Source: Anadara kagoshimensis
Taxonomy: Eukaryota > Mollusca > Bivalvia > Arcoida > Arcidae
Direction: 5' to 3'
Assembly (NCBI GenBank): GCA_021292105.1
Contig: CM037873.1
Span: forward strand, 13,245,489 to 13,309,488
DNA: 64,000 nt
Part shown: positions 1 through 64,000 of the stretch, piece after piece
How the letters are laid out: every line of letters begins with the position of its first letter
Position numbering within the stretch: the first letter of the stretch is position 1
Notes under the pieces: model-generated
Database searches by the model: none
What the model saw: the letters and a program-made list of their open reading frames with translations, nothing else
Told to the model about the DNA's origin: nothing
Program-made: the position numbers and the translations under genes

Positions 1-118
1 AGTTACTAATACATAAATCTACTGGTCCATCATATTTATTTTAAATTAAAGGTCAAACGGACAGGTCAATATTGTTTATATATGCAAGTCCACACGGGTT
101 CCATTTTGTACATGGTTG

Positions 119-500
119 CGATTAGTTTGTTGGTTGAATGTTGCTTAACGTCGCATCAGCAATATTTCAGCTATTCACGGCGAGAACTATTTTTATTAAT
201 CTCTATGGACAAATCTATGAACAAGTGAAGTGCGAGTGTGTTGTATGGCCTGCCTTTTACTAGCGCACACTCAGAACGACTTAAAGGTGCTAGCTCACAT
301 AGTCAGTACGCCACAGACATGGGTACCACTAGAACTCCCCCATTAGCATTATACTGACACCGGATGAACCAGTAAAGGCCAACGGCAAGAATAGTTCACT
401 TCCCCATATGTGGTCTGTGTGAGACTCGAACTCACAGCGGTGAGAGACCCTTGATTTGTAGACAGACGTTTTATTCATTAGGCAACCGCGACCAACGGTT
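119..500 (-). mobile_element. tRNA-derived SINE, type A, left copy
   Basis: On the minus strand the head starts near position 500 with an A-box-like segment (GGTTGCCTAATGGATAAG), followed by a B-box (GAGTTCGAGTCTC), as in a RNA polymerase III promoter. A body of about 300 bases follows, ending in a degenerate CCAACCAA-like tail near 119. The same element lies inverted at 53,776-54,172. The SINE class is inferred from the tRNA-like head; the family was not identified. Confidence 0.7.
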
Positions 501-776
501 ATGTTTGGTTCATGTTTTCAAATTACCATAAAAAATTAAACCTCTTCAGTGGATAAGTGAAAAATTCCCCGAGAAGTGTCATACAGGGGTAGGTGTCCAA
601 ACAACCTACTTTTAATTGTAGGAATCTATGGAACATGAATCAAATTTCTTGTTTGCTCCACATTGATATTTTTGTTATTCTTATTCATTCCCTACTATTC
701 ATTCCCCAAACATTTTGAGTGGCTATAAGAGGTGGCATACAGATCATAGTCCTAACCACGTAGGTTTGAAGCTCAC

Positions 777-1000
777 TTGGATAGTTTGTTAATTGGTGCG
801 TTGCTAGTAAGTACTATTCTTTTTGAACTCCAGTTTCCTCCACCATCCAAGCACTGTCCGCCTCGTATTAGTGAAATGATAAATATCATTGAGCACTCCA
901 TTCAACACATTTCAATATTTTGGAGAAAGAGAAATAACTCGTTTAAATTTAAACGACTTTTTAAAAAAAGTATGAGTAAGTCGACCACGCTTTAGTTGGA
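777..1000 (+). other. Short open stretch, no recognised product
   Basis: A hydrophobic-then-basic open frame without a convincing start (it begins at TTG). The mirrored copy near 53,300-53,510 stays open for only about half the length. No family was recognised. It may be the remnant of a signal-peptide exon or chance; I do not call a gene. Confidence 0.2.
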
Positions 1001-1169
1001 ATTAATTCATATGTATGGTCTGCAAATGACCATTTTGTGAAATTTTCATTACCTGACCAAAATGAACAATTGAAAAATAGAATAAACACACTGACAGTTA
1101 TTTAAATCTTATTACATATTATACCAGCTTTAATACAGCACTAGACGGAATACAATTCCTCATAATTAA

Positions 1170-1480
1170 GGGGTGGTCCAGTTGCTAGAGACCTCACTCC
1201 GTAAGTGGGAGCTCGTTTAAACCCCGACCGTGTCTGACCAAAGACTTGAAAGTGTGTAGTGATTGTTCTTTCGCCAAGCACTCGGAATTACGAAATGAAA
1301 GTCACGGTTCTTTCAGATGGGAACTTTAAATGTCACGATAAAGAACCATGCAAGTGTAATGCCATCAGTGCAATGCATAGGCAAAATTTCCACACGTCTA
1401 CACTTAAACGGGACTCAATTGTATGCAGAACTAAATGAAAAACATTCAGGTAAGTTCAAATTAACTTACCATATTTACTC
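1170..1480 (+). mobile_element. tRNA-derived SINE, type B, left-arm copy
   Basis: It starts with a degenerate tRNA-like head (GTGGTCCAGTTGCTAGAG). A body shared with copies near 28,010, 30,600, 45,195 and 54,850 follows, with the diagnostic segment TTCTTTCGCCAAGCACT. The open frame at 1,317-1,526 lies within the body and downstream and is not a gene. The inverted copy is at about 52,830-53,130. Confidence 0.65.
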
Positions 1481-1529
1481 TTTTGTACCTAGCGACCTTT
1501 ACCAACGCATCCTTGGTTCAAATTGATTT

Positions 1530-2340
1530 ATAACGAACAAATGATAAAAACCAATTAGATAAATGTGTTTCGTCAATATGCATCTTTTTTAATGTACTTT
1601 ATATGGACAAAATCTATCAACATGTTTTCAATCTAAACCAAAATGTAACACTCCATATTCAAATCAGAATTGCAAAGTAAAGATAAAAACTTTGAAAATG
1701 GAAAATTAGGTTAAGCATTTGAACTAACATCAGGGAAATTAGACCATGTGTTCCGGAAGGGTAAGTGTCTCCTGCTTAGCTAGTAGCTACAATCTCGTCG
1801 TGTAAAAACTATAAGACGTCAATTATACATACCCATGATAATTTTAAAAACAGAGACATTATTCTGAGATTAAATAGGCTCAGTTAGAATTTAGAGAAGT
1901 TATTAGTTAACGCACGGACGCATGTATTTTGATAGGCTATAAGCGTAACTGACTGTAGCTAGTTAAACTAACATAACATGACAGGTAAAGCTAGCTAACC
2001 CCTCCAGAACACATAAGACTACAGCAGTAGATTAATTTTGTGTTTACTTGCTTTGTTGTCATTAGAAAGGTTTCCGTAGCCTTCAAGATAAACATTTCCT
2101 GTGTGAGTATCAAAGTTAAATACAGCCGTTAAAGGATTCATTTTCCACTTCTTTACCGGATATTTTTAGGGGTCAACATACCGAAATTGAACTTTCTGGT
2201 ATTTATGTTTGTTTGAATGTAAACAGAAATAGTTTTTTAATACCTCTCTACAATCCTAGGTACATATGACAACTAGATTTAAATAGTCTTTACATCTTGC
2301 ATGGATGTTACTGACACTTAACTTTGTACATGATCTTGGA
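1530..2340. other. Non-coding left-arm stretch
   Basis: AT-rich sequence mirrored at about 51,950-52,760. I see no exon, RNA gene or repeat structure in it. Confidence 0.5.
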
Positions 2341-2346
2341 GAGGAT

Positions 2347-2660
2347 TTATTTTGAGGTGGACTGAACAAAATTGGACAATTGTCTGATAAAATTATCTGC
2401 AAAAAATAAAAAAAACTGATTTGTTGCAAAAACTAACAATCGGTCTTGCGGAATTCCGCAAAACTTGACATTGACCTTTATTTCACATGGCAAGTAAACA
2501 TCATCTTTATGACACAGAGCACAAAATCTATTCCAATACACAAAATTGTTTTTATCTGTCACTGGTAAATCTCTTTCTCGATTTAATTCACAAAGACGTG
2601 TAATGGTTGCAATCTGGAAATCTTCCGGGCACCTGGCTGTTGATCATGGTGTAACTCGTT
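2347..2660 (-). pseudogene. Exon remnant of a cysteine-rich receptor-type ectodomain, left copy
   Basis: The minus strand encodes a CPEDF start, an LCELNRER segment, then NNFVYWNRFCALCH followed by a CEIKV segment. This spacing (CP..., LC..., NRFCALC...) resembles an ectodomain module seen in many mollusc adhesion-GPCR-like and uncharacterised membrane proteins. That assignment is from memory of the family and is not verified. The mirrored exon lies at 51,665-51,910. No neighbouring exons of such a receptor are visible, so both copies look like stranded exons. Its 5' part is caught in a tandem triplication (2,598-2,960). Confidence 0.45.
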
Positions 2661-2960
2661 ACACTGGTGAGAATGGGATTTCGTCTTGTGAGATTCGACA
2701 AATTGTAAATTGATTAATGGTTGCATTCTGGAAATCTTTCGGACACCTGTTGATCATAGTGTAACCTTGTTACACTGGTGAGAATGGGATTTCGTCTTGT
2801 GAGATTCGACAAATTTTAAATTGAATCAAGTGTGTTATTATTTGGATGTTTAATGGTTGCATTCTAGAAATCTTCCGGACACGTGTTGGTCATAGTGTTG
2901 TGAGGTTCGACAAGGTTTAAATTGAATCCAGTGTGTTATTTGTATTTTCTGTTGTGTTTT
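2598..2960. repeat. Three-copy tandem repeat, about 115-130 bp unit
   Basis: Three consecutive copies begin with a TAATGGTTGCAWTCTGGAAA-like start at about 2,600, 2,718 and 2,850 and run through GGGATTTCGTCTTGTGAGAT. The right arm has one copy at about 51,610-51,705, so the triplication is specific to the left arm. Each copy includes the 5' part of the ectodomain exon. Confidence 0.75.
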
Positions 2961-4153
2961 CATAAGTGTTAAAACAAAAGTTCTGATAAATGTGACATTT
3001 GTCATCACACATTCACACATGTACAGTTATTAAAGTGATGCAAAACCAACAGGGTCGTAAATAGATTTACGTTTTTTTTTCAAATTATGTTATGGGTTGG
3101 TCAAGTCTTCAAACTTATCATCACCTTGTTTACCTTGGAATTCGTAATTTAACTGATAATCTGGCTTCATCCACAAGGAACAAGTATATGTGTAAAACAA
3201 TAACAAAACACTCGTTTCCATGTATTTTGTTCTAAAAACGCCAAAATTGGACACCGGGAAAATAAATGATTTTATGTAATATGTATGTTATTGAATCCCA
3301 CTATTAGTCGTTATTTTAAAGGGTAGACAAAAATTCGAGAGCTTATAACCAGTGAATGTCTCTATCGTGCCTAAATATCGCTGTATGTAGCATGTGCCCT
3401 GGAGAATCTGACCCTTCATATTTATTTATAAGTATGATGTCTCTCTATCCAAAGTTATCCTGGATATATTTGGCGTCCTTTAGTTCAATGTTCTTTTCAT
3501 TCCGAGTCAATTTTACAAGTGATGTTATCTAAAGTGTGGGCGCTTAACCATCCGGAGGATCCAGCCAAACTTCAATACCTGGTTGGATTCCACGTGTTGA
3601 ACTTCACTTGACAATTTCTAAGTTTTTACTTTGCTTTGAGATTTAAATGTGGACTCGGGTTGGTGTGTAGTTGTTTTAATATTATTTTTATTTTTATTGT
3701 TAACTGTGCGTTTGACCTTTCATGAGGAATTTCCACATACGTTGGTTCACCTATTAAACGGGTAGTGCAAGAATTCGCTATTCAATAATCAAGTCATGTT
3801 TCGAGTGATATAAATAAAATTAATACCTGTGTTCCTTTTACATAAATGTACTGGTCATTAAAATATCTTAAAGGTCAAGCGGACAGGTCAATGTTGTTTG
3901 CCACTATCTCCATATTGTATATTTTTCTCAAGTCAACAGGGTTATCTCTCTTATGTAGCTAGACCTTGTGGTAAGTCAACAATCGTCTTGATATAACTCA
4001 AATGTCTAATGTTTCTTTGAAGATTTTATTCGAATAAATAAAACAGGATTCAATCAATAAACAATATTTTACAATAATATCAAACAACAACAACCCTTTT
4101 CAAAGCAAATCTAGGCAGACTAACACCTTTTTACCAGTATTGCCATCTACACC
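2961..4153. other. Non-coding 3' flank of the HSPA12-like pseudogene
   Basis: It holds a copy of the AGGTCA-repeat motif (3,872-3,902). On the minus strand it contains a polyadenylation signal for the pseudogene at about 4,030. It is mirrored at 50,490-51,600. I see no coding sequence. Confidence 0.5.
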
Positions 4154-6283
4154 CTAAAACAGCAGCTCGGTGTCACCATATGTCATTGTCACGACAACCT
4201 TTCTCTCCAGACCGCCTGTTGTATCGGGCATATCAACCAACATTTTACCTATTCTTCTACAGTTTTCTTCGGTAACATACTGCGGACTCTTATTATCACA
4301 TCTATACAGAAGAATGGACATTTTTGTCATTTCAGAAGTTAATGGGAAGACTTCTGTTTCTACAGTTTGTCCAACACTAAATGTCTGTCCTGCTTTAGCG
4401 TATATATCAAAAACATCTTTGCAATAAGGTGTGTCTTCATATAGGACATGTTTCGATTGCGGATCATGTCCTTTCATGAAATATCTATGAACGGAAGTAC
4501 CGTAAGTAAACTTCGAGACACGCGCACTTACTACTTCCGGATTATGTCCATATAATACTGCCCCTTTTAGAACAGCTAATCCAGCATCGTCCGGCACAAC
4601 AATATGCATATGGGGAAGCGCTTTTTTCACGCCTTCTCGAATAACTAAACATTCTGAAAACCCTCCAACTAAAATTATGTCTTTCACTTTATCCGTTTCA
4701 GGTTTTGTAAGGATGTTGCGAATATGAGTGACAATTCCCTCAACAGAAGGTTTAAAAAAGTCCGCAACAGCTTCCTCGTTGATTCGCAGCCTGTCCTTTC
4801 TAAAGTCTACGTGTCCAGTGCACTGGCAGTTATAGGATAGAGTGTTATCAGATTTTGTTCCATGTAGGTTTTCAAACTCGTCCATTAAGGTAGTTGGACA
4901 TTTGAGAATAAAACGACCATTTCTATCGAGTTCCAATGACCTTTTCTTTGTCTCAATATCTCGCTCCAAATCTAAACAACAAGATTTGTGATTCTTTAGA
5001 AATTCATCTACCACACTGTCTCCAAATACACTCCTGATAAATTTGAAGATTTCTTCATTTACCCGTAACCCTCCCCAATTTCCACCACTCGCGTTGGTAA
5101 GTTCTTTAAGAGTTCTGTCCTGCAACACTTCCCTCACAGTTACATCAACTGTACCTCCTGAAAAAAATAAAAACAGAGAAGTGTTAAATATAACAGTTAC
5201 TGCATATTTTAATCCTAGAGCTATGGCTATTTTCTGAAGCAATTGGTTCAAATGCATTGTTTACAATCATTACGATGATTTTCTGAAATGTTTTAAAAAA
5301 TTCAATGTCCTCTCAGAGATTACCAGTTATCCGCCTTTATCTGACTTAATAAAGCAAAACATTGAAAAAGGTGTGACCTTGAAGTCAGTCTTAAGTTTGA
5401 AGTTAAGCCAGTGTTAAATGGTGCTTTTAATTTTGAAGTTTGAGTCAGTCTGAAACGGTTAAGTTTGGGGTTAAATCAATCTCAAGTGGTCCTTATAAGT
5501 TTAAAGTTGTGCCAATCACAAGTAGTCCTTCAAATTACAAATTAGCTCAATCTCAGAGGGACCCCAAAGCTTCAAATTGACGTCAATATCAAGTGGTCTT
5601 TTTTATTTTAAAGTTAAGATATTCTCAGGCGGACCCTGTAAGTTTAAGGTTAACTCGGTTTAAAGTGTTTCCTATATATTCAAAGCTATGTCAATTTCAA
5701 ATATCTCCAGTAAATTTTAAAGTAAGTCAAAAGTGGTCCCTGTAAGTTCAAACTTGGGTCAATCTCAGGTGGTCACCAAAAGTTCAATGTGACGCGAATC
5801 TTCAGTGGCCCTTAGGTTTAGGGTTATTTAAATGTATTGTTGCCCCTAACAGTTTAAAGTCAATAACGGTCGGTCCCAGACAGTTCAAAGTTACGTCCAT
5901 CTCAAATGTTCCCTGTAAGTTTAAAATTGAGTATGTTTAAAGTGTCACTTTAAGTTTGAAGTAAGTCGGTCCTAAGAAAGTCCCTGTACGTTTAAATCTA
6001 CGCCAATCTCAAATGGGTCATGTTAATTATTTAAAGTAAAATTTATCTCAAGTGGTCACTGAAAGTCTGAAATTGTCAATTTTATTTTAAACAACAGAGT
6101 TTTATTTATTATTTTTAATTTACCTCCGAGATCCAGCACCATAAACTTAGTTCCTGGAGAGTAAGGAGATAACCCTATGCCATTTTCATCACATTCGTTT
6201 CTCTCTACCAATATTTCTTTAGCATAAATCGAGGCAGCTTCAGGCTCTTAAGCCAATAAGAGTTGATTATCAGATATACTAGC
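4154..6283 (-). pseudogene. HSPA12-like (HSP70 superfamily) pseudogene, exons 3 and 4 only
   Basis: Minus-strand broken copy of the intact gene at 46,583-50,489. Exon 4 (5,157-4,154) keeps an open frame with the GGTVDVTV phosphate-binding motif and VGGFSE adenosine-site motif. Exon 3 (6,283-6,124) keeps its splice sites but carries a TAA where the right copy has TTA (complement of 6,248-6,250). A second nonsense change, GAG to TAG, ends exon 4 at 4,154-4,156, 16 residues early. Exons 1 and 2 are absent because the arm lacks the 7.6 kb block that holds them. Without the first phosphate motif it cannot make a nucleotide-binding domain. About ten residues of exon 4 differ from the intact copy. 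Confidence 0.88.
5380..6080. repeat. Degenerate minisatellite in HSPA12-like intron 3, left copy
   Basis: Roughly 50-bp units vary around a theme of AAGTTTAAAGTTAAGTCAAT followed by CTCAAGTGGTCCCT. It fills most of intron 3. The equivalent array in the intact gene is at 48,560-49,215 in the opposite orientation. Confidence 0.7.
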
Positions 6284-6371
6284 CTTTAAAACAAAACCAA
6301 AAGAAATAAGTATTATAGTTTTCATACACGGGGGATTTATTTTAGAAATTCAAGTTAAATTATGTTAAAAA

Positions 6372-6377
6372 AATCAA
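6372..6377. other. Breakpoint where the left arm lacks 7.6 kb
   Basis: Left of this point the sequence follows HSPA12-like intron 2 (partner near 48,253). Right of it the sequence follows the partner near 40,611. The right arm has 7.6 kb between those points. No long direct repeat is seen at the junction, which suits deletion by end joining, or a matching insertion in the other arm. Confidence 0.7.
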
Positions 6378-6544
6378 GATGTTTTAAACAAGATAAAGTG
6401 GGGACAACTACATGTGTGGAAAGTTTTGTCTTCATATTGTTGGTTTGTTGGTTTTGTCCTCACTAAGAGGGTGATGGAGCTAAAAAATCTGGATATTTCA
6501 AACAGGGTAAAGTGCTGACAACTACATGTAACCTACCATAGATC

Positions 6545-6810
6545 TGGAAGGCTCTCACTGAAATCTAAAGTTAGAGACTGTATCTTAGCCGAACCAACAG
6601 AACCATTGATTTGTGAAGACCACGCAACAATAGCGGAAGACAGGGTTGTTCTTGACCAGGTTGTTTCCTTACTTTCTTCAGTGAGTTTTCTTAATTTTAA
6701 AGGTTCACGCTGTTTAAGTTCCTCTGGGATCGGTACAGGAAATTCTGTCATGGCAAATATCACTCTTATAATGATATGTTTGATTTTTGCAATGGCTATT
6801 TTAAGAAGCA

Positions 6811-6830
<20 letters not shown>
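6545..6830 (+). pseudogene. Remnant exon 3 of the small secreted/anchored protein gene
   Basis: It matches the last exon of the intact gene at 40,026-41,661. The 5' end is cut at the splice acceptor by loss of about 130 bp, and the ATG-less frame encodes a CEDHATIAEDR segment and a hydrophobic C-terminal tail. A one-base loss near the end shifts the frame so that it runs into the CT/CA microsatellite instead of stopping. Exons 1 and 2 are missing, so it is not functional. Confidence 0.75.
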
Positions 6831-6854
<24 letters not shown>

Positions 6855-6861
6855 CATACAC

Positions 6862-6895
<34 letters not shown>

Positions 6896-6900
6896 CACAC
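6816..6900. repeat. CT/CA compound microsatellite
   Basis: A (CT)n run is followed by (CA)n. The partner at 39,952-40,024 is (GT)n then (GA)n. Simple repeats produce the poly-Glu/Arg and Val/Cys translations here. Confidence 0.9.
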
Positions 6901-6939
6901 TTGATCACGATAGTTTTTTTCTACATATTTTAAGGTAAT

Positions 6940-8155
6940 ATTGTCCTTGTCAGTTCATTTTATACTTAAAATAATGTATTTTTTTATTTTTGAATACATT
7001 ATTTCATAAAACTTAGCCCATGACAATAGATGAAGGACATCAGATGCATTAGTTTCTGAAAATATATTAAAACAACAGGTGTTATTTAGTGCCATATGCA
7101 TGCAATTCCCTTGTCAGTTTTTCAGTTTTATCATTCACATGGCAATAGATGAAAAAATTCAGATGTATTGTTTCTGAAAATAAACAATAAACATTTTGCC
7201 AAAACAAGTTTTGCTTTTTAAAAAATCCACAAACATCTTCATGGCTTTGAAAGAAAAAACGGGTGTTGTTTAGTGTCATATACAATTTCCTTTTAACTTT
7301 TATCCTTCAATACATTCCGAAAATGGTATATGACAACAGGCACATGTAAATAGAACGGAGGGGGGATCAGTTACTCTTTCTCACACAAACCCAAGGGTGG
7401 ATTTGAAATAAATAAATATATATATATATATGTATGTATCAATGTCAAATTGGTAAGGTTTAATTTCTCAAGATGATGACACTTGTAAATTTGGTAACGG
7501 ACAAGGGCAGAGTAAAGTTTGCTGTCTACCCAAAGTTGAGTGAAAAGTGTGTTTTACTTTCGAAGTCTAGATATTATCATATACATCCAGGCGGTCAGTT
7601 CTGAGTTTTGTTTGGTGTTAACAATGATAATGCTTGTTTTTCATGATCAACTAACATTTTATAAGTTTTGTAGTGATATGTTATTTATGGAGTTGCTAAA
7701 TAATTTTCTAGGATTTGTTTGAAATAAATTTTGGAGAAAATTATGTAAATATGGGTAAAATAATTTGTCAAGATAAAAACAACTTTAGCAGAATGATGTT
7801 TAATCATGTTTTCAACCATTTATTTTTGTGAAGATTTTAAAAGTGTAATGATATGACAAGTATTAAAGGATATGACCACTTTTAAACATGCACATGGAAG
7901 GTAGTATATATATAAACGCTCATATCTTCACTTGATCGAGTTTGTCCAGTGATCTATAAAGCTTTCGATACATTTTGTCAAAGATAATTTTATGTTCAAT
8001 GAATGAAACATCAGTATCATTTTAGTTGTGATATATCATTTTTTTTTAAATTTAATCATAAAATAAATTCAAAAATGGTATATGACATAGCTACAAATTA
8101 CAATTCTCATCATTTTTTGTGAATAATCTACACCGTTAGATCCATACTTTTTTAT
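6940..8155. other. Non-coding left-arm stretch
   Basis: AT-rich. It includes two diverged copies of a segment of about 200 bases (6,965-7,090 and 7,090-7,320) and a short TA run near 7,415. The partner region is 37,300-39,930, which is longer because of a LINE and expanded simple repeats. No gene is seen. Confidence 0.5.
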
Positions 8156-8336
8156 ACAGTCAAACCTGTCTATAAAGGCCTCCCAAGAGAACCAGTAAAG
8201 GCTTCCTTTATGAGCAGGTGGCCTTTATATACATGTTCAAATAATATGAATAAAGAGCAATTGGTATACAATTCTACTGGTCTTAATAAGCAGAAAGTCA
8301 TCATATAGAAGTGACCTTTAAGGCAGTTTTGACTAT
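8156..8336. mobile_element. MITE 1 with CAGTCAAACCTGTCTATAAA ends, left-arm copy
   Basis: A short element whose ends are imperfect inverted repeats (ACAGTCAAACCTGTCTATAA against a TTTGACT-ending copy). Related copies are at 16,505-16,685, 20,209-20,393 and 37,111-37,290. No transposase is encoded. This indicates a non-autonomous DNA transposon; the superfamily is unknown. Confidence 0.7.
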
Positions 8337-8339
8337 TAA

Positions 8340-9290
8340 ATAACCTGGCTCCAGTTTCACCCTAAGATTTCCTGACCTTAAATTTAGTAATTAATAGTAT
8401 TGGCAATCTTTTTAGTCCTATGAAAGAATATTTTTGTCAGAACTAAATCCAAATATAAACTAGAAGTAATCTTCAAAATAACCGCCTTAATTTTCTGAAT
8501 ACCTTAAAAATTCAAAAAATTATTAAAATTTCAAATGTGTCAGAAGTAAGTTAGGGAAAATGTTAATTAAGAAATGATTGTTAAACTGGGACCTGCATCG
8601 TTAAGAAATGATTGTTAAACTGGGGCCTGCATCGTTATGAAAAGATTGTTAAACTGGGACCTGCATCGTTAACAAATGATTGTTAAACTTGGACCTGCAT
8701 CGTTAAGAAATGATTGTTAAACTGGGACCTGCATCGTTAAGAATTAATTGTTAAACTGGGACCTGCATCGTTAAGAAATGATTGTTAAACTGGGACCTGC
8801 ATCGTTAAGAATTAATTGTTAAACTGGGACCTGCATCGTTAAGAAATGATTGTTAAACTGGGACCTGCATCGTTAAGAAATGATTGTTAAACTGGGACCT
8901 GCATCGTTAAGAAATGATTGTTAAACTGGGACCTGCATCGTTAAGAAATGATTGTTAAACTGGGACCTGCATCGTTAAGAAATGATTGTTAAACTGGGAC
9001 CTGCATCGTTAAGAAATGATTGTTAAACTGGGACCTGCATCGTTAAGAAATGATTGTTAAACTTGGACCTGCATCGTTAAGAAATGATTGTTAAACTGGG
9101 ACCTGCATCGTTAAGAAATGATTGTTAAACTGGGACCTGCATCGTTAAGAATTAATTGTTAAACTGGGACCTGCATCGTTAAGAATTAATTGTTAAACTG
9201 GGACCTGCATCGTTAACAAAAGATTGTTAAACTGGGACCTGCATCGTTAATAACAAATGATTGTTAAACTCGGGCCTGCATCGTTAACCC
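8340..9290. mobile_element. MITE 2 whose 3' end is expanded into a 34-bp minisatellite
   Basis: Bases 8,343-8,590 match the body of a MITE family with long inverted ends that is also seen at 46,965-47,235 and 60,378-60,637. At its 3' end the terminal sequence (AAATGATTGTTAAACTGGGA) is repeated about 21 times with a 34-bp period up to 9,290. Minor variants include GAATTAATT in place of GAAATGATT. The right arm has only about 11 units (36,490-36,890). Confidence 0.8.
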
Positions 9291-9299
9291 CTTACTGTC

Positions 9300-9865
9300 T
9301 ATATATCAACATGTCATGGATTTTAACATAAAACTTTTTTTATGTCAGAAAATATACATGTATCTCTTTTTTACAATAATTATTCTGAATGTACAAACGG
9401 TTTATGGTTTATATATTATGATATACACTGTATAATTTTTATAATTATTATTTTTAATATGTACGATAGAGAGAATGAATGTTTTTACATTTCCGTGCGT
9501 GCGTCTGAAAGTTGTAATATTGTTTTGAAATATGTAAATACATGTATATATCATGATCTTAAGTTCACTATTCAGGAGAAAATAAATTTTATATTTTGAT
9601 ATATCATCTTTTTGTAGAATTATTTTATCGCAGTTTACACGATACAAGATGAGTTTGAATTTAACCAAGACAAAACCGTGGCCACTCTGTATTTCTCTTC
9701 GTAATGACGGTACAGGCCTGTCAAAAGTTTAATATTAAATTAACGATTACTATCAGCAGCATTTCAGCACCTGCTAGTATTTCTTTCAGTCGTTATCTGA
9801 CCACTAGCTATCCATTATTCGACCAAGCAACAGTCAAGTTGACTCCTTTTCGTTAGGTCATTGTT
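9300..9865. other. Non-coding left-arm stretch
   Basis: AT-rich sequence mirrored at about 35,930-36,480. Open frames on both strands here are low-complexity and unconserved in length. No gene. Confidence 0.5.
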
Positions 9866-9869
9866 AAAC

Positions 9870-12270
9870 TTTTGACCGGCCTGTACTGTACACATGATTA
9901 TTAAGGACGATAACGGAATTTGGAGTTCGTGAATCAGAAATAGTAGAATGGTGGTGATTTACCCCCAAGTCAAGATTCTGACTGCCAGATCTGGAATGGT
10001 TAGGGAAACCAAATTGCCCGGCGAAATCTGCCACTGAATCTTCGGCAAGCAAAGAGTCAAACTTTCAAGTAAATACCGACTGGGATTGAAACTTAGGCAG
10101 TGAAAGTCACTGAGGCAGACATACTTCAAACAACTTGCGTCACGGAAGATCCTGAATTGGAAACTCTTGGCATCAGTACGATTGCGACACTCCAAATACC
10201 AAATGACTTCAGTCTTAGTCCTTAACAGAAACTAGTTTTATAGGTATTCGTATATCAAGTGTTTGTTTTTATTTCCATTTGAATTCCTGGTTACATTGCG
10301 TTCTCAATTGGTTTCTAAAAATAGCTAAATGGGTTTTAGCTATAAACCTAAATTTTCGCTCTTCTCTGAACACTGATAATGATCAGCGTAAGCAGAGCGG
10401 TGTTTGGCTGCAAGATACTGCTCTTTGACTATTTCATTGACTCAAGTCATTGTTTTACATGATTCTGTAAGTAGTTTCTGAAAAACTGAAGAAGTGTTAA
10501 CAAGGTAAAGCTGGTTGAACATATTTTGCGTAGAACGCGAAGCGTATTGAACACGTGTACATACAACGTAAAGCTTATTAAACACGTATATATAACGCAA
10601 AGCTTAGAGATCACGTGGGTACAACGTAAAGCTTATTAAACACGTGTGCAAACGCAAAGCTTATTGTACAGGTGTGTATAGCGTTAAGCTTATTGAATAC
10701 GTCTGTACAATGTAAAGCTTATTGAATACATGTGCAAACGTAAAGCTTATTGAACACCTGTATACAATGTAAAGCTGAGTGAACATATTTTGTGTACAAG
10801 CGTAAAGCTTATTGAACACCTGTTTACAACGTAAAGCTGAGTGAACATATTTTGTGTACAAGCGTAAAGCTTATTGAACACGAGTATATAAGGTAAAGCT
10901 TATTGGACTCGTGTATATAACGTAAAGCTTATTGGACACGTGTATATAACGTTAAGCTTATTGAACACGTGTATATAACGTAAAGCTTATTGGACACGTG
11001 TATATAACGTAAAGCTTATTGGACACGTGTATATAACGTAAAGCTTATTGAACACGTGTATATAACGTTAAGCTTAGAGAACACGTGTATATAACGTAAA
11101 GCCTATTAGACACGTGTATATAACATAAAGCTTATTAGACACGTGTATATAACGTAAAGCTTATTGGACACGTGTATATAACGTAAAGCATATTGGACAC
11201 TTGTATATAACGTAAAACGTATTGAACACGATTATATAACGTAAAGCTTAGAGAACACGTGGGTACAACGTAAAGCTTATTGAATACATGTGCAAACGTA
11301 AAGCTTATTGAACACCTGTATACAACGTAAAGCTCAGAGAACACACGGTAACGGAATTTGAAGTTGTTCATGAATCCGAAATAGTAGAATGGTGGTGATT
11401 TACGCCCAAGTAAAGGTTCTAACTGTCAGATCTGGAATGGTTAGGGAAACCAATGTGCCCGGAAAAATCTGGCAATCTTCGGCAAGAAAATATATAGTAT
11501 ATTGTCGACTGAGATCGCACATAGGCAGTCATTGTTATTGTGGTTCGCAGTCCGATAGCTTCAATTTGCGCCACGGAAGCTCCTGAATTGATATTGGAGA
11601 GTCTTTGCGTCAGTTCAATTGCTACACTCCAAATAAAAATGACCTAAGTCCTTAACAGAAACTGGTTTGATAGGTATCAGTATATCCAGTGTTTGTTTTC
11701 ATTTCCATTTGAATTCCTTGTTGCGTTGTGATTTCGGTTAGTTTTATAGCAACTTTAATGGGGTTTATCTATAAATCTAAATTGGCGTTCTTCCCTGAAC
11801 ACTCATAATGATCAGCGGAAGCAGAGTGGTGTTTAGTTGCAAAAGACTGCTCTGACCATTTCATTGTTTTTGCATGATTCCGTATGTAGTTTCTGTATAA
11901 TTTAAAATATTAACCTAGTACATACTCAACATATAAAACAGATATAAACTTATTGAACACGTGTATACAACGTAAAACTTCTTGAACACGCTTATACAAC
12001 GTAAAACTTATTAAACACGTGTATGCAACGTAAAACTTATTGAACACGTGTATGCAACGTAAAACTTCTTGAACACGCTTATACAACGTAAAACTTCTTG
12101 AACACGTGTATGCAACGTAAAACTTATTGAAAACGTGCATGCAACGTAAAACTTCTTTTTTTTTATATTTATTTTCTTTATTTCATATTCAATATATACA
12201 TAACACAAAAAGACGATAATACAACATTACAAATATTTTGATTAACATATATATTGAATAGTTTTTAGAA

Positions 12271-12312
<42 letters not shown>

Positions 12313-13062
12313 GATTTTCACATTATGATACAAGATTGTTCTTTTTGTTCTATATAACAATACGGTGAATGTGTTGCCATTCTCTTTCAAAATTTTCTAA
12401 CTTATTTTTGCCTATTGCTATTTCTTTTTCGATGTAATATACATCTTTTAAAATATATTTAAACTTTTTAAGAGACAGTTTTTACCAGTACAACGGGTTT
12501 TATAAATGTAATATTTTACATGCATAAGGATAAAATTTTTAACTCTATCAAACGATCTGAAATATCCAAAAATTAAACTCATTTTTGTTAGATCTAACAA
12601 AATACCATTCGATAAAAAATAGTTTTCTAAGTCTTCTAAAAATTGTTGTACTATGTCGCATTCCCAAAAGAGATGAATAACTGTTTCACTTTCCTGTTTA
12701 CAAAAACTACACAGAGCCTCTGTTTTAATACCTATTTTAAACAAAAAAGAGTTTGTAGCAATTATATTATGGATTATTCTGTATTGGAACCATTGTATTT
12801 TAGAATTTATAGTAGTCAGGTGAATTATTTTGTATATTTGTTTCCAATCATTTTCAGTTAAATTAAACGTAAAACTTCTTGAACACGCTTATACAACGTA
12901 AAATTTATTGAACACGTGTATGCAATGTAAAACTTATTGAACACGCGAATACAACATAAAACTTCTTGAACACGTATATACAACGCAAAACGTATTGAAC
13001 ACGTGTATGCAACGTAAAACTTATTGAACACGTGTATACAACATAAACCTTATTGAACATAC
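9870..13062. repeat. Two-copy higher-order repeat: unique segment plus 29-bp satellite
   Basis: A segment of about 600 bases followed by a 29-bp tandem array occurs twice head to tail. The segments are 9,870-10,500 and 11,349-11,944; the arrays are about 10,505-11,348 and 11,945-13,062, the latter split by a LINE. The array unit is approximately ACGTAAAGCTTATTGAACAC plus GTGTATATA. Most units keep the palindromes AAGCTT and CACGTG in array 1; array 2 has AAACTT instead of AAGCTT. The partner is at 33,425-35,930. All open frames here are array translations. Confidence 0.85.
12158..12865 (-). mobile_element. 5'-truncated LINE 3' end, left arm only
   Basis: The minus strand (12,744-12,448) encodes CSFCKQESETVIHLFWEC, the zinc-knuckle (zf-RVT type) found after the reverse transcriptase domain of L1/Tx1-like non-LTR retrotransposons. 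A poly-T run at 12,155-12,163 is the complement of a 3' poly-A tail. The sequence AACGTAAAACTTCTT flanks both sides (12,143-12,157 and 12,866-12,880) and would be the target-site duplication, though it is also part of the satellite unit. The right arm lacks it. A GA microsatellite sits at 12,277-12,308. Confidence 0.82.
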
Positions 13063-13064
13063 CT

Positions 13065-13470
13065 TTTTAGTTTACACTGCATCCAGCCCTGTATCTCATC
13101 TAGCATATTTTTTCAACAAACAGGTGAGGTTTTTTATTTATCATGCTATGTTTTAATGGGGGATGTATTTGGATAAGCGAGAAAACTATAGAAATAAATT
13201 ACAGGTAAAGTCTGTTTAAAAATTGAAATGAAATGAAGGCACTTAATATAACGGGCTTGTTGAGGAGTGTAGTGGCTTGTAGAATCGTGACCTGGAAAAA
13301 TATTACATAGTATTATTTCACCCAGTAATCACGAGTATGCAGACAACAGTAGTACATGTTTCATATCATCAAAAAATTTATCAGTTTTATCCCAAAGTTA
13401 CGTAGTCTGTACATACAACAAGGATGTAGCCTTCATAAAATATACATATCCGCTACGGCGCTTATATAAC
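13065..13470. other. Non-coding stretch before the signal-peptide exon
   Basis: Mirrored at about 33,015-33,420. No repeat or exon is seen. Confidence 0.45.
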
Positions 13471-13476
13471 TGCTCA

Positions 13477-13484
13477 TATATAAA
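13477..13484 (+). promoter_or_regulatory. TATA box of the signal-peptide exon, left copy
   Basis: TATATAAA stands 68 bases before the ATG at 13,552, and the same motif precedes the mirrored exon near 33,010. The spacing fits a RNA polymerase II core promoter with a short 5' UTR. Confidence 0.5.
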
Positions 13485-13551
13485 CTACACGTAGAGAGAT
13501 CTCAAAAACAAAACGCACAACTTCTTGAAAATTAACTGTTACATCAACATC

Positions 13552-13628
13552 ATGATGCCGATTTTACGCACCATTCTTTTGGTATTATTGGAAACAGTTG
13601 GAAACCTCAGGGGCGTCATCACCACAAG
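13552..13628 (+). pseudogene. Signal-peptide exon, frameshifted left copy
   Basis: It starts at ATG (13,552 or 13,555) and encodes a hydrophobic leader (MPILRTILLVLLETVG), ending at a GGTATGT donor. Relative to the right-arm copy (32,848-32,938) it has lost 14 bases between TGG repeats, so the frame after the leader changes and the splice phase shifts from 1 to 2. It could be exon 1 of the small secreted-protein paralogue whose exons 2 and 3 lie at 15,646-16,974, but I could not make the phases join. The link is a guess. Confidence 0.45.
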
Positions 13629-13719
13629 GTATGTAGATCTAATGAAAAATTACAGCTGTTGGTTATTCGATGTTATGTTAAAAACCCTTAATAGACTGGC
13701 CAAACATTAAATTTACAGA

Positions 13720-14212
13720 AAAATTCGTAAATAATCTATGTCAACTATTTATGGACCCAGGTTTTTTAACAATTGATTATTGATTTGCTTAATTTGGGAC
13801 TATTCAAATTGGTCTCGGTATCGGAGTGGCCTATCTCCAGGCACTGATTGACTTATTGATCACCGTCTACATTCCATTCTGGTTGGTCCTATTGTTTATT
13901 CATAAAAATAGTCTCTAGGTTTTCTGTCCCTCCCCCTCCCAGGCCCGTAGTATCCCCCACATTTTTGTGGACTTATAAAAATATTTTAGAAAAAATGTAT
14001 GAAAACCTGTTAAAAATAAACTTGTATAACTTCATGAACGCGTAAGCTATATAATTTTAATCTTTGTGATAGTTTTACTGAAGCTAGCATGTGACAAAGG
14101 TCAAATCCGGACTGGAGATCATACGGTACCGTTTCCTATTCCGCGTGTTATCATTCTAGAGTGACTTCCGAAATCGTATTGGAGACTTTTAATTTTATGT
14201 TATAAAATCACC
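13720..14212. other. Non-coding inner end of the arm before the 9 kb insertion
   Basis: Mirrored at about 32,205-32,760. The right copy has longer G/C-rich runs (32,480-32,530). No gene is seen. Confidence 0.45.
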
Positions 14213-14221
14213 ATGTATCAG

Positions 14222-14410
14222 AGTATATTGTCCAGAAATATTGCGGAAATAAAAAAAATCAAGTTGAAACAAGAAACAATATTGGAAGACAGAATCAAAT
14301 TTGATTCAATTGGAAATTACGTGATAGATGAGTTGGGGACATCACTTGTTCCCGACGACATAGAACATTTATCTGACAAAATGTGCGATTAAACCACCTG
14401 CTGATTGATA
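14222..14410 (+). pseudogene. Unrecognised open stretch in the inner palindrome, left copy
   Basis: A lysine- and glutamate-rich frame beginning YQSILSRNI, mirrored at 23,015-23,218. There the frame is open for 67 residues and predicts an amphipathic helix. The left copy has a one-base loss near 14,388 that ends it early. No family was recognised. It may be an exon of an unknown protein. Confidence 0.25.
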
Positions 14411-14462
14411 TATGAGAATGCAGGAAATGACGTCTCAGACCTTCTGATTTTTAAATTTTTTC

Positions 14463-15090
14463 GGGGGGGGGGGGGGGGGAAGGGGCAGACCCCCCTAGAA
14501 GGCTCGGGCACTTAGTGCCTTCGAGGTCGAATTACACAAAATGTGGCCCCCCCTACTTTCAAAAACGTTGCTACGGGCCTGCCTCCAGTGGGAGGGGGAG
14601 GGGGATTGTGAAAATAAAATTGTAACTTTATTATCTAAGTCATGCTGGATTTATCTTTTAATGTGACATTTTACGTCATTTCTAAGTTTTGCCCTTAATT
14701 CTATAAAAGCCAATTTAGAACAAGTGAGATTTGGGTTTGGTCCTACATTTTGGTCCGACGGCGAAACCATTTTGGATAGGATTATACTAAGCTAACTTGC
14801 TTAATTGATGCTTTGTCACGTAACATTACACATAATTGAAATTTGTCAGAAAGTCGATAAAAAACAATTTTTGGAGCTAAAATTTCACATTATTGACCAA
14901 AACTAATACATATGTTATAAGGTTGAAGTAAACTTCAAACTGTAACCTTTAATTTCTGAATGTGTTAAAGATAAATGAAATAAGTAGGATTCCCAATTTG
15001 TCAAATTTAAGGAAAATCACAGACAAGGAAAGATTATAAAACCGGGGCATAATGTTATTATGCTGCACGCATGAGGATGTCATGTAGTAA

Positions 15091-15091
<1 letters not shown>
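14463..15091. other. G-run and non-coding sequence, left inner arm
   Basis: It opens with a run of about 17 G (14,463-14,479), matched by a C-run at 22,951-22,966. The rest is AT-rich without a gene. Confidence 0.5.

Positions 15092-15148
<57 letters not shown>
15092..15148. repeat. CT microsatellite
   Basis: A (CT)n run matched by a shorter (GA)n at 22,296-22,338 in the other inner arm. Confidence 0.95.
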
Positions 15149-15151
<3 letters not shown>

Positions 15152-15630
15152 GCACTATTAATTTTGTTGGTACATTAAAGAATAATTTAATACAACGACC
15201 AAACTTGACTTTGTCAAAAGTTAATACAATTCACTTTATAGAACCAATCAATTCTTAACTGTAGTAGGCGTCTTTAGTGAAGTTTATAATACGGCCATAT
15301 GTTGAAAAGTTTCTAGACAAACTAGTAATTATAATATAACAAATCAAAGAAGGATTCCATTTTTAACTGCAAAACATATAAACTTTACAACAACAAATAT
15401 TACTAAGAACACAAAACAATTACAGTTCTTGAAAGAGACAAACAGCAAAAGTAAACAACACAAAATGAATGTGTTTATTTCCCGCTTACATAAATGCTTA
15501 ATTTGAGAGACTGAGGTTCCTCGAATGTTTTCACTGTAGCTTACTAGATGAATACCCCCAATGTGTCAAGCTTAAATAAATCGTTATAATTTCTTTTATC
15601 CTTATCATCAACTTAATTTACCAGCTTCAA
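15149..15630. other. Non-coding, left inner arm
   Basis: AT-rich sequence mirrored at about 21,820-22,290. No gene seen. Confidence 0.45.
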
Positions 15631-15889
15631 ATCTTTTACTTTGCTGTGGCATTTCGGTTTGGGCATGGATTGATGTATTTGTTTTTGATTATATGTAAAT
15701 TTGGCCCAACAAAACAGGCATTTATAATAACAAACATAATACCTGGTCTACAACAACCTGGCTGTGCCGATGGAAGCGGGAGTGGTATAAAACAATTAAC
15801 TTGTGTACATCCAAATAATGGTTCTACGACAGTCAACAGATGAGTGTTTTACAATGTAAAGGATGGAATGAAGTTTTTCGGTTTTAGTA

Positions 15890-16500
15890 AGTATACGGAT
15901 AATAAAAAAATAACACATAGCCTGGCTTTTGAGATTGAAATAAATGATTTTATGAATGAAAATTACATCACAACCATTGTTGGCAACACATAGCATGACG
16001 TCATAAGATCAGTATAGAAGTATGTCGGTATAAATAGAACTTACTGTGCATAAAGGCTATTTTGAACATGAATATATTGCTATTAGGTGCCTCGTTATTT
16101 TTGGATATATGTAGGTCGACCAGGTGTGAATTTTTTTGATTCAATCACGGAGGTGAAAGGTAATTTTTACCCAACATTCAATTGTAATTTGGGGCTCAAA
16201 TGGTTAGCTAGAATACGTATTTTCTGTCAAAAACGTGATTTATTTCTATAAATACAGACGTTAACTAAAACATGCAACATTGACTAAAATACACTTTTTA
16301 GTTAGGTCTCTGAGTAATGGATAAATATGCACTGTTAATTTTTCCAAGCAATTCTTTTTTAAAACGTAATTTACAATATTCCATGTTCAAAATAGCCTTT
16401 ATGCACAGTAGGTATATCGCTTGTTTTACCAGAACGCGCTATGTTTCACATATGAGGAAGAACCCAGGTCATAAGAACTTATAAAACTACGTATTTACTA
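15890..16500. other. Intron and flanking non-coding sequence
   Basis: Lies between exons 2 and 3 of the paralogue. It includes two copies in opposite orientation of a motif around TATGCACAGTARGT (16,045-16,055 and 16,398-16,412). It is mirrored at 21,040-21,540. Confidence 0.45.
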
Positions 16501-16504
16501 CAGT

Positions 16505-16685
16505 ACAGTCCAACCTTTCTTAAAGGCATCCTCTGTATAAAAGCTACCTGCTTATAAAGGTCAGTAGAATTGTATCCCAATTGTACATTATTCATAATAT
16601 TTAAACCTGTAAATAACGGCCACCTGCCCTTAAAGACCACATTTACTCGTTCTCTTGGATGACCTTTATAGACAGATTTGACTGC
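16505..16685. mobile_element. MITE 1 copy, left inner arm
   Basis: Same element as 8,156-8,336, with imperfect inverted ends (ACAGTCCAACCTTTCTTAAA and the complement of TGCAGTCAAATCTGTCTATA). It sits in the intron just before exon 3. The partner is at 20,209-20,393. Confidence 0.7.
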
Positions 16686-16974
16686 ATATGATAACATTTT
16701 TATTTTTTTTTATTTATGTCTTTTAGGATTCGATGTGAACCTTAAGCTCATAGACTGCATTGACGTTGATTCCACTTTGTCACTTGGATGCCACAAATTA
16801 ACCAAATTACTTCCAGGAGAGGAACAATTTCTTTCAAATTTGGCGCAGATATTTTCTTCAAGTCTTGTTAATTACATGGGCGTGCGTTGCCTAAGTAACG
16901 GAGGAAACATAACAAACATTTCTTTTATGGCGATATGTTTGAGTTTTATACTGAATGTGGTTATGAGTAAATGA

Positions 16975-17945
16975 TCGGTCTACTTTCTTTTTACCAATTA
17001 TCAAGCCTATGTTATAGGTTGTTCACGATCAGATGACAAAGTATACAGAGATTGGGTATTTGTAAGGAATAAAGCGTGAACAAGCATGATAATACACATA
17101 CGACGGTACGCTACTTACACCTATATTTGTTGCACGATCCCCGGATTATCAGCTCTTCTAGACGATGTGATTTTTCTGATATTGCAGGGGAATTTTGTTT
17201 TGTTTTACAAACAATTCCGCAGTTGTATTTGAATGTGTGTCATTTGTGATGATTTATCAAATAATAATCTTCTCAATCAATTATTAAAGGAAAAATAGTA
17301 ACTCGGCAACGGGATTTGAACCCAGGTACTCTTACTTGGTATGCAACAATTTTACCACTACACTACTTCTCGGTTAGAGAAATGTTTTCAAATCAATATA
17401 AATATCGGTAAACAATACGGAATTTATAAAGTAAACATATTTAGCAAAGAGAGGTAAAAAATACAATGTTTTCGCGGATAATTGGAAACAAACATAAAAA
17501 ATATGTTATATATCACATAACCCTCCTGTTTATTGATGGAATAAAACGGTGTAATATTTTTCGTATTACACAGGTACCCATGTCATATCACTTGATTGTG
17601 ACGTAATCAGTTATCACGCTTCTTATTTACGTAGTGGTCGTGCCTAATGACGTCATATGAAAACTGTGTCAGTCTGTTGTTTATTTTTAGACTTTTGAAG
17701 ACTTTCCGATTCTTTGAAAAAATAATTTATTTGCATTCGGAAAATTATTATGATTTAAACTTACATACTGATTATGTCTTTTTTTCTAGGTGATTAATTT
17801 ACTTTTACTATAACTAAATAGAACTATATTCTTACTTGCGCAGTTAATTTGGAGGTGATTTGTCTGACCCAGATAGAAATCGTCTGTTTCTATTTGGCAT
17901 CAAATAATATGTACATGTCATTATGCCTCGGTATTTTGAGTTATG
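16975..17945. other. Sequence unique to the left inner arm
   Basis: This stretch and the hairpin after it have no counterpart in the right inner arm. A tRNA-like segment with a B-box-type GGTTCAAATCC lies on the minus strand at about 17,305-17,380, but the arms do not pair as in a real tRNA. No gene is seen. Confidence 0.4.
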
Positions 17946-17949
17946 TGAT

Positions 17950-18108
17950 ATATAGAATCTTAGACTCGTAAGGGTTTAATATGAAATTTATTAAACTCGT
18001 TCAATAATTAAATATGCCACTCGCCAAGGCTCGTGGCATATTTAATTATTAAACTCGTTTAATAAATTTCGTATTAAACCCCCACTCGTCTAAGATCCTC
18101 TATATATC
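17950..18108. repeat. Long hairpin, arms about 75 bp
   Basis: Two near-complementary arms meet at CCACTCGCCAAGGCTCGTGG. They contain ATTAAATATGCCAC and its complement, and extend outward through TTTAATAYGAAATTTATTAA to AATCTTAGACTCG. This fits a palindromic MITE or foldback element. It has no copy in the right inner arm. Confidence 0.85.
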
Positions 18109-18109
18109 A

Positions 18110-18300
18110 AACACTCAAACATTTTGTTCATTATATCTTCGGTATATTTTTGTTTGGAATCCGTATGATCCTTCACAAAATATCCAGAATCCCTGTTCAG
18201 CACTAAATATTTGTATCTTGGCTTACCGTTTTTGTAAAATAATAATAAGTAAACAATTTCTTTAAGACGCCCTTCCAATTTAGAGTGAGGGTTAGTGGTG
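18110..18300 (-). pseudogene. Penelope-type reverse transcriptase fragment, left inner arm
   Basis: The minus strand encodes a segment like FSTLYTTIPHSKLEGRLKEI followed by KNGKPRYKYLVLNRDSGYF and VKDHTDS. FSTLYTTIPH followed by a YF...YT segment is characteristic of the reverse transcriptase of Penelope-like elements as I recall the family. The frame here extends beyond TDSK, whereas the other inner-arm copy stops there at a deletion. Upstream parts (to 18,700) hold stops. Confidence 0.6.
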
Positions 18301-18812
18301 TAGAGTGTAGAAAAATCAAAAAGGGTTTTTTATATACTTTTAAACGCGATAAATTATTAGAAGCAAGATGTTCAAGAAATTCTTTAACATTTATAAGATT
18401 CTACATTTGGTTGATACCAGCTGTAGAATAGACTTTTTTTGAGTAAGTCTGAAGACCATCTTTGACGACTGTCGAGACTGGAGAACTTCCCTATGCTAGG
18501 AAAGATTTGCATATTTGGTAAAATTAGTTTTAGTATGTGTAGGATTATTTGATATACTATCCAAACCAAGCTCCTTATAGTCCCAGAGCTCATACAGGTT
18601 TATTTGACTTTTATTTGCCAAAAGGTCTGAAACTTGTTTCTGAAAGGCAATTATCAGTATAATATGAAAATGCATTTCTTACAAAATTCGGTCTGGACAT
18701 TTTTTGTAAATCCCGGATTTTTTAAGAGCACCTGAACGTATTTGTCAAAAACACTTTTTTGGGGTAGGGGAAGAGAATCGTGATTATATTACGCCTAAAT
18801 ACGATAGATACC

Positions 18813-19481
18813 CATTAAATTTGGTATCATTCTAAAGGTTATTGATAATTCTTTATTTATATATTAAATATTTTTCAATATGATGTCACTAGGTACAGAT
18901 ATGATGTCATAAACTATTTTTTTAAATTAAAAATAGTGAAAAAGGCTATTTCGATCGGATACAAATTTCTCAGGTTTACATTTTGTGTGTGTTGTCATTA
19001 ATTTTTGATTTAAAATAATTATATACCCTCTGCCAGTGATATTCTATAACTTTGATATGTAATTATCTGAGCATTATAATATTTTCTATCAGAGAAAATA
19101 TGTACCCACTTCTACTGAAGAGTTCATTTGTGGGGGTAGAGGAACACTATCATGATTTAACATCATAACTATATATACTATCCCATCATGTTTGGTATCA
19201 AATTGAAGGTATTTTAATAAACAGTAATATTATGCATCAACATGAAACAAATTACCTTTCATTACGTCATCGTGGCGTCATAATTGTAATTATTTGGTAA
19301 AATGCATTAAATAGATATATTTTCTTATTTATGTCGTTCAACTGACAGAATATAAATATCATCTATAATAACTACAAAAAACAGTAATGAAAAACAGTTA
19401 AAAACTGCAATATTTAAAATATATTACAGAAATATACTGCAAAACTCCAAGTTTAACAACAATGACAAGAAAAAGAAAGAA
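18813..19481. other. Loop of the inner palindrome
   Basis: AT-rich and unpaired. It contains a degenerate second copy of a unit of about 370 bp: the segment with GGGGTAGGGGA at 18,762 and TTTGGTATCATT at 18,820 recurs as GGGGGTAGAGGA at 19,131 and TTTGGTATCAAA at 19,191. The two ends differ, so the inverted arms stop inside this tandem repeat. Confidence 0.6.
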
Positions 19482-19599
19482 GGTATCTATCGTATTTAGG
19501 CGTTATATAATCACGATTCCCTTCCCCTACCCCAAAAAAGTGTTTTTGACAAATACGTTCAGGTGCTCTTAAAAAATCCGGGATTTACAAAAAATGTCC

Positions 19600-20141
19600 A
19601 GACCGAATTTTGTAAGAAATGCATTTTCATATTATACTGATAATTGCCTTTCAGAAACAAGTTTCAGACCTTTTGGCAAATAAAAGTCAAATAAACCTGT
19701 ATGAGCTCTGGGACTATAAGGAGCTTGGTTTGGATAGTATATCAAATAATCCTACATATACTAAAACTAATTTTACCAAATATGCTAATCTTTCCTAGCA
19801 TAGGGAAGTTCTCCAGTCTCGACAGTCGTCAAAGATGGTCTTCAGACTTACTCAGAAAAAGTCTATTCTACATCTGGTATCAATCAAATGTAGATTCTTA
19901 TAAATCTTAAAGAATTTCTTGAACATCTTGCTTCTAATAATTTATCGCGTTTAAAAGTATATAAAAAACCCTATTTGATTTTTCTACACTCTACACCACT
20001 ATCCCTCACTCTAAATTGGAAGGGCGTCTTAAAGAAATTGTTTACTTATTATTATTTTACAAAAACGGTAAGCCAAGATACAAATATTTAGTGCTGAACA
20101 GGGATTCTGGATATTTTGTGAAGGATCATACGGATTCCAAA
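19600..20141 (+). pseudogene. Penelope-type reverse transcriptase fragment, right inner arm
   Basis: Same fragment in the opposite orientation. FDFSTLYTTIPHSKL is read at about 19,973-20,020 and the match ends at 20,141 in a VKDHTDS-like segment. Earlier parts carry stops in every frame. It is joined abruptly to the first 27 or so bases of exon 3 of the small secreted-protein paralogue (20,142-20,170, minus), marking the deletion of 16,755-18,118. Confidence 0.6.
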
Positions 20142-20208
20142 CTCTGAGCTTAAGGTTCACATCGAATCCTAAAAGACATAAATAAAAAAAATAAAAATGT
20201 TATCATAT

Positions 20209-20393
20209 GCAGTCAAATCTGTCTGTAAAGGTCATCCAAGGGAACTAGTAAAAGTGGTCTTTAAGGGCAGGTGGCCGTTATATACATGTTCAAATATTAT
20301 GAATAAAGAACAATTGGGATACAATTCTTTTATAACTCTTTATAAGCAGGTAGCTTTTATACAGAGGATGCCTTTAAGAAAGGTTGGACTGTA
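20209..20393. mobile_element. MITE 1 copy, right inner arm
   Basis: Partner of 16,505-16,685 with the same inverted ends. Confidence 0.7.
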
Positions 20394-20399
20394 CTGTAG

Positions 20400-21560
20400 T
20401 AAATACGTATTTTCTGTGTGCTTAGATACGGCTAAAATCATGAGATACATATCACCTACCGCAAGTACCAAGTCTGAAAATACGTATCACCGGTCTGATA
20501 TCGATATCAGACCAGCTACTCGGAACAATTTGGTCAGTTTTTGCCGTATTCTTTCGGATGTCTAAGATAAATATGATGAAAGTTCCAAGTATATAATATT
20601 CTGGTGATTGTCTGGTGTCAGTTGTTCGAAGCATGATTAGTTTAATTTAATTGATTAGTCAAAAGTTAAATAATGCATGATTTCAAATCTGTTGAAACAT
20701 TAACGTTGGAAATGTCGTAAGTGAATAGAATTTTTTCAAACTGAAGCACATGGTTATAAATCTATGGATTTGGTAATTGTATGTTGATTTGTATTGATGC
20801 TTTTAATTTGTGTTAATCATTGATTAAAGTTATATAGTGGTAACAATTTTACACAGACAGACAGATATAATTATCATAATGTTTATTATTATATCATGAC
20901 CCCCTCAAACTTAGTTTTGCGGGGGTTCAAACACAGAAAGAAGTTATTTGTAGATATAAAAAACCATTTACTTTACATTCTAACATGACCTGGGTTCTTC
21001 CTCATATGTGAAACATAAAGAGAGAGCGCGTTCTGGTAAAACAAGCGATATACCTACTGTGCATAAAGGCTATTTTGAACATGGAATATTGTAAATTACG
21101 TTTTAAAAAAGAATTGCTTGGAAAAATTAACAGTGCATATTTATCCATTACTCAGAGACCTAACTAAAAAGTATATTTTAGTCAATGTTGCATGTTTTAG
21201 TTAACGTCTGTATTTATAGAAATAAATCACGTTTTTGACAGAAAATACGTATTCTAGCTAACCATTTGAGCCCCAAATTACAATTGAATGTTGGGTAAAA
21301 ATTACCTTTCACCACGTGATTGAATCAAGAAAATTCACACCTGGTCGACCTACATATATCCAAAAGATAACGAGGCACCTAATAGCAATTTATTCATGTT
21401 CAAAATAGCCTTTATGCACAGTAAGTTCTATTTATACCCTGATCTTATGACGTCATGCTATGTGTTGCCAACAATGGTTGTGATGTAATTTTCATTCATA
21501 AAATCATTTATTTCAATCTCAAAAGCCAGGCTATGTGTTATTTTTTTTATTATTCGTATA
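20400..21560. other. Non-coding, right inner arm
   Basis: Bases 20,405-20,960 have no clear partner in the left inner arm and show no gene. From about 20,985 onward it mirrors 15,890-16,470. Confidence 0.4.
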
Positions 21561-21565
21561 CTTAC

Positions 21566-21816
21566 TAAAACCGAAAAACTTCATTCCAACCTTTCCATTG
21601 TAAAACACACATCTGTTGACTGTCGTAGAACCATTATTTGGATGTACACAAGTTAATTGTTTTATACCACTCCCGCTTCCATCGGCACAGCCAGGTTGTT
21701 GTAGACCAGGTATTATGTTTGTTATTATAAATGCCTGTTTTGTTGGGCCAAATTTACATATAATCAAAAACAAATACATCAATCCATGCCCAAACCGAAA
21801 TGTCACAGCAAAGTAA
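21566..21816 (-). pseudogene. Small secreted/anchored protein paralogue, exon 2 only, right inner arm
   Basis: Minus-strand exon with the conserved cysteine intact (NRCVFYNGKVG), ending at a GTAAGT donor (complement of 21,565-21,560). Exon 3 is lost except for its first bases at 20,142-20,170. The two inner arms therefore carry complementary defects: the left one has a stop in exon 2 but a whole exon 3, the right one has a good exon 2 but no exon 3. Confidence 0.65.
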
Positions 21817-21819
21817 AAG

Positions 21820-22291
21820 ATTTGAAGCTGGTAAATTAAGTTGATGATAAGGATAAAAGAAATTATAACGATTTATTCAAGCTTGACACATTGGGGGTAT
21901 TCATCAAGTAAGCTACAGTGAAAACACTCGAGTCTCTCAAATTAAGCATTTATGTAAGCGAGGAATAAACACATTCATTTTGTGTTGTTTACTTTTGCTG
22001 TTTGTCTCTTTCAAGAACTGTAATTGTTTTGTGTTCTTAGTAATATTTGTTGTTGTAAAGTATATATGTTTTGCAGTTAAAAATGGAATCCTTCTTTGAT
22101 TTGTTATATTATAATTACTAGTTTGTCTAGAAACTTTTCAACATATGGCCGTATTATAAACTTCACTAAAGACGCCTACTACAGTTAAGAATTGATTGGT
22201 TCTATAAAGTGAATTGTATTAACTTTTGACAAAGTCAAGTTTGGCCGTTGTATTAAATTATTCGTTAATGTACCAACAAAATTAATAGTGC

Positions 22292-22340
<49 letters not shown>

Positions 22341-23014
22341 TTACTACATGACATCCTCATGCGTGCAGCATAATAACATTATGCCCCGGTTTTATAATCT
22401 TTCCTTGTCTGTGATTTTCCTTAAATTTGACAAATTGGGAATCCTACTTATTTCGTTAATCTTTAACACATTCAGAAATTAAAGGTTACAATTTGAAGTT
22501 TACTTCAACCTTATAACATATGTATTAGTTTTGGTCAATAATGTGAAATTCTAGCTCCAAAAATTGTTTTTTATCGACTTTCTGACAAATTTCAATTAAT
22601 ATGTGTAATGTTACGTGACAAAGCATCAATTAAGCAAGTTAGCTTAGTATAATCCTATCCAAAATGGTTTGGCCGTCGGACCAAAACGTAGGACCAAACC
22701 CAAATCTCACTTGTTCTAAATTGGCTTTTAAAGAATTAAGGGCAAAACTTAGAAATGACGTAAAATGTCACATTAAAAGATAAATCCAGCATGATTTAGA
22801 TAATAAAGTTACAATTTTATTTTCACAATCCCCCTCCCCCTCCCACTGGAGGCAGCCCCGTAGCAACGTTTTTGAAAGTAGGGGGGCAACATTTTGTGTA
22901 ATTCGACCTCGAGGGCACTAAGTGCCCGAGCCTACTAGGGAGGTCTGCCCCCCCCCCCCCCCCCCTCAGAAAAAATTTAAAATCAGAAGGTCTGAGACGT
23001 CATTTCCTGCATTC
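21820..23014. other. Non-coding, right inner arm
   Basis: Mirrors 14,410-15,640. It contains the GA microsatellite 22,296-22,338 and a C-run at 22,951-22,966. No gene. Confidence 0.45.
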
Positions 23015-23239
23015 TCATATATCAATCAGCAGGTGGTTTAATCGGCACATTTTGTCAGATAAATGTTCTATGTCGTCGGAAACAAGTGATGTCCCTAACT
23101 CATCTATCACGTAATTTCCAATTGAATCAAATTTGATTCTGTCTTCCAATATTATTTCTTGTTTCAACTTGATTTTTTTGATTTCCTCAATATTTCTGGA
23201 CAATATACTCTGATACATATGGTGGCATATTTCTGCCCT

Positions 23240-23500
23240 AAGATAAATTTTAGTCGCGATAATTCATCTTGACTTGTCGAGATAGCTTTCGCGACAAGTC
23301 GACATAACACGATAATTTATCTTGACTTGTCGAGATAGCTTCCGCGCCAAGTCGGCATAACAACATTTGTATCTCGGCCATTAAAACTATTATCGTGAAA
23401 AAGTCGAGATAAATTATCGCGACAGTCATGATAGTTATGTCGACCAGTCGTGATATTTATCATGTTATCGCGACATTTTTTTCCAGCACGCCCAAATATG
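23240..23500. repeat. TCGCGATAA-rich palindromic element, left copy
   Basis: Two tandem units of about 57 bp contain CTTGACTTGTCGAGATAGCT and CGCGACAAGTCGACATAAC. They are followed by an inverted segment (GTCGAGATAAATTATCGCGA) that can pair with the start. It lies at the inner end of the outer repeat arm and is mirrored at 31,930-32,175. It looks like a small foldback element. Confidence 0.6.
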
Positions 23501-24177
23501 ACATCCAGATATTCTGTCAAGATAATGTATTTATAGATCTGAACGCTGTTCGGAACATCTCGGATTTTTTTACAGGAAATGTGTTGTTGCAAATCTGCTT
23601 CTTCCCTTATATTCCTCGTATAAATGGAGCACCTTTACTGTTATCTGAGTCCCATATGATAGTTCTAACTTATAATAATTTAAGAGATCGTTAAATTCAG
23701 AATGGATATTCACTCAAATATGATGTCCATGTCTTGAATAATCTTCTAGTACTCTTATATCCTTCATTTCAGTGCTATTGGGAGTACCAAAAAATTAATT
23801 TTTTTTTTACTCAAGTGATGGTTTTACACACAACTTTGACACAAATATAATGGGCATGTGTTGTTAGTTTTCTCACTTTGTTATATCCCTTCTATGGATA
23901 TGGTTATGGATATAAACAAAATGCAAATGTGTAACATAGCAGATCTGTATAATACAATGCTAACTATTGTTTGTAATGTGAAACATTTACATCTTCAAGT
24001 TCCTCATTCTATACAAAAATATTCATCATCACTAGTTCTGTTTAATTTCTTAAAAGAAACCCCCTTGAATTAACCCCGGCAACTCACTCCTACATTGGCG
24101 ATGCTCTTGTTTGTAAACTTGAAATCTAAATCTCATTAGAGAATTGTCAAAGACATTTAAATACCTGTATTCAAAGA

Positions 24178-24345
24178 GTTGCAGCTGAATAAGGTGTACT
24201 TGTAAAAAGCCAGCCACACAGAGCACAAAACAATTGTAAAGAATTAAGGAAAAGACACAACAAAGCATATAAATTAGTCCACTTATTGTAAAACTCCCGA
24301 CTTCGGACGGCCAATGTGGCGCGGTTGAAGTACTTTTATAGGGCC
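24178..24345 (+). repeat. Dispersed repeat R1, copy 1
   Basis: Begins GCAGCTGAATAAGGTGTACT and runs through AAGCCAGCCACA and a CCCGACTTCGGACGG segment. Related copies are at 25,157-25,345 (+) and 27,055-27,117 (-), with distant relatives near 30,890 and 47,940. The open frame at 24,050-24,472 (minus) runs through this repeat and is not convincing as a gene. Confidence 0.55.
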
Positions 24346-24477
24346 TTAGTATTATTTTACCAAACCATGCACCAACAATCGAACACATATATACAACCAG
24401 CAACAAACATAGAACATTTATTTTTTTTGTTAAGTTATTGTCCCCCTCTTTCACCGAAAAGGGAGGGGGCATTAATT

Positions 24478-26005
24478 TTGGTGTGTCTGTCTGTCTGTCT
24501 TTGTCTGTCTGTTACGCTGGTTTCCATGCAGTAACTTTAGTTACAATTAAGATTTTTTTAATGAAACTTGGTACAGAAGTAGCTTATGACTAGAGCTCGC
24601 TAGGGATTGATTTTCAAGTCACTAAGTGGAAGGTCACTGTAACTATAAATAGAAAATCGTTTCAAGTCATTTAAAGACTAACCCTTCCAAGGTTTTTTAT
24701 TGAAACTTTGCACAGAGTAACTTATGACAAGAGCTCACTTGGGATTGTTTTTCAGGTTACTAGGTCAAAGGTCAAGGTCACTGACTATAAACAGAAAATC
24801 GGTATTAGGACATTTAAAGACCAACTCTTCAAGATTTTTAATGAAATTTAGCAAAGAGGTAGCTTATGACAAGTGCTTGCTTGAGTTTCCAGTAATTTTA
24901 AGACCAGCCTTTGAAGAATTTTTAATAAAACTTTGCACAGAGGTAACTATGACGAGCTCGCTGGGGACTGATTTTCCAGTCATTTGGTTAAAGGCCAAGG
25001 TCACTGACTTAAAATAGAAAATCGGTTTCCGGCCATTTAAAGACCAACCAAATTTTTTTTATGAAACTTTGCACAGAGGTAGCTTATGACGAGCTCACTT
25101 GGGATATATTTTCAGGTCGGGAGGTAAATTTTCAAGGTCACTTTATATAAAATAAGCAGCCGAATAAGGTGAACTTGGAAGAAGCCAGCCACAAAGACAT
25201 CAAAACAATTGAAGAGAATTGGGGGGGGGGGGAAGACATAACAAAACATATGAATTAAGTCCACTGATTGTATAACCCCCGACTTGGACGGGCACTGGAC
25301 GATATTGTTAACTTGACGTCAGTGGTGTGGTATAGGGCCCTAACCATCCCACTTAATTTACAACCTAACGCCAAACATTTAAAAATTTGAATATAAACCT
25401 TATTTTACCAAACCATGCATCAACAACCAGACATGTATACATAACCAATAAAAATCTACAAGATATATTTTTTTCGGGGAGTTAGCCCTTGAAACCTTAG
25501 TTTCAAGCGACTGACAATTTTTTAATTTTTATATATAAAAATATATTTTAGAACATATACCGTCTATAAGTACTACGTTTTTTCGAAAGCTAGTTAAGTC
25601 CGACCGATATACAGAGGGAACGGTAATCAAGACCTACCTTTCAAGATTTTCTAATGAAACTTGGCACAAAGGTAGTTTATGACAAGAACCCGTTGGGATT
25701 GATTATCAGGTCACTAGGTCAAGCTCACTGTCACTGTAAAGAAATATCGTTTTTTGGACATTTAAATACCACCTATTTATAGGATTGAAACTTTTTACAC
25801 AAATTACTTATGATAGTATCATGTTTAAGGTCGATTTTAATGTCACTATAGGTCAAAGGTCAAGATCTGTTATCTAGTTATTAAATACCAACCATTCATG
25901 GGATTCAATTGAACCTTTGTAAATAAGTTACTTATGATAGTATTTCGCTTGGGATTGATTTGGTCACTAGGTCTAAGGTCAAGGTAACTTACATTGATCC
26001 TCGCC
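24478..26005 (+). repeat. Degenerate tandem repeat, unit about 140 bp
   Basis: Units restart with TGAAACTTTGCACAGAGGTA-like sequence at about 24,561, 24,700, 24,841, 24,925, 25,063, 25,655, 25,787 and 25,910. Each is followed by TTATGACAAGAGCTC, a GGTCACTAGGTCAAAGGTCA segment and AGAAAATCG. Repeat R1 (25,157-25,345) interrupts the array. No coding sequence. Confidence 0.75.
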
Positions 26006-27002
26006 AGACTTCTTCCTGTTTAGGCAGACACAATTAAAAGCTTTCCAAGTGTTAATGCAGGAATATCTGGCAATCAGTCTCTAAAAATTATATCATACCT
26101 TTGATGTTACATTTCGTATTTTCAACAGTCTATACTTTTCATCACAAATGTACAGATTAGCCCCGGACATCATAACAGTTGTATAAGTCTCTTTCAGTTG
26201 AAAGCGAGAGGACATAAATTCTGTGAATTTGCTTGTTTATCGAAGTTTCTGTTGATAACAAAGTTTTTATTTTAAATATGAAACATGTTGGAACATATAC
26301 AGTGCAGAAGTACTACGCTTTTTTTTGAAAGCTAGTTAAGGAGTATAGTCTGAATAAGTCTGACCGTTTTACAGAGGGACCAAGACCCAACCACCTCTGA
26401 AAAGGCTTAGGGTGGACCCGTCATTGATTCCCCCTAGCATTACCAGATAGTGTGCAAGGAAAGAGGCTACTAAGATCGAAAGTTGTAAAGGTTCCTTCAA
26501 CCATTAGTAGGGTCGGTCTGTTCAAAAACTTTAGCACGGTATTACCGGTACCTAGTCAGTACCGCGGTTAACCGGACACACCTCTAACGTAAACGTTAAG
26601 CAAAAGGGTAAGGTTTGCGTTTAGCTCTAGTTTATGAAAAGTACATGGGTATGGTAACCAAACTAGGCGAGACACATAATCCCCTGGAATTGTTGTTTAA
26701 GATCAGAGAGGGAAAAATGCATGGTGTATGTACTTCAATATTTCTTGGAAATTGCTTGCAAATACAAGAATTTGGCTAAATCTCAGGAATGAAGTTGGTT
26801 CACCTTGACATTCCTTCAGGTCACAGTGATACGTTCAAACATCATGCCATGAATACTTGACACTTCTTATATCGAATCTACATTTGAAGGGCTACCTCAG
26901 GTGAGGGATTAGGCCTTTTGAGCCTCATTTTTCATCTGATTTAAAATAACCATGAACCAGGTGTCCCGGACTGATGGAAGGATATTTATCTTCGTCCTTT
27001 CT
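26006..27002. other. Non-coding spacer sequence
   Basis: Short repeats shared with 25,545-25,620 (an ACATATACMGTSYAKAAGTA-like line) recur near 26,292. No gene was seen. Confidence 0.45.
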
Positions 27003-27740
27003 TCAGAAGACAACAGACTCATAATAACCCAAAACTTTGTGAGCATTAATTTGAAAGGAATTTGAACTGTCTTTGTGGCTGGCTTCTTCCAATTGCAAGT
27101 ACACCTTATTCAGCTGCAACGTTTTATTCTTCTCTTTAGACAGCCATTTTATACTCGCAGATGTATCCAATCTTGTAGTATAACGTATAATATGGAATCC
27201 CGGGTATAAAAGATAAAAGCAATGTAACAAATACACTATTTTTCAAAATTATATAATATGAATGAAGACTTTGTGAATGGAAAATGATCAAGACCTTCAC
27301 ATTATCAAGTTTAGTCAACAATGGTGTCCCTTCAATGCATTTTTATAATATGCCCATTTTGTGAATATAAGGTGAGCGAAAAATATTTAACTCTTATTTT
27401 ACCCGGTTTATTTAAATTTCTTTTGAGAAAAAAGCGTACGCACTTAGCTTTAACTATTTCTCAGCAGGTAATGCAAGTGCCCGTGAGAAGTTTTAGTACC
27501 ATCGCACCACTGATATTCTACTACATGTACTTAAAATAGAGTTATAAAATAAAATTATGAAGTGAAACTAGAAAGCAGTAAAAGCTGTACATACATACAC
27601 GATATTTGAAAAAGGGAGAACCTGATCAGACTCGAACTCTTGATACCAACAAATTATATCGGACATAGGTCTACGTATCTGTATGCATTCCCACTGTTCT
27701 TTATTTAATTTGGTCAATCAGGTTGATACGGTGGCTGGTA
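27003..27740. other. Non-coding spacer with an inverted R1 end
   Basis: The end of repeat R1 lies on the minus strand at 27,055-27,117. Open frames at 27,003-27,236 (minus) and 27,321-27,539 (plus) show no recognised family. A degenerate tRNA-like stretch is at about 27,612-27,690. Confidence 0.4.
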
Positions 27741-27744
27741 AGGG

Positions 27745-27885
27745 ACATGTGTATGGAGCGCTCCTCATAATTAACGCTCCAGATAATATGTAGAGCGCTC
27801 CATATATTATGTAGAGCGATCAATATAATTAAGTGGAGCGCTCCATATATTATGTAGAGCGCTCCATATAAATATTTTTATATGC
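27745..27885. repeat. Tandem array of AGCGCT-centred palindromes
   Basis: Five or more units of roughly 30 bp each centre on GAGCGCTC within TGGAGCGCTCCA, separated by ATATTATGTA-like AT spacers. Both strands read nearly the same, so the array can form repeated cruciforms. Confidence 0.75.
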
Positions 27886-28009
27886 ATGTCCCTTCAGGTG
27901 ACCCTAGGTTGAGGCTGATTTTGATATAGATTTTTCTGCCTGAATGGTTTTTATTACATTTTGTCTTTAGTCCCATTTTCCAGCTGGAAATCCATTAACA
28001 CAGCAAAGC

Positions 28010-28318
28010 TCAGTGGGTAGAGTGCTCGCTCCGTGTATGAGAGGTCGCGGATACGATCCCCCTCCCGGGTCTAACCCAAGACTTGAAAATGAGTACTGAC
28101 TGTTCTTTCGCCAAGCACTTTAGAAATGAAAGTCACGGGTCTTTCGGGCGAGACCTTAAAAACCGAGGCCCCGTGTCACGGCAGGCCTGACACGATAAAG
28201 AACCATAAGAATGCCATAAGCGCAAAGCACAGGTAAAAATTTCTGCAGGTTACTTGTGACGTCTCGATATAACTGAAATATTTTTGACTGGGACGTTAAA
28301 CCCCATTAATCAATCAAA
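28010..28318 (+). mobile_element. tRNA-derived SINE, type B, spacer copy
   Basis: The best preserved of this family. The head has an A-box (AGCTCAGTGGGTAGAGTGCT) and a B-box-like GGTCGCGGATACGATCCC. The body includes TTCTTTCGCCAAGCACTT and TCACGGGTCTTTCGGGCG. The tail has GACGTCTCGATATAA, then TTGACTGGGACGTTAAACCC and CAATCAAAC. The order of parts fits a bivalve tRNA-derived SINE. Confidence 0.8.
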
Positions 28319-28319
28319 C

Positions 28320-29227
28320 AACCATTAACTCAGCAACGAAAGAGACTTTTTGACTTATCTTCATGGCCATAATTTTCTTGAGTGACTTGAATACCCAATA
28401 ACTTGACATAAAATTACCCTTTCCATTTTTTCTTACATAATTTTCTTTTATGTTTTCTGCACTTGTATTGCAATGCCTATAGAGGCTTGAAATTACGCAC
28501 TTACCCCTAAAGCAGTATCTACGTATTAAGCCAACAAAAATTTGCAGTTTACCTTTAAAGTCAGGGTAACCTTTATTAATAATTTTAAAAAAGCTTGTCT
28601 TAAGCCAAAAGTACGGTGGAGTTTGCAAAGCTAGGTGATCTTAAAAAAATTTATGACCAGTTTAAATAAGACATTGGACGAGGTCAAGGTCAATCATTTG
28701 CATCAACATGGTGTTGGATTTGATGTTAATCCTTTCGTGATGATTTTGGAGCAAAAGTCATTAATAATTACAATGGTTTGAAAATGAAAATGGATTTATT
28801 TGGAAATGCTTTCTAACAAGTTCCATACAAAGTAGTTGTTTTCAGAAATCAATAGTGTATGGATAAATGCCACATGCATACTCCGACATACCATACTTTG
28901 TCAAAACGACAAATTACAATAGTCCACATATTTCTAACTACTGTGACAACAAGCAAATAACGTAAATAATGCTTTTTAATAAAGAATTGCTTGGAAAAAT
29001 AAACAGTGACAAAACTCAACTAAAAGCATTTTTGTCAAAATTACATATTTCAGTTAATGTCATTATAAAGCTAAGGATAGTTCCACCTATGTGATTCCAG
29101 CCATCCATTTGTACCCCATCATACTTTTACCTTAACCTCAATGTAAAATTACATTTCTTACTAAAATGCTCAAACAGCCATCACTGAACGGCCACAGATA
29201 TCTATAGATGATGGTACAAATATATAC
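28320..29227. other. Non-coding spacer sequence
   Basis: One 104-codon minus-strand frame (28,314-28,628) has no recognised family. The segment near 28,980-29,060 resembles 16,340-16,380 (AAAGAATTGCTTGGAAAAAT). No gene is called. Confidence 0.4.
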
Positions 29228-30436
29228 CTAACCTAACTGATCAACAGCAATTATAATGTTACAAAATAATTCAACTGCTTCATCCTTAGTGTTTGGTGGG
29301 TGTCGTAGACCGTTTTGATGAATGATAGCATTTACCAGTACCATAAAATCATCAGAAACACCATGAACTGGTGGATCTCTTGTATATTCTTGTTCTACCC
29401 GATCAATGTTACCCGGTAATGGCATTCGGAAATCTTTGGTTGCGTAAATCTCTGGCTGAAAATACAAGACATCCGGTTTTCCAAAAGGACCATGTGCCTG
29501 TCTGCTTGCCCTGATCCTATGTTCATTCCATTGACGAAGTGTAGCTCTCAAGTCTTGATTTACGAGGGACAAAAAGCAATATCTCATGCATTCTAAATGA
29601 ATATTATCTGAGGTGTCTAATATTCCATATTCTGCCATCGCTTTAAAACAATCAATCCAGTGTTGCCCACACATGCTCCTTAGGTTCCTCCAAAACCTTT
29701 CTATACGTGTATTTCGTGAAGATGATCCATATATGAAACTCGATAAACCTTGAAATGGATCGTCATGCTGCCATCGAAGTGCAAACTGGAGGTCCCGAAC
29801 AACTGCATTCTCTGTTCCCCTGTCAGCATATATTAAACAAGGTACTCCGTTAATCTCGCGTATATAATTCATATAATATTTGGCTATGTACTCTGGGTTT
29901 TTATTTGAATTACATGCTTCCAACCACAACACCCGCCTAGAAAATCCATCAATCCCGGCATGAACTGATATCCCATATGGTTTTAGCTTGTCCCAGCCAT
30001 CAATATGTAAGGAGAAATTTGGACCTTTGTTTATGTAATGACGACGCCGTAGAACATGTCGACTACGAAGACGTACACCTTCAGCATCAAGTACGGACAG
30101 TGCTAGTCTAACTGTTTCTGATGTGACGGTAATGTCATGATCAGTAAGCAATCTCCTACGCATGGCTCTATAACCAATGTGTTGCCCAGATCCAGATAAT
30201 TCTTGGAGTATTGCTCTAACTATGGTGTCTAATGACGATTCATTGTTTCGTCTGCGCAGATCCATTTGTCTTAATATACGATGTAAATGCCTTTCACTAA
30301 CAGCTATACCATGGCGGAGAGCTAAAAATCCTATTATTTCCCTTATAGTATACCCGGCATGGTAGTAAAGAGCAATCAGGTCATCTCTAATCAATCCATT
30401 TATATGATTGAGTGCAGATCCAATATAACCGTCCAT
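29228..30436 (-). CDS. Intact intronless integrase-like protein (rve fold, DDE)
   Basis: Encodes 402 residues with no stop or frameshift. Residues about 25-60 form a helix-turn-helix-like N terminus. The integrase core starts near residue 138 and shows the catalytic triad: D146 in HIDGWDK, D205 in YADRGTEN and E246 in RIERFWRNLR, with 58 and 40 residues between them. Proteins of this layout occur in fish, corals and molluscs as integrase-core proteins thought to derive from transposons; this is from memory of the family. A TTTTTCAG just before the ATG could be the acceptor of a 5' UTR intron. It stands alone in the spacer between SINE copies, with no LTR, gag or clear terminal repeats. It could be a live transposon gene or a domesticated host gene. 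Confidence 0.85.
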   Translation of the reverse strand: MDGYIGSALNHINGLIRDDLIALYYHAGYTIREIIGFLALRHGIAVSERHLHRILRQMDLRRRNNESSLDTIVRAILQELSGSGQHIGYRAMRRRLLTDHDITVTSETVRLALSVLDAEGVRLRSRHVLRRRHYINKGPNFSLHIDGWDKLKPYGISVHAGIDGFSRRVLWLEACNSNKNPEYIAKYYMNYIREINGVPCLIYADRGTENAVVRDLQFALRWQHDDPFQGLSSFIYGSSSRNTRIERFWRNLRSMCGQHWIDCFKAMAEYGILDTSDNIHLECMRYCFLSLVNQDLRATLRQWNEHRIRASRQAHGPFGKPDVLYFQPEIYATKDFRMPLPGNIDRVEQEYTRDPPVHGVSDDFMVLVNAIIHQNGLRHPPNTKDEAVELFCNIIIAVDQLG

Positions 30437-30589
30437 AATTACTGAAAAAATAAAGATAAATAAAATGGGATTTAACTTAGATTAAACGGTTTTCATATCA
30501 AAAGAAGAAGACGAACGATTGATCAATTGGATTTTACATCCTTTTCAAAAATATTTTACTTATATCGACATCTCAATATCTATAGGTGA

Positions 30590-30795
30590 ATTTACCGGTG
30601 CACTGCACTGGCGGCATTGTGCAGTGGAGGCACGCCTACCGTGACATGGGGCCTCGGTTTTTAAAGACACGTGACTTTCGCGTGGCGAAAGAGCAGTCAC
30701 TACCCATTTTAAGTAAGTTTTGGGTCAGACCGTGATCGAACCTACGATCTGACACTTGCGGAGCGAACACTCTTCCAACTGAGCTACCGAAATGG
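30590..30795 (-). mobile_element. tRNA-derived SINE, type B, minus-strand copy
   Basis: On the minus strand the head at about 30,795 has GGTAGCTCAGTTGGAAGAGT. It is followed by a GATCGTAGGTTCGATCACG-type B-box, then the TTTCGCCACGCGAAAG variant of the body segment, and a 3' part ending near 30,590. It lies 150 bases upstream of the integrase-like ORF start. Confidence 0.75.
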
Positions 30796-30799
30796 TCCC

Positions 30800-31735
30800 A
30801 AATAAAAAAATATTATAGCTTCAGAATTTCTAATTCCGAAACCGCTCAAAATACAAAACTAGAAGATTATGATAAAGGATACTATTGTAAAAGTCGCGAC
30901 TTTGGACAGTCACCAGACTTAATGGGAAAAAAATAGTATCCAGTGGTGTCGTTTAAGTAGCAATGTACCCTGGTTTACAAATAATCAAATAGTGTACCAA
31001 CACTCCTGCAGATACATGAATATTTAAAACGCACATACATATATTTGTTTTTGTTTTTTTTTTAAATTTCAGACAATAAACAAAGTGGGTTTGAGTGGAC
31101 TACACTCATTACGTATAATCATATATAATTATGCCCTAGCATGATTTTTAAAATCTGCAAACTACAGAGCCAAGGAAGTGACATATGGATTCCTTTTTTA
31201 ATCCTTTATCCCGGATTACTTATTCGAAATCTCAGATAGACATTTTCGTTATCGATATTATTCACACTGTGTATACTTCACCTATAGACAACCTGATTTA
31301 CACAGAACCCTGGATTGAATAAAATTCACCAAAAGTTATTGTTACGATTAAGGTCGACCTTAATACCTTGCAGCAGAAATTGAAATTTAAAATTAAAACT
31401 TATTTTTGAAAATAAATGTGATTAGAAACGTTCTTAAGTGATAGAAATACGCCATAGAAATATTTTTGATTAAGTTTATATGTTTACATATCGAAACATT
31501 TGAGTTGAATGTCACTTTCACACGTCATTTGCGCGAAGATGTTTACAGCTTTGGCATCTGATTAGACTTTAATATCAATTAAACCGATGAAAAGGCAATT
31601 GATTTATCTGTGCAATGAATAGGCAGTAAAGAAATCATTTGACTGGAGGACTCGTCTGGACTTTATTAACTTGAACCTTAAAACATTATACTAGCACCGA
31701 ACCAACCAGTAAAAGCCCAAGGCAAGGTTTACTTG
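30800..31735. other. Non-coding spacer sequence
   Basis: Contains a fragment of the type A SINE at about 31,680-31,735 (ACCAACCAGTAAAAGCCCAA). The rest is AT-rich with no gene seen. Confidence 0.4.

Positions 31736-31736
<1 letters not shown>

Positions 31737-31784
<48 letters not shown>
31737..31784. repeat. CA microsatellite
   Basis: A pure (CA)n run just inside the edge of the spacer. Confidence 0.95.
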
Positions 31785-31929
31785 TTAAAGGACCTACCTG
31801 TGTCAACTGTGATCATCCAAACTTGCATCCGTGGTGACGTTTCGTATCTAAAATCAAAGATGTTCCGAACAGCGTTCAGATCTATAAATACATTATCTTG
31901 ACAGAATATCGAGATGTCATATTTGAGCG

Positions 31930-32175
31930 TGCTGGAAAAAAATATCGCGATAACATGATAATTATCACGACTGGTCGACATAACTATCATGACTGTCGCG
32001 ATAATTTATCTCGACTTTTTCACGATAATAGTTTTAATGGTCGAGATACAAATGTTGTTATGCCGACTTGGCGCGGAAGCTATCTCGACAAGTCAAGATA
32101 AATTATCGTGTTATGTCGACTTGTCGCGAAAGCTATCTCGACAAGTCAAGATAAATTATTGCGACTAAAATTTAT
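31930..32175. repeat. TCGCGATAA-rich palindromic element, right copy
   Basis: Reverse complement of 23,240-23,500, at the inner end of the right arm. It directly abuts the site that is empty of the 9 kb palindrome. Confidence 0.6.
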
Positions 32176-32847
32176 CTTAGGGCAGAAATATGCCACCATA
32201 GATACATGGTAATTATATAACATAAAATTAAAAGTCTCCAATACGATTTCGGAAGTCACTCTAGAATGATAACACGCGGAACAGGAAACGGTACCGTATG
32301 TTCTCCAGTCCGGATTTGACCTTTGTTTACACACTATTTAAACGACAATCACATGCTAGCTTCAGTAAAACTATCACAAAGATTAAAATTATATAGCTTA
32401 CGCGTTCATGAAGTTATACAAGTTTATTTTTAACAGGTTTTTATACATTTTTCTAAAATATTTTTATAAGTCCACAAAAAAGTGTGGGGGGGCGGCCCGG
32501 CCCCCCCCCCCCTGGCCTCCCCCCCGGATACTACGGGCCTGGGAGGGGGCAGAAAACCTAGAGACTATTTTTATGAATAAACAATAGGACCAACCAGAAT
32601 GGAAGGTAGACGGTGATCAATAAGTCAGTCAGTGCCTGGAGATAGACCACTCTGATACCGAGACCAATTTGAATAGTCCCAAATTAAGCAAATCAATAAT
32701 CAATAGTTAAAAAACCTGGGTCCATAAATAGTTGACATAGATTATTTACGAATTTTTCTGTAAATTTAATGTTTGGCCAGTCTATTAAGGGTTTTCAACA
32801 TAACATCGAATAACCAACAGCTGTAATTTTTCATTAGATCTACATAC

Positions 32848-32938
32848 CTTGTGGCGATGACGCCCCTGAGGTTTCCACCTTTGTTGTTCCAATTGTTTCC
32901 AATAATACCACAAGAATGGTGCGTAAAATCGGCTTCAT
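32848..32938 (-). CDS. Signal-peptide exon, in-frame right copy
   Basis: Minus-strand ATG at 32,938 encodes MKPILRTILVVLLETIG followed by a hydrophilic TTKVETSGASSPQ and a phase-1 GGTATGT donor. A TATATAAA box lies upstream near 33,010. This is a convincing first exon of a secreted or membrane protein. Exons 2 onward are not visible on this strand before the spacer, so the gene is cut here. The phase and the Q-G junction match exon 1 of the small secreted-protein gene at 41,592-41,661, suggesting but not proving a paralogue. Confidence 0.5.
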
Positions 32939-33424
32939 GATGTTGATGTAACAGTTAACTTTCAAGAAGTTGTGCGTTTTGTTTTTGAGATCTCTCTTCG
33001 TGTAGTTTATATAGGAGCAGTTATATAAGCGCCGTAGCGGATATGTATATTTTATGAAGGCTACATCCTTGTTGTATGTACAGACTACGTAACTTTGGGA
33101 TAAAACTGATAATTTTTTGATGATATGAAACATGTACTACTGTTGTCTGCATACTCCTGATTACTGGTGAAATAATGCGATGTAAACTTTTTTCCAGGTC
33201 ACAATTCTACAAGCCACTACACTCCTCAACAAGCCCGTTATATTAAGTGCCTTCATTTCATTTCAATTTTTAAACAGACTTTACCTGTAATTTATTTCTA
33301 TAGTTTTCTCGCTTATCCAAATACATCCCCCATAAAAACTAGCATGATAAATATAAAACCTCACCTGTTTGTTGAAAAAGTATGCTAGATGAGATACAGG
33401 ACTGGATGCAGTGTAAACAAAAAA

Positions 33425-35310
33425 GGTGTGTTCAATAAGGTTTATGTTGTATACACGTGTTCAATAAGTTTTACGTTGCATACACGTGTTCATTGAGTTT
33501 TGCGTTGTATACACGTGTTCAAGAAGTTTTATGTTGTATTCGCGTGTTCAATAAGTTTTACATTGCATACACGTGTACAATAAGTTTTACGTTGTATAAG
33601 CGTGTTCAAGAAGTTTTACGTTGCATGCACGTTTTCAATAAGTTTTACGTTGCATACACGTGTTCAATAAGTTTTACGTTGTATAAGCGTGTTCAATAAG
33701 TTTTACGTTGCATACACGTGTTCAAGAAGTTTTACGTTGTATAAGCGTGTTCAAGAAGTTTTACGTTGCATACACGTGTTCAATAAGTTTTACGTTGCAT
33801 ACACGTGTTCAAGAAGTTTTACGTTGTATAAACGTGTTCAATAAGTTTTACGTTGCATACACGTGTTTAATAAGTTTTACGTTGTATAAGCGTGTTCAAG
33901 CAGTTTTACGTTGTATACACGTGTTCAATAAGTTTATATCTGTTTTATATGTTGAGTATGTACTAGGTTAATATTTTAAATTATACAGAAACTACATACG
34001 GAATCGTGCAAAAACAACGAATTGAGTCCATGAAATGGTCAGAGCAGTTTTTTTGCAGCTAAACACCACTCTGCTTCCGCTGATCATTATGAGTGTTCAG
34101 GGAAGAACGCCAATTTAGATTTATAGATAAACCCCATTAAGGTTGCTATAAAACTAACCGAAATCACAACGCAACAAGGAATTCAAATGCAAACGGAAAT
34201 GAAAACAAACACTGGATATACTGATACCTATAAAACCAGTTTCTGTTAAGGACTTAGGTCATTTTTATTTGGAGTGTAGCAATTGAACTGACGCAAAGAC
34301 TCTCCAATATCATTCAGGAGCTTCCGTGGCGCAAATTGAAGCTAGCGGACTGCGGACCACAATAACAATTACTGCCTATGTGCGATCTCAGTCGACAATA
34401 TACTATATATTTTCTTGCCGAAGATTGCCAGATTTCTCCGGGCACATTGGTTTCCCTAACCATTCCAGATCTGACAGTTAGAATCTTGACTTGGGCGTTA
34501 ATCACCACCATTCTACTATTTCGGATTCATGAACAACTTCAAATTCCGTTACCGTGTGTTCTCTGAGCTTTACGTTGTATACAGGTGTTCAATAAGCTTT
34601 ACGTTTGCACATGTATTCAATAAGCTTTACGTTGTTCCCACGTGTTCTCTAAGCTTTACGTTATATAATCGTGTTAAATAAGTTTTACGTTATATACAAG
34701 TGTCCAATATGCTTTACGTTATATACACGTGTCTAATAACCTTTACGTTATATACACGTGTCCAATAAGCTTTATGTTATATACACGTGTTCAATAATCT
34801 GAACGTTATATACACGTGTCCAATAAGCTTTACGTTATATACACGTGTTCAATAAGCTTTACGTTGTATCCACGTGTTCTCTAAGCTTAACTTATATACA
34901 CGTGTCCAATAAGCTTTACGTTATATACACGTGTTCAATAAGCTTTACGTTATATACTCGTGTTCAATAAGCTTTACGCTTGTACACAAAATATGTTCAC
35001 TCAGCTTTACGTTGTATACAGGTGTTCAATAAGCTTTACGCTTGTACACAAAATATGTTCACTCAGCTTTACATTGTATACAGGTGTTCAATAAGCTTTA
35101 CGTTTGTACATGTATTCAATAAGCTTTACATTGTATAGACGTATTCAATAAGCTTAACGCTATACACACCTGTACAATAAGCTTTACGTTGTACCCACGT
35201 GTTCTCTAAGCCTTGCGTTATATACACGTGTTTAATAAGCTTTACGTTGTATGTACACGTGTTCAATACGCTTCGCGTTCTACGCAAAATGTGTTCAATC
35301 AACTTTACCT
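33425..35310. repeat. 29-bp CACGTG satellite blocks, right arm
   Basis: Array 2 (33,425-33,950, AAGTTTTACGTTG-type units) and array 1 (34,553-35,310, AAGCTTTACGTTATATACAC-type units) are separated by the segment of about 600 bases at 33,951-34,552. They are the inverted partner of 10,505-13,062. Array 2 is uninterrupted here, which shows where the left LINE inserted. Confidence 0.85.
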
Positions 35311-36485
35311 TGTTAACACTTCTTCAGTTTTTCAGAAACTACTTACAGAATCGTGTAAAAACAATGACTTGAGTCAATGAAATCGTCAAAGAGCAGTATC
35401 TTGCAGCCAAACACCGCTCTGCTTACGCTGATCATTATCAGTGTTCAGAGAAGAGCGAAAATTTAGGTTTATAGCTAAAACCCATTTAGCTATTTTTAAA
35501 AACCAATTGAAAACGCAATGTAACCAGGAATTCAAATGGAAATAAAAACAAACACTTGATATACGAATACCTATAAAACTAGTTTCTGTTAAGGACTAAG
35601 ACTAAAGTCATTTGGTATTTGGAGTGTCGCAATCGTACTGATGCAAAGAGTTTCCAATTCAGGATCTTCCGTGACGCAAGTTGTCTGAAGTATGTTGGCC
35701 TCAGTGACTTTCACTGCCTAAGTTTCAATCCCAGTCGGTATTTACTTGAAAGTTTGACTCTTTGCTTGCCGAAGATTGCCAGATTTCGCCGGGCACATTG
35801 GTTTCCCTAACCATTCCAGATCTGGCAGTCAGAATCTTGACTTGGGCATAAATCACCACCATTCTACTATTTCTGATTTATGAACAACTTCAAATTCCGT
35901 TACCGTCCTCAATAATTATGTGTACAGGCCTATCAAAATTTAACAATGACCTAACGAAAAAGAGTCAAAGTTTGACTGTTGCTTGGTCGAATAATGGATA
36001 ACTAGTGGTCAGATAACGACTGAAAGAAATACTAGCAGATGCTGAAATGCTGCTGATAGTAATCGTTAATTTATTGTTTAGCTTTTGACAGGCCTGTACC
36101 GTCATTGCGAAGAGAAATACAGAGTGGCCACGGTTTTGTCTTGGTTAAATTCAAACTTAACCTGTATCGTGTAAACTGCTATAAAATAATTCTACAAAAA
36201 GATGATATATCAAATATAAAATTTATTTTCTCCTGAATAGTGAACTAAAAATCATGATATATACATGTAAACAATATTACAACTTTCAGACGCACGCACG
36301 GACATGTAAAAACATTCATTCTCTCTATCGTACATATTAAAAATAATAATTATAAAAATTATACAATGTATATCATAACATATAAACCATAAACCGTTTG
36401 TACATTCAGAATAATTATTGTAAAAAAGAGATACATGTACATTTTTCTGACATAAAAAAGTTTAATGTTAAAATCCATGACATGT
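35311..36485. other. Right-arm segment flanking the satellites
   Basis: The part at 35,311-35,930 is the second copy of the 600-base segment at 33,951-34,552 (shared TGATCATTATCAGTGTTCAG). The rest mirrors 9,300-9,865. No gene. Confidence 0.5.
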
Positions 36486-36489
36486 TGAT

Positions 36490-37085
36490 ATATAGACAGT
36501 ATAGGGTTAACGATGCAGGCCCGAGTTTAACAATCTTTTGTTAACGATGCAGGTCCCAGTTTAACAATCTTTTGTTAACGATGCAGGCCCCAGTTTAACA
36601 ATCTTTTGTTAACGATGCAGGCCCCAGTTTAACAATCATTTCTTAACGATGCAGGTCCCAGTTTAACAATCATTTCTTAACGATGCAGGCCCAGTTTAAC
36701 AATCATTTCTTAACGATGCAGGCCCCAGTTTAACAATCATTTCTTAACGATGCAGGCCCCAGTTTAACTATCATTTTTTAACGATGCAGGCCCCAGTTTA
36801 ACAATCATTTCTTAACGATGCAGGCCCCATTTTAACTATCATTTCTTAACGATGCAGGCCCCAGTTTAACTATCATTTCTTAATTAACATTTTCCTTAAC
36901 TTCTGACACATTTGAAATTTTAATAATTTTTTTAATTATTAGAGTATTAAGAAAATTAAGGGGGTTATTTTGAAGATTACTTCTAGTTTATATTTGGATT
37001 TAGTTCTGACAAAAATATTCTTTCATAGGACTAAAAAGATTGCCAATTCTATTAATTACTAAATTTAAGGTCAGAAAATCTTAGG
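36490..37085. mobile_element. MITE 2 with 34-bp minisatellite, right copy
   Basis: About 11 units of the 34-bp repeat (TTAACGATGCAGGCCCCAGT core) run from 36,490 to 36,890, followed by the MITE body to about 37,090. The left copy has about 21 units. Unit variants also differ: GGCCCCAG dominates here, GGGACC on the left. Confidence 0.8.
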
Positions 37086-37110
37086 GTGAAACTTGAGCCA
37101 GGTTATGAAG

Positions 37111-37290
37111 TAGTCAAAACTGCCTTAAAGATCACTTCTATATGAGGACTTACTGCTTATTAAGGCCAGTAGAATTGTACACCAATTGTTCTTTATTATA
37201 TTATTTGAACATATATATAAAGGCCACTTGCCCATAAAGGTCACTTTTACTGGTTCTCTTGGGTGGCCTTTACAGACAGGTTTGACTGTA
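37111..37290. mobile_element. MITE 1 copy, right arm
   Basis: Inverted partner of 8,156-8,336, ending in GGCCTTTACAGACAGGTTTG. Confidence 0.7.
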
Positions 37291-37634
37291 TAGAAAAATA
37301 TGGATCTAACGATGTAGATTATTCACAAAAAATGATGAGAATTGTAATTTGTAGCTATGTCATATACCATTTTTTTTTAAAATTTATTTTATGATTAAAT
37401 TTAAAAAATGGAATATGACAACTAAAATGATACTGATGTGTCATTCATTGAACATAAAATTATCTTTGACAAAATGTATCGAAAGCTTTATGGATCACTG
37501 GAGAAATTCGATCAAGTGAAGATATGAGCGTTTATATATACATGTATACTACGTTTATAAGTGGTCATATCCTTTAATACTGGCCATATCATTACACTTT
37601 TAAAATCTTCACAAAAATAAAAGGTTGAAAACAT
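37291..37634. other. Non-coding right-arm stretch
   Basis: Mirrors 7,800-8,155. Ends in the LINE target site. Confidence 0.4.
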
Positions 37635-38846
37635 TTTTTTTTTTTTTGTAATGTATATTTTTTTGACATAGAACAATCACAATCAATATTGTTATTTAAC
37701 ACAAAATACAAAAACAATAGAAATATCAACATAGCCAATAATGCAGAAATAAATAATACAAATATAAACGAATAATATTTATTCTAAAATGAAATTTAAT
37801 ATTAAACTTTTTTGTAATAATTGTAGTATAATTGTCATTGCTACCTCTGACTTATTTATAAAGCAATACATTCAAAAGTAGCACATTTAAGTGTATTATT
37901 TTATAAAAATTCAAAAGTAGCACGTGACATAATTGATGCTGACAGAGGACAGGGGTGATGTAAAAAAACAAAAAACAAACTAGAACAGCTGTCCAAAAGG
38001 TCTCCAAAATTGTTCAAACTCCTCGATTTCATTTGTTTCAATTGCTATATGGTTCTGGGTGATAAAATGAGCTTGATAGTATGAAATAAATTCTTGAACA
38101 TTGAGTGTTTTTCCTTTAACTTTCGTTCTAAAATATAATTTCTAATTAAATATAAAACAATTTATAGGTTTTGTTTCCTTGTTAAAATTCAAAATTCCAA
38201 ATATAGCTTCTTTTCCATTGATGTATAGGTCTATTTGACATTTTGCTTTTATTAATTTTGTTAATTTCATCCAAAAATCGTTTACAATTTGGCATTCCCA
38301 GAATAAATGAGTAGTTGTTTCACAAAATATTTTACAGAAGGTACATTTGTCATCTAATCTTATTTGTAACTTTTCAAATAATTGTTTGTGGCGAGTAATT
38401 TATTGTTTATTCTGTATTGAAACCATTGTAAATACGTGTTTTTTGTTGTATAAAAAGGGAGACAATTAGTATTATTCCATTCTTTTTCGTCAAATAAAAA
38501 TTCACTTGTCCATTTTAATTCTTCTGTTTTACATCTTTTAGATTTGAGAAATACACTATACATATCTTTGCTACCTTTTTCTGATTTTTTAATAATTTCA
38601 AAGACATGTGGAATAAATGGTCGTATTAGTTTATTATTTTGCTTTTGAAATTTTCTTGAATTTGATTTTACTTTATTTATTACTCCTAAATATTCTAAAA
38701 AATTAGATTTTAAATGATGCGTTTTTTGTAATTCCTCAAAAGTATAAAACTCATCACTATTCTTCATTAGATCGCTTATAAATATAACGCCTTGTTGTAT
38801 CCAGTGTTTTGAAGGTACTATTTTCTTGTCAATTGTAAACTCAGAA
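37635..38846 (-). mobile_element. 5'-truncated LINE 3' end, right arm only
   Basis: The minus strand from about 38,846 encodes a C-terminal reverse-transcriptase flank (THLQWFQYRINNKLL-like, about 38,420). After one frameshift it encodes CTFCKIFCETTTHLFWEC, the same zinc-knuckle as in the left-arm LINE. A T-run at 37,635-37,648 complements the poly-A tail. The 14-base duplication AAGGTTGAAAACAT flanks it at 37,621-37,634 and 38,847-38,860, and the left arm has the single uninterrupted site near 7,805-7,820. Part of the open frame read to 38,860 therefore lies outside the LINE. Confidence 0.88.
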
Positions 38847-39243
38847 AAGGTTGAAAACATGATTAAACATCATTCTGCTAAAGTTGTTTTTATATTGACA
38901 AATTATTTTACCCATATTTACATAATTTTTCTCCAAAATTTATTTCAAACAAATCCTAGAAAATTGTTTATCAACTGTTTTTACAATATCAACTCCATAA
39001 ATAACATATCACTACAAAACTTATAAAATGTTAGTTGATCATGAAAAACAAGCATTATCATTGTTAACACCAAACAAAACTCAGAACTGATCGCCTGGAT
39101 GTATGTGATAATATCTAGACTTCGAAAGTAAAACACACTTTTCACTCAACTTTGGGTAGACAGCAAACTTTACTCTGCCCTTGTCCGTTACCAAATTTAC
39201 AAGTGTCATCATCTTGAGAAATTAAACCTTACCAATTTGACAT

Positions 39244-39244
<1 letters not shown>

Positions 39245-39313
<69 letters not shown>

Positions 39314-39365
39314 TTATTTATTTATTTCAAACCCACCTTTGGGGTTGTGTGAGTAAGAGTAACTG

Positions 39366-39400
<35 letters not shown>
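39245..39400. repeat. TA, TTTA and poly-C simple repeats
   Basis: (TA)n to 39,310, then TTTA units, then a run of about 28-30 C near 39,367-39,397. The left partner (7,360-7,435) has only short versions, so these expanded on the right or are inflated by sequencing error. Confidence 0.9.
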
Positions 39401-39402
<2 letters not shown>

Positions 39403-39965
39403 TCTATTTACATGTGACTGTTGTCATATACCATTTTTTCGGAATGTATTGAAGGATAAAAGTTAAAAGGAAATTGTATATGACACTAAACAATACCCGT
39501 TTTTTTCTATCAAAGCCATGAAGTTGTTTGTGGATTTAAAAAAGCAAAACTTGTTTTGGCAAAACGTTTATTGTTTATTTTTAGAAACAAATACATCTGA
39601 ATTTTTTTATCCATTGCCATGTGAATGATAAAACTGAAAAGGGAATTGTATATGACACTAAATAACACCGGTTTTTTTTATCAAAGCCATGAAGTTGTTT
39701 TTTTTGTGTTTGTTTTTTTTAACTTGTTTTGGCAAAACACTGTAATTGTTTATTTTCAGAAACAAATGCATCTGATGTCCTTCATCTATTGTCATGGGCT
39801 AAGTTTAAATTTTTATGAAATAATGTAATCAAAAAAAAAAAAAACAAAACAAAAAAAAAAAAAAAAAAAACATTATTTTAAGTATAAAATGAACTGAAAA
39901 GGACAATATTACCTTAAAATAAGTAGAAAAAACAAATTATCGTGATCAAGTGTGTGCGTGTGTGC

Positions 39966-40025
<60 letters not shown>
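39401..40025. other. Non-coding right arm with A-run and GT/GA microsatellite
   Basis: Two diverged copies of the 200-base segment seen at 6,965-7,320, an A-rich run at 39,829-39,870 and (GT)n(GA)n at 39,952-40,024. Confidence 0.5.
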
Positions 40026-40029
<4 letters not shown>

Positions 40030-40370
40030 TGCTTCTTAAAAAGAGCCAATGCAAAAATCAAACATATCATTATAAGAGTAACATTTGCCATGACAGAATT
40101 TCCTGCACCGATCCCAGAGGAACTTAAACAGCGTGAACCTTTAAAATTAAGAAAACTCACTGAAGTAAGTAAGGAAACAACCTGGTCAAAAACAACCCTG
40201 TCTTCCGCTATTGTGGTGTGGTCTTCACAAATCAATGGTTCTGTTGGTTCGGCTAAGATACAGTCTCTAACTTTAGATTTCAGTGGGATCGCTGAAACAA
40301 ATAATTACTTTCTTTAATGCAAACTCATTAGAGAATAAAAATGTCACTATTTTAAGAATTATTGAGATTC

Positions 40371-40438
<68 letters not shown>

Positions 40439-41661
40439 TCCCAGATCTGTGGTAGGTTACATGTAGTTGTCAGCACTTTACCATGTTTGAAATATCCAGA
40501 TTTTTTAGCTCCATCACCCTCTTAGTGAGGACAAAACCAACAAACCAACAATATGAAGACAAAACTTTCCACACATGTAGTTGTCCCCACTTTATCTTGT
40601 TTAAAACATCCAGAGAGCGAGAGAGAGAGAGAGTGTTTTAATACTTACTGACTAGGAGTAAGTTGACATTAATGACACCGTTGTAATACGCGCACCTGTT
40701 GATCTTTGTGGAGCCAAGTGCTGGGGATGGACATGTGATGGTTTCAATATCTGACCCAATCCCCTGGGCACAGTTATGCTGACGTAACCCTGGTATTTGA
40801 TTTATAAGCTGTAGAATTGAATCTACAGCTGGACGTATGAGAGAAGGAACGTTGGATGTATCCACTTCTATATCTCTGCATTTTGGACAATCTAAACCTG
40901 CAAAATGGAAGTCAAAATTAAAGTCAGTACGTGTGTTTGAATCATACAATTATAATATGTCAGTCAGGTAAATCAGCCGAATGTGGGAATCGAACCCGGG
41001 GACTCGCCTATTTGTAAAGCATAACACAACATACCGGATAGATCTTTGAAGAGTCGATCCGGTTTCACTTCCAGGATTAAGAGTTAAGCTTTATGAAACA
41101 ATATGTGTATATAAAATCATTAGACGGAAGTCGAGGGTTTTCTGTCATGCTATTTTTATTTAGGGTTCATGAATGATATGACAACTATTGACAGTTTAAA
41201 AATTACTTTAACATCAAAAGAAAAAATCGTCAACTATACAAATCAAAACGTATAACAGTTTCAGTTTAGGCTCGTCAACCATTTATAATAATGTACTAAT
41301 ATTATACGAATCACTGAACATGACGAGTATGTAATGGCGGACTCGATTTTTTAGTGTTTGAAAAAATACACTGACAAAATGTGTGTAAAATAACTGCAGA
41401 ATTACGATGGAAAATACATGTTTAAAGTAAGAATTACGATCGAGGTCATACATACATTTATATGTATATATAAATATCATACGGAAGTTTTTGGTTGGTT
41501 GATACTCAAGTGGGAAAGTTAATCTCTAAATATAGCTACCGTATTTCGTTGTTAGATCAAATCATAATGTATAGTAATATTATACACAAACCTTGAGTTG
41601 TCCGTGTTATTTGTAGTAAAACTACCACTGAAAAAATAACAGATAAACCCGTCGACTTCAT
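40026..41661 (-). CDS. Small secreted or membrane-anchored cysteine-containing protein, intact
   Basis: Three-exon gene, 194 residues. Exon 1 (41,661-41,592) encodes a signal peptide starting MKSTGLSVIFSVVVLL. Exon 2 (40,897-40,649) starts with GLDCPKC and holds IPGLRQHNC and NRCAYYNG. Exon 3 (40,291-40,026) holds RDCILAE, LICEDH and SRCLSSSG, and ends in a hydrophobic tail of about 20 residues with KKQ at the C terminus. All introns are phase 1 with GT-AG ends. Eight cysteines in the mature region suggest disulfides; the tail suggests GPI anchoring or a single membrane segment. I do not recognise the family. Paralogous exons lie at 15,646-16,974, 21,566-21,816 and 6,545-6,830. Function unknown. 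Confidence 0.7.
40370..40436. repeat. TA then GA microsatellite in intron 2 of the small secreted-protein gene
   Basis: (TA)n followed by (GA)n. A further GA run is at 40,615-40,634. Confidence 0.9.
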
Positions 41662-41780
41662 CCTGTAAATTCTCGATCAGTAGACGGTGGTAAAGCCTTC
41701 TGCATTGGTCCGTAACACACAAATAAATGGACGTGGTTCAAGTGGTACGGATGTACACATGTGACTCAGAATGATACACA

Positions 41781-41787
41781 TTTTATA
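41781..41787 (-). promoter_or_regulatory. TATA box of the small secreted-protein gene
   Basis: TATAAAA on the minus strand lies 120 bases before the ATG at 41,661, giving a 5' UTR of roughly 90 bases if transcription starts about 30 bases downstream. Confidence 0.45.
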
Positions 41788-42420
41788 AAAAGGATGTTCC
41801 ACTGAAGGAGGGGATTGACCTGATTTATAGGGCCTTAACACTTATTATATTATATTATATTATATTATATTATATTATATTATATTATATTATATTATAT
41901 TATATTATTATATTATATTATATTATAAACAATTTTTAGCATATTCTTTAAGTGGGTAAAACAAATAAAACGAGTACTAATGTAATGATGGATGCATTAC
42001 AAATAAGGCGCCCAAAATTTTAAACTTGTAATATTCTTTCATTTTGAGATTTAATTTTATATATAGAAGTAGTACATGAATCCAATTGGTTGAAATTCAA
42101 ACAATAGGCAAAGTTGATTGACATCACCTATACCCAATATCACAACCTGTTGTTTTGATGAGCTAATGATGTGTTGATTTTAAATTAATCCAAGCATTTA
42201 CCCATGTAATGTCATATTGATAACTAAATGCAGCTACTCTATTGAATTGAATAATAAATCATGCCCCAGGGATAACTGACCATTAGTGTTGCTTATAAAA
42301 AATATTTAACTTGAGAGCTTTTGGATATGGATCAGTGATTACTTAAGTATCCTTGACAATGAAAATTCACGCTTATTGTTTTAATTCTTAAACAAAATGA
42401 TAGCAACCAGCCCATGAGGA
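41788..42420. other. Intergenic, with TATTA pentanucleotide repeat
   Basis: (TATTA)n runs from 41,845 to 41,927. The rest is AT-rich without a gene. Confidence 0.7.
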
Positions 42421-42424
42421 AAAC

Positions 42425-42765
42425 TATAGTTTGAGGGTGGGGATCTCAAAGTTAGTACCTAAAACTATCTGTCCCCACCCTCCTATTGGAATGACCATTT
42501 GGGTTTACTTTAGTATCACTATTCAACTTTTAAAATAGAACCGGAAAATATATAGTTTTAGGGTGGGGATATCAACCATTTAAAAGTTAGTACCAAGTCC
42601 CGCCTGTCCCCACCCTCCATCAGGAATGACCCCTTGAGATTTGCTTTAGTATCATTCTATTCAACTTTTCATGTAGAACCAGAAAATATATAGTTTATGG
42701 GTTGGGATCTCAATCGTTTAAAAGTTAGCACACTGCCCCGCCCATCCTTACCCCTCCCGATACCC
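42425..42765. repeat. Three-copy tandem repeat, unit about 126-137 bp
   Basis: Each unit has TATAGTTTTAGGGTGGGGAT, a GTTAGTACC segment, CTGTCCCCACCCTCC and a TTTAGTATCA segment. GGGTGGGG and CCCCACCC within one unit can pair as a hairpin. Confidence 0.75.
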
Positions 42766-42869
42766 CCCGGGAAAATATTGTAATACAGACTTGTACATCT
42801 TGAGACACTAATCATGAAAATATATGGTTTTATAGTACAAAACAAAGTATAAATGGCAAAATTGACAAT

Positions 42870-43130
42870 TATTGTTTTTAAGACCCCGCCCTCCTGCCCC
42901 TCCCCTAATAACCCCATGGGCATTTTGGCTCGGCCTCTGGGGAAGGAGATGGGTATCAACCTTCATGTGAAGTTTGGTTAAGATTGGACCAACGGTCTTT
43001 GAGAAATTGGTTGGACAAGTTCATGGCCGGAAGAAGAAGAAGAGGAAGAATAATAACAATAATAATAATAATGATAAGAAACGGTGCAAAAACAATAAGT
43101 CGCCAAACTTTGTTTGGGCGCCTTAATAAA
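42870..43130 (+). repeat. Dispersed GC-rich-headed repeat with GAAGAAGA tail
   Basis: A CCCCGCCCTCCTGCCCCTCC head, a TTTGAGAAATTGGTTGGACA segment, then GAAGAAGAAG and AATAATAA tracts. This is a composition I associate with interspersed repeats of bivalves. No coding capacity. Confidence 0.4.
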
Positions 43131-43274
43131 CAGCACCATTAAGTGTTCCTTTTGTCAGTAGGATTGGCAACATTGCAAGGAATAGAGAGCACATATATAT
43201 ACCAGAGATTTGACTCGTCTCCCTACTTATACCCGGCATTAATAAGTTTGAACTACGGCTAATTGTGTAGGGTT

Positions 43275-43283
43275 AACTTATAA

Positions 43284-43326
<43 letters not shown>

Positions 43327-43327
43327 A
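43275..43327. repeat. AATA tetranucleotide microsatellite
   Basis: A pure (AAAT)n run. Confidence 0.95.
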
Positions 43328-43524
43328 GTAGTAAATAGTAATAGTGTCCAGTCAAATTGATCATGACTTACGGGACACTTATGTGGTATGAATTCATTAC
43401 TGTCTCAGCTAAGACAGAAAAAATCGCTCTGTTCAACATAATTTCTAACAACAGTTCAGACCTGTCGACACTAACGGAATAGAGGGAAATGAACTCAGCA
43501 GCTAAGTGGTCAAGATAAGTAATA

Positions 43525-44795
43525 GTTACTAACCGAGTCAGAGGGGTTCATCAATTTGAAACACCTGGGCACGTGCGTTTAGTGATCCCGAACCGCGAAG
43601 CGGTGAGGGATTACGAGCACGTGCCCAGGTGTTTCAAATTGATGAACCCCGACGACGAGGTTCGTAACTGACTTACACGATCACAATAATACAGTTCAAA
43701 ATAATGTGTACAAATGATTAAAAAATGAAATTAATTGTTTAAAATATTTTAGAGTATAACAATAAAAAATCCATATTGTATAATAAATAAATAAAGGAAT
43801 AAATCAAGACTTTGCCAGGTAAATTAAAGAAAATTCATTCATTAAAAAAATACTATAGCCAGTAACCATTCATATAGCAGTTTAAAAATATTGCAATTGA
43901 TTATTTTATTAAAAATACACGATCAAAATCTAGTATTGTTTTCGAAAAAGAGAATCATGAAGGCAGAAAATCATCAAGCAAAAACTCAATATATGTCTCC
44001 CTTTTAACACCTATCAGTCGTAAGTCCTACTCTGGATAGCAAGCCTGCTTGGCAATGAAGAGGTTGTGAGTTCGAATCCCGACTGAAGGTCCTCTTTTTC
44101 TCTTTTTAAATTTTAGAAATAATGCAATGTCATTTCACGCATGAGCGAAAGTTGAAAAACAAACGCACGGAGTTTTTTAATTCCATACACACTGTTCAAG
44201 ATGTCTGACTACAATTCAGACGAAATATTGAGTCAAACATCAATTTCAAAATGATCAGGTTTTTATTACCCAAAATACATATAAATACATAGAAGACTGT
44301 TACGAAGAACAGGCATTTTCAAAATTTTACAAAAAGCTGTAGATGTACGCCCAATGCTTGATGACGGCGGTCCATCTCAAATAAGTGCTTTCACTTATGG
44401 AAATGGAATAGGTACGTATAAATTTGAATTTGTAAAAGAGTATTTAATATATGTCCTCAATTTTAAGTTGTAGGCTAGCATTATACTTGGCTAAAATGAT
44501 CCCCGTCAACATTTGTTTAATACATCGAGCACGAACATACCGATCCGTGTTCAAATTACAATCCCAAAAGCAAATTTTTGTTATGAGAATTAGACTCAAT
44601 AAATTTTTAATGTCATAATTTTTGTATTTGTTGTTTCATTTTGGATATCTCGATTGTCTATTGTTTACTAGCACGTGCCCAGGTGTTTCAAGTTGAACTA
44701 CCCGGTGGTTCAACTTGAAACACCTGGGCACGTGCTAGTAAACAATAGACAATCGAGTATTCAAGTTAGTTACCGACCCGAAGAAAACAAAAGAG
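43525..44795. mobile_element. Candidate element bounded by two related hairpins
   Basis: The first hairpin (43,555-43,650) has perfect arms around CATCAATTTGAAACACCTGG and GCACGTGC, with a 40-base loop that itself pairs (CCGCGAAGCGG). The second (44,655-44,757) has arms of about 47 bases containing GCACGTGCCCAGGTGTTTCA and an 11-base loop. Both share the GCACGTGCCCAGGTGTTTCA core and AGTTAC-type flanks. Between them, the plus strand from 44,200 reads MSDYNSDEILSQTSISK then a stop, and a later segment RRTGIFKILQKAVDV...GNGIG meets a GGTACGT donor. No transposase was recognised. A non-autonomous remnant is likely. Confidence 0.55.
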
Positions 44796-45190
44796 TTATC
44801 GTGTAAGGTTATAAACATGCTACTAGGAGATAGTTAGCAACTCTCTTAAAGATATATCTTACCAGGGACCAAGATGATCTCAAGATTCGTTCATAATTTG
44901 TTATCTTGGTGTCATTTTTAACACCCATGAGTGCCCAACATTATTTCCATTGAGGCATTGGGGCAATTACTGTCGTAATTTTGACAATTCAATTCAATAT
45001 TTTATTTATGACACTAGCCCACCGAACCAAACACTTAAAAGGGTCTCAATGGGCGACTAGTTGAAAGTGTAGGGTTACAAACGGAACGACAGCGTTTCTC
45101 ACCTTCAAGGTTCGAAACAAACTCAGACAGATCTTACTTTCCGTATGACGTTGACTTTCTATAAGGGACGACGGTTTCCTCCGACCACTT
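44796..45190. other. Intergenic, no gene seen
   Basis: AT-rich and unpaired in this window. Confidence 0.4.
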
Positions 45191-45194
45191 CAGT

Positions 45195-45515
45195 AACTCA
45201 TTTAGTAGAATTCTCGCTCCATTTGTTGGAATCGATGTTGTGGGTTCGAACCTCGGTCGGGGTCTAACCTAGACTTGAAAATGGGTAGTGACTGTTCTTT
45301 CGCCAGGCACTGGGCGTTTAGAAATGAAAATCACGGGAAACCTTCGGATTATATCTTAAAAACTGATGCCCGTGCACGTTAAAGAACCCTGCCTGCTACA
45401 ATGTCCTGAACGCACTTCAATTATCAAAATTTCTGTCACTATAGCTGGCGATGTCTCGATATCAGTGACATATTCTTGACTGGGGCATTAATCTTATACG
45501 ACAAACTAACCAACC
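45195..45515 (+). mobile_element. tRNA-derived SINE, type B, upstream of the HSPA12-like gene
   Basis: The head has TAACTCATTTAGTAGAATTC and the B-box GTGGGTTCGAACCTCGG. The body has TGTTCTTTCGCCAGGCACTG and the tail GATGTCTCGATATCAGTGAC then TTGACTGGGGCATTAATC. It lies about 0.5 kb before the predicted promoter of the HSPA12-like gene. Confidence 0.75.
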
Positions 45516-46024
45516 GGATTCCTCCATCATCCTAGAACCGAGTGTAAAGGTCTTGAATTTGTTTTAAAAATATTCCAAAAAAAATATTCAGTAAAATTTT
45601 GTCATATGAACACGATCGAGCTAATCATGTTTATAAATTAAAAAGGAGACCTACTTAATTTAAAAAAGTGGTATATATGACGCTAATATTTGACAAAAGC
45701 GAAAATGATTTAATACACGTTTTTGGATTATGATGTCATATCCTATTTATAGTTTATTGATGTCTGAAAGTGACGGGGAATCCCCATACTGTACCTGTGT
45801 GCAATTACGAGTCTATTTTAGGTCGCACCTTATTTCAGCAATATTAAGACGCAACATTCTTTTATTATATTATCCGTGGTGTATATTAACAAATTTTTGA
45901 TAGAATCAAAACACAAAATGATAACATGTTTAATATCAGAAGTCGCCATCGTGCTGAATAATGCGATTATTTCGTGACCTTAACATGACCTTATGTTACC
46001 TGCGTAGTAATCACGAGTTTGTTC

Positions 46025-46032
46025 TATAAATA
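46025..46032 (+). promoter_or_regulatory. Core promoter (TATA box) of the HSPA12-like gene
   Basis: TATAAATA, about 150 bases before a GAAGGTAAGT donor (exon end 46,174). Transcription would start near 46,055-46,060, giving a non-coding first exon. A first intron (46,175-46,572) follows, containing the GA and CT/TA microsatellites. No clear heat-shock element triplet was seen near it. Confidence 0.5.
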
Positions 46033-46227
46033 GAATATGGTTTTTCCATTACAATCACATAGCTAAGAGAAGAACCTTGTTTTCCGTTACATTTACACAG
46101 GTCGCAGTTTCATGTTTATTTCATTTTGGAAATTGAGATTACATTCAAATGTGAAGAAAACGTTTCAACTGAAGGTAAGTGTTTAATTTTAAATGCTTTG
46201 TGGTTGGATGTGTTGCTGGAATGCAGG

Positions 46228-46228
46228 A

Positions 46229-46303
<75 letters not shown>
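46228..46303. repeat. GA microsatellite in the 5' UTR intron
   Basis: (GA)n of about 37 units. A (CT)n run at 46,452-46,494, followed by (TA)n to 46,540, lies in the same intron, so GA and CT tracts can pair with each other. Confidence 0.95.
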
Positions 46304-46309
<6 letters not shown>

Positions 46310-46446
46310 TGGTGATAACGGTTAGATAAGCAAGGTGATAACGACGGGGCTTCTTTTCACTGTTTGCAGTCGGGGATGGGTAAAGTTATGTTCAGAACCG
46401 GTTGATCATGATATCGCGCGATCGAACCGTGTGGATTAGCCATCAT

Positions 46447-46537
<91 letters not shown>

Positions 46538-46582
46538 TATGAAAGCTATATATGAAAATAAATGTTTTTCAGGTTTGGAAAC

Positions 46583-49500
46583 ATGCCACCGAGAAGTCGA
46601 ATTCCGAAGTTATTAGTAGCTGCAATTGATTTTGGTACCACTTTCTCTGGGTTTGCATACTCGTTTTCTGCTGATTACAAACAATGTCCACTTAAAATAT
46701 ATGCTAAGCGATGGAATTCAGCAGGTAATGCTAGATTTATTTCCCAGAAAACTCCAACGACGCTCCTTCTGAATCCAAACGGAGAATTTGAGGCATTTGG
46801 TTACAAAGCAGAAGAAGATTACAGTGAGCTAGCAGACGATGATCAACATCATGGCTGGTACTACTTCAAACATTTTAAAATGATGTTACATGACAATGAG
46901 GTAAGAAAAACGATAAAAAAGGAACCAGTGCTGAAATTCACCTGTATCTAACATCGGCCTATAACACCTGGCTCCAGCTCACCATCATTCCTTAGCGAAG
47001 ATTTTCCTTAACTTAAAGCTGGCAAATTTTCAAATCTTTATAATTTTGTTAATTTTTCACATATTCAGGAATTTAATTTAAGGAGCCATTTTTGAAGATC
47101 GCTTCAAGCTTAAAACATTTGTATTACATTTGTCAAAAATATTTATTAGTAGTTTCAAAAAAAGATTATCAAAATTTATTCACTTTAATTTAAGGAAAAT
47201 CTTTGCTAAGAAATGATTGTGAAACTTTGACCTAGCTCCAATGTCAAAATTATTGTTTAACTAAGACTTTCCTTGATAAAAAATGACAAATTTATAATAT
47301 TAATAATTTTGGAAATTGTAGGGATTTTTTTAATTTAAGGTGTCATTTTAAATATCACTACAAGCTTATAAAATTTAAAATTTGCAATAAGTTTCGTCAA
47401 AAATCTACATCCATAGAGTTGGCCAAAATTGTGATATTCACATAGTTGGAAAAACCATTAGAATTACAAGTTAGGGTTCGCAGAGGGGGAACACGTTAGA
47501 AGAAATGGTAGTACTAGTACCCCGTTTCAGCAATAACATGTTTTACACATAGTTTATACAAATTATTTGTAGAGTTTGAATCGCCAAACAGAGATCATGG
47601 ACGATCAGGGACACAGTCTGCCAGCCCGTGTTGTATTTGCACACTGTATAAAATATTTGAAAGACGAGCTGCATGACAGTTTAAAAACGTCCGGAAATTT
47701 GGTCAAGAAAGAAGAAATCCAATGGGTTCTTACAGTTCCAGCAATCTGGAGTGATGCTGCAAAACAGTTTATGCGAGAAGCCGCGGTGGAGGTAAATTGC
47801 TTACATTGCTAAGACAAAACATCCTACTCACATACAACACATGCTCAAATCTTATATCATCCATCATCCCTTATAGATTTACAGTGTAGATACTGAGACA
47901 GAAAAAAAAATAAATTAACAATTAATATGTAATAAACTGATTATAAAACTCCCAACTAAGACCTTGGACGAGTACTGGGTATATCGACTCCAATAAAGGT
48001 GACAAATAATATATGGTACCCATGGTGTGATGTTAGTTCCTAATTTATGGTACCCAGTGGTTTGATGTTGGTTTATAAACAATGGTACTGAGTGATGTGG
48101 TGTGGGTACTTAAATAATACGACCAGGTGGTGCAGTGTAAGTGCGGTTGAAAAATGTTTGATGGATCTATACATATAGTATTGTAAACTTCATATCTAGT
48201 TTCATTGGAGTTGCCAATCTAGTCAATTACATTGAAATATGCAAGTAGACAATAATTTTTTTAACATAATTTAACTTGAATTTCTAAAATAAATCCCCCG
48301 TGTATGAAAACTATAATAATTACTTCTTTGTTTTTGTTTTGTAGGCTGGTATACCTGATAATCAACTCTTATTGGCTTTAGAGCCTGAAGCTGCCTCGAT
48401 TTATGCTAAAGAAATATTGGTAGAGAAAAACGAATGTGATGAAAATGGCATAGGGTTATCTCCTTACTCTCCAGGAACTAAGTTTATGGTGCTGGATCTC
48501 GGAGGTAAATTAAAAAATAAATAAATAAAATTCTGTTGTTTAAACTAAAATTGACAATATCAGACTTTCAGTGACCACTTGAGATAAATTTTACTGTAAA
48601 TTAATTAACAGGACCCATTTGAGATTGGCGTAGATTTAAACGTAAAGGGGCTTTCTTGAGATCGACTTACTTCAAACTTAAAGTGACACTTTAAACGTAT
48701 TCAATTTTAAACTTACAGGGAACACTTGATATTGACGTAACTTTGAACTGTCTGGGACCGTCCGAGATTGACTTTAAACTCTTAGGGGCTACAATACATT
48801 TAAATAACCATAAACCTAAAAGCCACTTTAGATTCGCGTCACATTACTAAGTTTGAACTTATAGTGACTTACTTTTAAATTTGAAAGTAACATAGCTTTG
48901 AATATATAGGGACCACTTTAAACTGGGTTAACCTTAAACTTACAGGGTCAGCTAGAGAATGATTAAACTTAAAAATAAAAAGGACCACTTGATATTGGCG
49001 TCAATTTCAGTTTTGGGGAGCATCTAATATTGACTAAATTTTTAACTTACAAGGACCACTTGTGATTGACACAACTATAAACATGCAGGGTCCACTTGAG
49101 ATTGACTTAACTCCAAACTTAACCGTTTAAGACTGACTTAAACTTCAAAATTAAAAGCACTATTTAAGACTGATTAGCTTCAAACGTAAAGGAAAATTTT
49201 TGAGACTGACTTCAATGTCACACTTTTTCAATGTTTGGCTTTATTAAAGTCAGGTAAAGGCGGATAATTGTTAATATCTGAGAGGGCATTGAATTTTGTA
49301 AAACATTTTAGAAAATGATAAAATGTAAACGATTCATTTGAACAAAATGCTCCTGGAAATAGCCAGGACAACCAAGATTAAAATATTGGTAGCTGTTATA
49401 TTTAACAATTTTCTGTTTTTATTTTTTTCAGGAGGTACAGTTGATGTAACTGTGAGGGAAGTGTTGCAGGACAGAACTCTTAAAGAACTTACCAACGCTA

Positions 49501-50489
49501 GTGGTGGAAATTGGGGAGGGTTACGGGTAAATGAAGAAATCTTCAAATTTATCAGGAGTGTATTTGGAGATAGTGTGGTAGATGAATTTCTAAAGAATCA
49601 CAAATCTTGTAGTTTAGATTTGGAGCGAGATATTGAGACAAAGAAACGGTCATTGGAACTCGATAGAAATGACCGTCTTATTCTCAAATGTCCAACTACC
49701 TTAATGGACGAGTTTGAAAACCTGCATGGAACAAAATCTGATAACACTCTATCCTATAACTGCCAGTGCACCGGGCATGTGGACTTTAGAAAGGACAGGC
49801 TGCGAATCAACAAGGAAGCTGTTGCAGAATTTTTTAAACCTTCTGTTGAGGGAATTGTCACTCATATTCGCAACATCCTAACAAAACCTGAAACGGATGA
49901 AGTGAAAGACATAATTTTAGTTGGAGGGTTTTCAGAATGTTTTGTTATTCGAGAAGGCGTGAAAAAAGCGCTTCCCCATATGCGTATTGTTGTGCCGGAC
50001 GATGCTGGATTAGCTGTTCTAAAAGGGGCAGTATTATATGGACATAATCCGGAAGTAGTAAGTGCGCGTGTCTCGAAGTTTACTTACGGTACTTCCGTTC
50101 ATAGATATTTCATGAAAGGACATGATCCGCAATCGAAACATGTCCTGTATGAAGACACCCCTTATTGTAAAGACGTTTTTGATATATACGCTGAAGCAGG
50201 GCAGACATTTAGTGTTGGACAAACTGTAGAAACAGAAGTCTTCCCCTTAACTCCTGAAATGACAAAAATGTCCATTCTTCTGTATAGATGTGATAATAAG
50301 AGTCCGCAGTATGTTACCGAAGAAAACTGTAGAAGAATAGGTAAAATGTTGGTTGATATGCCCGATACAACAGGCGGTCTGGAGAGAAAGGTTGTCGTGA
50401 CAATGACATATGGTGACACCGAGCTGCTGTTTGAGGGTGTAGATGGCAATACTGGTAAAAAGGTGTTAGTCTGCCTAGATTTGCTTTGA
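46583..50489 (+). CDS. HSPA12-like chaperone (HSP70 superfamily), intact
   Basis: Four coding exons: 46,583-46,900, 47,573-47,791, 48,345-48,504 and 49,432-50,489. All have GT-AG introns with phases 0, 0 and 1, giving 584 residues. Residues 14-23 are the AIDFGTTFSG phosphate-1 motif. Exon 3/4 joins to give LDLGGGTVDVTV, the phosphate-2 motif. VGGFSE further on is the adenosine-site motif. WVLTVPAIWSDAAKQFMREA is typical of the actin-like ATPase fold. The long substrate-binding domain of canonical HSP70 and the EEVD end are absent, as in HSPA12 proteins. Expected to be a cytosolic ATP-binding protein; its client is unknown. An AATAAA signal lies 70 bases after the stop. A damaged second copy is at 4,154-6,283. 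Confidence 0.92.
46965..47415. mobile_element. MITE 2 copies in intron 1 of the HSPA12-like coding region
   Basis: A full-length relative runs from CTGGCTCCAGCTCACCATCA to a TTGTGAAACTTTGACCT end near 47,235. A partial second copy follows to about 47,415. Shared body words include CCATTTTTGAAGATCGCTTC and TTTAATTTAAGGAAAATCTT. The ends are degenerate inverted repeats. Confidence 0.65.
48560..49215. repeat. Degenerate minisatellite in HSPA12-like intron 3, intact copy
   Basis: About 50-bp units contain GGACCACTTGAGATTGAC and AAACTTAAA-type spacers. Partner of 5,380-6,080. Confidence 0.7.
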
Positions 50490-50558
50490 AAAGGGTTGTT
50501 GTTGTTTGATATTATTGTAAAATATTGTTTATTGATTGAATCCTGTTTTATTTATTCG

Positions 50559-50564
50559 AATAAA
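50559..50564 (+). terminator. Polyadenylation signal of the HSPA12-like gene
   Basis: AATAAA 70 bases after the TGA stop, preceded by T-rich sequence. Confidence 0.6.
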
Positions 50565-50569
50565 ATCTT

Positions 50570-51600
50570 CAAAGAAACATTAGACATTTGAGTTATATCA
50601 AGACGATTGTTGACTTACCACAAGGTCTAGCTACATAAGAGAGATAACCCTGTTGACTTGAGAAAAATATACAATATGGAGATAGTGGCAAACAACATTG
50701 ACCTGTCCGCTTGACCTTTAAGATATTTTTAATGTCCAGTACATTTATGTAAAAGGAACACAGGTATTAATTTTATTTATATCACTCGAAACATGAATTG
50801 ATTATTCAATAGCGAATTCTTGTACTACCCGTTTAATAGGTGAACCAACGTATGTGGAAATTCCTCATGAAAGGTCAAACGCACAGTTAACAATAAAAAT
50901 AAAAATAATATTAAAACAACTACACACCAACCCGAGTCCACATTTAAATCTCAAAGCAAAGTAAAAACTTAGAAATTGTCAAGTGAAGTTCAACACGTGG
51001 AATCCAACCAGGTATTGAAGTTTAGCTGGATGCTCCGGATGGTTAAGCGCCCCCACTTTAGATAACATCACTTGTAAAATTGACTCGGAATGAAAGGAAC
51101 ATTGAACTAAAGGACGCCAAATATATCCAGGATAACTTTGGATAGAGAGACATCATACTTATAAATAAATATGAAGGGTCAGATTCTCCAGGGCACATGC
51201 TACATACAGTGATATTTAGGCACGATAGAGACATTCACTGGTTATAAGCTCTCGAATTTTTTGTCAACGACTAATAGTAGGATTCAATAACATACATACA
51301 TAAAATCATTTATTTTCCCGGTGTCCAATTTTGGCGTTTTTAGAACAAAATACATGGAAACGAGTGTTTTGTTATTGTTTTACACATATACTTGTTCCTT
51401 GTGGATGAAGCCAGATTATCAGTTAAATTACGAATTCCAAGGTAAACAAGGTGATGATAAGTTTGAAGACTTGACCAACCCATAACATAATTTGAAAAAA
51501 AACGTAAATCTATTTACGACCCTGTTGGTTTTGCATCACTTTAATAACTGTACATGTGTGAATGTGTGATGACAAATGTCACATTTATCAGAACTTTTGT
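50570..51600. other. Non-coding 3' flank
   Basis: Mirrors 2,980-4,020. Contains the AGGTCA-repeat motif on the minus strand at 50,689-50,720. No gene. Confidence 0.45.
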
Positions 51601-51664
51601 TTTAACACCTACAAGACGAAATCCCATTCTCACCAGTGTAACGAGTTACACTATGATCAACAGC

Positions 51665-51910
51665 CAGGTGCCCGGAAGATTTCCAGATTGCAACCATTAC
51701 ACGTCTTTGTGAATTAAATCGAGAAAGAGATTTACCAATAACAGATAAAAATAATTTTGTGTATTGGAATAGATTTTGTGCTCTGTGTCATAACGACGAT
51801 GTTTTCTTGCCATGTGAAATAAAGGTCAATGTCAAGTTTTGCAGAATTCCGCAAGACCGATTGTTAGTTTTTGCAACAAATCAATTTTTTTTATATTTTT
51901 GCACATAATT
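51665..51910 (+). pseudogene. Exon remnant of a cysteine-rich receptor-type ectodomain, right copy
   Basis: Reads ARCPEDFQIATITRLCELNR and then NNFVYWNRFCALCHNDDVFL, CEIKVNVKFC and a stop. It is the same exon as 2,347-2,660 with some different residues and without the tandem triplication. The cysteine pattern is kept in both. No adjoining exons were found, so I treat it as a stranded exon. Confidence 0.45.
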
Positions 51911-52830
51911 TTATCAGACAATTGTCCAATTTTGTTCAGTCCACCTCAAAATAAATCATCTCCAAGATCATGTACAAAGTTAAGTGTCAGTAACATCCAT
52001 ATAAGATATACAGACTATTTAAATCTAGTTGGCATATGTACCTAGGATTGTAGAGAGGTATTCAAAAAACTATTTCTGTTTACACTTAAACATAAATACC
52101 AGAAAGTTCAATTTCGGTATGTTAACCCCTAAAAATATCCGGTAAAGAAGTGGAAAATGAATCGGCTGTATTTAACTTTGATACTCACACAGGAAATGTT
52201 TATCTTGAAGGCTACGGAAACCTTTCTAATGACAACAAAGCAAGTAAACACAAAATTAATCTACTGCTGTAATCTTATGTGTTCTGGAGGGGTTAGCTAG
52301 CTTTACCTGTCACGTTATGTTAGTTTAACTAGCTACAGCCAGTTACACTTATAGCCTATCGAAATACATGCGTCCGTGCGTAAACTAATAACTTCTCTAA
52401 ATTCTAACTGAGCCTATTTAATCTCAGAATAATGTCTCTGTTTTTAAAATTATCATGGGTATGTATAATTGACGTCTTATAGTTTTTACACGACGCGATT
52501 GTAGCTACTAGCTAAGCAGGAGACACTTACCCTTCCGGAACACTTGATCTAATTTCCCTGATGTTAGTTCAAATGCTTAACCTAATTTTCCATTTTCAAA
52601 GTTTTTATTTTTACTTTGCAATTCTGATTTGAATATGGAGTGTTAAATTTTGGTTTAGATTGAAAACATATTGATAGATTTTGTCCATATTAAGTACATT
52701 AAAAAAGATGCATATTGACGAATCACATATATTTAATTGGTTTTTATCATTTGTTCGTTATAAATCAATTTGAACCAAGGATGCGTTGGTAAAGGTCGCT
52801 AGGTACAAAACAGTAAATATGGTAAGTTAA
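51911..52830. other. Non-coding right-arm stretch
   Basis: Mirrors about 1,450-2,340. No gene. Confidence 0.45.
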
Positions 52831-53130
52831 TTTGAACTTACCTGAATGTTTTTCATTTAGTTCTGCATACAATTGAGTCCCGTTTAAGTGTAGAAGTGTG
52901 GAAATTTTGCCTATGCATTGCACTGATGGCATCACACTTGCATGGTTCTTTATCGTGACATTTAAAGTTCCCATCTGAAAGAACCGTGACTTTCATTTCG
53001 TAATTCCGAGTGCTTGGCGAGAGAACAATCACTACACACTTTCAAGTCTTTGGTCAGACACGGTCGGGGTTTAAACGAGCTTCCACTTACGGAGTGAGGT
53101 CTCTAGCAACTGGACTACCCCTTAATTATG
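52831..53130 (-). mobile_element. tRNA-derived SINE, type B, right-arm copy
   Basis: Inverted partner of 1,170-1,480. Its GCCAAGCACT-type segment reads TCGCCAAGCACTCGGAATTA on the minus strand. The open frame 52,765-52,974 (minus) is SINE sequence. Confidence 0.65.
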
Positions 53131-53770
53131 AGGAATTGTATTCCGTCTAGTGCTGTATTAAAGCTGGTATAATATGTAATAAGATTTAAATAACTGTCAG
53201 TTCGTTATTCTATTTTTCAATTGTTCACTTTGGTCAGGAAAATGGAAATTTCACAAAATGGTCATTCGCAGACCAGACATATGAATTAATTCCAACTAAA
53301 GCGTGGTCGACTTACTAATACTTTTTTTAAAAGTCGTTTAAATTTAAACGAGTTATTTCTCTTTCTCCAAAATATTGAAGTGCTCAATGATATTTATCAT
53401 TTCACTAATATGAGGCGGACAGTGCTTGGATGGTGGAGGAAACTGGAGTTCACAAAGAATAGTACTTACTAGCAACACACCAATTAATAAACTATCCAAG
53501 TGAGCTTCAAACCTACGTGGTTAAGACTATGATCTGTATGCCACCTCTTATAGCCACTCAAAAGGTCCGTGGAATGAATGGTAGGGAATGGATAAGAATA
53601 ACAAAAATATCAATGTGTAGCAAACAAGAAATTTGATTCATGTTCCACAGATTCCTAAAATTAAAAGTAGGTTGTTCGGACACCTACGCCTGTATGACAC
53701 TTCTCAGGGTTTTTCACTTATCCACTGAAGGGGTTTAATTTTTTATTTTAATTTGAAAACATGAACCAAA
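53131..53770. other. Non-coding right-arm stretch
   Basis: Mirrors 500-1,160. No gene called. Confidence 0.4.
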
Positions 53771-53775
53771 CACAA

Positions 53776-54172
53776 CCGTAGGCCGCGGTTGCCTAATGGA
53801 TAAGATGTCTGTCTACAAATTACGGGTCTCTCGACGCTGTGAGTTCGAGTCCCACACAGACCACATGTTGGGAAGTGAATTATTCTTGCCGTTGGTCTTT
53901 ACTGGTTCACCCGGTGTCAGTATAATGCTAATGGGGGAGTTTTAGTGGTACCCATGTCTGTGGCGTACTGACTAGGTGAGCTAGCACCTTTAAGTCGTTC
54001 TGAGTGTGCGCTTGTACAAAGCAGGCCATACAAAACACCCGCACTTCACATACATACATGAACATGTTCATAGATTATAATCCATTTATCAATAAAAATA
54101 GTTGTCGTCGTGAATAGCTGATACATTGCTGATGCGGCGTTAAGCAACATTTAACCAACCAACTAATCACAA
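53776..54172 (+). mobile_element. tRNA-derived SINE, type A, right-arm copy
   Basis: The head GGTTGCCTAATGGATAAGAT and B-box GTGAGTTCGAGTCCCACA are intact. The body runs through GGTGTCAGTATAATGCTAAT. The tail has GCGGCGTTAAGCAACATTTA and a CCAACCAAC end. Inverted partner of 119-500. Confidence 0.75.
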
Positions 54173-54404
54173 ACATGTACAAAATGGAGCCCGTGTGGAC
54201 TTGCATATATAATCAATATTGACCTGTCCGTTTGACCTTTATTTAAAATGACTATGATGGACCAGTAGATTTATGTATTGGTAACTCAGGTGTTTTTGTC
54301 GTTTTCATCGATAGTACATGTTTTGTTTTATGCAGTAACTGCGCATCCTTGTATATCAATAGTTATAATTAAAGGTCAAGCGGACAGGTCAATGTTGTTT
54401 GTCT

Positions 54405-54840
54405 TTACAGATATTTGATTGATTTCAAACTCTCGTGACTTGCGAAAATAATGCTTCATCAGCTTACTAGAGTATACAAGAGACTTTATTTTTATTTAAT
54501 TTGTGTTGTTATTTTTATTATCAATAATCACGAACTCACGTATGCGCATATAATTGTTCAAGTTGCATAAGTCCAAGATGAGAAGTCAGTATAAGACACT
54601 GTCTAGTTATATAATTAGCTGCTAATCAAATTAATTAATGTTTTGATGTCCCATGTTTTAATCTCACGGTGAAAATTACATCTACTTTTTTAACATTGCG
54701 TTATCATGATAACATAGTACTGTTTTTGACGGAGAAAGAAATAATTTCACAGGGAATTATGACATTGTCAAATTGACTTTCCTTAAAGACTGTAATATGA
54801 CAAGATTAAAACGAAAACTACATTTTTCTTAGGGTTTTTG
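54405..54840. other. Intergenic, no gene seen
   Basis: First unpaired sequence outside the right arm. AT-rich. Confidence 0.4.
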
Positions 54841-54844
54841 TCCT

Positions 54845-55060
54845 AGTCAGGAATATTTCACTTATATCGAGACGTCAAGAGCTAAAGGTGAAATGTGCTT
54901 AGGGCAATGTAGAGTTAGGGTTCTTCAATTTGCCACGCCCGCCATGACACGGGGTATCAGTTTTTAAGGTCTCGTACGAAGGATCCCGTTAACTTTTATT
55001 TCTAAATGCAGAGTGTGCTTAGCGAAGAACAGTCACTGGTCAGACCCGACCGGGTTGTTA
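54845..55060 (-). mobile_element. tRNA-derived SINE, type B, 5'-truncated
   Basis: The minus strand holds the body (GACTGTTCTTCGCTAAGCAC) and the tail with GACGTCTCGATATAAGTGAA. The tRNA-like head is largely lost. Confidence 0.65.
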
Positions 55061-55179
55061 CAGAGAGGGTTATCGTATACGTATGGGTTAACAATTAAAA
55101 TTCATTTTTAAGCTTAAGTTCAACTTCAGCCTTCCCGAAATATTTAGTGATAAGAACAACCCTTTCCAAACATGCACAA

Positions 55180-55199
55180 CACTCTCTCTCTCTCTTTCT

Positions 55200-55245
<46 letters not shown>
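55180..55245. repeat. CT then CA microsatellite
   Basis: (CT)n followed by (CA)n upstream of the membrane-protein gene. Confidence 0.95.
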
Positions 55246-55578
55246 TTTATGCTATTTTGTTCACACTTCTCGGATGACTGTAATATTCCTAGATATCTGT
55301 CCATATCCATGAAATACGTTAACTTAGGTGAAATATAACATACCTGTAAACAAAAATACTTTAAGTAATACACATGTAGGATTAAAATATTATATTAATA
55401 CACTCGTATTATAAGATCGAAGTGTTTAAATGCGTTTTATGTTTGTGTGTTAAAACCTGGTTGATCGCATGAGAAATAATTCACTCTATGGTGCTAAACG
55501 GTGCATGTTTAGCCTTACATTGTATGTACATATTCACACATACAAAATCAATGTAAACAATAAGAAAGATCTCCGGGT

Positions 55579-58500
55579 ATGGGCAAGATGATGGATAATT
55601 TTGTAATTATTTTACTTTATTTTATTCTCACTTTTCTTCATAACGGTAAGTTTATAACAAGCTTAAAATTGTAGATAAGTTTTTCAATTGATTAAAAAAA
55701 AGTTTGTCAATAGATTTTTTTTTAAATTTCAGTTACTAGTATGTTTCTATGTGACAGGTAAATTTAATCACGCTCAGTAGTAGAGCCCCATGATTTACAT
55801 TTTTTTAATTAAAAAAATGGAAAACAGGAAAGCTATGACTACAATACTTTTGTATGGGTAAAATTACGGATACACAAGAAGTAGTCATTGTTTGTATGTA
55901 TTATATTGGCAAACAACAATGACTTGTCCGCTTGACCTTTCATTAGGAATATTCATACATGTATTTTAATTAATTAATCACGTCTACAACCAGTTTTAGG
56001 AAGTGTTTTATATAGAATGTTGTACAGGAGAAAATATTTTAGTTTTGTATAATTTAAAGTTGTTTGCATATACTGGGTTAATGCTGAATGACAAATTAAT
56101 AACTTTTGAATATAAATTCACATAATAAACAAACAAATGTGTTGTTCAGTTGCCAATTACTAAATGTTGACTCGGTGATATTAAAACATTTCACTTTGCT
56201 TTTTAAAATATGCTTTGGACATGTATGACTTTTGTGATTGTGAATTTGACATGGACCGGTATGTTTGGTTTTGACTTTTGGGATTGTGAATTTGACATGG
56301 ACAGGTATGTTTGTGTATGACTTTTGTGATTGTGAATTTGACATGGACCGATATGTTTGTGTTTGACTTTTGTGATTGTGAATTTGACATGGACCGGTAT
56401 GTTTGGTTTTGATTTTTGGGATTGTGAATTTGACATGGACCGATATGTTTGTGTTTGACTTTTGTGATTGTGAATTTGACATGGACCGGTATGTTTGGTT
56501 TTGACTTTTGGGATTGTGAATTTGACATGGACCGATATGTTTGTGTTTGACTTTTGTGATTGTGAATTTGACATGGACCGGTATGTTTGGTTTTGACTTT
56601 TGGGATTGTGAATTTGACATGGACCGATATGTTTGTGTTTGACTTTTGTGATTGTGAATTTGACATGGACCGGTATGTTTGGTTTTGACTTTTGGGATTG
56701 TGAATTTGACATGGACCGATATGTTTGTGTATGACTTATGGGATTGTGAATTTGACATGGACCGATATGTTTGTGTTTGACTTATGGGATTGTGAATTTG
56801 ACATGGACCGATATGTTTGTGTTTGACTTTTGTGATTGTGAATTTGACATGGACCGGTATGTTTGGTTTTGACTTTTGGGATTGTGAATTTGACATGGAC
56901 CGATATGTTTGTGTATGACTTATGGGATTGTGAATTTGACATGGACCGGTATGTTTGTGTATGACTTTTGTGATTGTGAATTTAACATGGACCGGTATGT
57001 TTGGTTTTGACTTTTGGATTGTGAATTTGACATGGACCGATATGTTTGTGTTGACTTTTGTGATTGTGAATTTGACATGGACCGGTATGTTTGGTTTTGA
57101 CTTTTGGGATTGTGAATTTGACATGGACCGATATGTTTGTGTATGACTTATGGATTGTGAATTTGACATGGACCGGTATGTTTGTGTATGACTTTTGTGA
57201 TTGTGAATTTAACATGGACCGGTATGTTTGGTTTTGACTTTTGGGATTGTGAATTTGACATGGACCGATATGTTTGTGTTTGACTTTTGTGATTGTGAAT
57301 TTGACATGGACCGGTATGTTTGGTTTTGACTTTTGGGATTGTGAATTTGACATGGACCGATATGTTTGTGTATGACTTTTGTGATTGTGAATTTGACATG
57401 GACCGGTATGTTTGGTTTGACTTTTGGGATTGTGAATTTGACATGGACCGATATGTTTGTGTTTGACTTTTGTGATTGTGAATTTGACATGGACCGGTAT
57501 GTTTGGTTTTGACTTTTGGGATTGTGAATTTGACATGGACCGATATGTTTGTGTATGACTTATGGGATTGTGAATTTGACATGGACCGGTATGTTTGGTT
57601 TAGACTTTTGGGATTGTGAATTTGACATGGACTGATATGTTTGTGTTTGACTTTTGTGATTGTGAATTTGACATGGACCGGTATGTTTGGTTTGACTTTT
57701 GGGATTGTGAATTTGACATGGACCGATATTTGTGTATGACTTTTGTGATTGTGAATTTGACATGGACCGGTATGTTTGGTTTTGATTTTTGGGATTGTGA
57801 ATTTGACATGGACCGATATGTTTCTGTTTGACTTTTGGGATTGTGAATTTGACATGGACCGGTATGTTTGTGTTTGACTTTTGTGATTGTGAATTTGACA
57901 TGGACCGGTATGTTTGGTTTTGATTTTTGGGATTGTGAATTTGACATGGACCGATATGTTTCTGTTTGACTTTTGGGATTGTGAATTTGACATGGACAGG
58001 TATGTTTGTGTTTGACTTTTGGGATTGTGAATTTGACATGGACCGGTATGTTTGGTTTTGACTTTTGGGATTGTGAATTTGACATGGACCAATATGTTTC
58101 TGTTTGACTTTTGGGATTGTGAATTTGACATGGACTGGTATGTTTGTGTTTGACTTTTGGGATTGTGAATTTGACATGGACCGGTATGTTTGTGTTTGGC
58201 TTTTGGGAATGTGTTTTGGACATGGACCGGTATGTTTGTGTTTGACTTTTGGGATTGTGAATTTGACATGGACCGGTATGTTTATGTTTGACTTTTGGGA
58301 TTGTGTTTTGGACATGGACCGGCATGTTTGTGTTTGCCTTTTAGATTGTGATTTGAACATGGACAGGCATGTTTGTGTTTTAATTTTAGGATTGTGATTT
58401 GAACATGAATCGACATGTTTTGTTTGCCTTGGATCGTGATTTGAACATGGACAGATATGCCTGAGTTTGACTTTTGGGATTATAATTTGACTAAGGACAG

Positions 58501-61500
58501 ATAGGTCTGTTTTAGATTGTGGTTTGGACATTGACTTGTATGTCTATGTTTGACTTTTTTATTGTATTTTGACATGGACAGATATGTTTGTGTTTGACTT
58601 TTGGGATTGTGATTTAAACATGGACAGGCATGTTTTTGTTTGACTTTTGGAATTGTGATTTGAACATGGACAGGTATGTTTGTGTTTGACTTTTGGAATT
58701 GTGATTTGAACATGGGCAGATATGATTATGTTTAAATTTTGGGATTATGATTTCGGCACTTACCAATATGTTTGTGAAGATTCAAATTTACAAAGCCGAC
58801 CAAACATTGTTTTTAATATATAATGTAGTATAAAATGCCGTTTGTGAATAGTGTTTCTGGAATAAAAATCTGTGAATATTGGATAAAGATGGTTGAATTT
58901 TATTTTGATTTTTTTATAACCAAATAATGTATTTGTTTTTAACCATGGAGGCCAGATGACTATTGGTTTGTCTTGGTAGCTGTTTCTGCCAGTACTACTG
59001 TATTTATATGCATGTTTTTTACGTACAGCACATACCAGACTTTACATTTTTTGCTTTTTGTCTCTTATTTCACTTAGCCGCCGGAGGTTGTGTATACCCG
59101 GAAGAGTTACAGCACTCGACATGGATCGATGGATCAAAAGGGGAGATAACTTACACAGATAAAAAGATGACCGGCTGGCCATTTACTGTTTACAGCAAGA
59201 CGATCATAGAATGGGAATGCTTGGTGAAAAACGAGGATTTTGTAGTATCTAGGTAATTTAGTGATTTAAATATATGTTTGGACTAAGCTACTCACTGATG
59301 TAAAATTTAGTCTTTATAGCTTGTGCCTCTACAAAGGCTGGGTTTGCGATACAATGTACTTGGGCTATTCCTTACACTGGAGTGAATATTTACATGTTCA
59401 GTGACTGTACAAAGTCGAGGTTTGTCAAGGGTCTCAATACAATCTGCTTGGGCTAAACCTTACACTGGAGTAAAAGTTTGTCATTATGTGCAGTGAACGT
59501 ACAAAGCCTGGGTTCGTCACGGGTCTTAATACAATGCACCTTTCATTTTTGTACAACCTTGAATATTATGTTCAGAACCTGTAAAAAGTCGAGGTGGGTC
59601 TCGGAACAATGTATTTAGTGCAAGTCATACACTGGGGAAAATATTGACATTATATGTTCAGTGTGTGTACAAAGTCAGGGCCTGTCATGGGTCTTAATGA
59701 ATCCGTTCGTTTTGTTGATGTGATTGTAAATCTTGAATAAAAATGAAACTGAATACAAATAATAAAACCGTAGAACATCCTTCTATTTAAAAAGATTTGC
59801 ACTACTTATTATGTTGATAAGGTTATTTCTAAACTAGTGTTGATAATACGACTTTCTTTGATTAAAAAATGAATTAATGATGAAATAATAAAAACTTAAA
59901 AACATGTAACATCTTAATCTTTTCAGGTCTCCGTCGATTTCATTATTCGGACAGATTGTAACAGGATATCTGTGTCAAAAATTTAAAAAACACAATGAGA
60001 ATTTATTTTCTTATTACCAGTTTTCAGGTGAGTTCTTATGACATTTACCAGTATGACAGCACGACCATTTATATACGAGGGTCAGGCAATAAGTAACGAT
60101 TTCCGATTGCCTGATACGATCATGATTTTCGTGCCTTGTTTCAATATATGTTTCATATCTGAATATAAAATGTTATCCTTTGGCGTCTTTCCGGTCTGAC
60201 GAAAAAGTCGTGAAGGCCGTTGAGGAATGTGTCAATGGAAAGGATCCTGGCTTTTTTTTTTTTTTTTTAGTTCTGTGGTAAAGTTAATATTGAACACCGT
60301 TTATAGTCCAAGTACATCATAATATAGAGCAATTACACAAAGAGAGAGATGGGTTTCAAATTAAAATAAGTAAGACTAGCCCCGGTTTCACAATCATTCC
60401 CTAGCTAAGATTTTTCTTAACTTAAACTTAGCAAATTTTTGTAATCTCTTTTTGAAACTACTGATGAATATTGTTGTAAAAACTAAATGCAAATGTTTTA
60501 ATCTATAAGTGATCTTAAAAATGCCACCTTAAATTCCTCAATATCTTGAAAATTAACAAGACTATAAAGATTTGAAAATTTGCAAGATTTAAGTTAAGGA
60601 AAATCTTAGCTAAGGAATGACTGTGAAACCGGGGCCCGGTTAATTATTGACTCACCCTCGTATTACAATATCAATTTGGTCAACTTAACTTGTTTGCAAC
60701 TGATAAAAACATGTAGTTTTCGACAGCTAACACAACGAAGAACACGACACGTTTTAACAAAATTATAAAACATGTTTTATTGTTTTATTTTATATATTTT
60801 TTAAAAATTTTTTTATTGATTTTTTTTTGTTTTTCTTGGATTTATACATCATAAAGTACCATCGAAATCCAGTTGTCGTTTTTAATTAAAACATGAAAAA
60901 AGTGACAGGTCCTCCTATGTCCATATTATAACATACCAATTTTATAGTTATAATGATTTGAAAAAATGGCTTGAAAACATTTTGTATTTGTACATAAATA
61001 TATAATTGTTTTATACTTATTAATCAATGTAACAAATTTCAATTTTAAACAATTAAAATTCTAAAATCAATGTCAGACAATACAACCTATATGTCAGTGT
61101 GATATCATTCATATTTGCTCCAGTATTATATTGTAAAACTGATGTCAGTCAAAAGGTCTAAACTTTTGAATTCATAAATTGTTATACTGCAATACAATGT
61201 GTTTTTAAATATTATAATTCATATATTGTTATATTGAAATCAATAGTTTTTCTTCATTCCAAATGTATTAATGTACATTACAACTATTTTTGAATGTGTT
61301 TAATGATAAATTTGAAAAAGCTATATGGCATTTTTTAAAGATATATCATATATCAGACTAATATGCAACATAGTAGTTATGTCATGTGCTACTTTTGAAT
61401 TATATTATTTCATAAAAATTCAAAAGTAGCACATGACAGTTAGTCACACTCATCTAAAGCTTACAAATAAACATACTGACAGAAATGTCACTGAGAATGT

Positions 61501-63424
61501 AGGCAGTTTGAGTTTTCAACTCCAAATCGTGATTTTTCTCTTTATTTGTATATATTGTAATTAAAAGAGATATGTGTCAGCAAAAAGAAAATCAAAAATT
61601 AATGGTCACAAGTCAAAAGTCTCCTAAGCGCTTCCGTAAGGAAGCTACTGTTTTATTAAATGGATAACAGTGGTAATGGTGGTTTGTGGTACAAACTATT
61701 ATTTAAGTTAATCTCTTTCTGTCCAGTATTTAAAAACCATTTAGTTAACTTGGTAAATTATTCTTTCATCCCAAGTAGATAACAACATACACCATAAACA
61801 GAAATAATACTGACATCTTCATTTGGCACTCCTTGTGTAAAAATTGCTTACACGACCTTTTTTCCCGCCAAAATTTATGAATGGAATCGCAATCGTATTG
61901 ATTTGTTGATACCATGTTAAAATTGATTTTTAATTGACTGAATTTGAAGTATTTTGTGATGCAACGAATAGAACCAAGTACTACTTAAGGTACCAGATAG
62001 GTACTTCTAAACCCTCGTTCTATATTTGGTTCAAAACGAGGCAAGGAATCTAGCTGAGATTTTCCCATCTGGCACCATTGAAGAGGTAATTGATTCTGTT
62101 AATCCTTATACAACTAATATAAGGGTTGTTACAAACATTACTGTAATTTTAACTTTGTCTTTTTAAAAGATATACAAATCAATGCCTTGAAGGAAAGAAT
62201 ATATGTGACTACAGAACCAGTTAATAACTTGTGTGATGTCTGTGTACCTACCGAGCAGGGACCAAAAGATGAAGAGTTTGTTATTCTCCGCAAACAAGGT
62301 AATTTATTCCTCTGTGCGGTCAGTAATGTTGGAATGTCAAAATCTGCATATTTTGGATTGTTTTAAGGTAAAACAGTTTCAACCAATGAAAAACTAGCGT
62401 GTCACTTGCGGTACTGGAAAACCGGCGGGTGAATGGTTCAAGACTTCACAATCTAATGTTTTGCCATTAACACTTTCCATCTGCTTCAGTGTATCGGTAG
62501 GACCTATCCTTAAGTTCACCGTTTTAGTTGGTATTTGTGCAGTGCAACTGTTTATGGATCGTATACGAAATACACATGTATAATAATATAATCAAAATAT
62601 AGATTCTTTTCTTAAATTTTGTGAGTAACACAGACTTTCTGTGTAATGCGTGTGTTTGAACATGAAGGGACTGTCGTTTCATTGGTAAAAGTTTGATTTT
62701 ATATGAGTATAATTGATAGCTATTTGTAATACAGTTCAAAACTTCAGTTTTATAGTAGAGCCCTACAAAGGTACTATAAACTCAAAACAAACCAACGCCA
62801 GTCCAAATTCAGTTTTATATTCACTAATCCCGATGTTTGTCACGTTTGCTGTTGTTTGACTCTTGTTTGATATTTTTATTATTTCGTGCTCTTGGTTCAA
62901 TAGCCTGTTAAGAAATACATGTTTTCAGTTACATATTGGTTTTCTATAGTTATCTGATGAACATCCAAAGAAGAAATGATATGTCATATTTTTAGCTTGG
63001 TAGAGTTTTCTTTTCATATAAGAGAAAAACTATTTTTCAGTGTATATTTTGACAAAGTGCTATTTTACTCGCTTCATAATTCCTGTACGTACATTGTTGT
63101 CTTATCATGTTTGTATTTCAACTCACAGGTACAGCAAATACAAGTCTTCCTTCAAGTAATTTGACTGTTGGGTGTAACCCATGTGATTTTGGAGCAAACT
63201 GCAGATACACCAACGAGTCCTATAACGTGGTCGTGCCTCCAGATCCACAAAGTCTAGATAATGCTGACACAGACGATGATTCTGACGATAACGACGACAA
63301 CAACGAACAAAACGAAGATAACGACGTAAAAATAGGAATTATTGTTGGTTCAGTGATAGGATCTGTTGTTGTCTTAGTGGCAATGGTTTCAGTTTTTATA
63401 TGGATAATGCGAACAAGGAAATGA
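55579..63424 (+). CDS. Type I membrane protein with cysteine-rich ectodomain, five exons
   Basis: 255 residues from exons 55,579-55,645, 59,078-59,252, 59,927-60,027, 62,170-62,298 and 63,129-63,424. All introns are GT-AG with matching phases. Exon 1 encodes a signal peptide (MGKMMDNFVIILLYFILTFL). The ectodomain starts GGCVYPEEL, then STWIDGSKGEITYTD, GWPF and IIEWECLV, and later LCDVC and GCNPCDFGANC. An acidic linker (DDDSDDNDDN) precedes a transmembrane helix at about 226-250 and an RTRK tail. The C-x2-P...W...G-x-I-x-Y...W-x-C pattern resembles invertebrate extracellular modules held as domains of unknown function (DUF704x type); this is a tentative match. Intron 1 holds the 46-bp minisatellite. 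A polyadenylation signal is at 63,929. Confidence 0.75.
56215..58735 (-). repeat. 46-bp minisatellite in intron 1 of the membrane-protein gene
   Basis: About 54 units of TTTGACTTTTGGGATTGTGA plus a GAATTTGACATGGACCGGTA part. Two unit types (GTGAT with CCGGT and GGGAT with CCGAT) alternate over much of the array, making a 92-bp dimer. The array degenerates toward 58,730. Since 46 is not a multiple of 3, a minus-strand reading cycles through three frames every 138 bases and all three stay open. The long minus-strand frames here (up to 373 codons, repeating NSQSQKS, VHVKFTI, GPCQIHN) are translations of the array and have no promoter or signal peptide, so I do not call a protein. Confidence 0.92.
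58740..59077. other. End of intron 1
   Basis: Unique AT-rich sequence ending at the TTATTTCACTTAG acceptor. Confidence 0.6.
59253..59926. other. Intron 2, with a degenerate tandem repeat
   Basis: About five units of roughly 90 bp with TTACACTGGAGTRAAWRTTT and GTACAAAGTCGRGGTTTGTC-type segments (59,320-59,700). Confidence 0.6.
60074..60662 (+). mobile_element. Deleted mariner-like element with a nested MITE
   Basis: The left end TACGAGGGTCAGGCAATAAG and the right end (complement TACGAGGGTGAGTCAATAAT) form mariner-type inverted ends flanked by TA. A short segment at about 60,185-60,260 reads RSDEKVVKAVEECVNG, which resembles the C-terminal region of a mariner transposase. A MITE 2 copy at 60,378-60,637, with inverted ends of about 44 bp (CCCCGGTTTCACAATCATTC), sits inside. 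The element lies in intron 3. Confidence 0.7.
60663..62169. other. Rest of intron 3, AT-rich, with one hairpin
   Basis: Contains a perfect 20-bp hairpin at 61,391-61,438 (GTCATGTGCTACTTTTGAAT arms). No exon between is seen. Confidence 0.5.
62299..63128. other. Intron 4
   Basis: AT-rich, ends in AACTCACAG acceptor. The minus-strand open frame at 62,524-62,739 is not conserved or recognised. Confidence 0.5.
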
Positions 63425-64000
63425 AATAAATCGGAGATTTTTTTTAAGAAAATTGGTGACTAATTTATTTAAGAATATATAATATATGTATATACACGTG
63501 TTTAAACATAAGGATGTGTTTCCCATATGTACATGTAACTTATGTTCAGAAATATGAAGCTCGAAAATTTTTAAAAAAATCGAAAAATTAAGATATAATT
63601 TTTTAATATTTCTGCAGATTGACTATAGGTACACCGAATATAGTAAATTGTTTTGATTCTACTACATGTATTATATAAGAAGGGACAATTTGTTAATTAG
63701 TAAGAATGTTGTTATCATATAAAACTGTGGAGCCTATCACTAAACAAATCAAGAAAGAGAATTTTATTCTTAGGAATCAATTTATTTATTTATTTATTTA
63801 TTTATTTATTATTTCAATATTTATTTGCATCCCATTTGCTGTAAAAAGCATCCTTCACTGATGTAGATCAAGTAACCATTTACAGATTTGTTTGTTATAT
63901 GTAATCTTGCAGTACACAATCATTTGTCAATAAAAACTACAATTGTATTTGTTGTCTCGCCTTTTCTGTTCTCAAAATTTGAATTAAAATTAAACAGACG
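63425..64000. other. 3' UTR and downstream flank of the membrane-protein gene
   Basis: Contains a (TTTA)n run at about 63,780-63,812. AATAAA is at 63,929-63,934, followed by a TTTGTTGTCT GU-rich element, a good polyadenylation site about 505 bases after the stop. Confidence 0.6.

Follow-up and report, generated by a model that had tools for sequence, protein, structure and literature searches.

Large inverted repeats in an assembled genome raise the question of whether the two halves are real duplicates on one chromosome or two haplotypes of one locus that were joined by the assembler. The question arises for a 64,000-nucleotide stretch of the Anadara kagoshimensis genome (C17:13,245,489-13,309,488; assembly of 1.115 Gb in 36 contigs), called the window here. 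Positions are those of the window and continue beyond its edges, so that sequence to its left carries negative numbers. A sequence-only reading had described nested palindromes with a spacer bounded by 23,563 and 31,850 and had left the choice between the two explanations to be made. The left and right arms are referred to as L and R, and a third copy elsewhere on C17 as T.

Extent and centre of the palindrome

Self-BLAST linked the two sides of the window by one collinear chain of inverted homology, in agreement with the sequence-only reading, and kb-long L-R blocks at E = 0 indicate that this homology is not due to chance. The few-percent divergence and the kb-scale insertions and deletions that had been noted were also confirmed; nine blocks totalling 12,599 aligned bases contain 485 substitutions (3.85%). 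The extent, given earlier as 54 kb (1-54286), proved to be too small. Upon inclusion of 100 kb on each side, the chain was found to run past both window edges to -69311 and 112386, a total of ∼182 kb (C17:13,176,177 to C17:13,357,874). As delimited by the BLAST chains, L (forward strand) starts at about -69311 (C17:13,176,177) and fills 1-18812 of the window. R (reverse strand) consists of an inner part, 19482-23217, and an outer part, 32201-64000, which runs on to 112386 (C17:13,357,874).

The two parts of R are separated by an element of 8,983 bases, element II (23218-32200), for which L has an empty site. It is bounded by terminal inverted repeats of 351 nt that are 97% identical to each other (23218-23568, forward; 31850-32200, reverse) and flanked by a 6-base target site duplication, GATACA (23212-23217 and 32201-32206, both forward). 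Its right end was observed over at least 949 bases at 95%-100% identity in at least 18 places including this one, among the best 40 of 180 candidates, and these copies stop at ∼32200. Probes from the earlier-described spacer gave 99%-100% matches on many contigs among the best 40 of 55 candidates. Terminal inverted repeats, a target duplication and dispersed copies are the features of a DNA transposon, and the near identity of the dispersed copies, together with the inverted ends and the GATACA on both sides, indicates a young one. An open reading frame of 417 aa (29228-30481, reverse) matches the integrase core rva_4 (Pfam PF24764, E 1.4e-30), the only domain match on which a superfamily placement of the element can draw; a search of the PDB with this integrase gave no relative at E below 0.1.

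The supposed arm ends at 23,563 and 31,850 are therefore the terminal inverted repeats of element II, and a terminal-repeat search at these two positions returned nothing useful. The earlier layout, a palindrome of 54 kb around a spacer of 8.3 kb, was ruled out by the longer chain and by the transposon at its centre. When element II was removed in a script, L and R became continuous across 14213 and 23217, so that the "inner" and "outer" palindromes are one, with a single loop at 18813-19481. The stretch 14213-23217 had also been considered as a mobile foldback element in its own right, inserted into L alone, in keeping with dispersed repeats at 14213-14581 and 18578-19482. The apparent L-only insertion vanishes once the transposon is taken out, with the arms running uninterrupted through both of its supposed boundaries, and this candidate was rejected as highly improbable.

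Without the transposon, the arms measure ∼88 and ∼84 kb and are separated by a loop of 669 bases. The whole chain contains 3,071 mismatches in 67,649 aligned columns (4.5%), and the innermost 661 columns show 1.7% mismatch. The loop is defined by the alignment of these innermost arms, 18152-18812 and 19482-20142, which are 98% complementary and lie 669 nt apart. Immediately outward, 1.4 kb present in L (16754-18151) is missing from R in the arm alignment. Both the loop and the adjoining end of L fall within a dispersed repeat, of which 18578-19482 is a part and which has at least 39 other places at 92%-98% among the best 40 of 4239 candidates. The matches to this repeat end at the turn, 19482, where the joint shows no more than one or two shared bases.

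At the outer ends, an (AT)n tract marks the limit of L-R homology (-69311/112386). Comparison of the flanks beyond it (30 kb against 51 kb) showed no collinear homology, the longest L-R match among the 15 best being 338 nt. As assembled, the locus thus consists of two collinear inverted arms with a short spacer, and the homology is confined to the arms within these flanks. There is not a single N in 264 kb around the palindrome, nor in the 35 loci checked. Fold-back of a single read was ruled out, as the arms are ∼4% different and carry different insertions.

A third copy and the divergence among copies

The sequence-only reading had counted two copies; C17 has three copies of the arm. Six arm probes, at -60300, -44900, -33700, -24600, -12000 and 13200, each found three copies, all on this contig and in the orientations L(+), R(-) and T(+). 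All 37 of 37 candidates were scored; the search skips very common words, and the arm query still included 55 bases of transposon probe. T lies ∼0.7 Mb away and is oriented as L, with the probes at C17 positions 13,920,562, 13,928,997, 13,937,318, 13,945,615, 13,964,927 and 14,067,086. One extra partial match of the arm probes, at 79%, was observed on C2.

Homology of R to the T side continues beyond the arm. A probe 14 kb beyond R has an inverted match at C17:13,897,232 (100%, ∼220 nt, among the best 40 of 1248 candidates), and a probe 50 kb beyond R has an inverted match at 13,859,344 (99% over 601 nt) as its sole other match. Taken with their flanks, R and T thus make up an inverted pair of larger size, whose axis lies near 13.634 Mb. 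The R and T probe positions mirror each other around ∼13.634-13.639 Mb, with the exception of the innermost probe, which is located past extra sequence in T.

To compare the three copies, ∼18.6 kb of T was aligned base by base in five blocks, the fetched part of T being designated A. A minisatellite (L, about -5826 to -1990), T-specific insertions and the 7.6 kb region of the gene described below were excluded from the pairwise counts. The differences amount to 901 of 18,598 positions for L-R (4.84%), 960 of 18,701 for L-A (5.13%) and 834 of 19,055 for R-A (4.38%), which makes R-A the closest pair overall. Synonymous divergence in the last exon of the gene is similar in all pairs, with dS of 0.077 for R-L, 0.082 for R-A and 0.092 for L-A (1,041 nt; codons with stops or gaps excluded).

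Along the arms, the relationship changes from place to place. Among 42 windows of 500 columns with at least five informative sites, 16 gave a resolved odd copy out at p < 0.001 (uncorrected), namely L in 6, A in 5 and R in 5; the other 26 fell short of this threshold. In 5 of the 16, the two closest copies are L and R. Between -1990 and ∼2300, R and A differ by ∼1% and L and R by 1.5%-16%, and elsewhere either L-R or L-A is the close pair. Four-way site patterns flip topology between two blocks (39:1, then 1:11). Tracts of divergence reach ∼20%, the most divergent of which may be misaligned repeats. With near-equal pairwise distances and dS and with mosaic windows, L-R is not a privileged pair. 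Two alleles would be expected to resemble one another more than they resemble other copies and to remain homologous through their flanks. For L-R neither was observed, R-A being the closer pair, whereas R-T homology does pass through the flank at the two points read.

The HSP70-family gene and other arm differences

R carries an HSP70-family gene, putatively HSPA12-like, at 46562-50489 (forward). Its four open reading frame pieces (46562-46951, 47573-47809, 48345-48521 and 49329-50489), when joined, match Pfam HSP70 with 47.3 bits (cut-off 20.6; 1.2e-12), and a PDB search with two of the gene pieces found no significant relative. The copy in L (4154-6247, reverse) is decayed. Its first two exons are absent and it has two in-frame stops, one in the third exon and one near the C terminus, which supports the local gene loss that the sequence-only reading had linked to a real inverted duplication. 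The alignment shows a 7.6 kb segment of R (40611-48254) that contains the open reading frames of the first two exons, is present in pieces in T and is missing from L. As A has parts of the same segment, its loss from L would be the simpler history. A probe beside the gene found four full copies, because T carries this piece twice, in A near 13.985 Mb and in a second piece, B, near 14.045 Mb.

Each arm also has its own insertions. A LINE fragment with a zf-RVT match is found only in L (12158-12865, reverse), with a target duplication of ∼15 bases and an empty site in R. A second fragment, only in R (37634-38845, reverse), has a target duplication and an empty site in L; it is called LINE-like from its A-run, the target duplication and its likeness to the L fragment, and has no Pfam match. 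Six of ten small open reading frames searched against Pfam were without a match, one of the six being an exon of the L gene. ARAGORN predicted no genes, and Rfam gave no matches at the gathering score.

Origin of the inverted copies

Haplotypes of a bivalve could well show ∼4% divergence and presence/absence differences as large as those between the arms. In PMC7653742, mean heterozygosity is given as 1.73%, and 36.78% of the assembly described there lies at low, hemizygous coverage. The earlier remark that such divergence suits haplotypes is therefore true, but it is not diagnostic. If the assembler had made L and R by a head-to-head join of the haplotypes of a single locus, the position of the turn within a dispersed repeat, where assembly graphs can tangle, would fit, as would the minority of resolved windows in which L-R is closest. 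Against this, T is about equally related to both arms, the contig has no gap, and homology stops at both outer ends, where haplotypes should continue, while R keeps matching the T side beyond its outer end. Moreover, a turn that links two positions within a single repeat is not an easy outcome of an overlap between same-strand repeats. We consider this head-to-head join improbable.

A related explanation, somewhat less improbable but still unlikely, is a zigzag path through the assembly, in which R and T, each taken with its flank, are the two haplotypes, brought together near 13.634 Mb, with that error having occurred once more at the L-R fold. The mirror arrangement of the R and T probes (the innermost excepted), the inverted flank matches at 100% (∼220 nt) and 99% (601 nt), the lowest overall divergence for R-T (4.38%) and the +,-,+ order of the copies are all in keeping with it. 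The error would, however, be needed twice, because R and T alone being alleles leaves L-R a true duplication. R and T also differ structurally, T having the gene piece in both A and B.

The balance of this evidence leads us to favour L and R as paralogues, the probable products of a true inverted duplication of 84-88 kb that may later have exchanged sequence with T. Three observations carry this preference: the near-equal distance of T from L and R, the end of L-R homology at a point beyond which probes outside R match near T, and the absence of any gap in the 264 kb. The choice posed at the outset thus leans to real duplication for L-R, whereas the suspicion of haplotypes may apply to R-T. 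Either a third paralogue or the second haplotype of R could be represented by T, and if two of the copies are alleles, R and T are better candidates than L and R, given the 100% and 99% matches near T of the two flank probes from beyond R. Some points count against paralogy. Symmetric mosaics would also be expected of haplotypes in a diverse population, the 99%-100% identity of the R and T flanks looks allelic, this region of C17 may hold uncollapsed haplotypes, and the order L(+), R(-), T(+) could reflect a zigzag assembly path.

Under the favoured duplication, a broken or stalled end would have doubled back on itself inside the dispersed repeat and been copied, leaving a palindrome with a 669-base loop, and the copy would then have joined other sequence at its outer end, at the (AT)n tract. 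Comparison of the arms shows that the copies have drifted to ∼4%-5% and that each arm has LINE-like insertions which the other lacks. The 7.6 kb is missing from L, the HSP70-family gene there is decayed, and R is split by the young 9 kb transposon. The mosaic may have arisen later, as L, R and T exchanged sequence through ectopic conversion or recombination. A more extended version, which we put forward tentatively and hold to be doubtful, takes the three copies as real alternating inverted copies made by successive germ-line fold-backs, a fossil breakage-fusion-bridge ladder on a single chromosome with an L-R fold at 13.265 Mb in the dispersed repeat and an R-T fold at ∼13.634 Mb. Exchange would maintain the mosaic in such a ladder and feed gain and loss of the HSP70-family gene.

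Primate Y chromosomes carry ampliconic palindromes with arm-to-arm gene conversion. Their arms are likewise tens to hundreds of kb long, and the mosaic tracts observed here suggest a comparable exchange. In contrast, the present arms are only ∼95% alike, have no known sex linkage and include a gene that has decayed in one of them. Fold-back has been described as an origin of large inverted duplications in PMC10164571, which cites Hermetz 2014 on human cases. The duplications described there share long mirror arms, a short loop and a proposed fold-back at repeats or inverted repeats with this locus, but the copy here is interstitial and ∼4%-5% diverged, and its mechanism is deduced rather than observed. 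Haplotypic false duplications, as presented in PMC9516828, similarly place like copies near each other on one scaffold; unlike them, this locus has no gap, has three about equal copies and loses homology at its outer edges. The kb-scale insertions and deletions between copies resemble the presence/absence variation of bivalves in PMC7653742, although the variation there is between homologous chromosomes and here between copies on one contig.

The locus illustrates that one transposon insertion can make one palindrome look like two nested ones. If the structure is partly an assembly fold, suspicion falls on a joint near 13.634 Mb more than on one at the window centre, which may guide curators. 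If it is real, it would be an animal palindrome of ∼182 kb, old enough for 4%-5% divergence, for splitting by a transposon and for gene loss in one arm, and together with T it would allow fold-back duplication and sequence exchange among the copies to be tested locally.

A probable larger inverted pair and the third arm copy

On contig CM037873.1 (C17), the right palindrome arm (R) and its flank, at ∼13.36–13.63 Mb, probably form a larger inverted pair with the third arm copy (T) and its own flank, at ∼13.64–13.91 Mb. The axis of this pair lies near 13.634 Mb, and the identity is 99–100% at two probes. The arrangement may be a genuine palindrome, or it may be a fold between haplotypes. Copy B of the HSP70-family gene (C17:14,053,875–14,054,965), one of the two carried by T, has five single-base deletions in ∼350 bases of its last exon, which may reflect either decay or unpolished assembly.

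Transposon and dispersed repeats

Element II, a young transposon of 9 kb, occupies window positions 23218–32200, with 351-base terminal inverted repeats and a GATACA target duplication. Its sole large open reading frame (rva_4) contains an integrase core, and many places match probes from the element at 99–100% identity. Within the palindrome arms, a dispersed repeat (14213–14581) is 86–99% identical to other places and was found on most numbered contigs among the matches listed (best 40 of 147 candidates). A further young dispersed repeat, matching many places at 98–100% identity, lies at about −79100, left of the window (C17:13,166,382).

Minisatellite arrays

A 46-base minisatellite is present in R (56222–58750; 55 copies) and at locus L029. 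The array is longer in T (>7 kb) than in R, and shorter and more diverged in the left arm. The arrays of a 29-base minisatellite (10540–13059 and 33428–35273) are unequal in length and number between the two arms.
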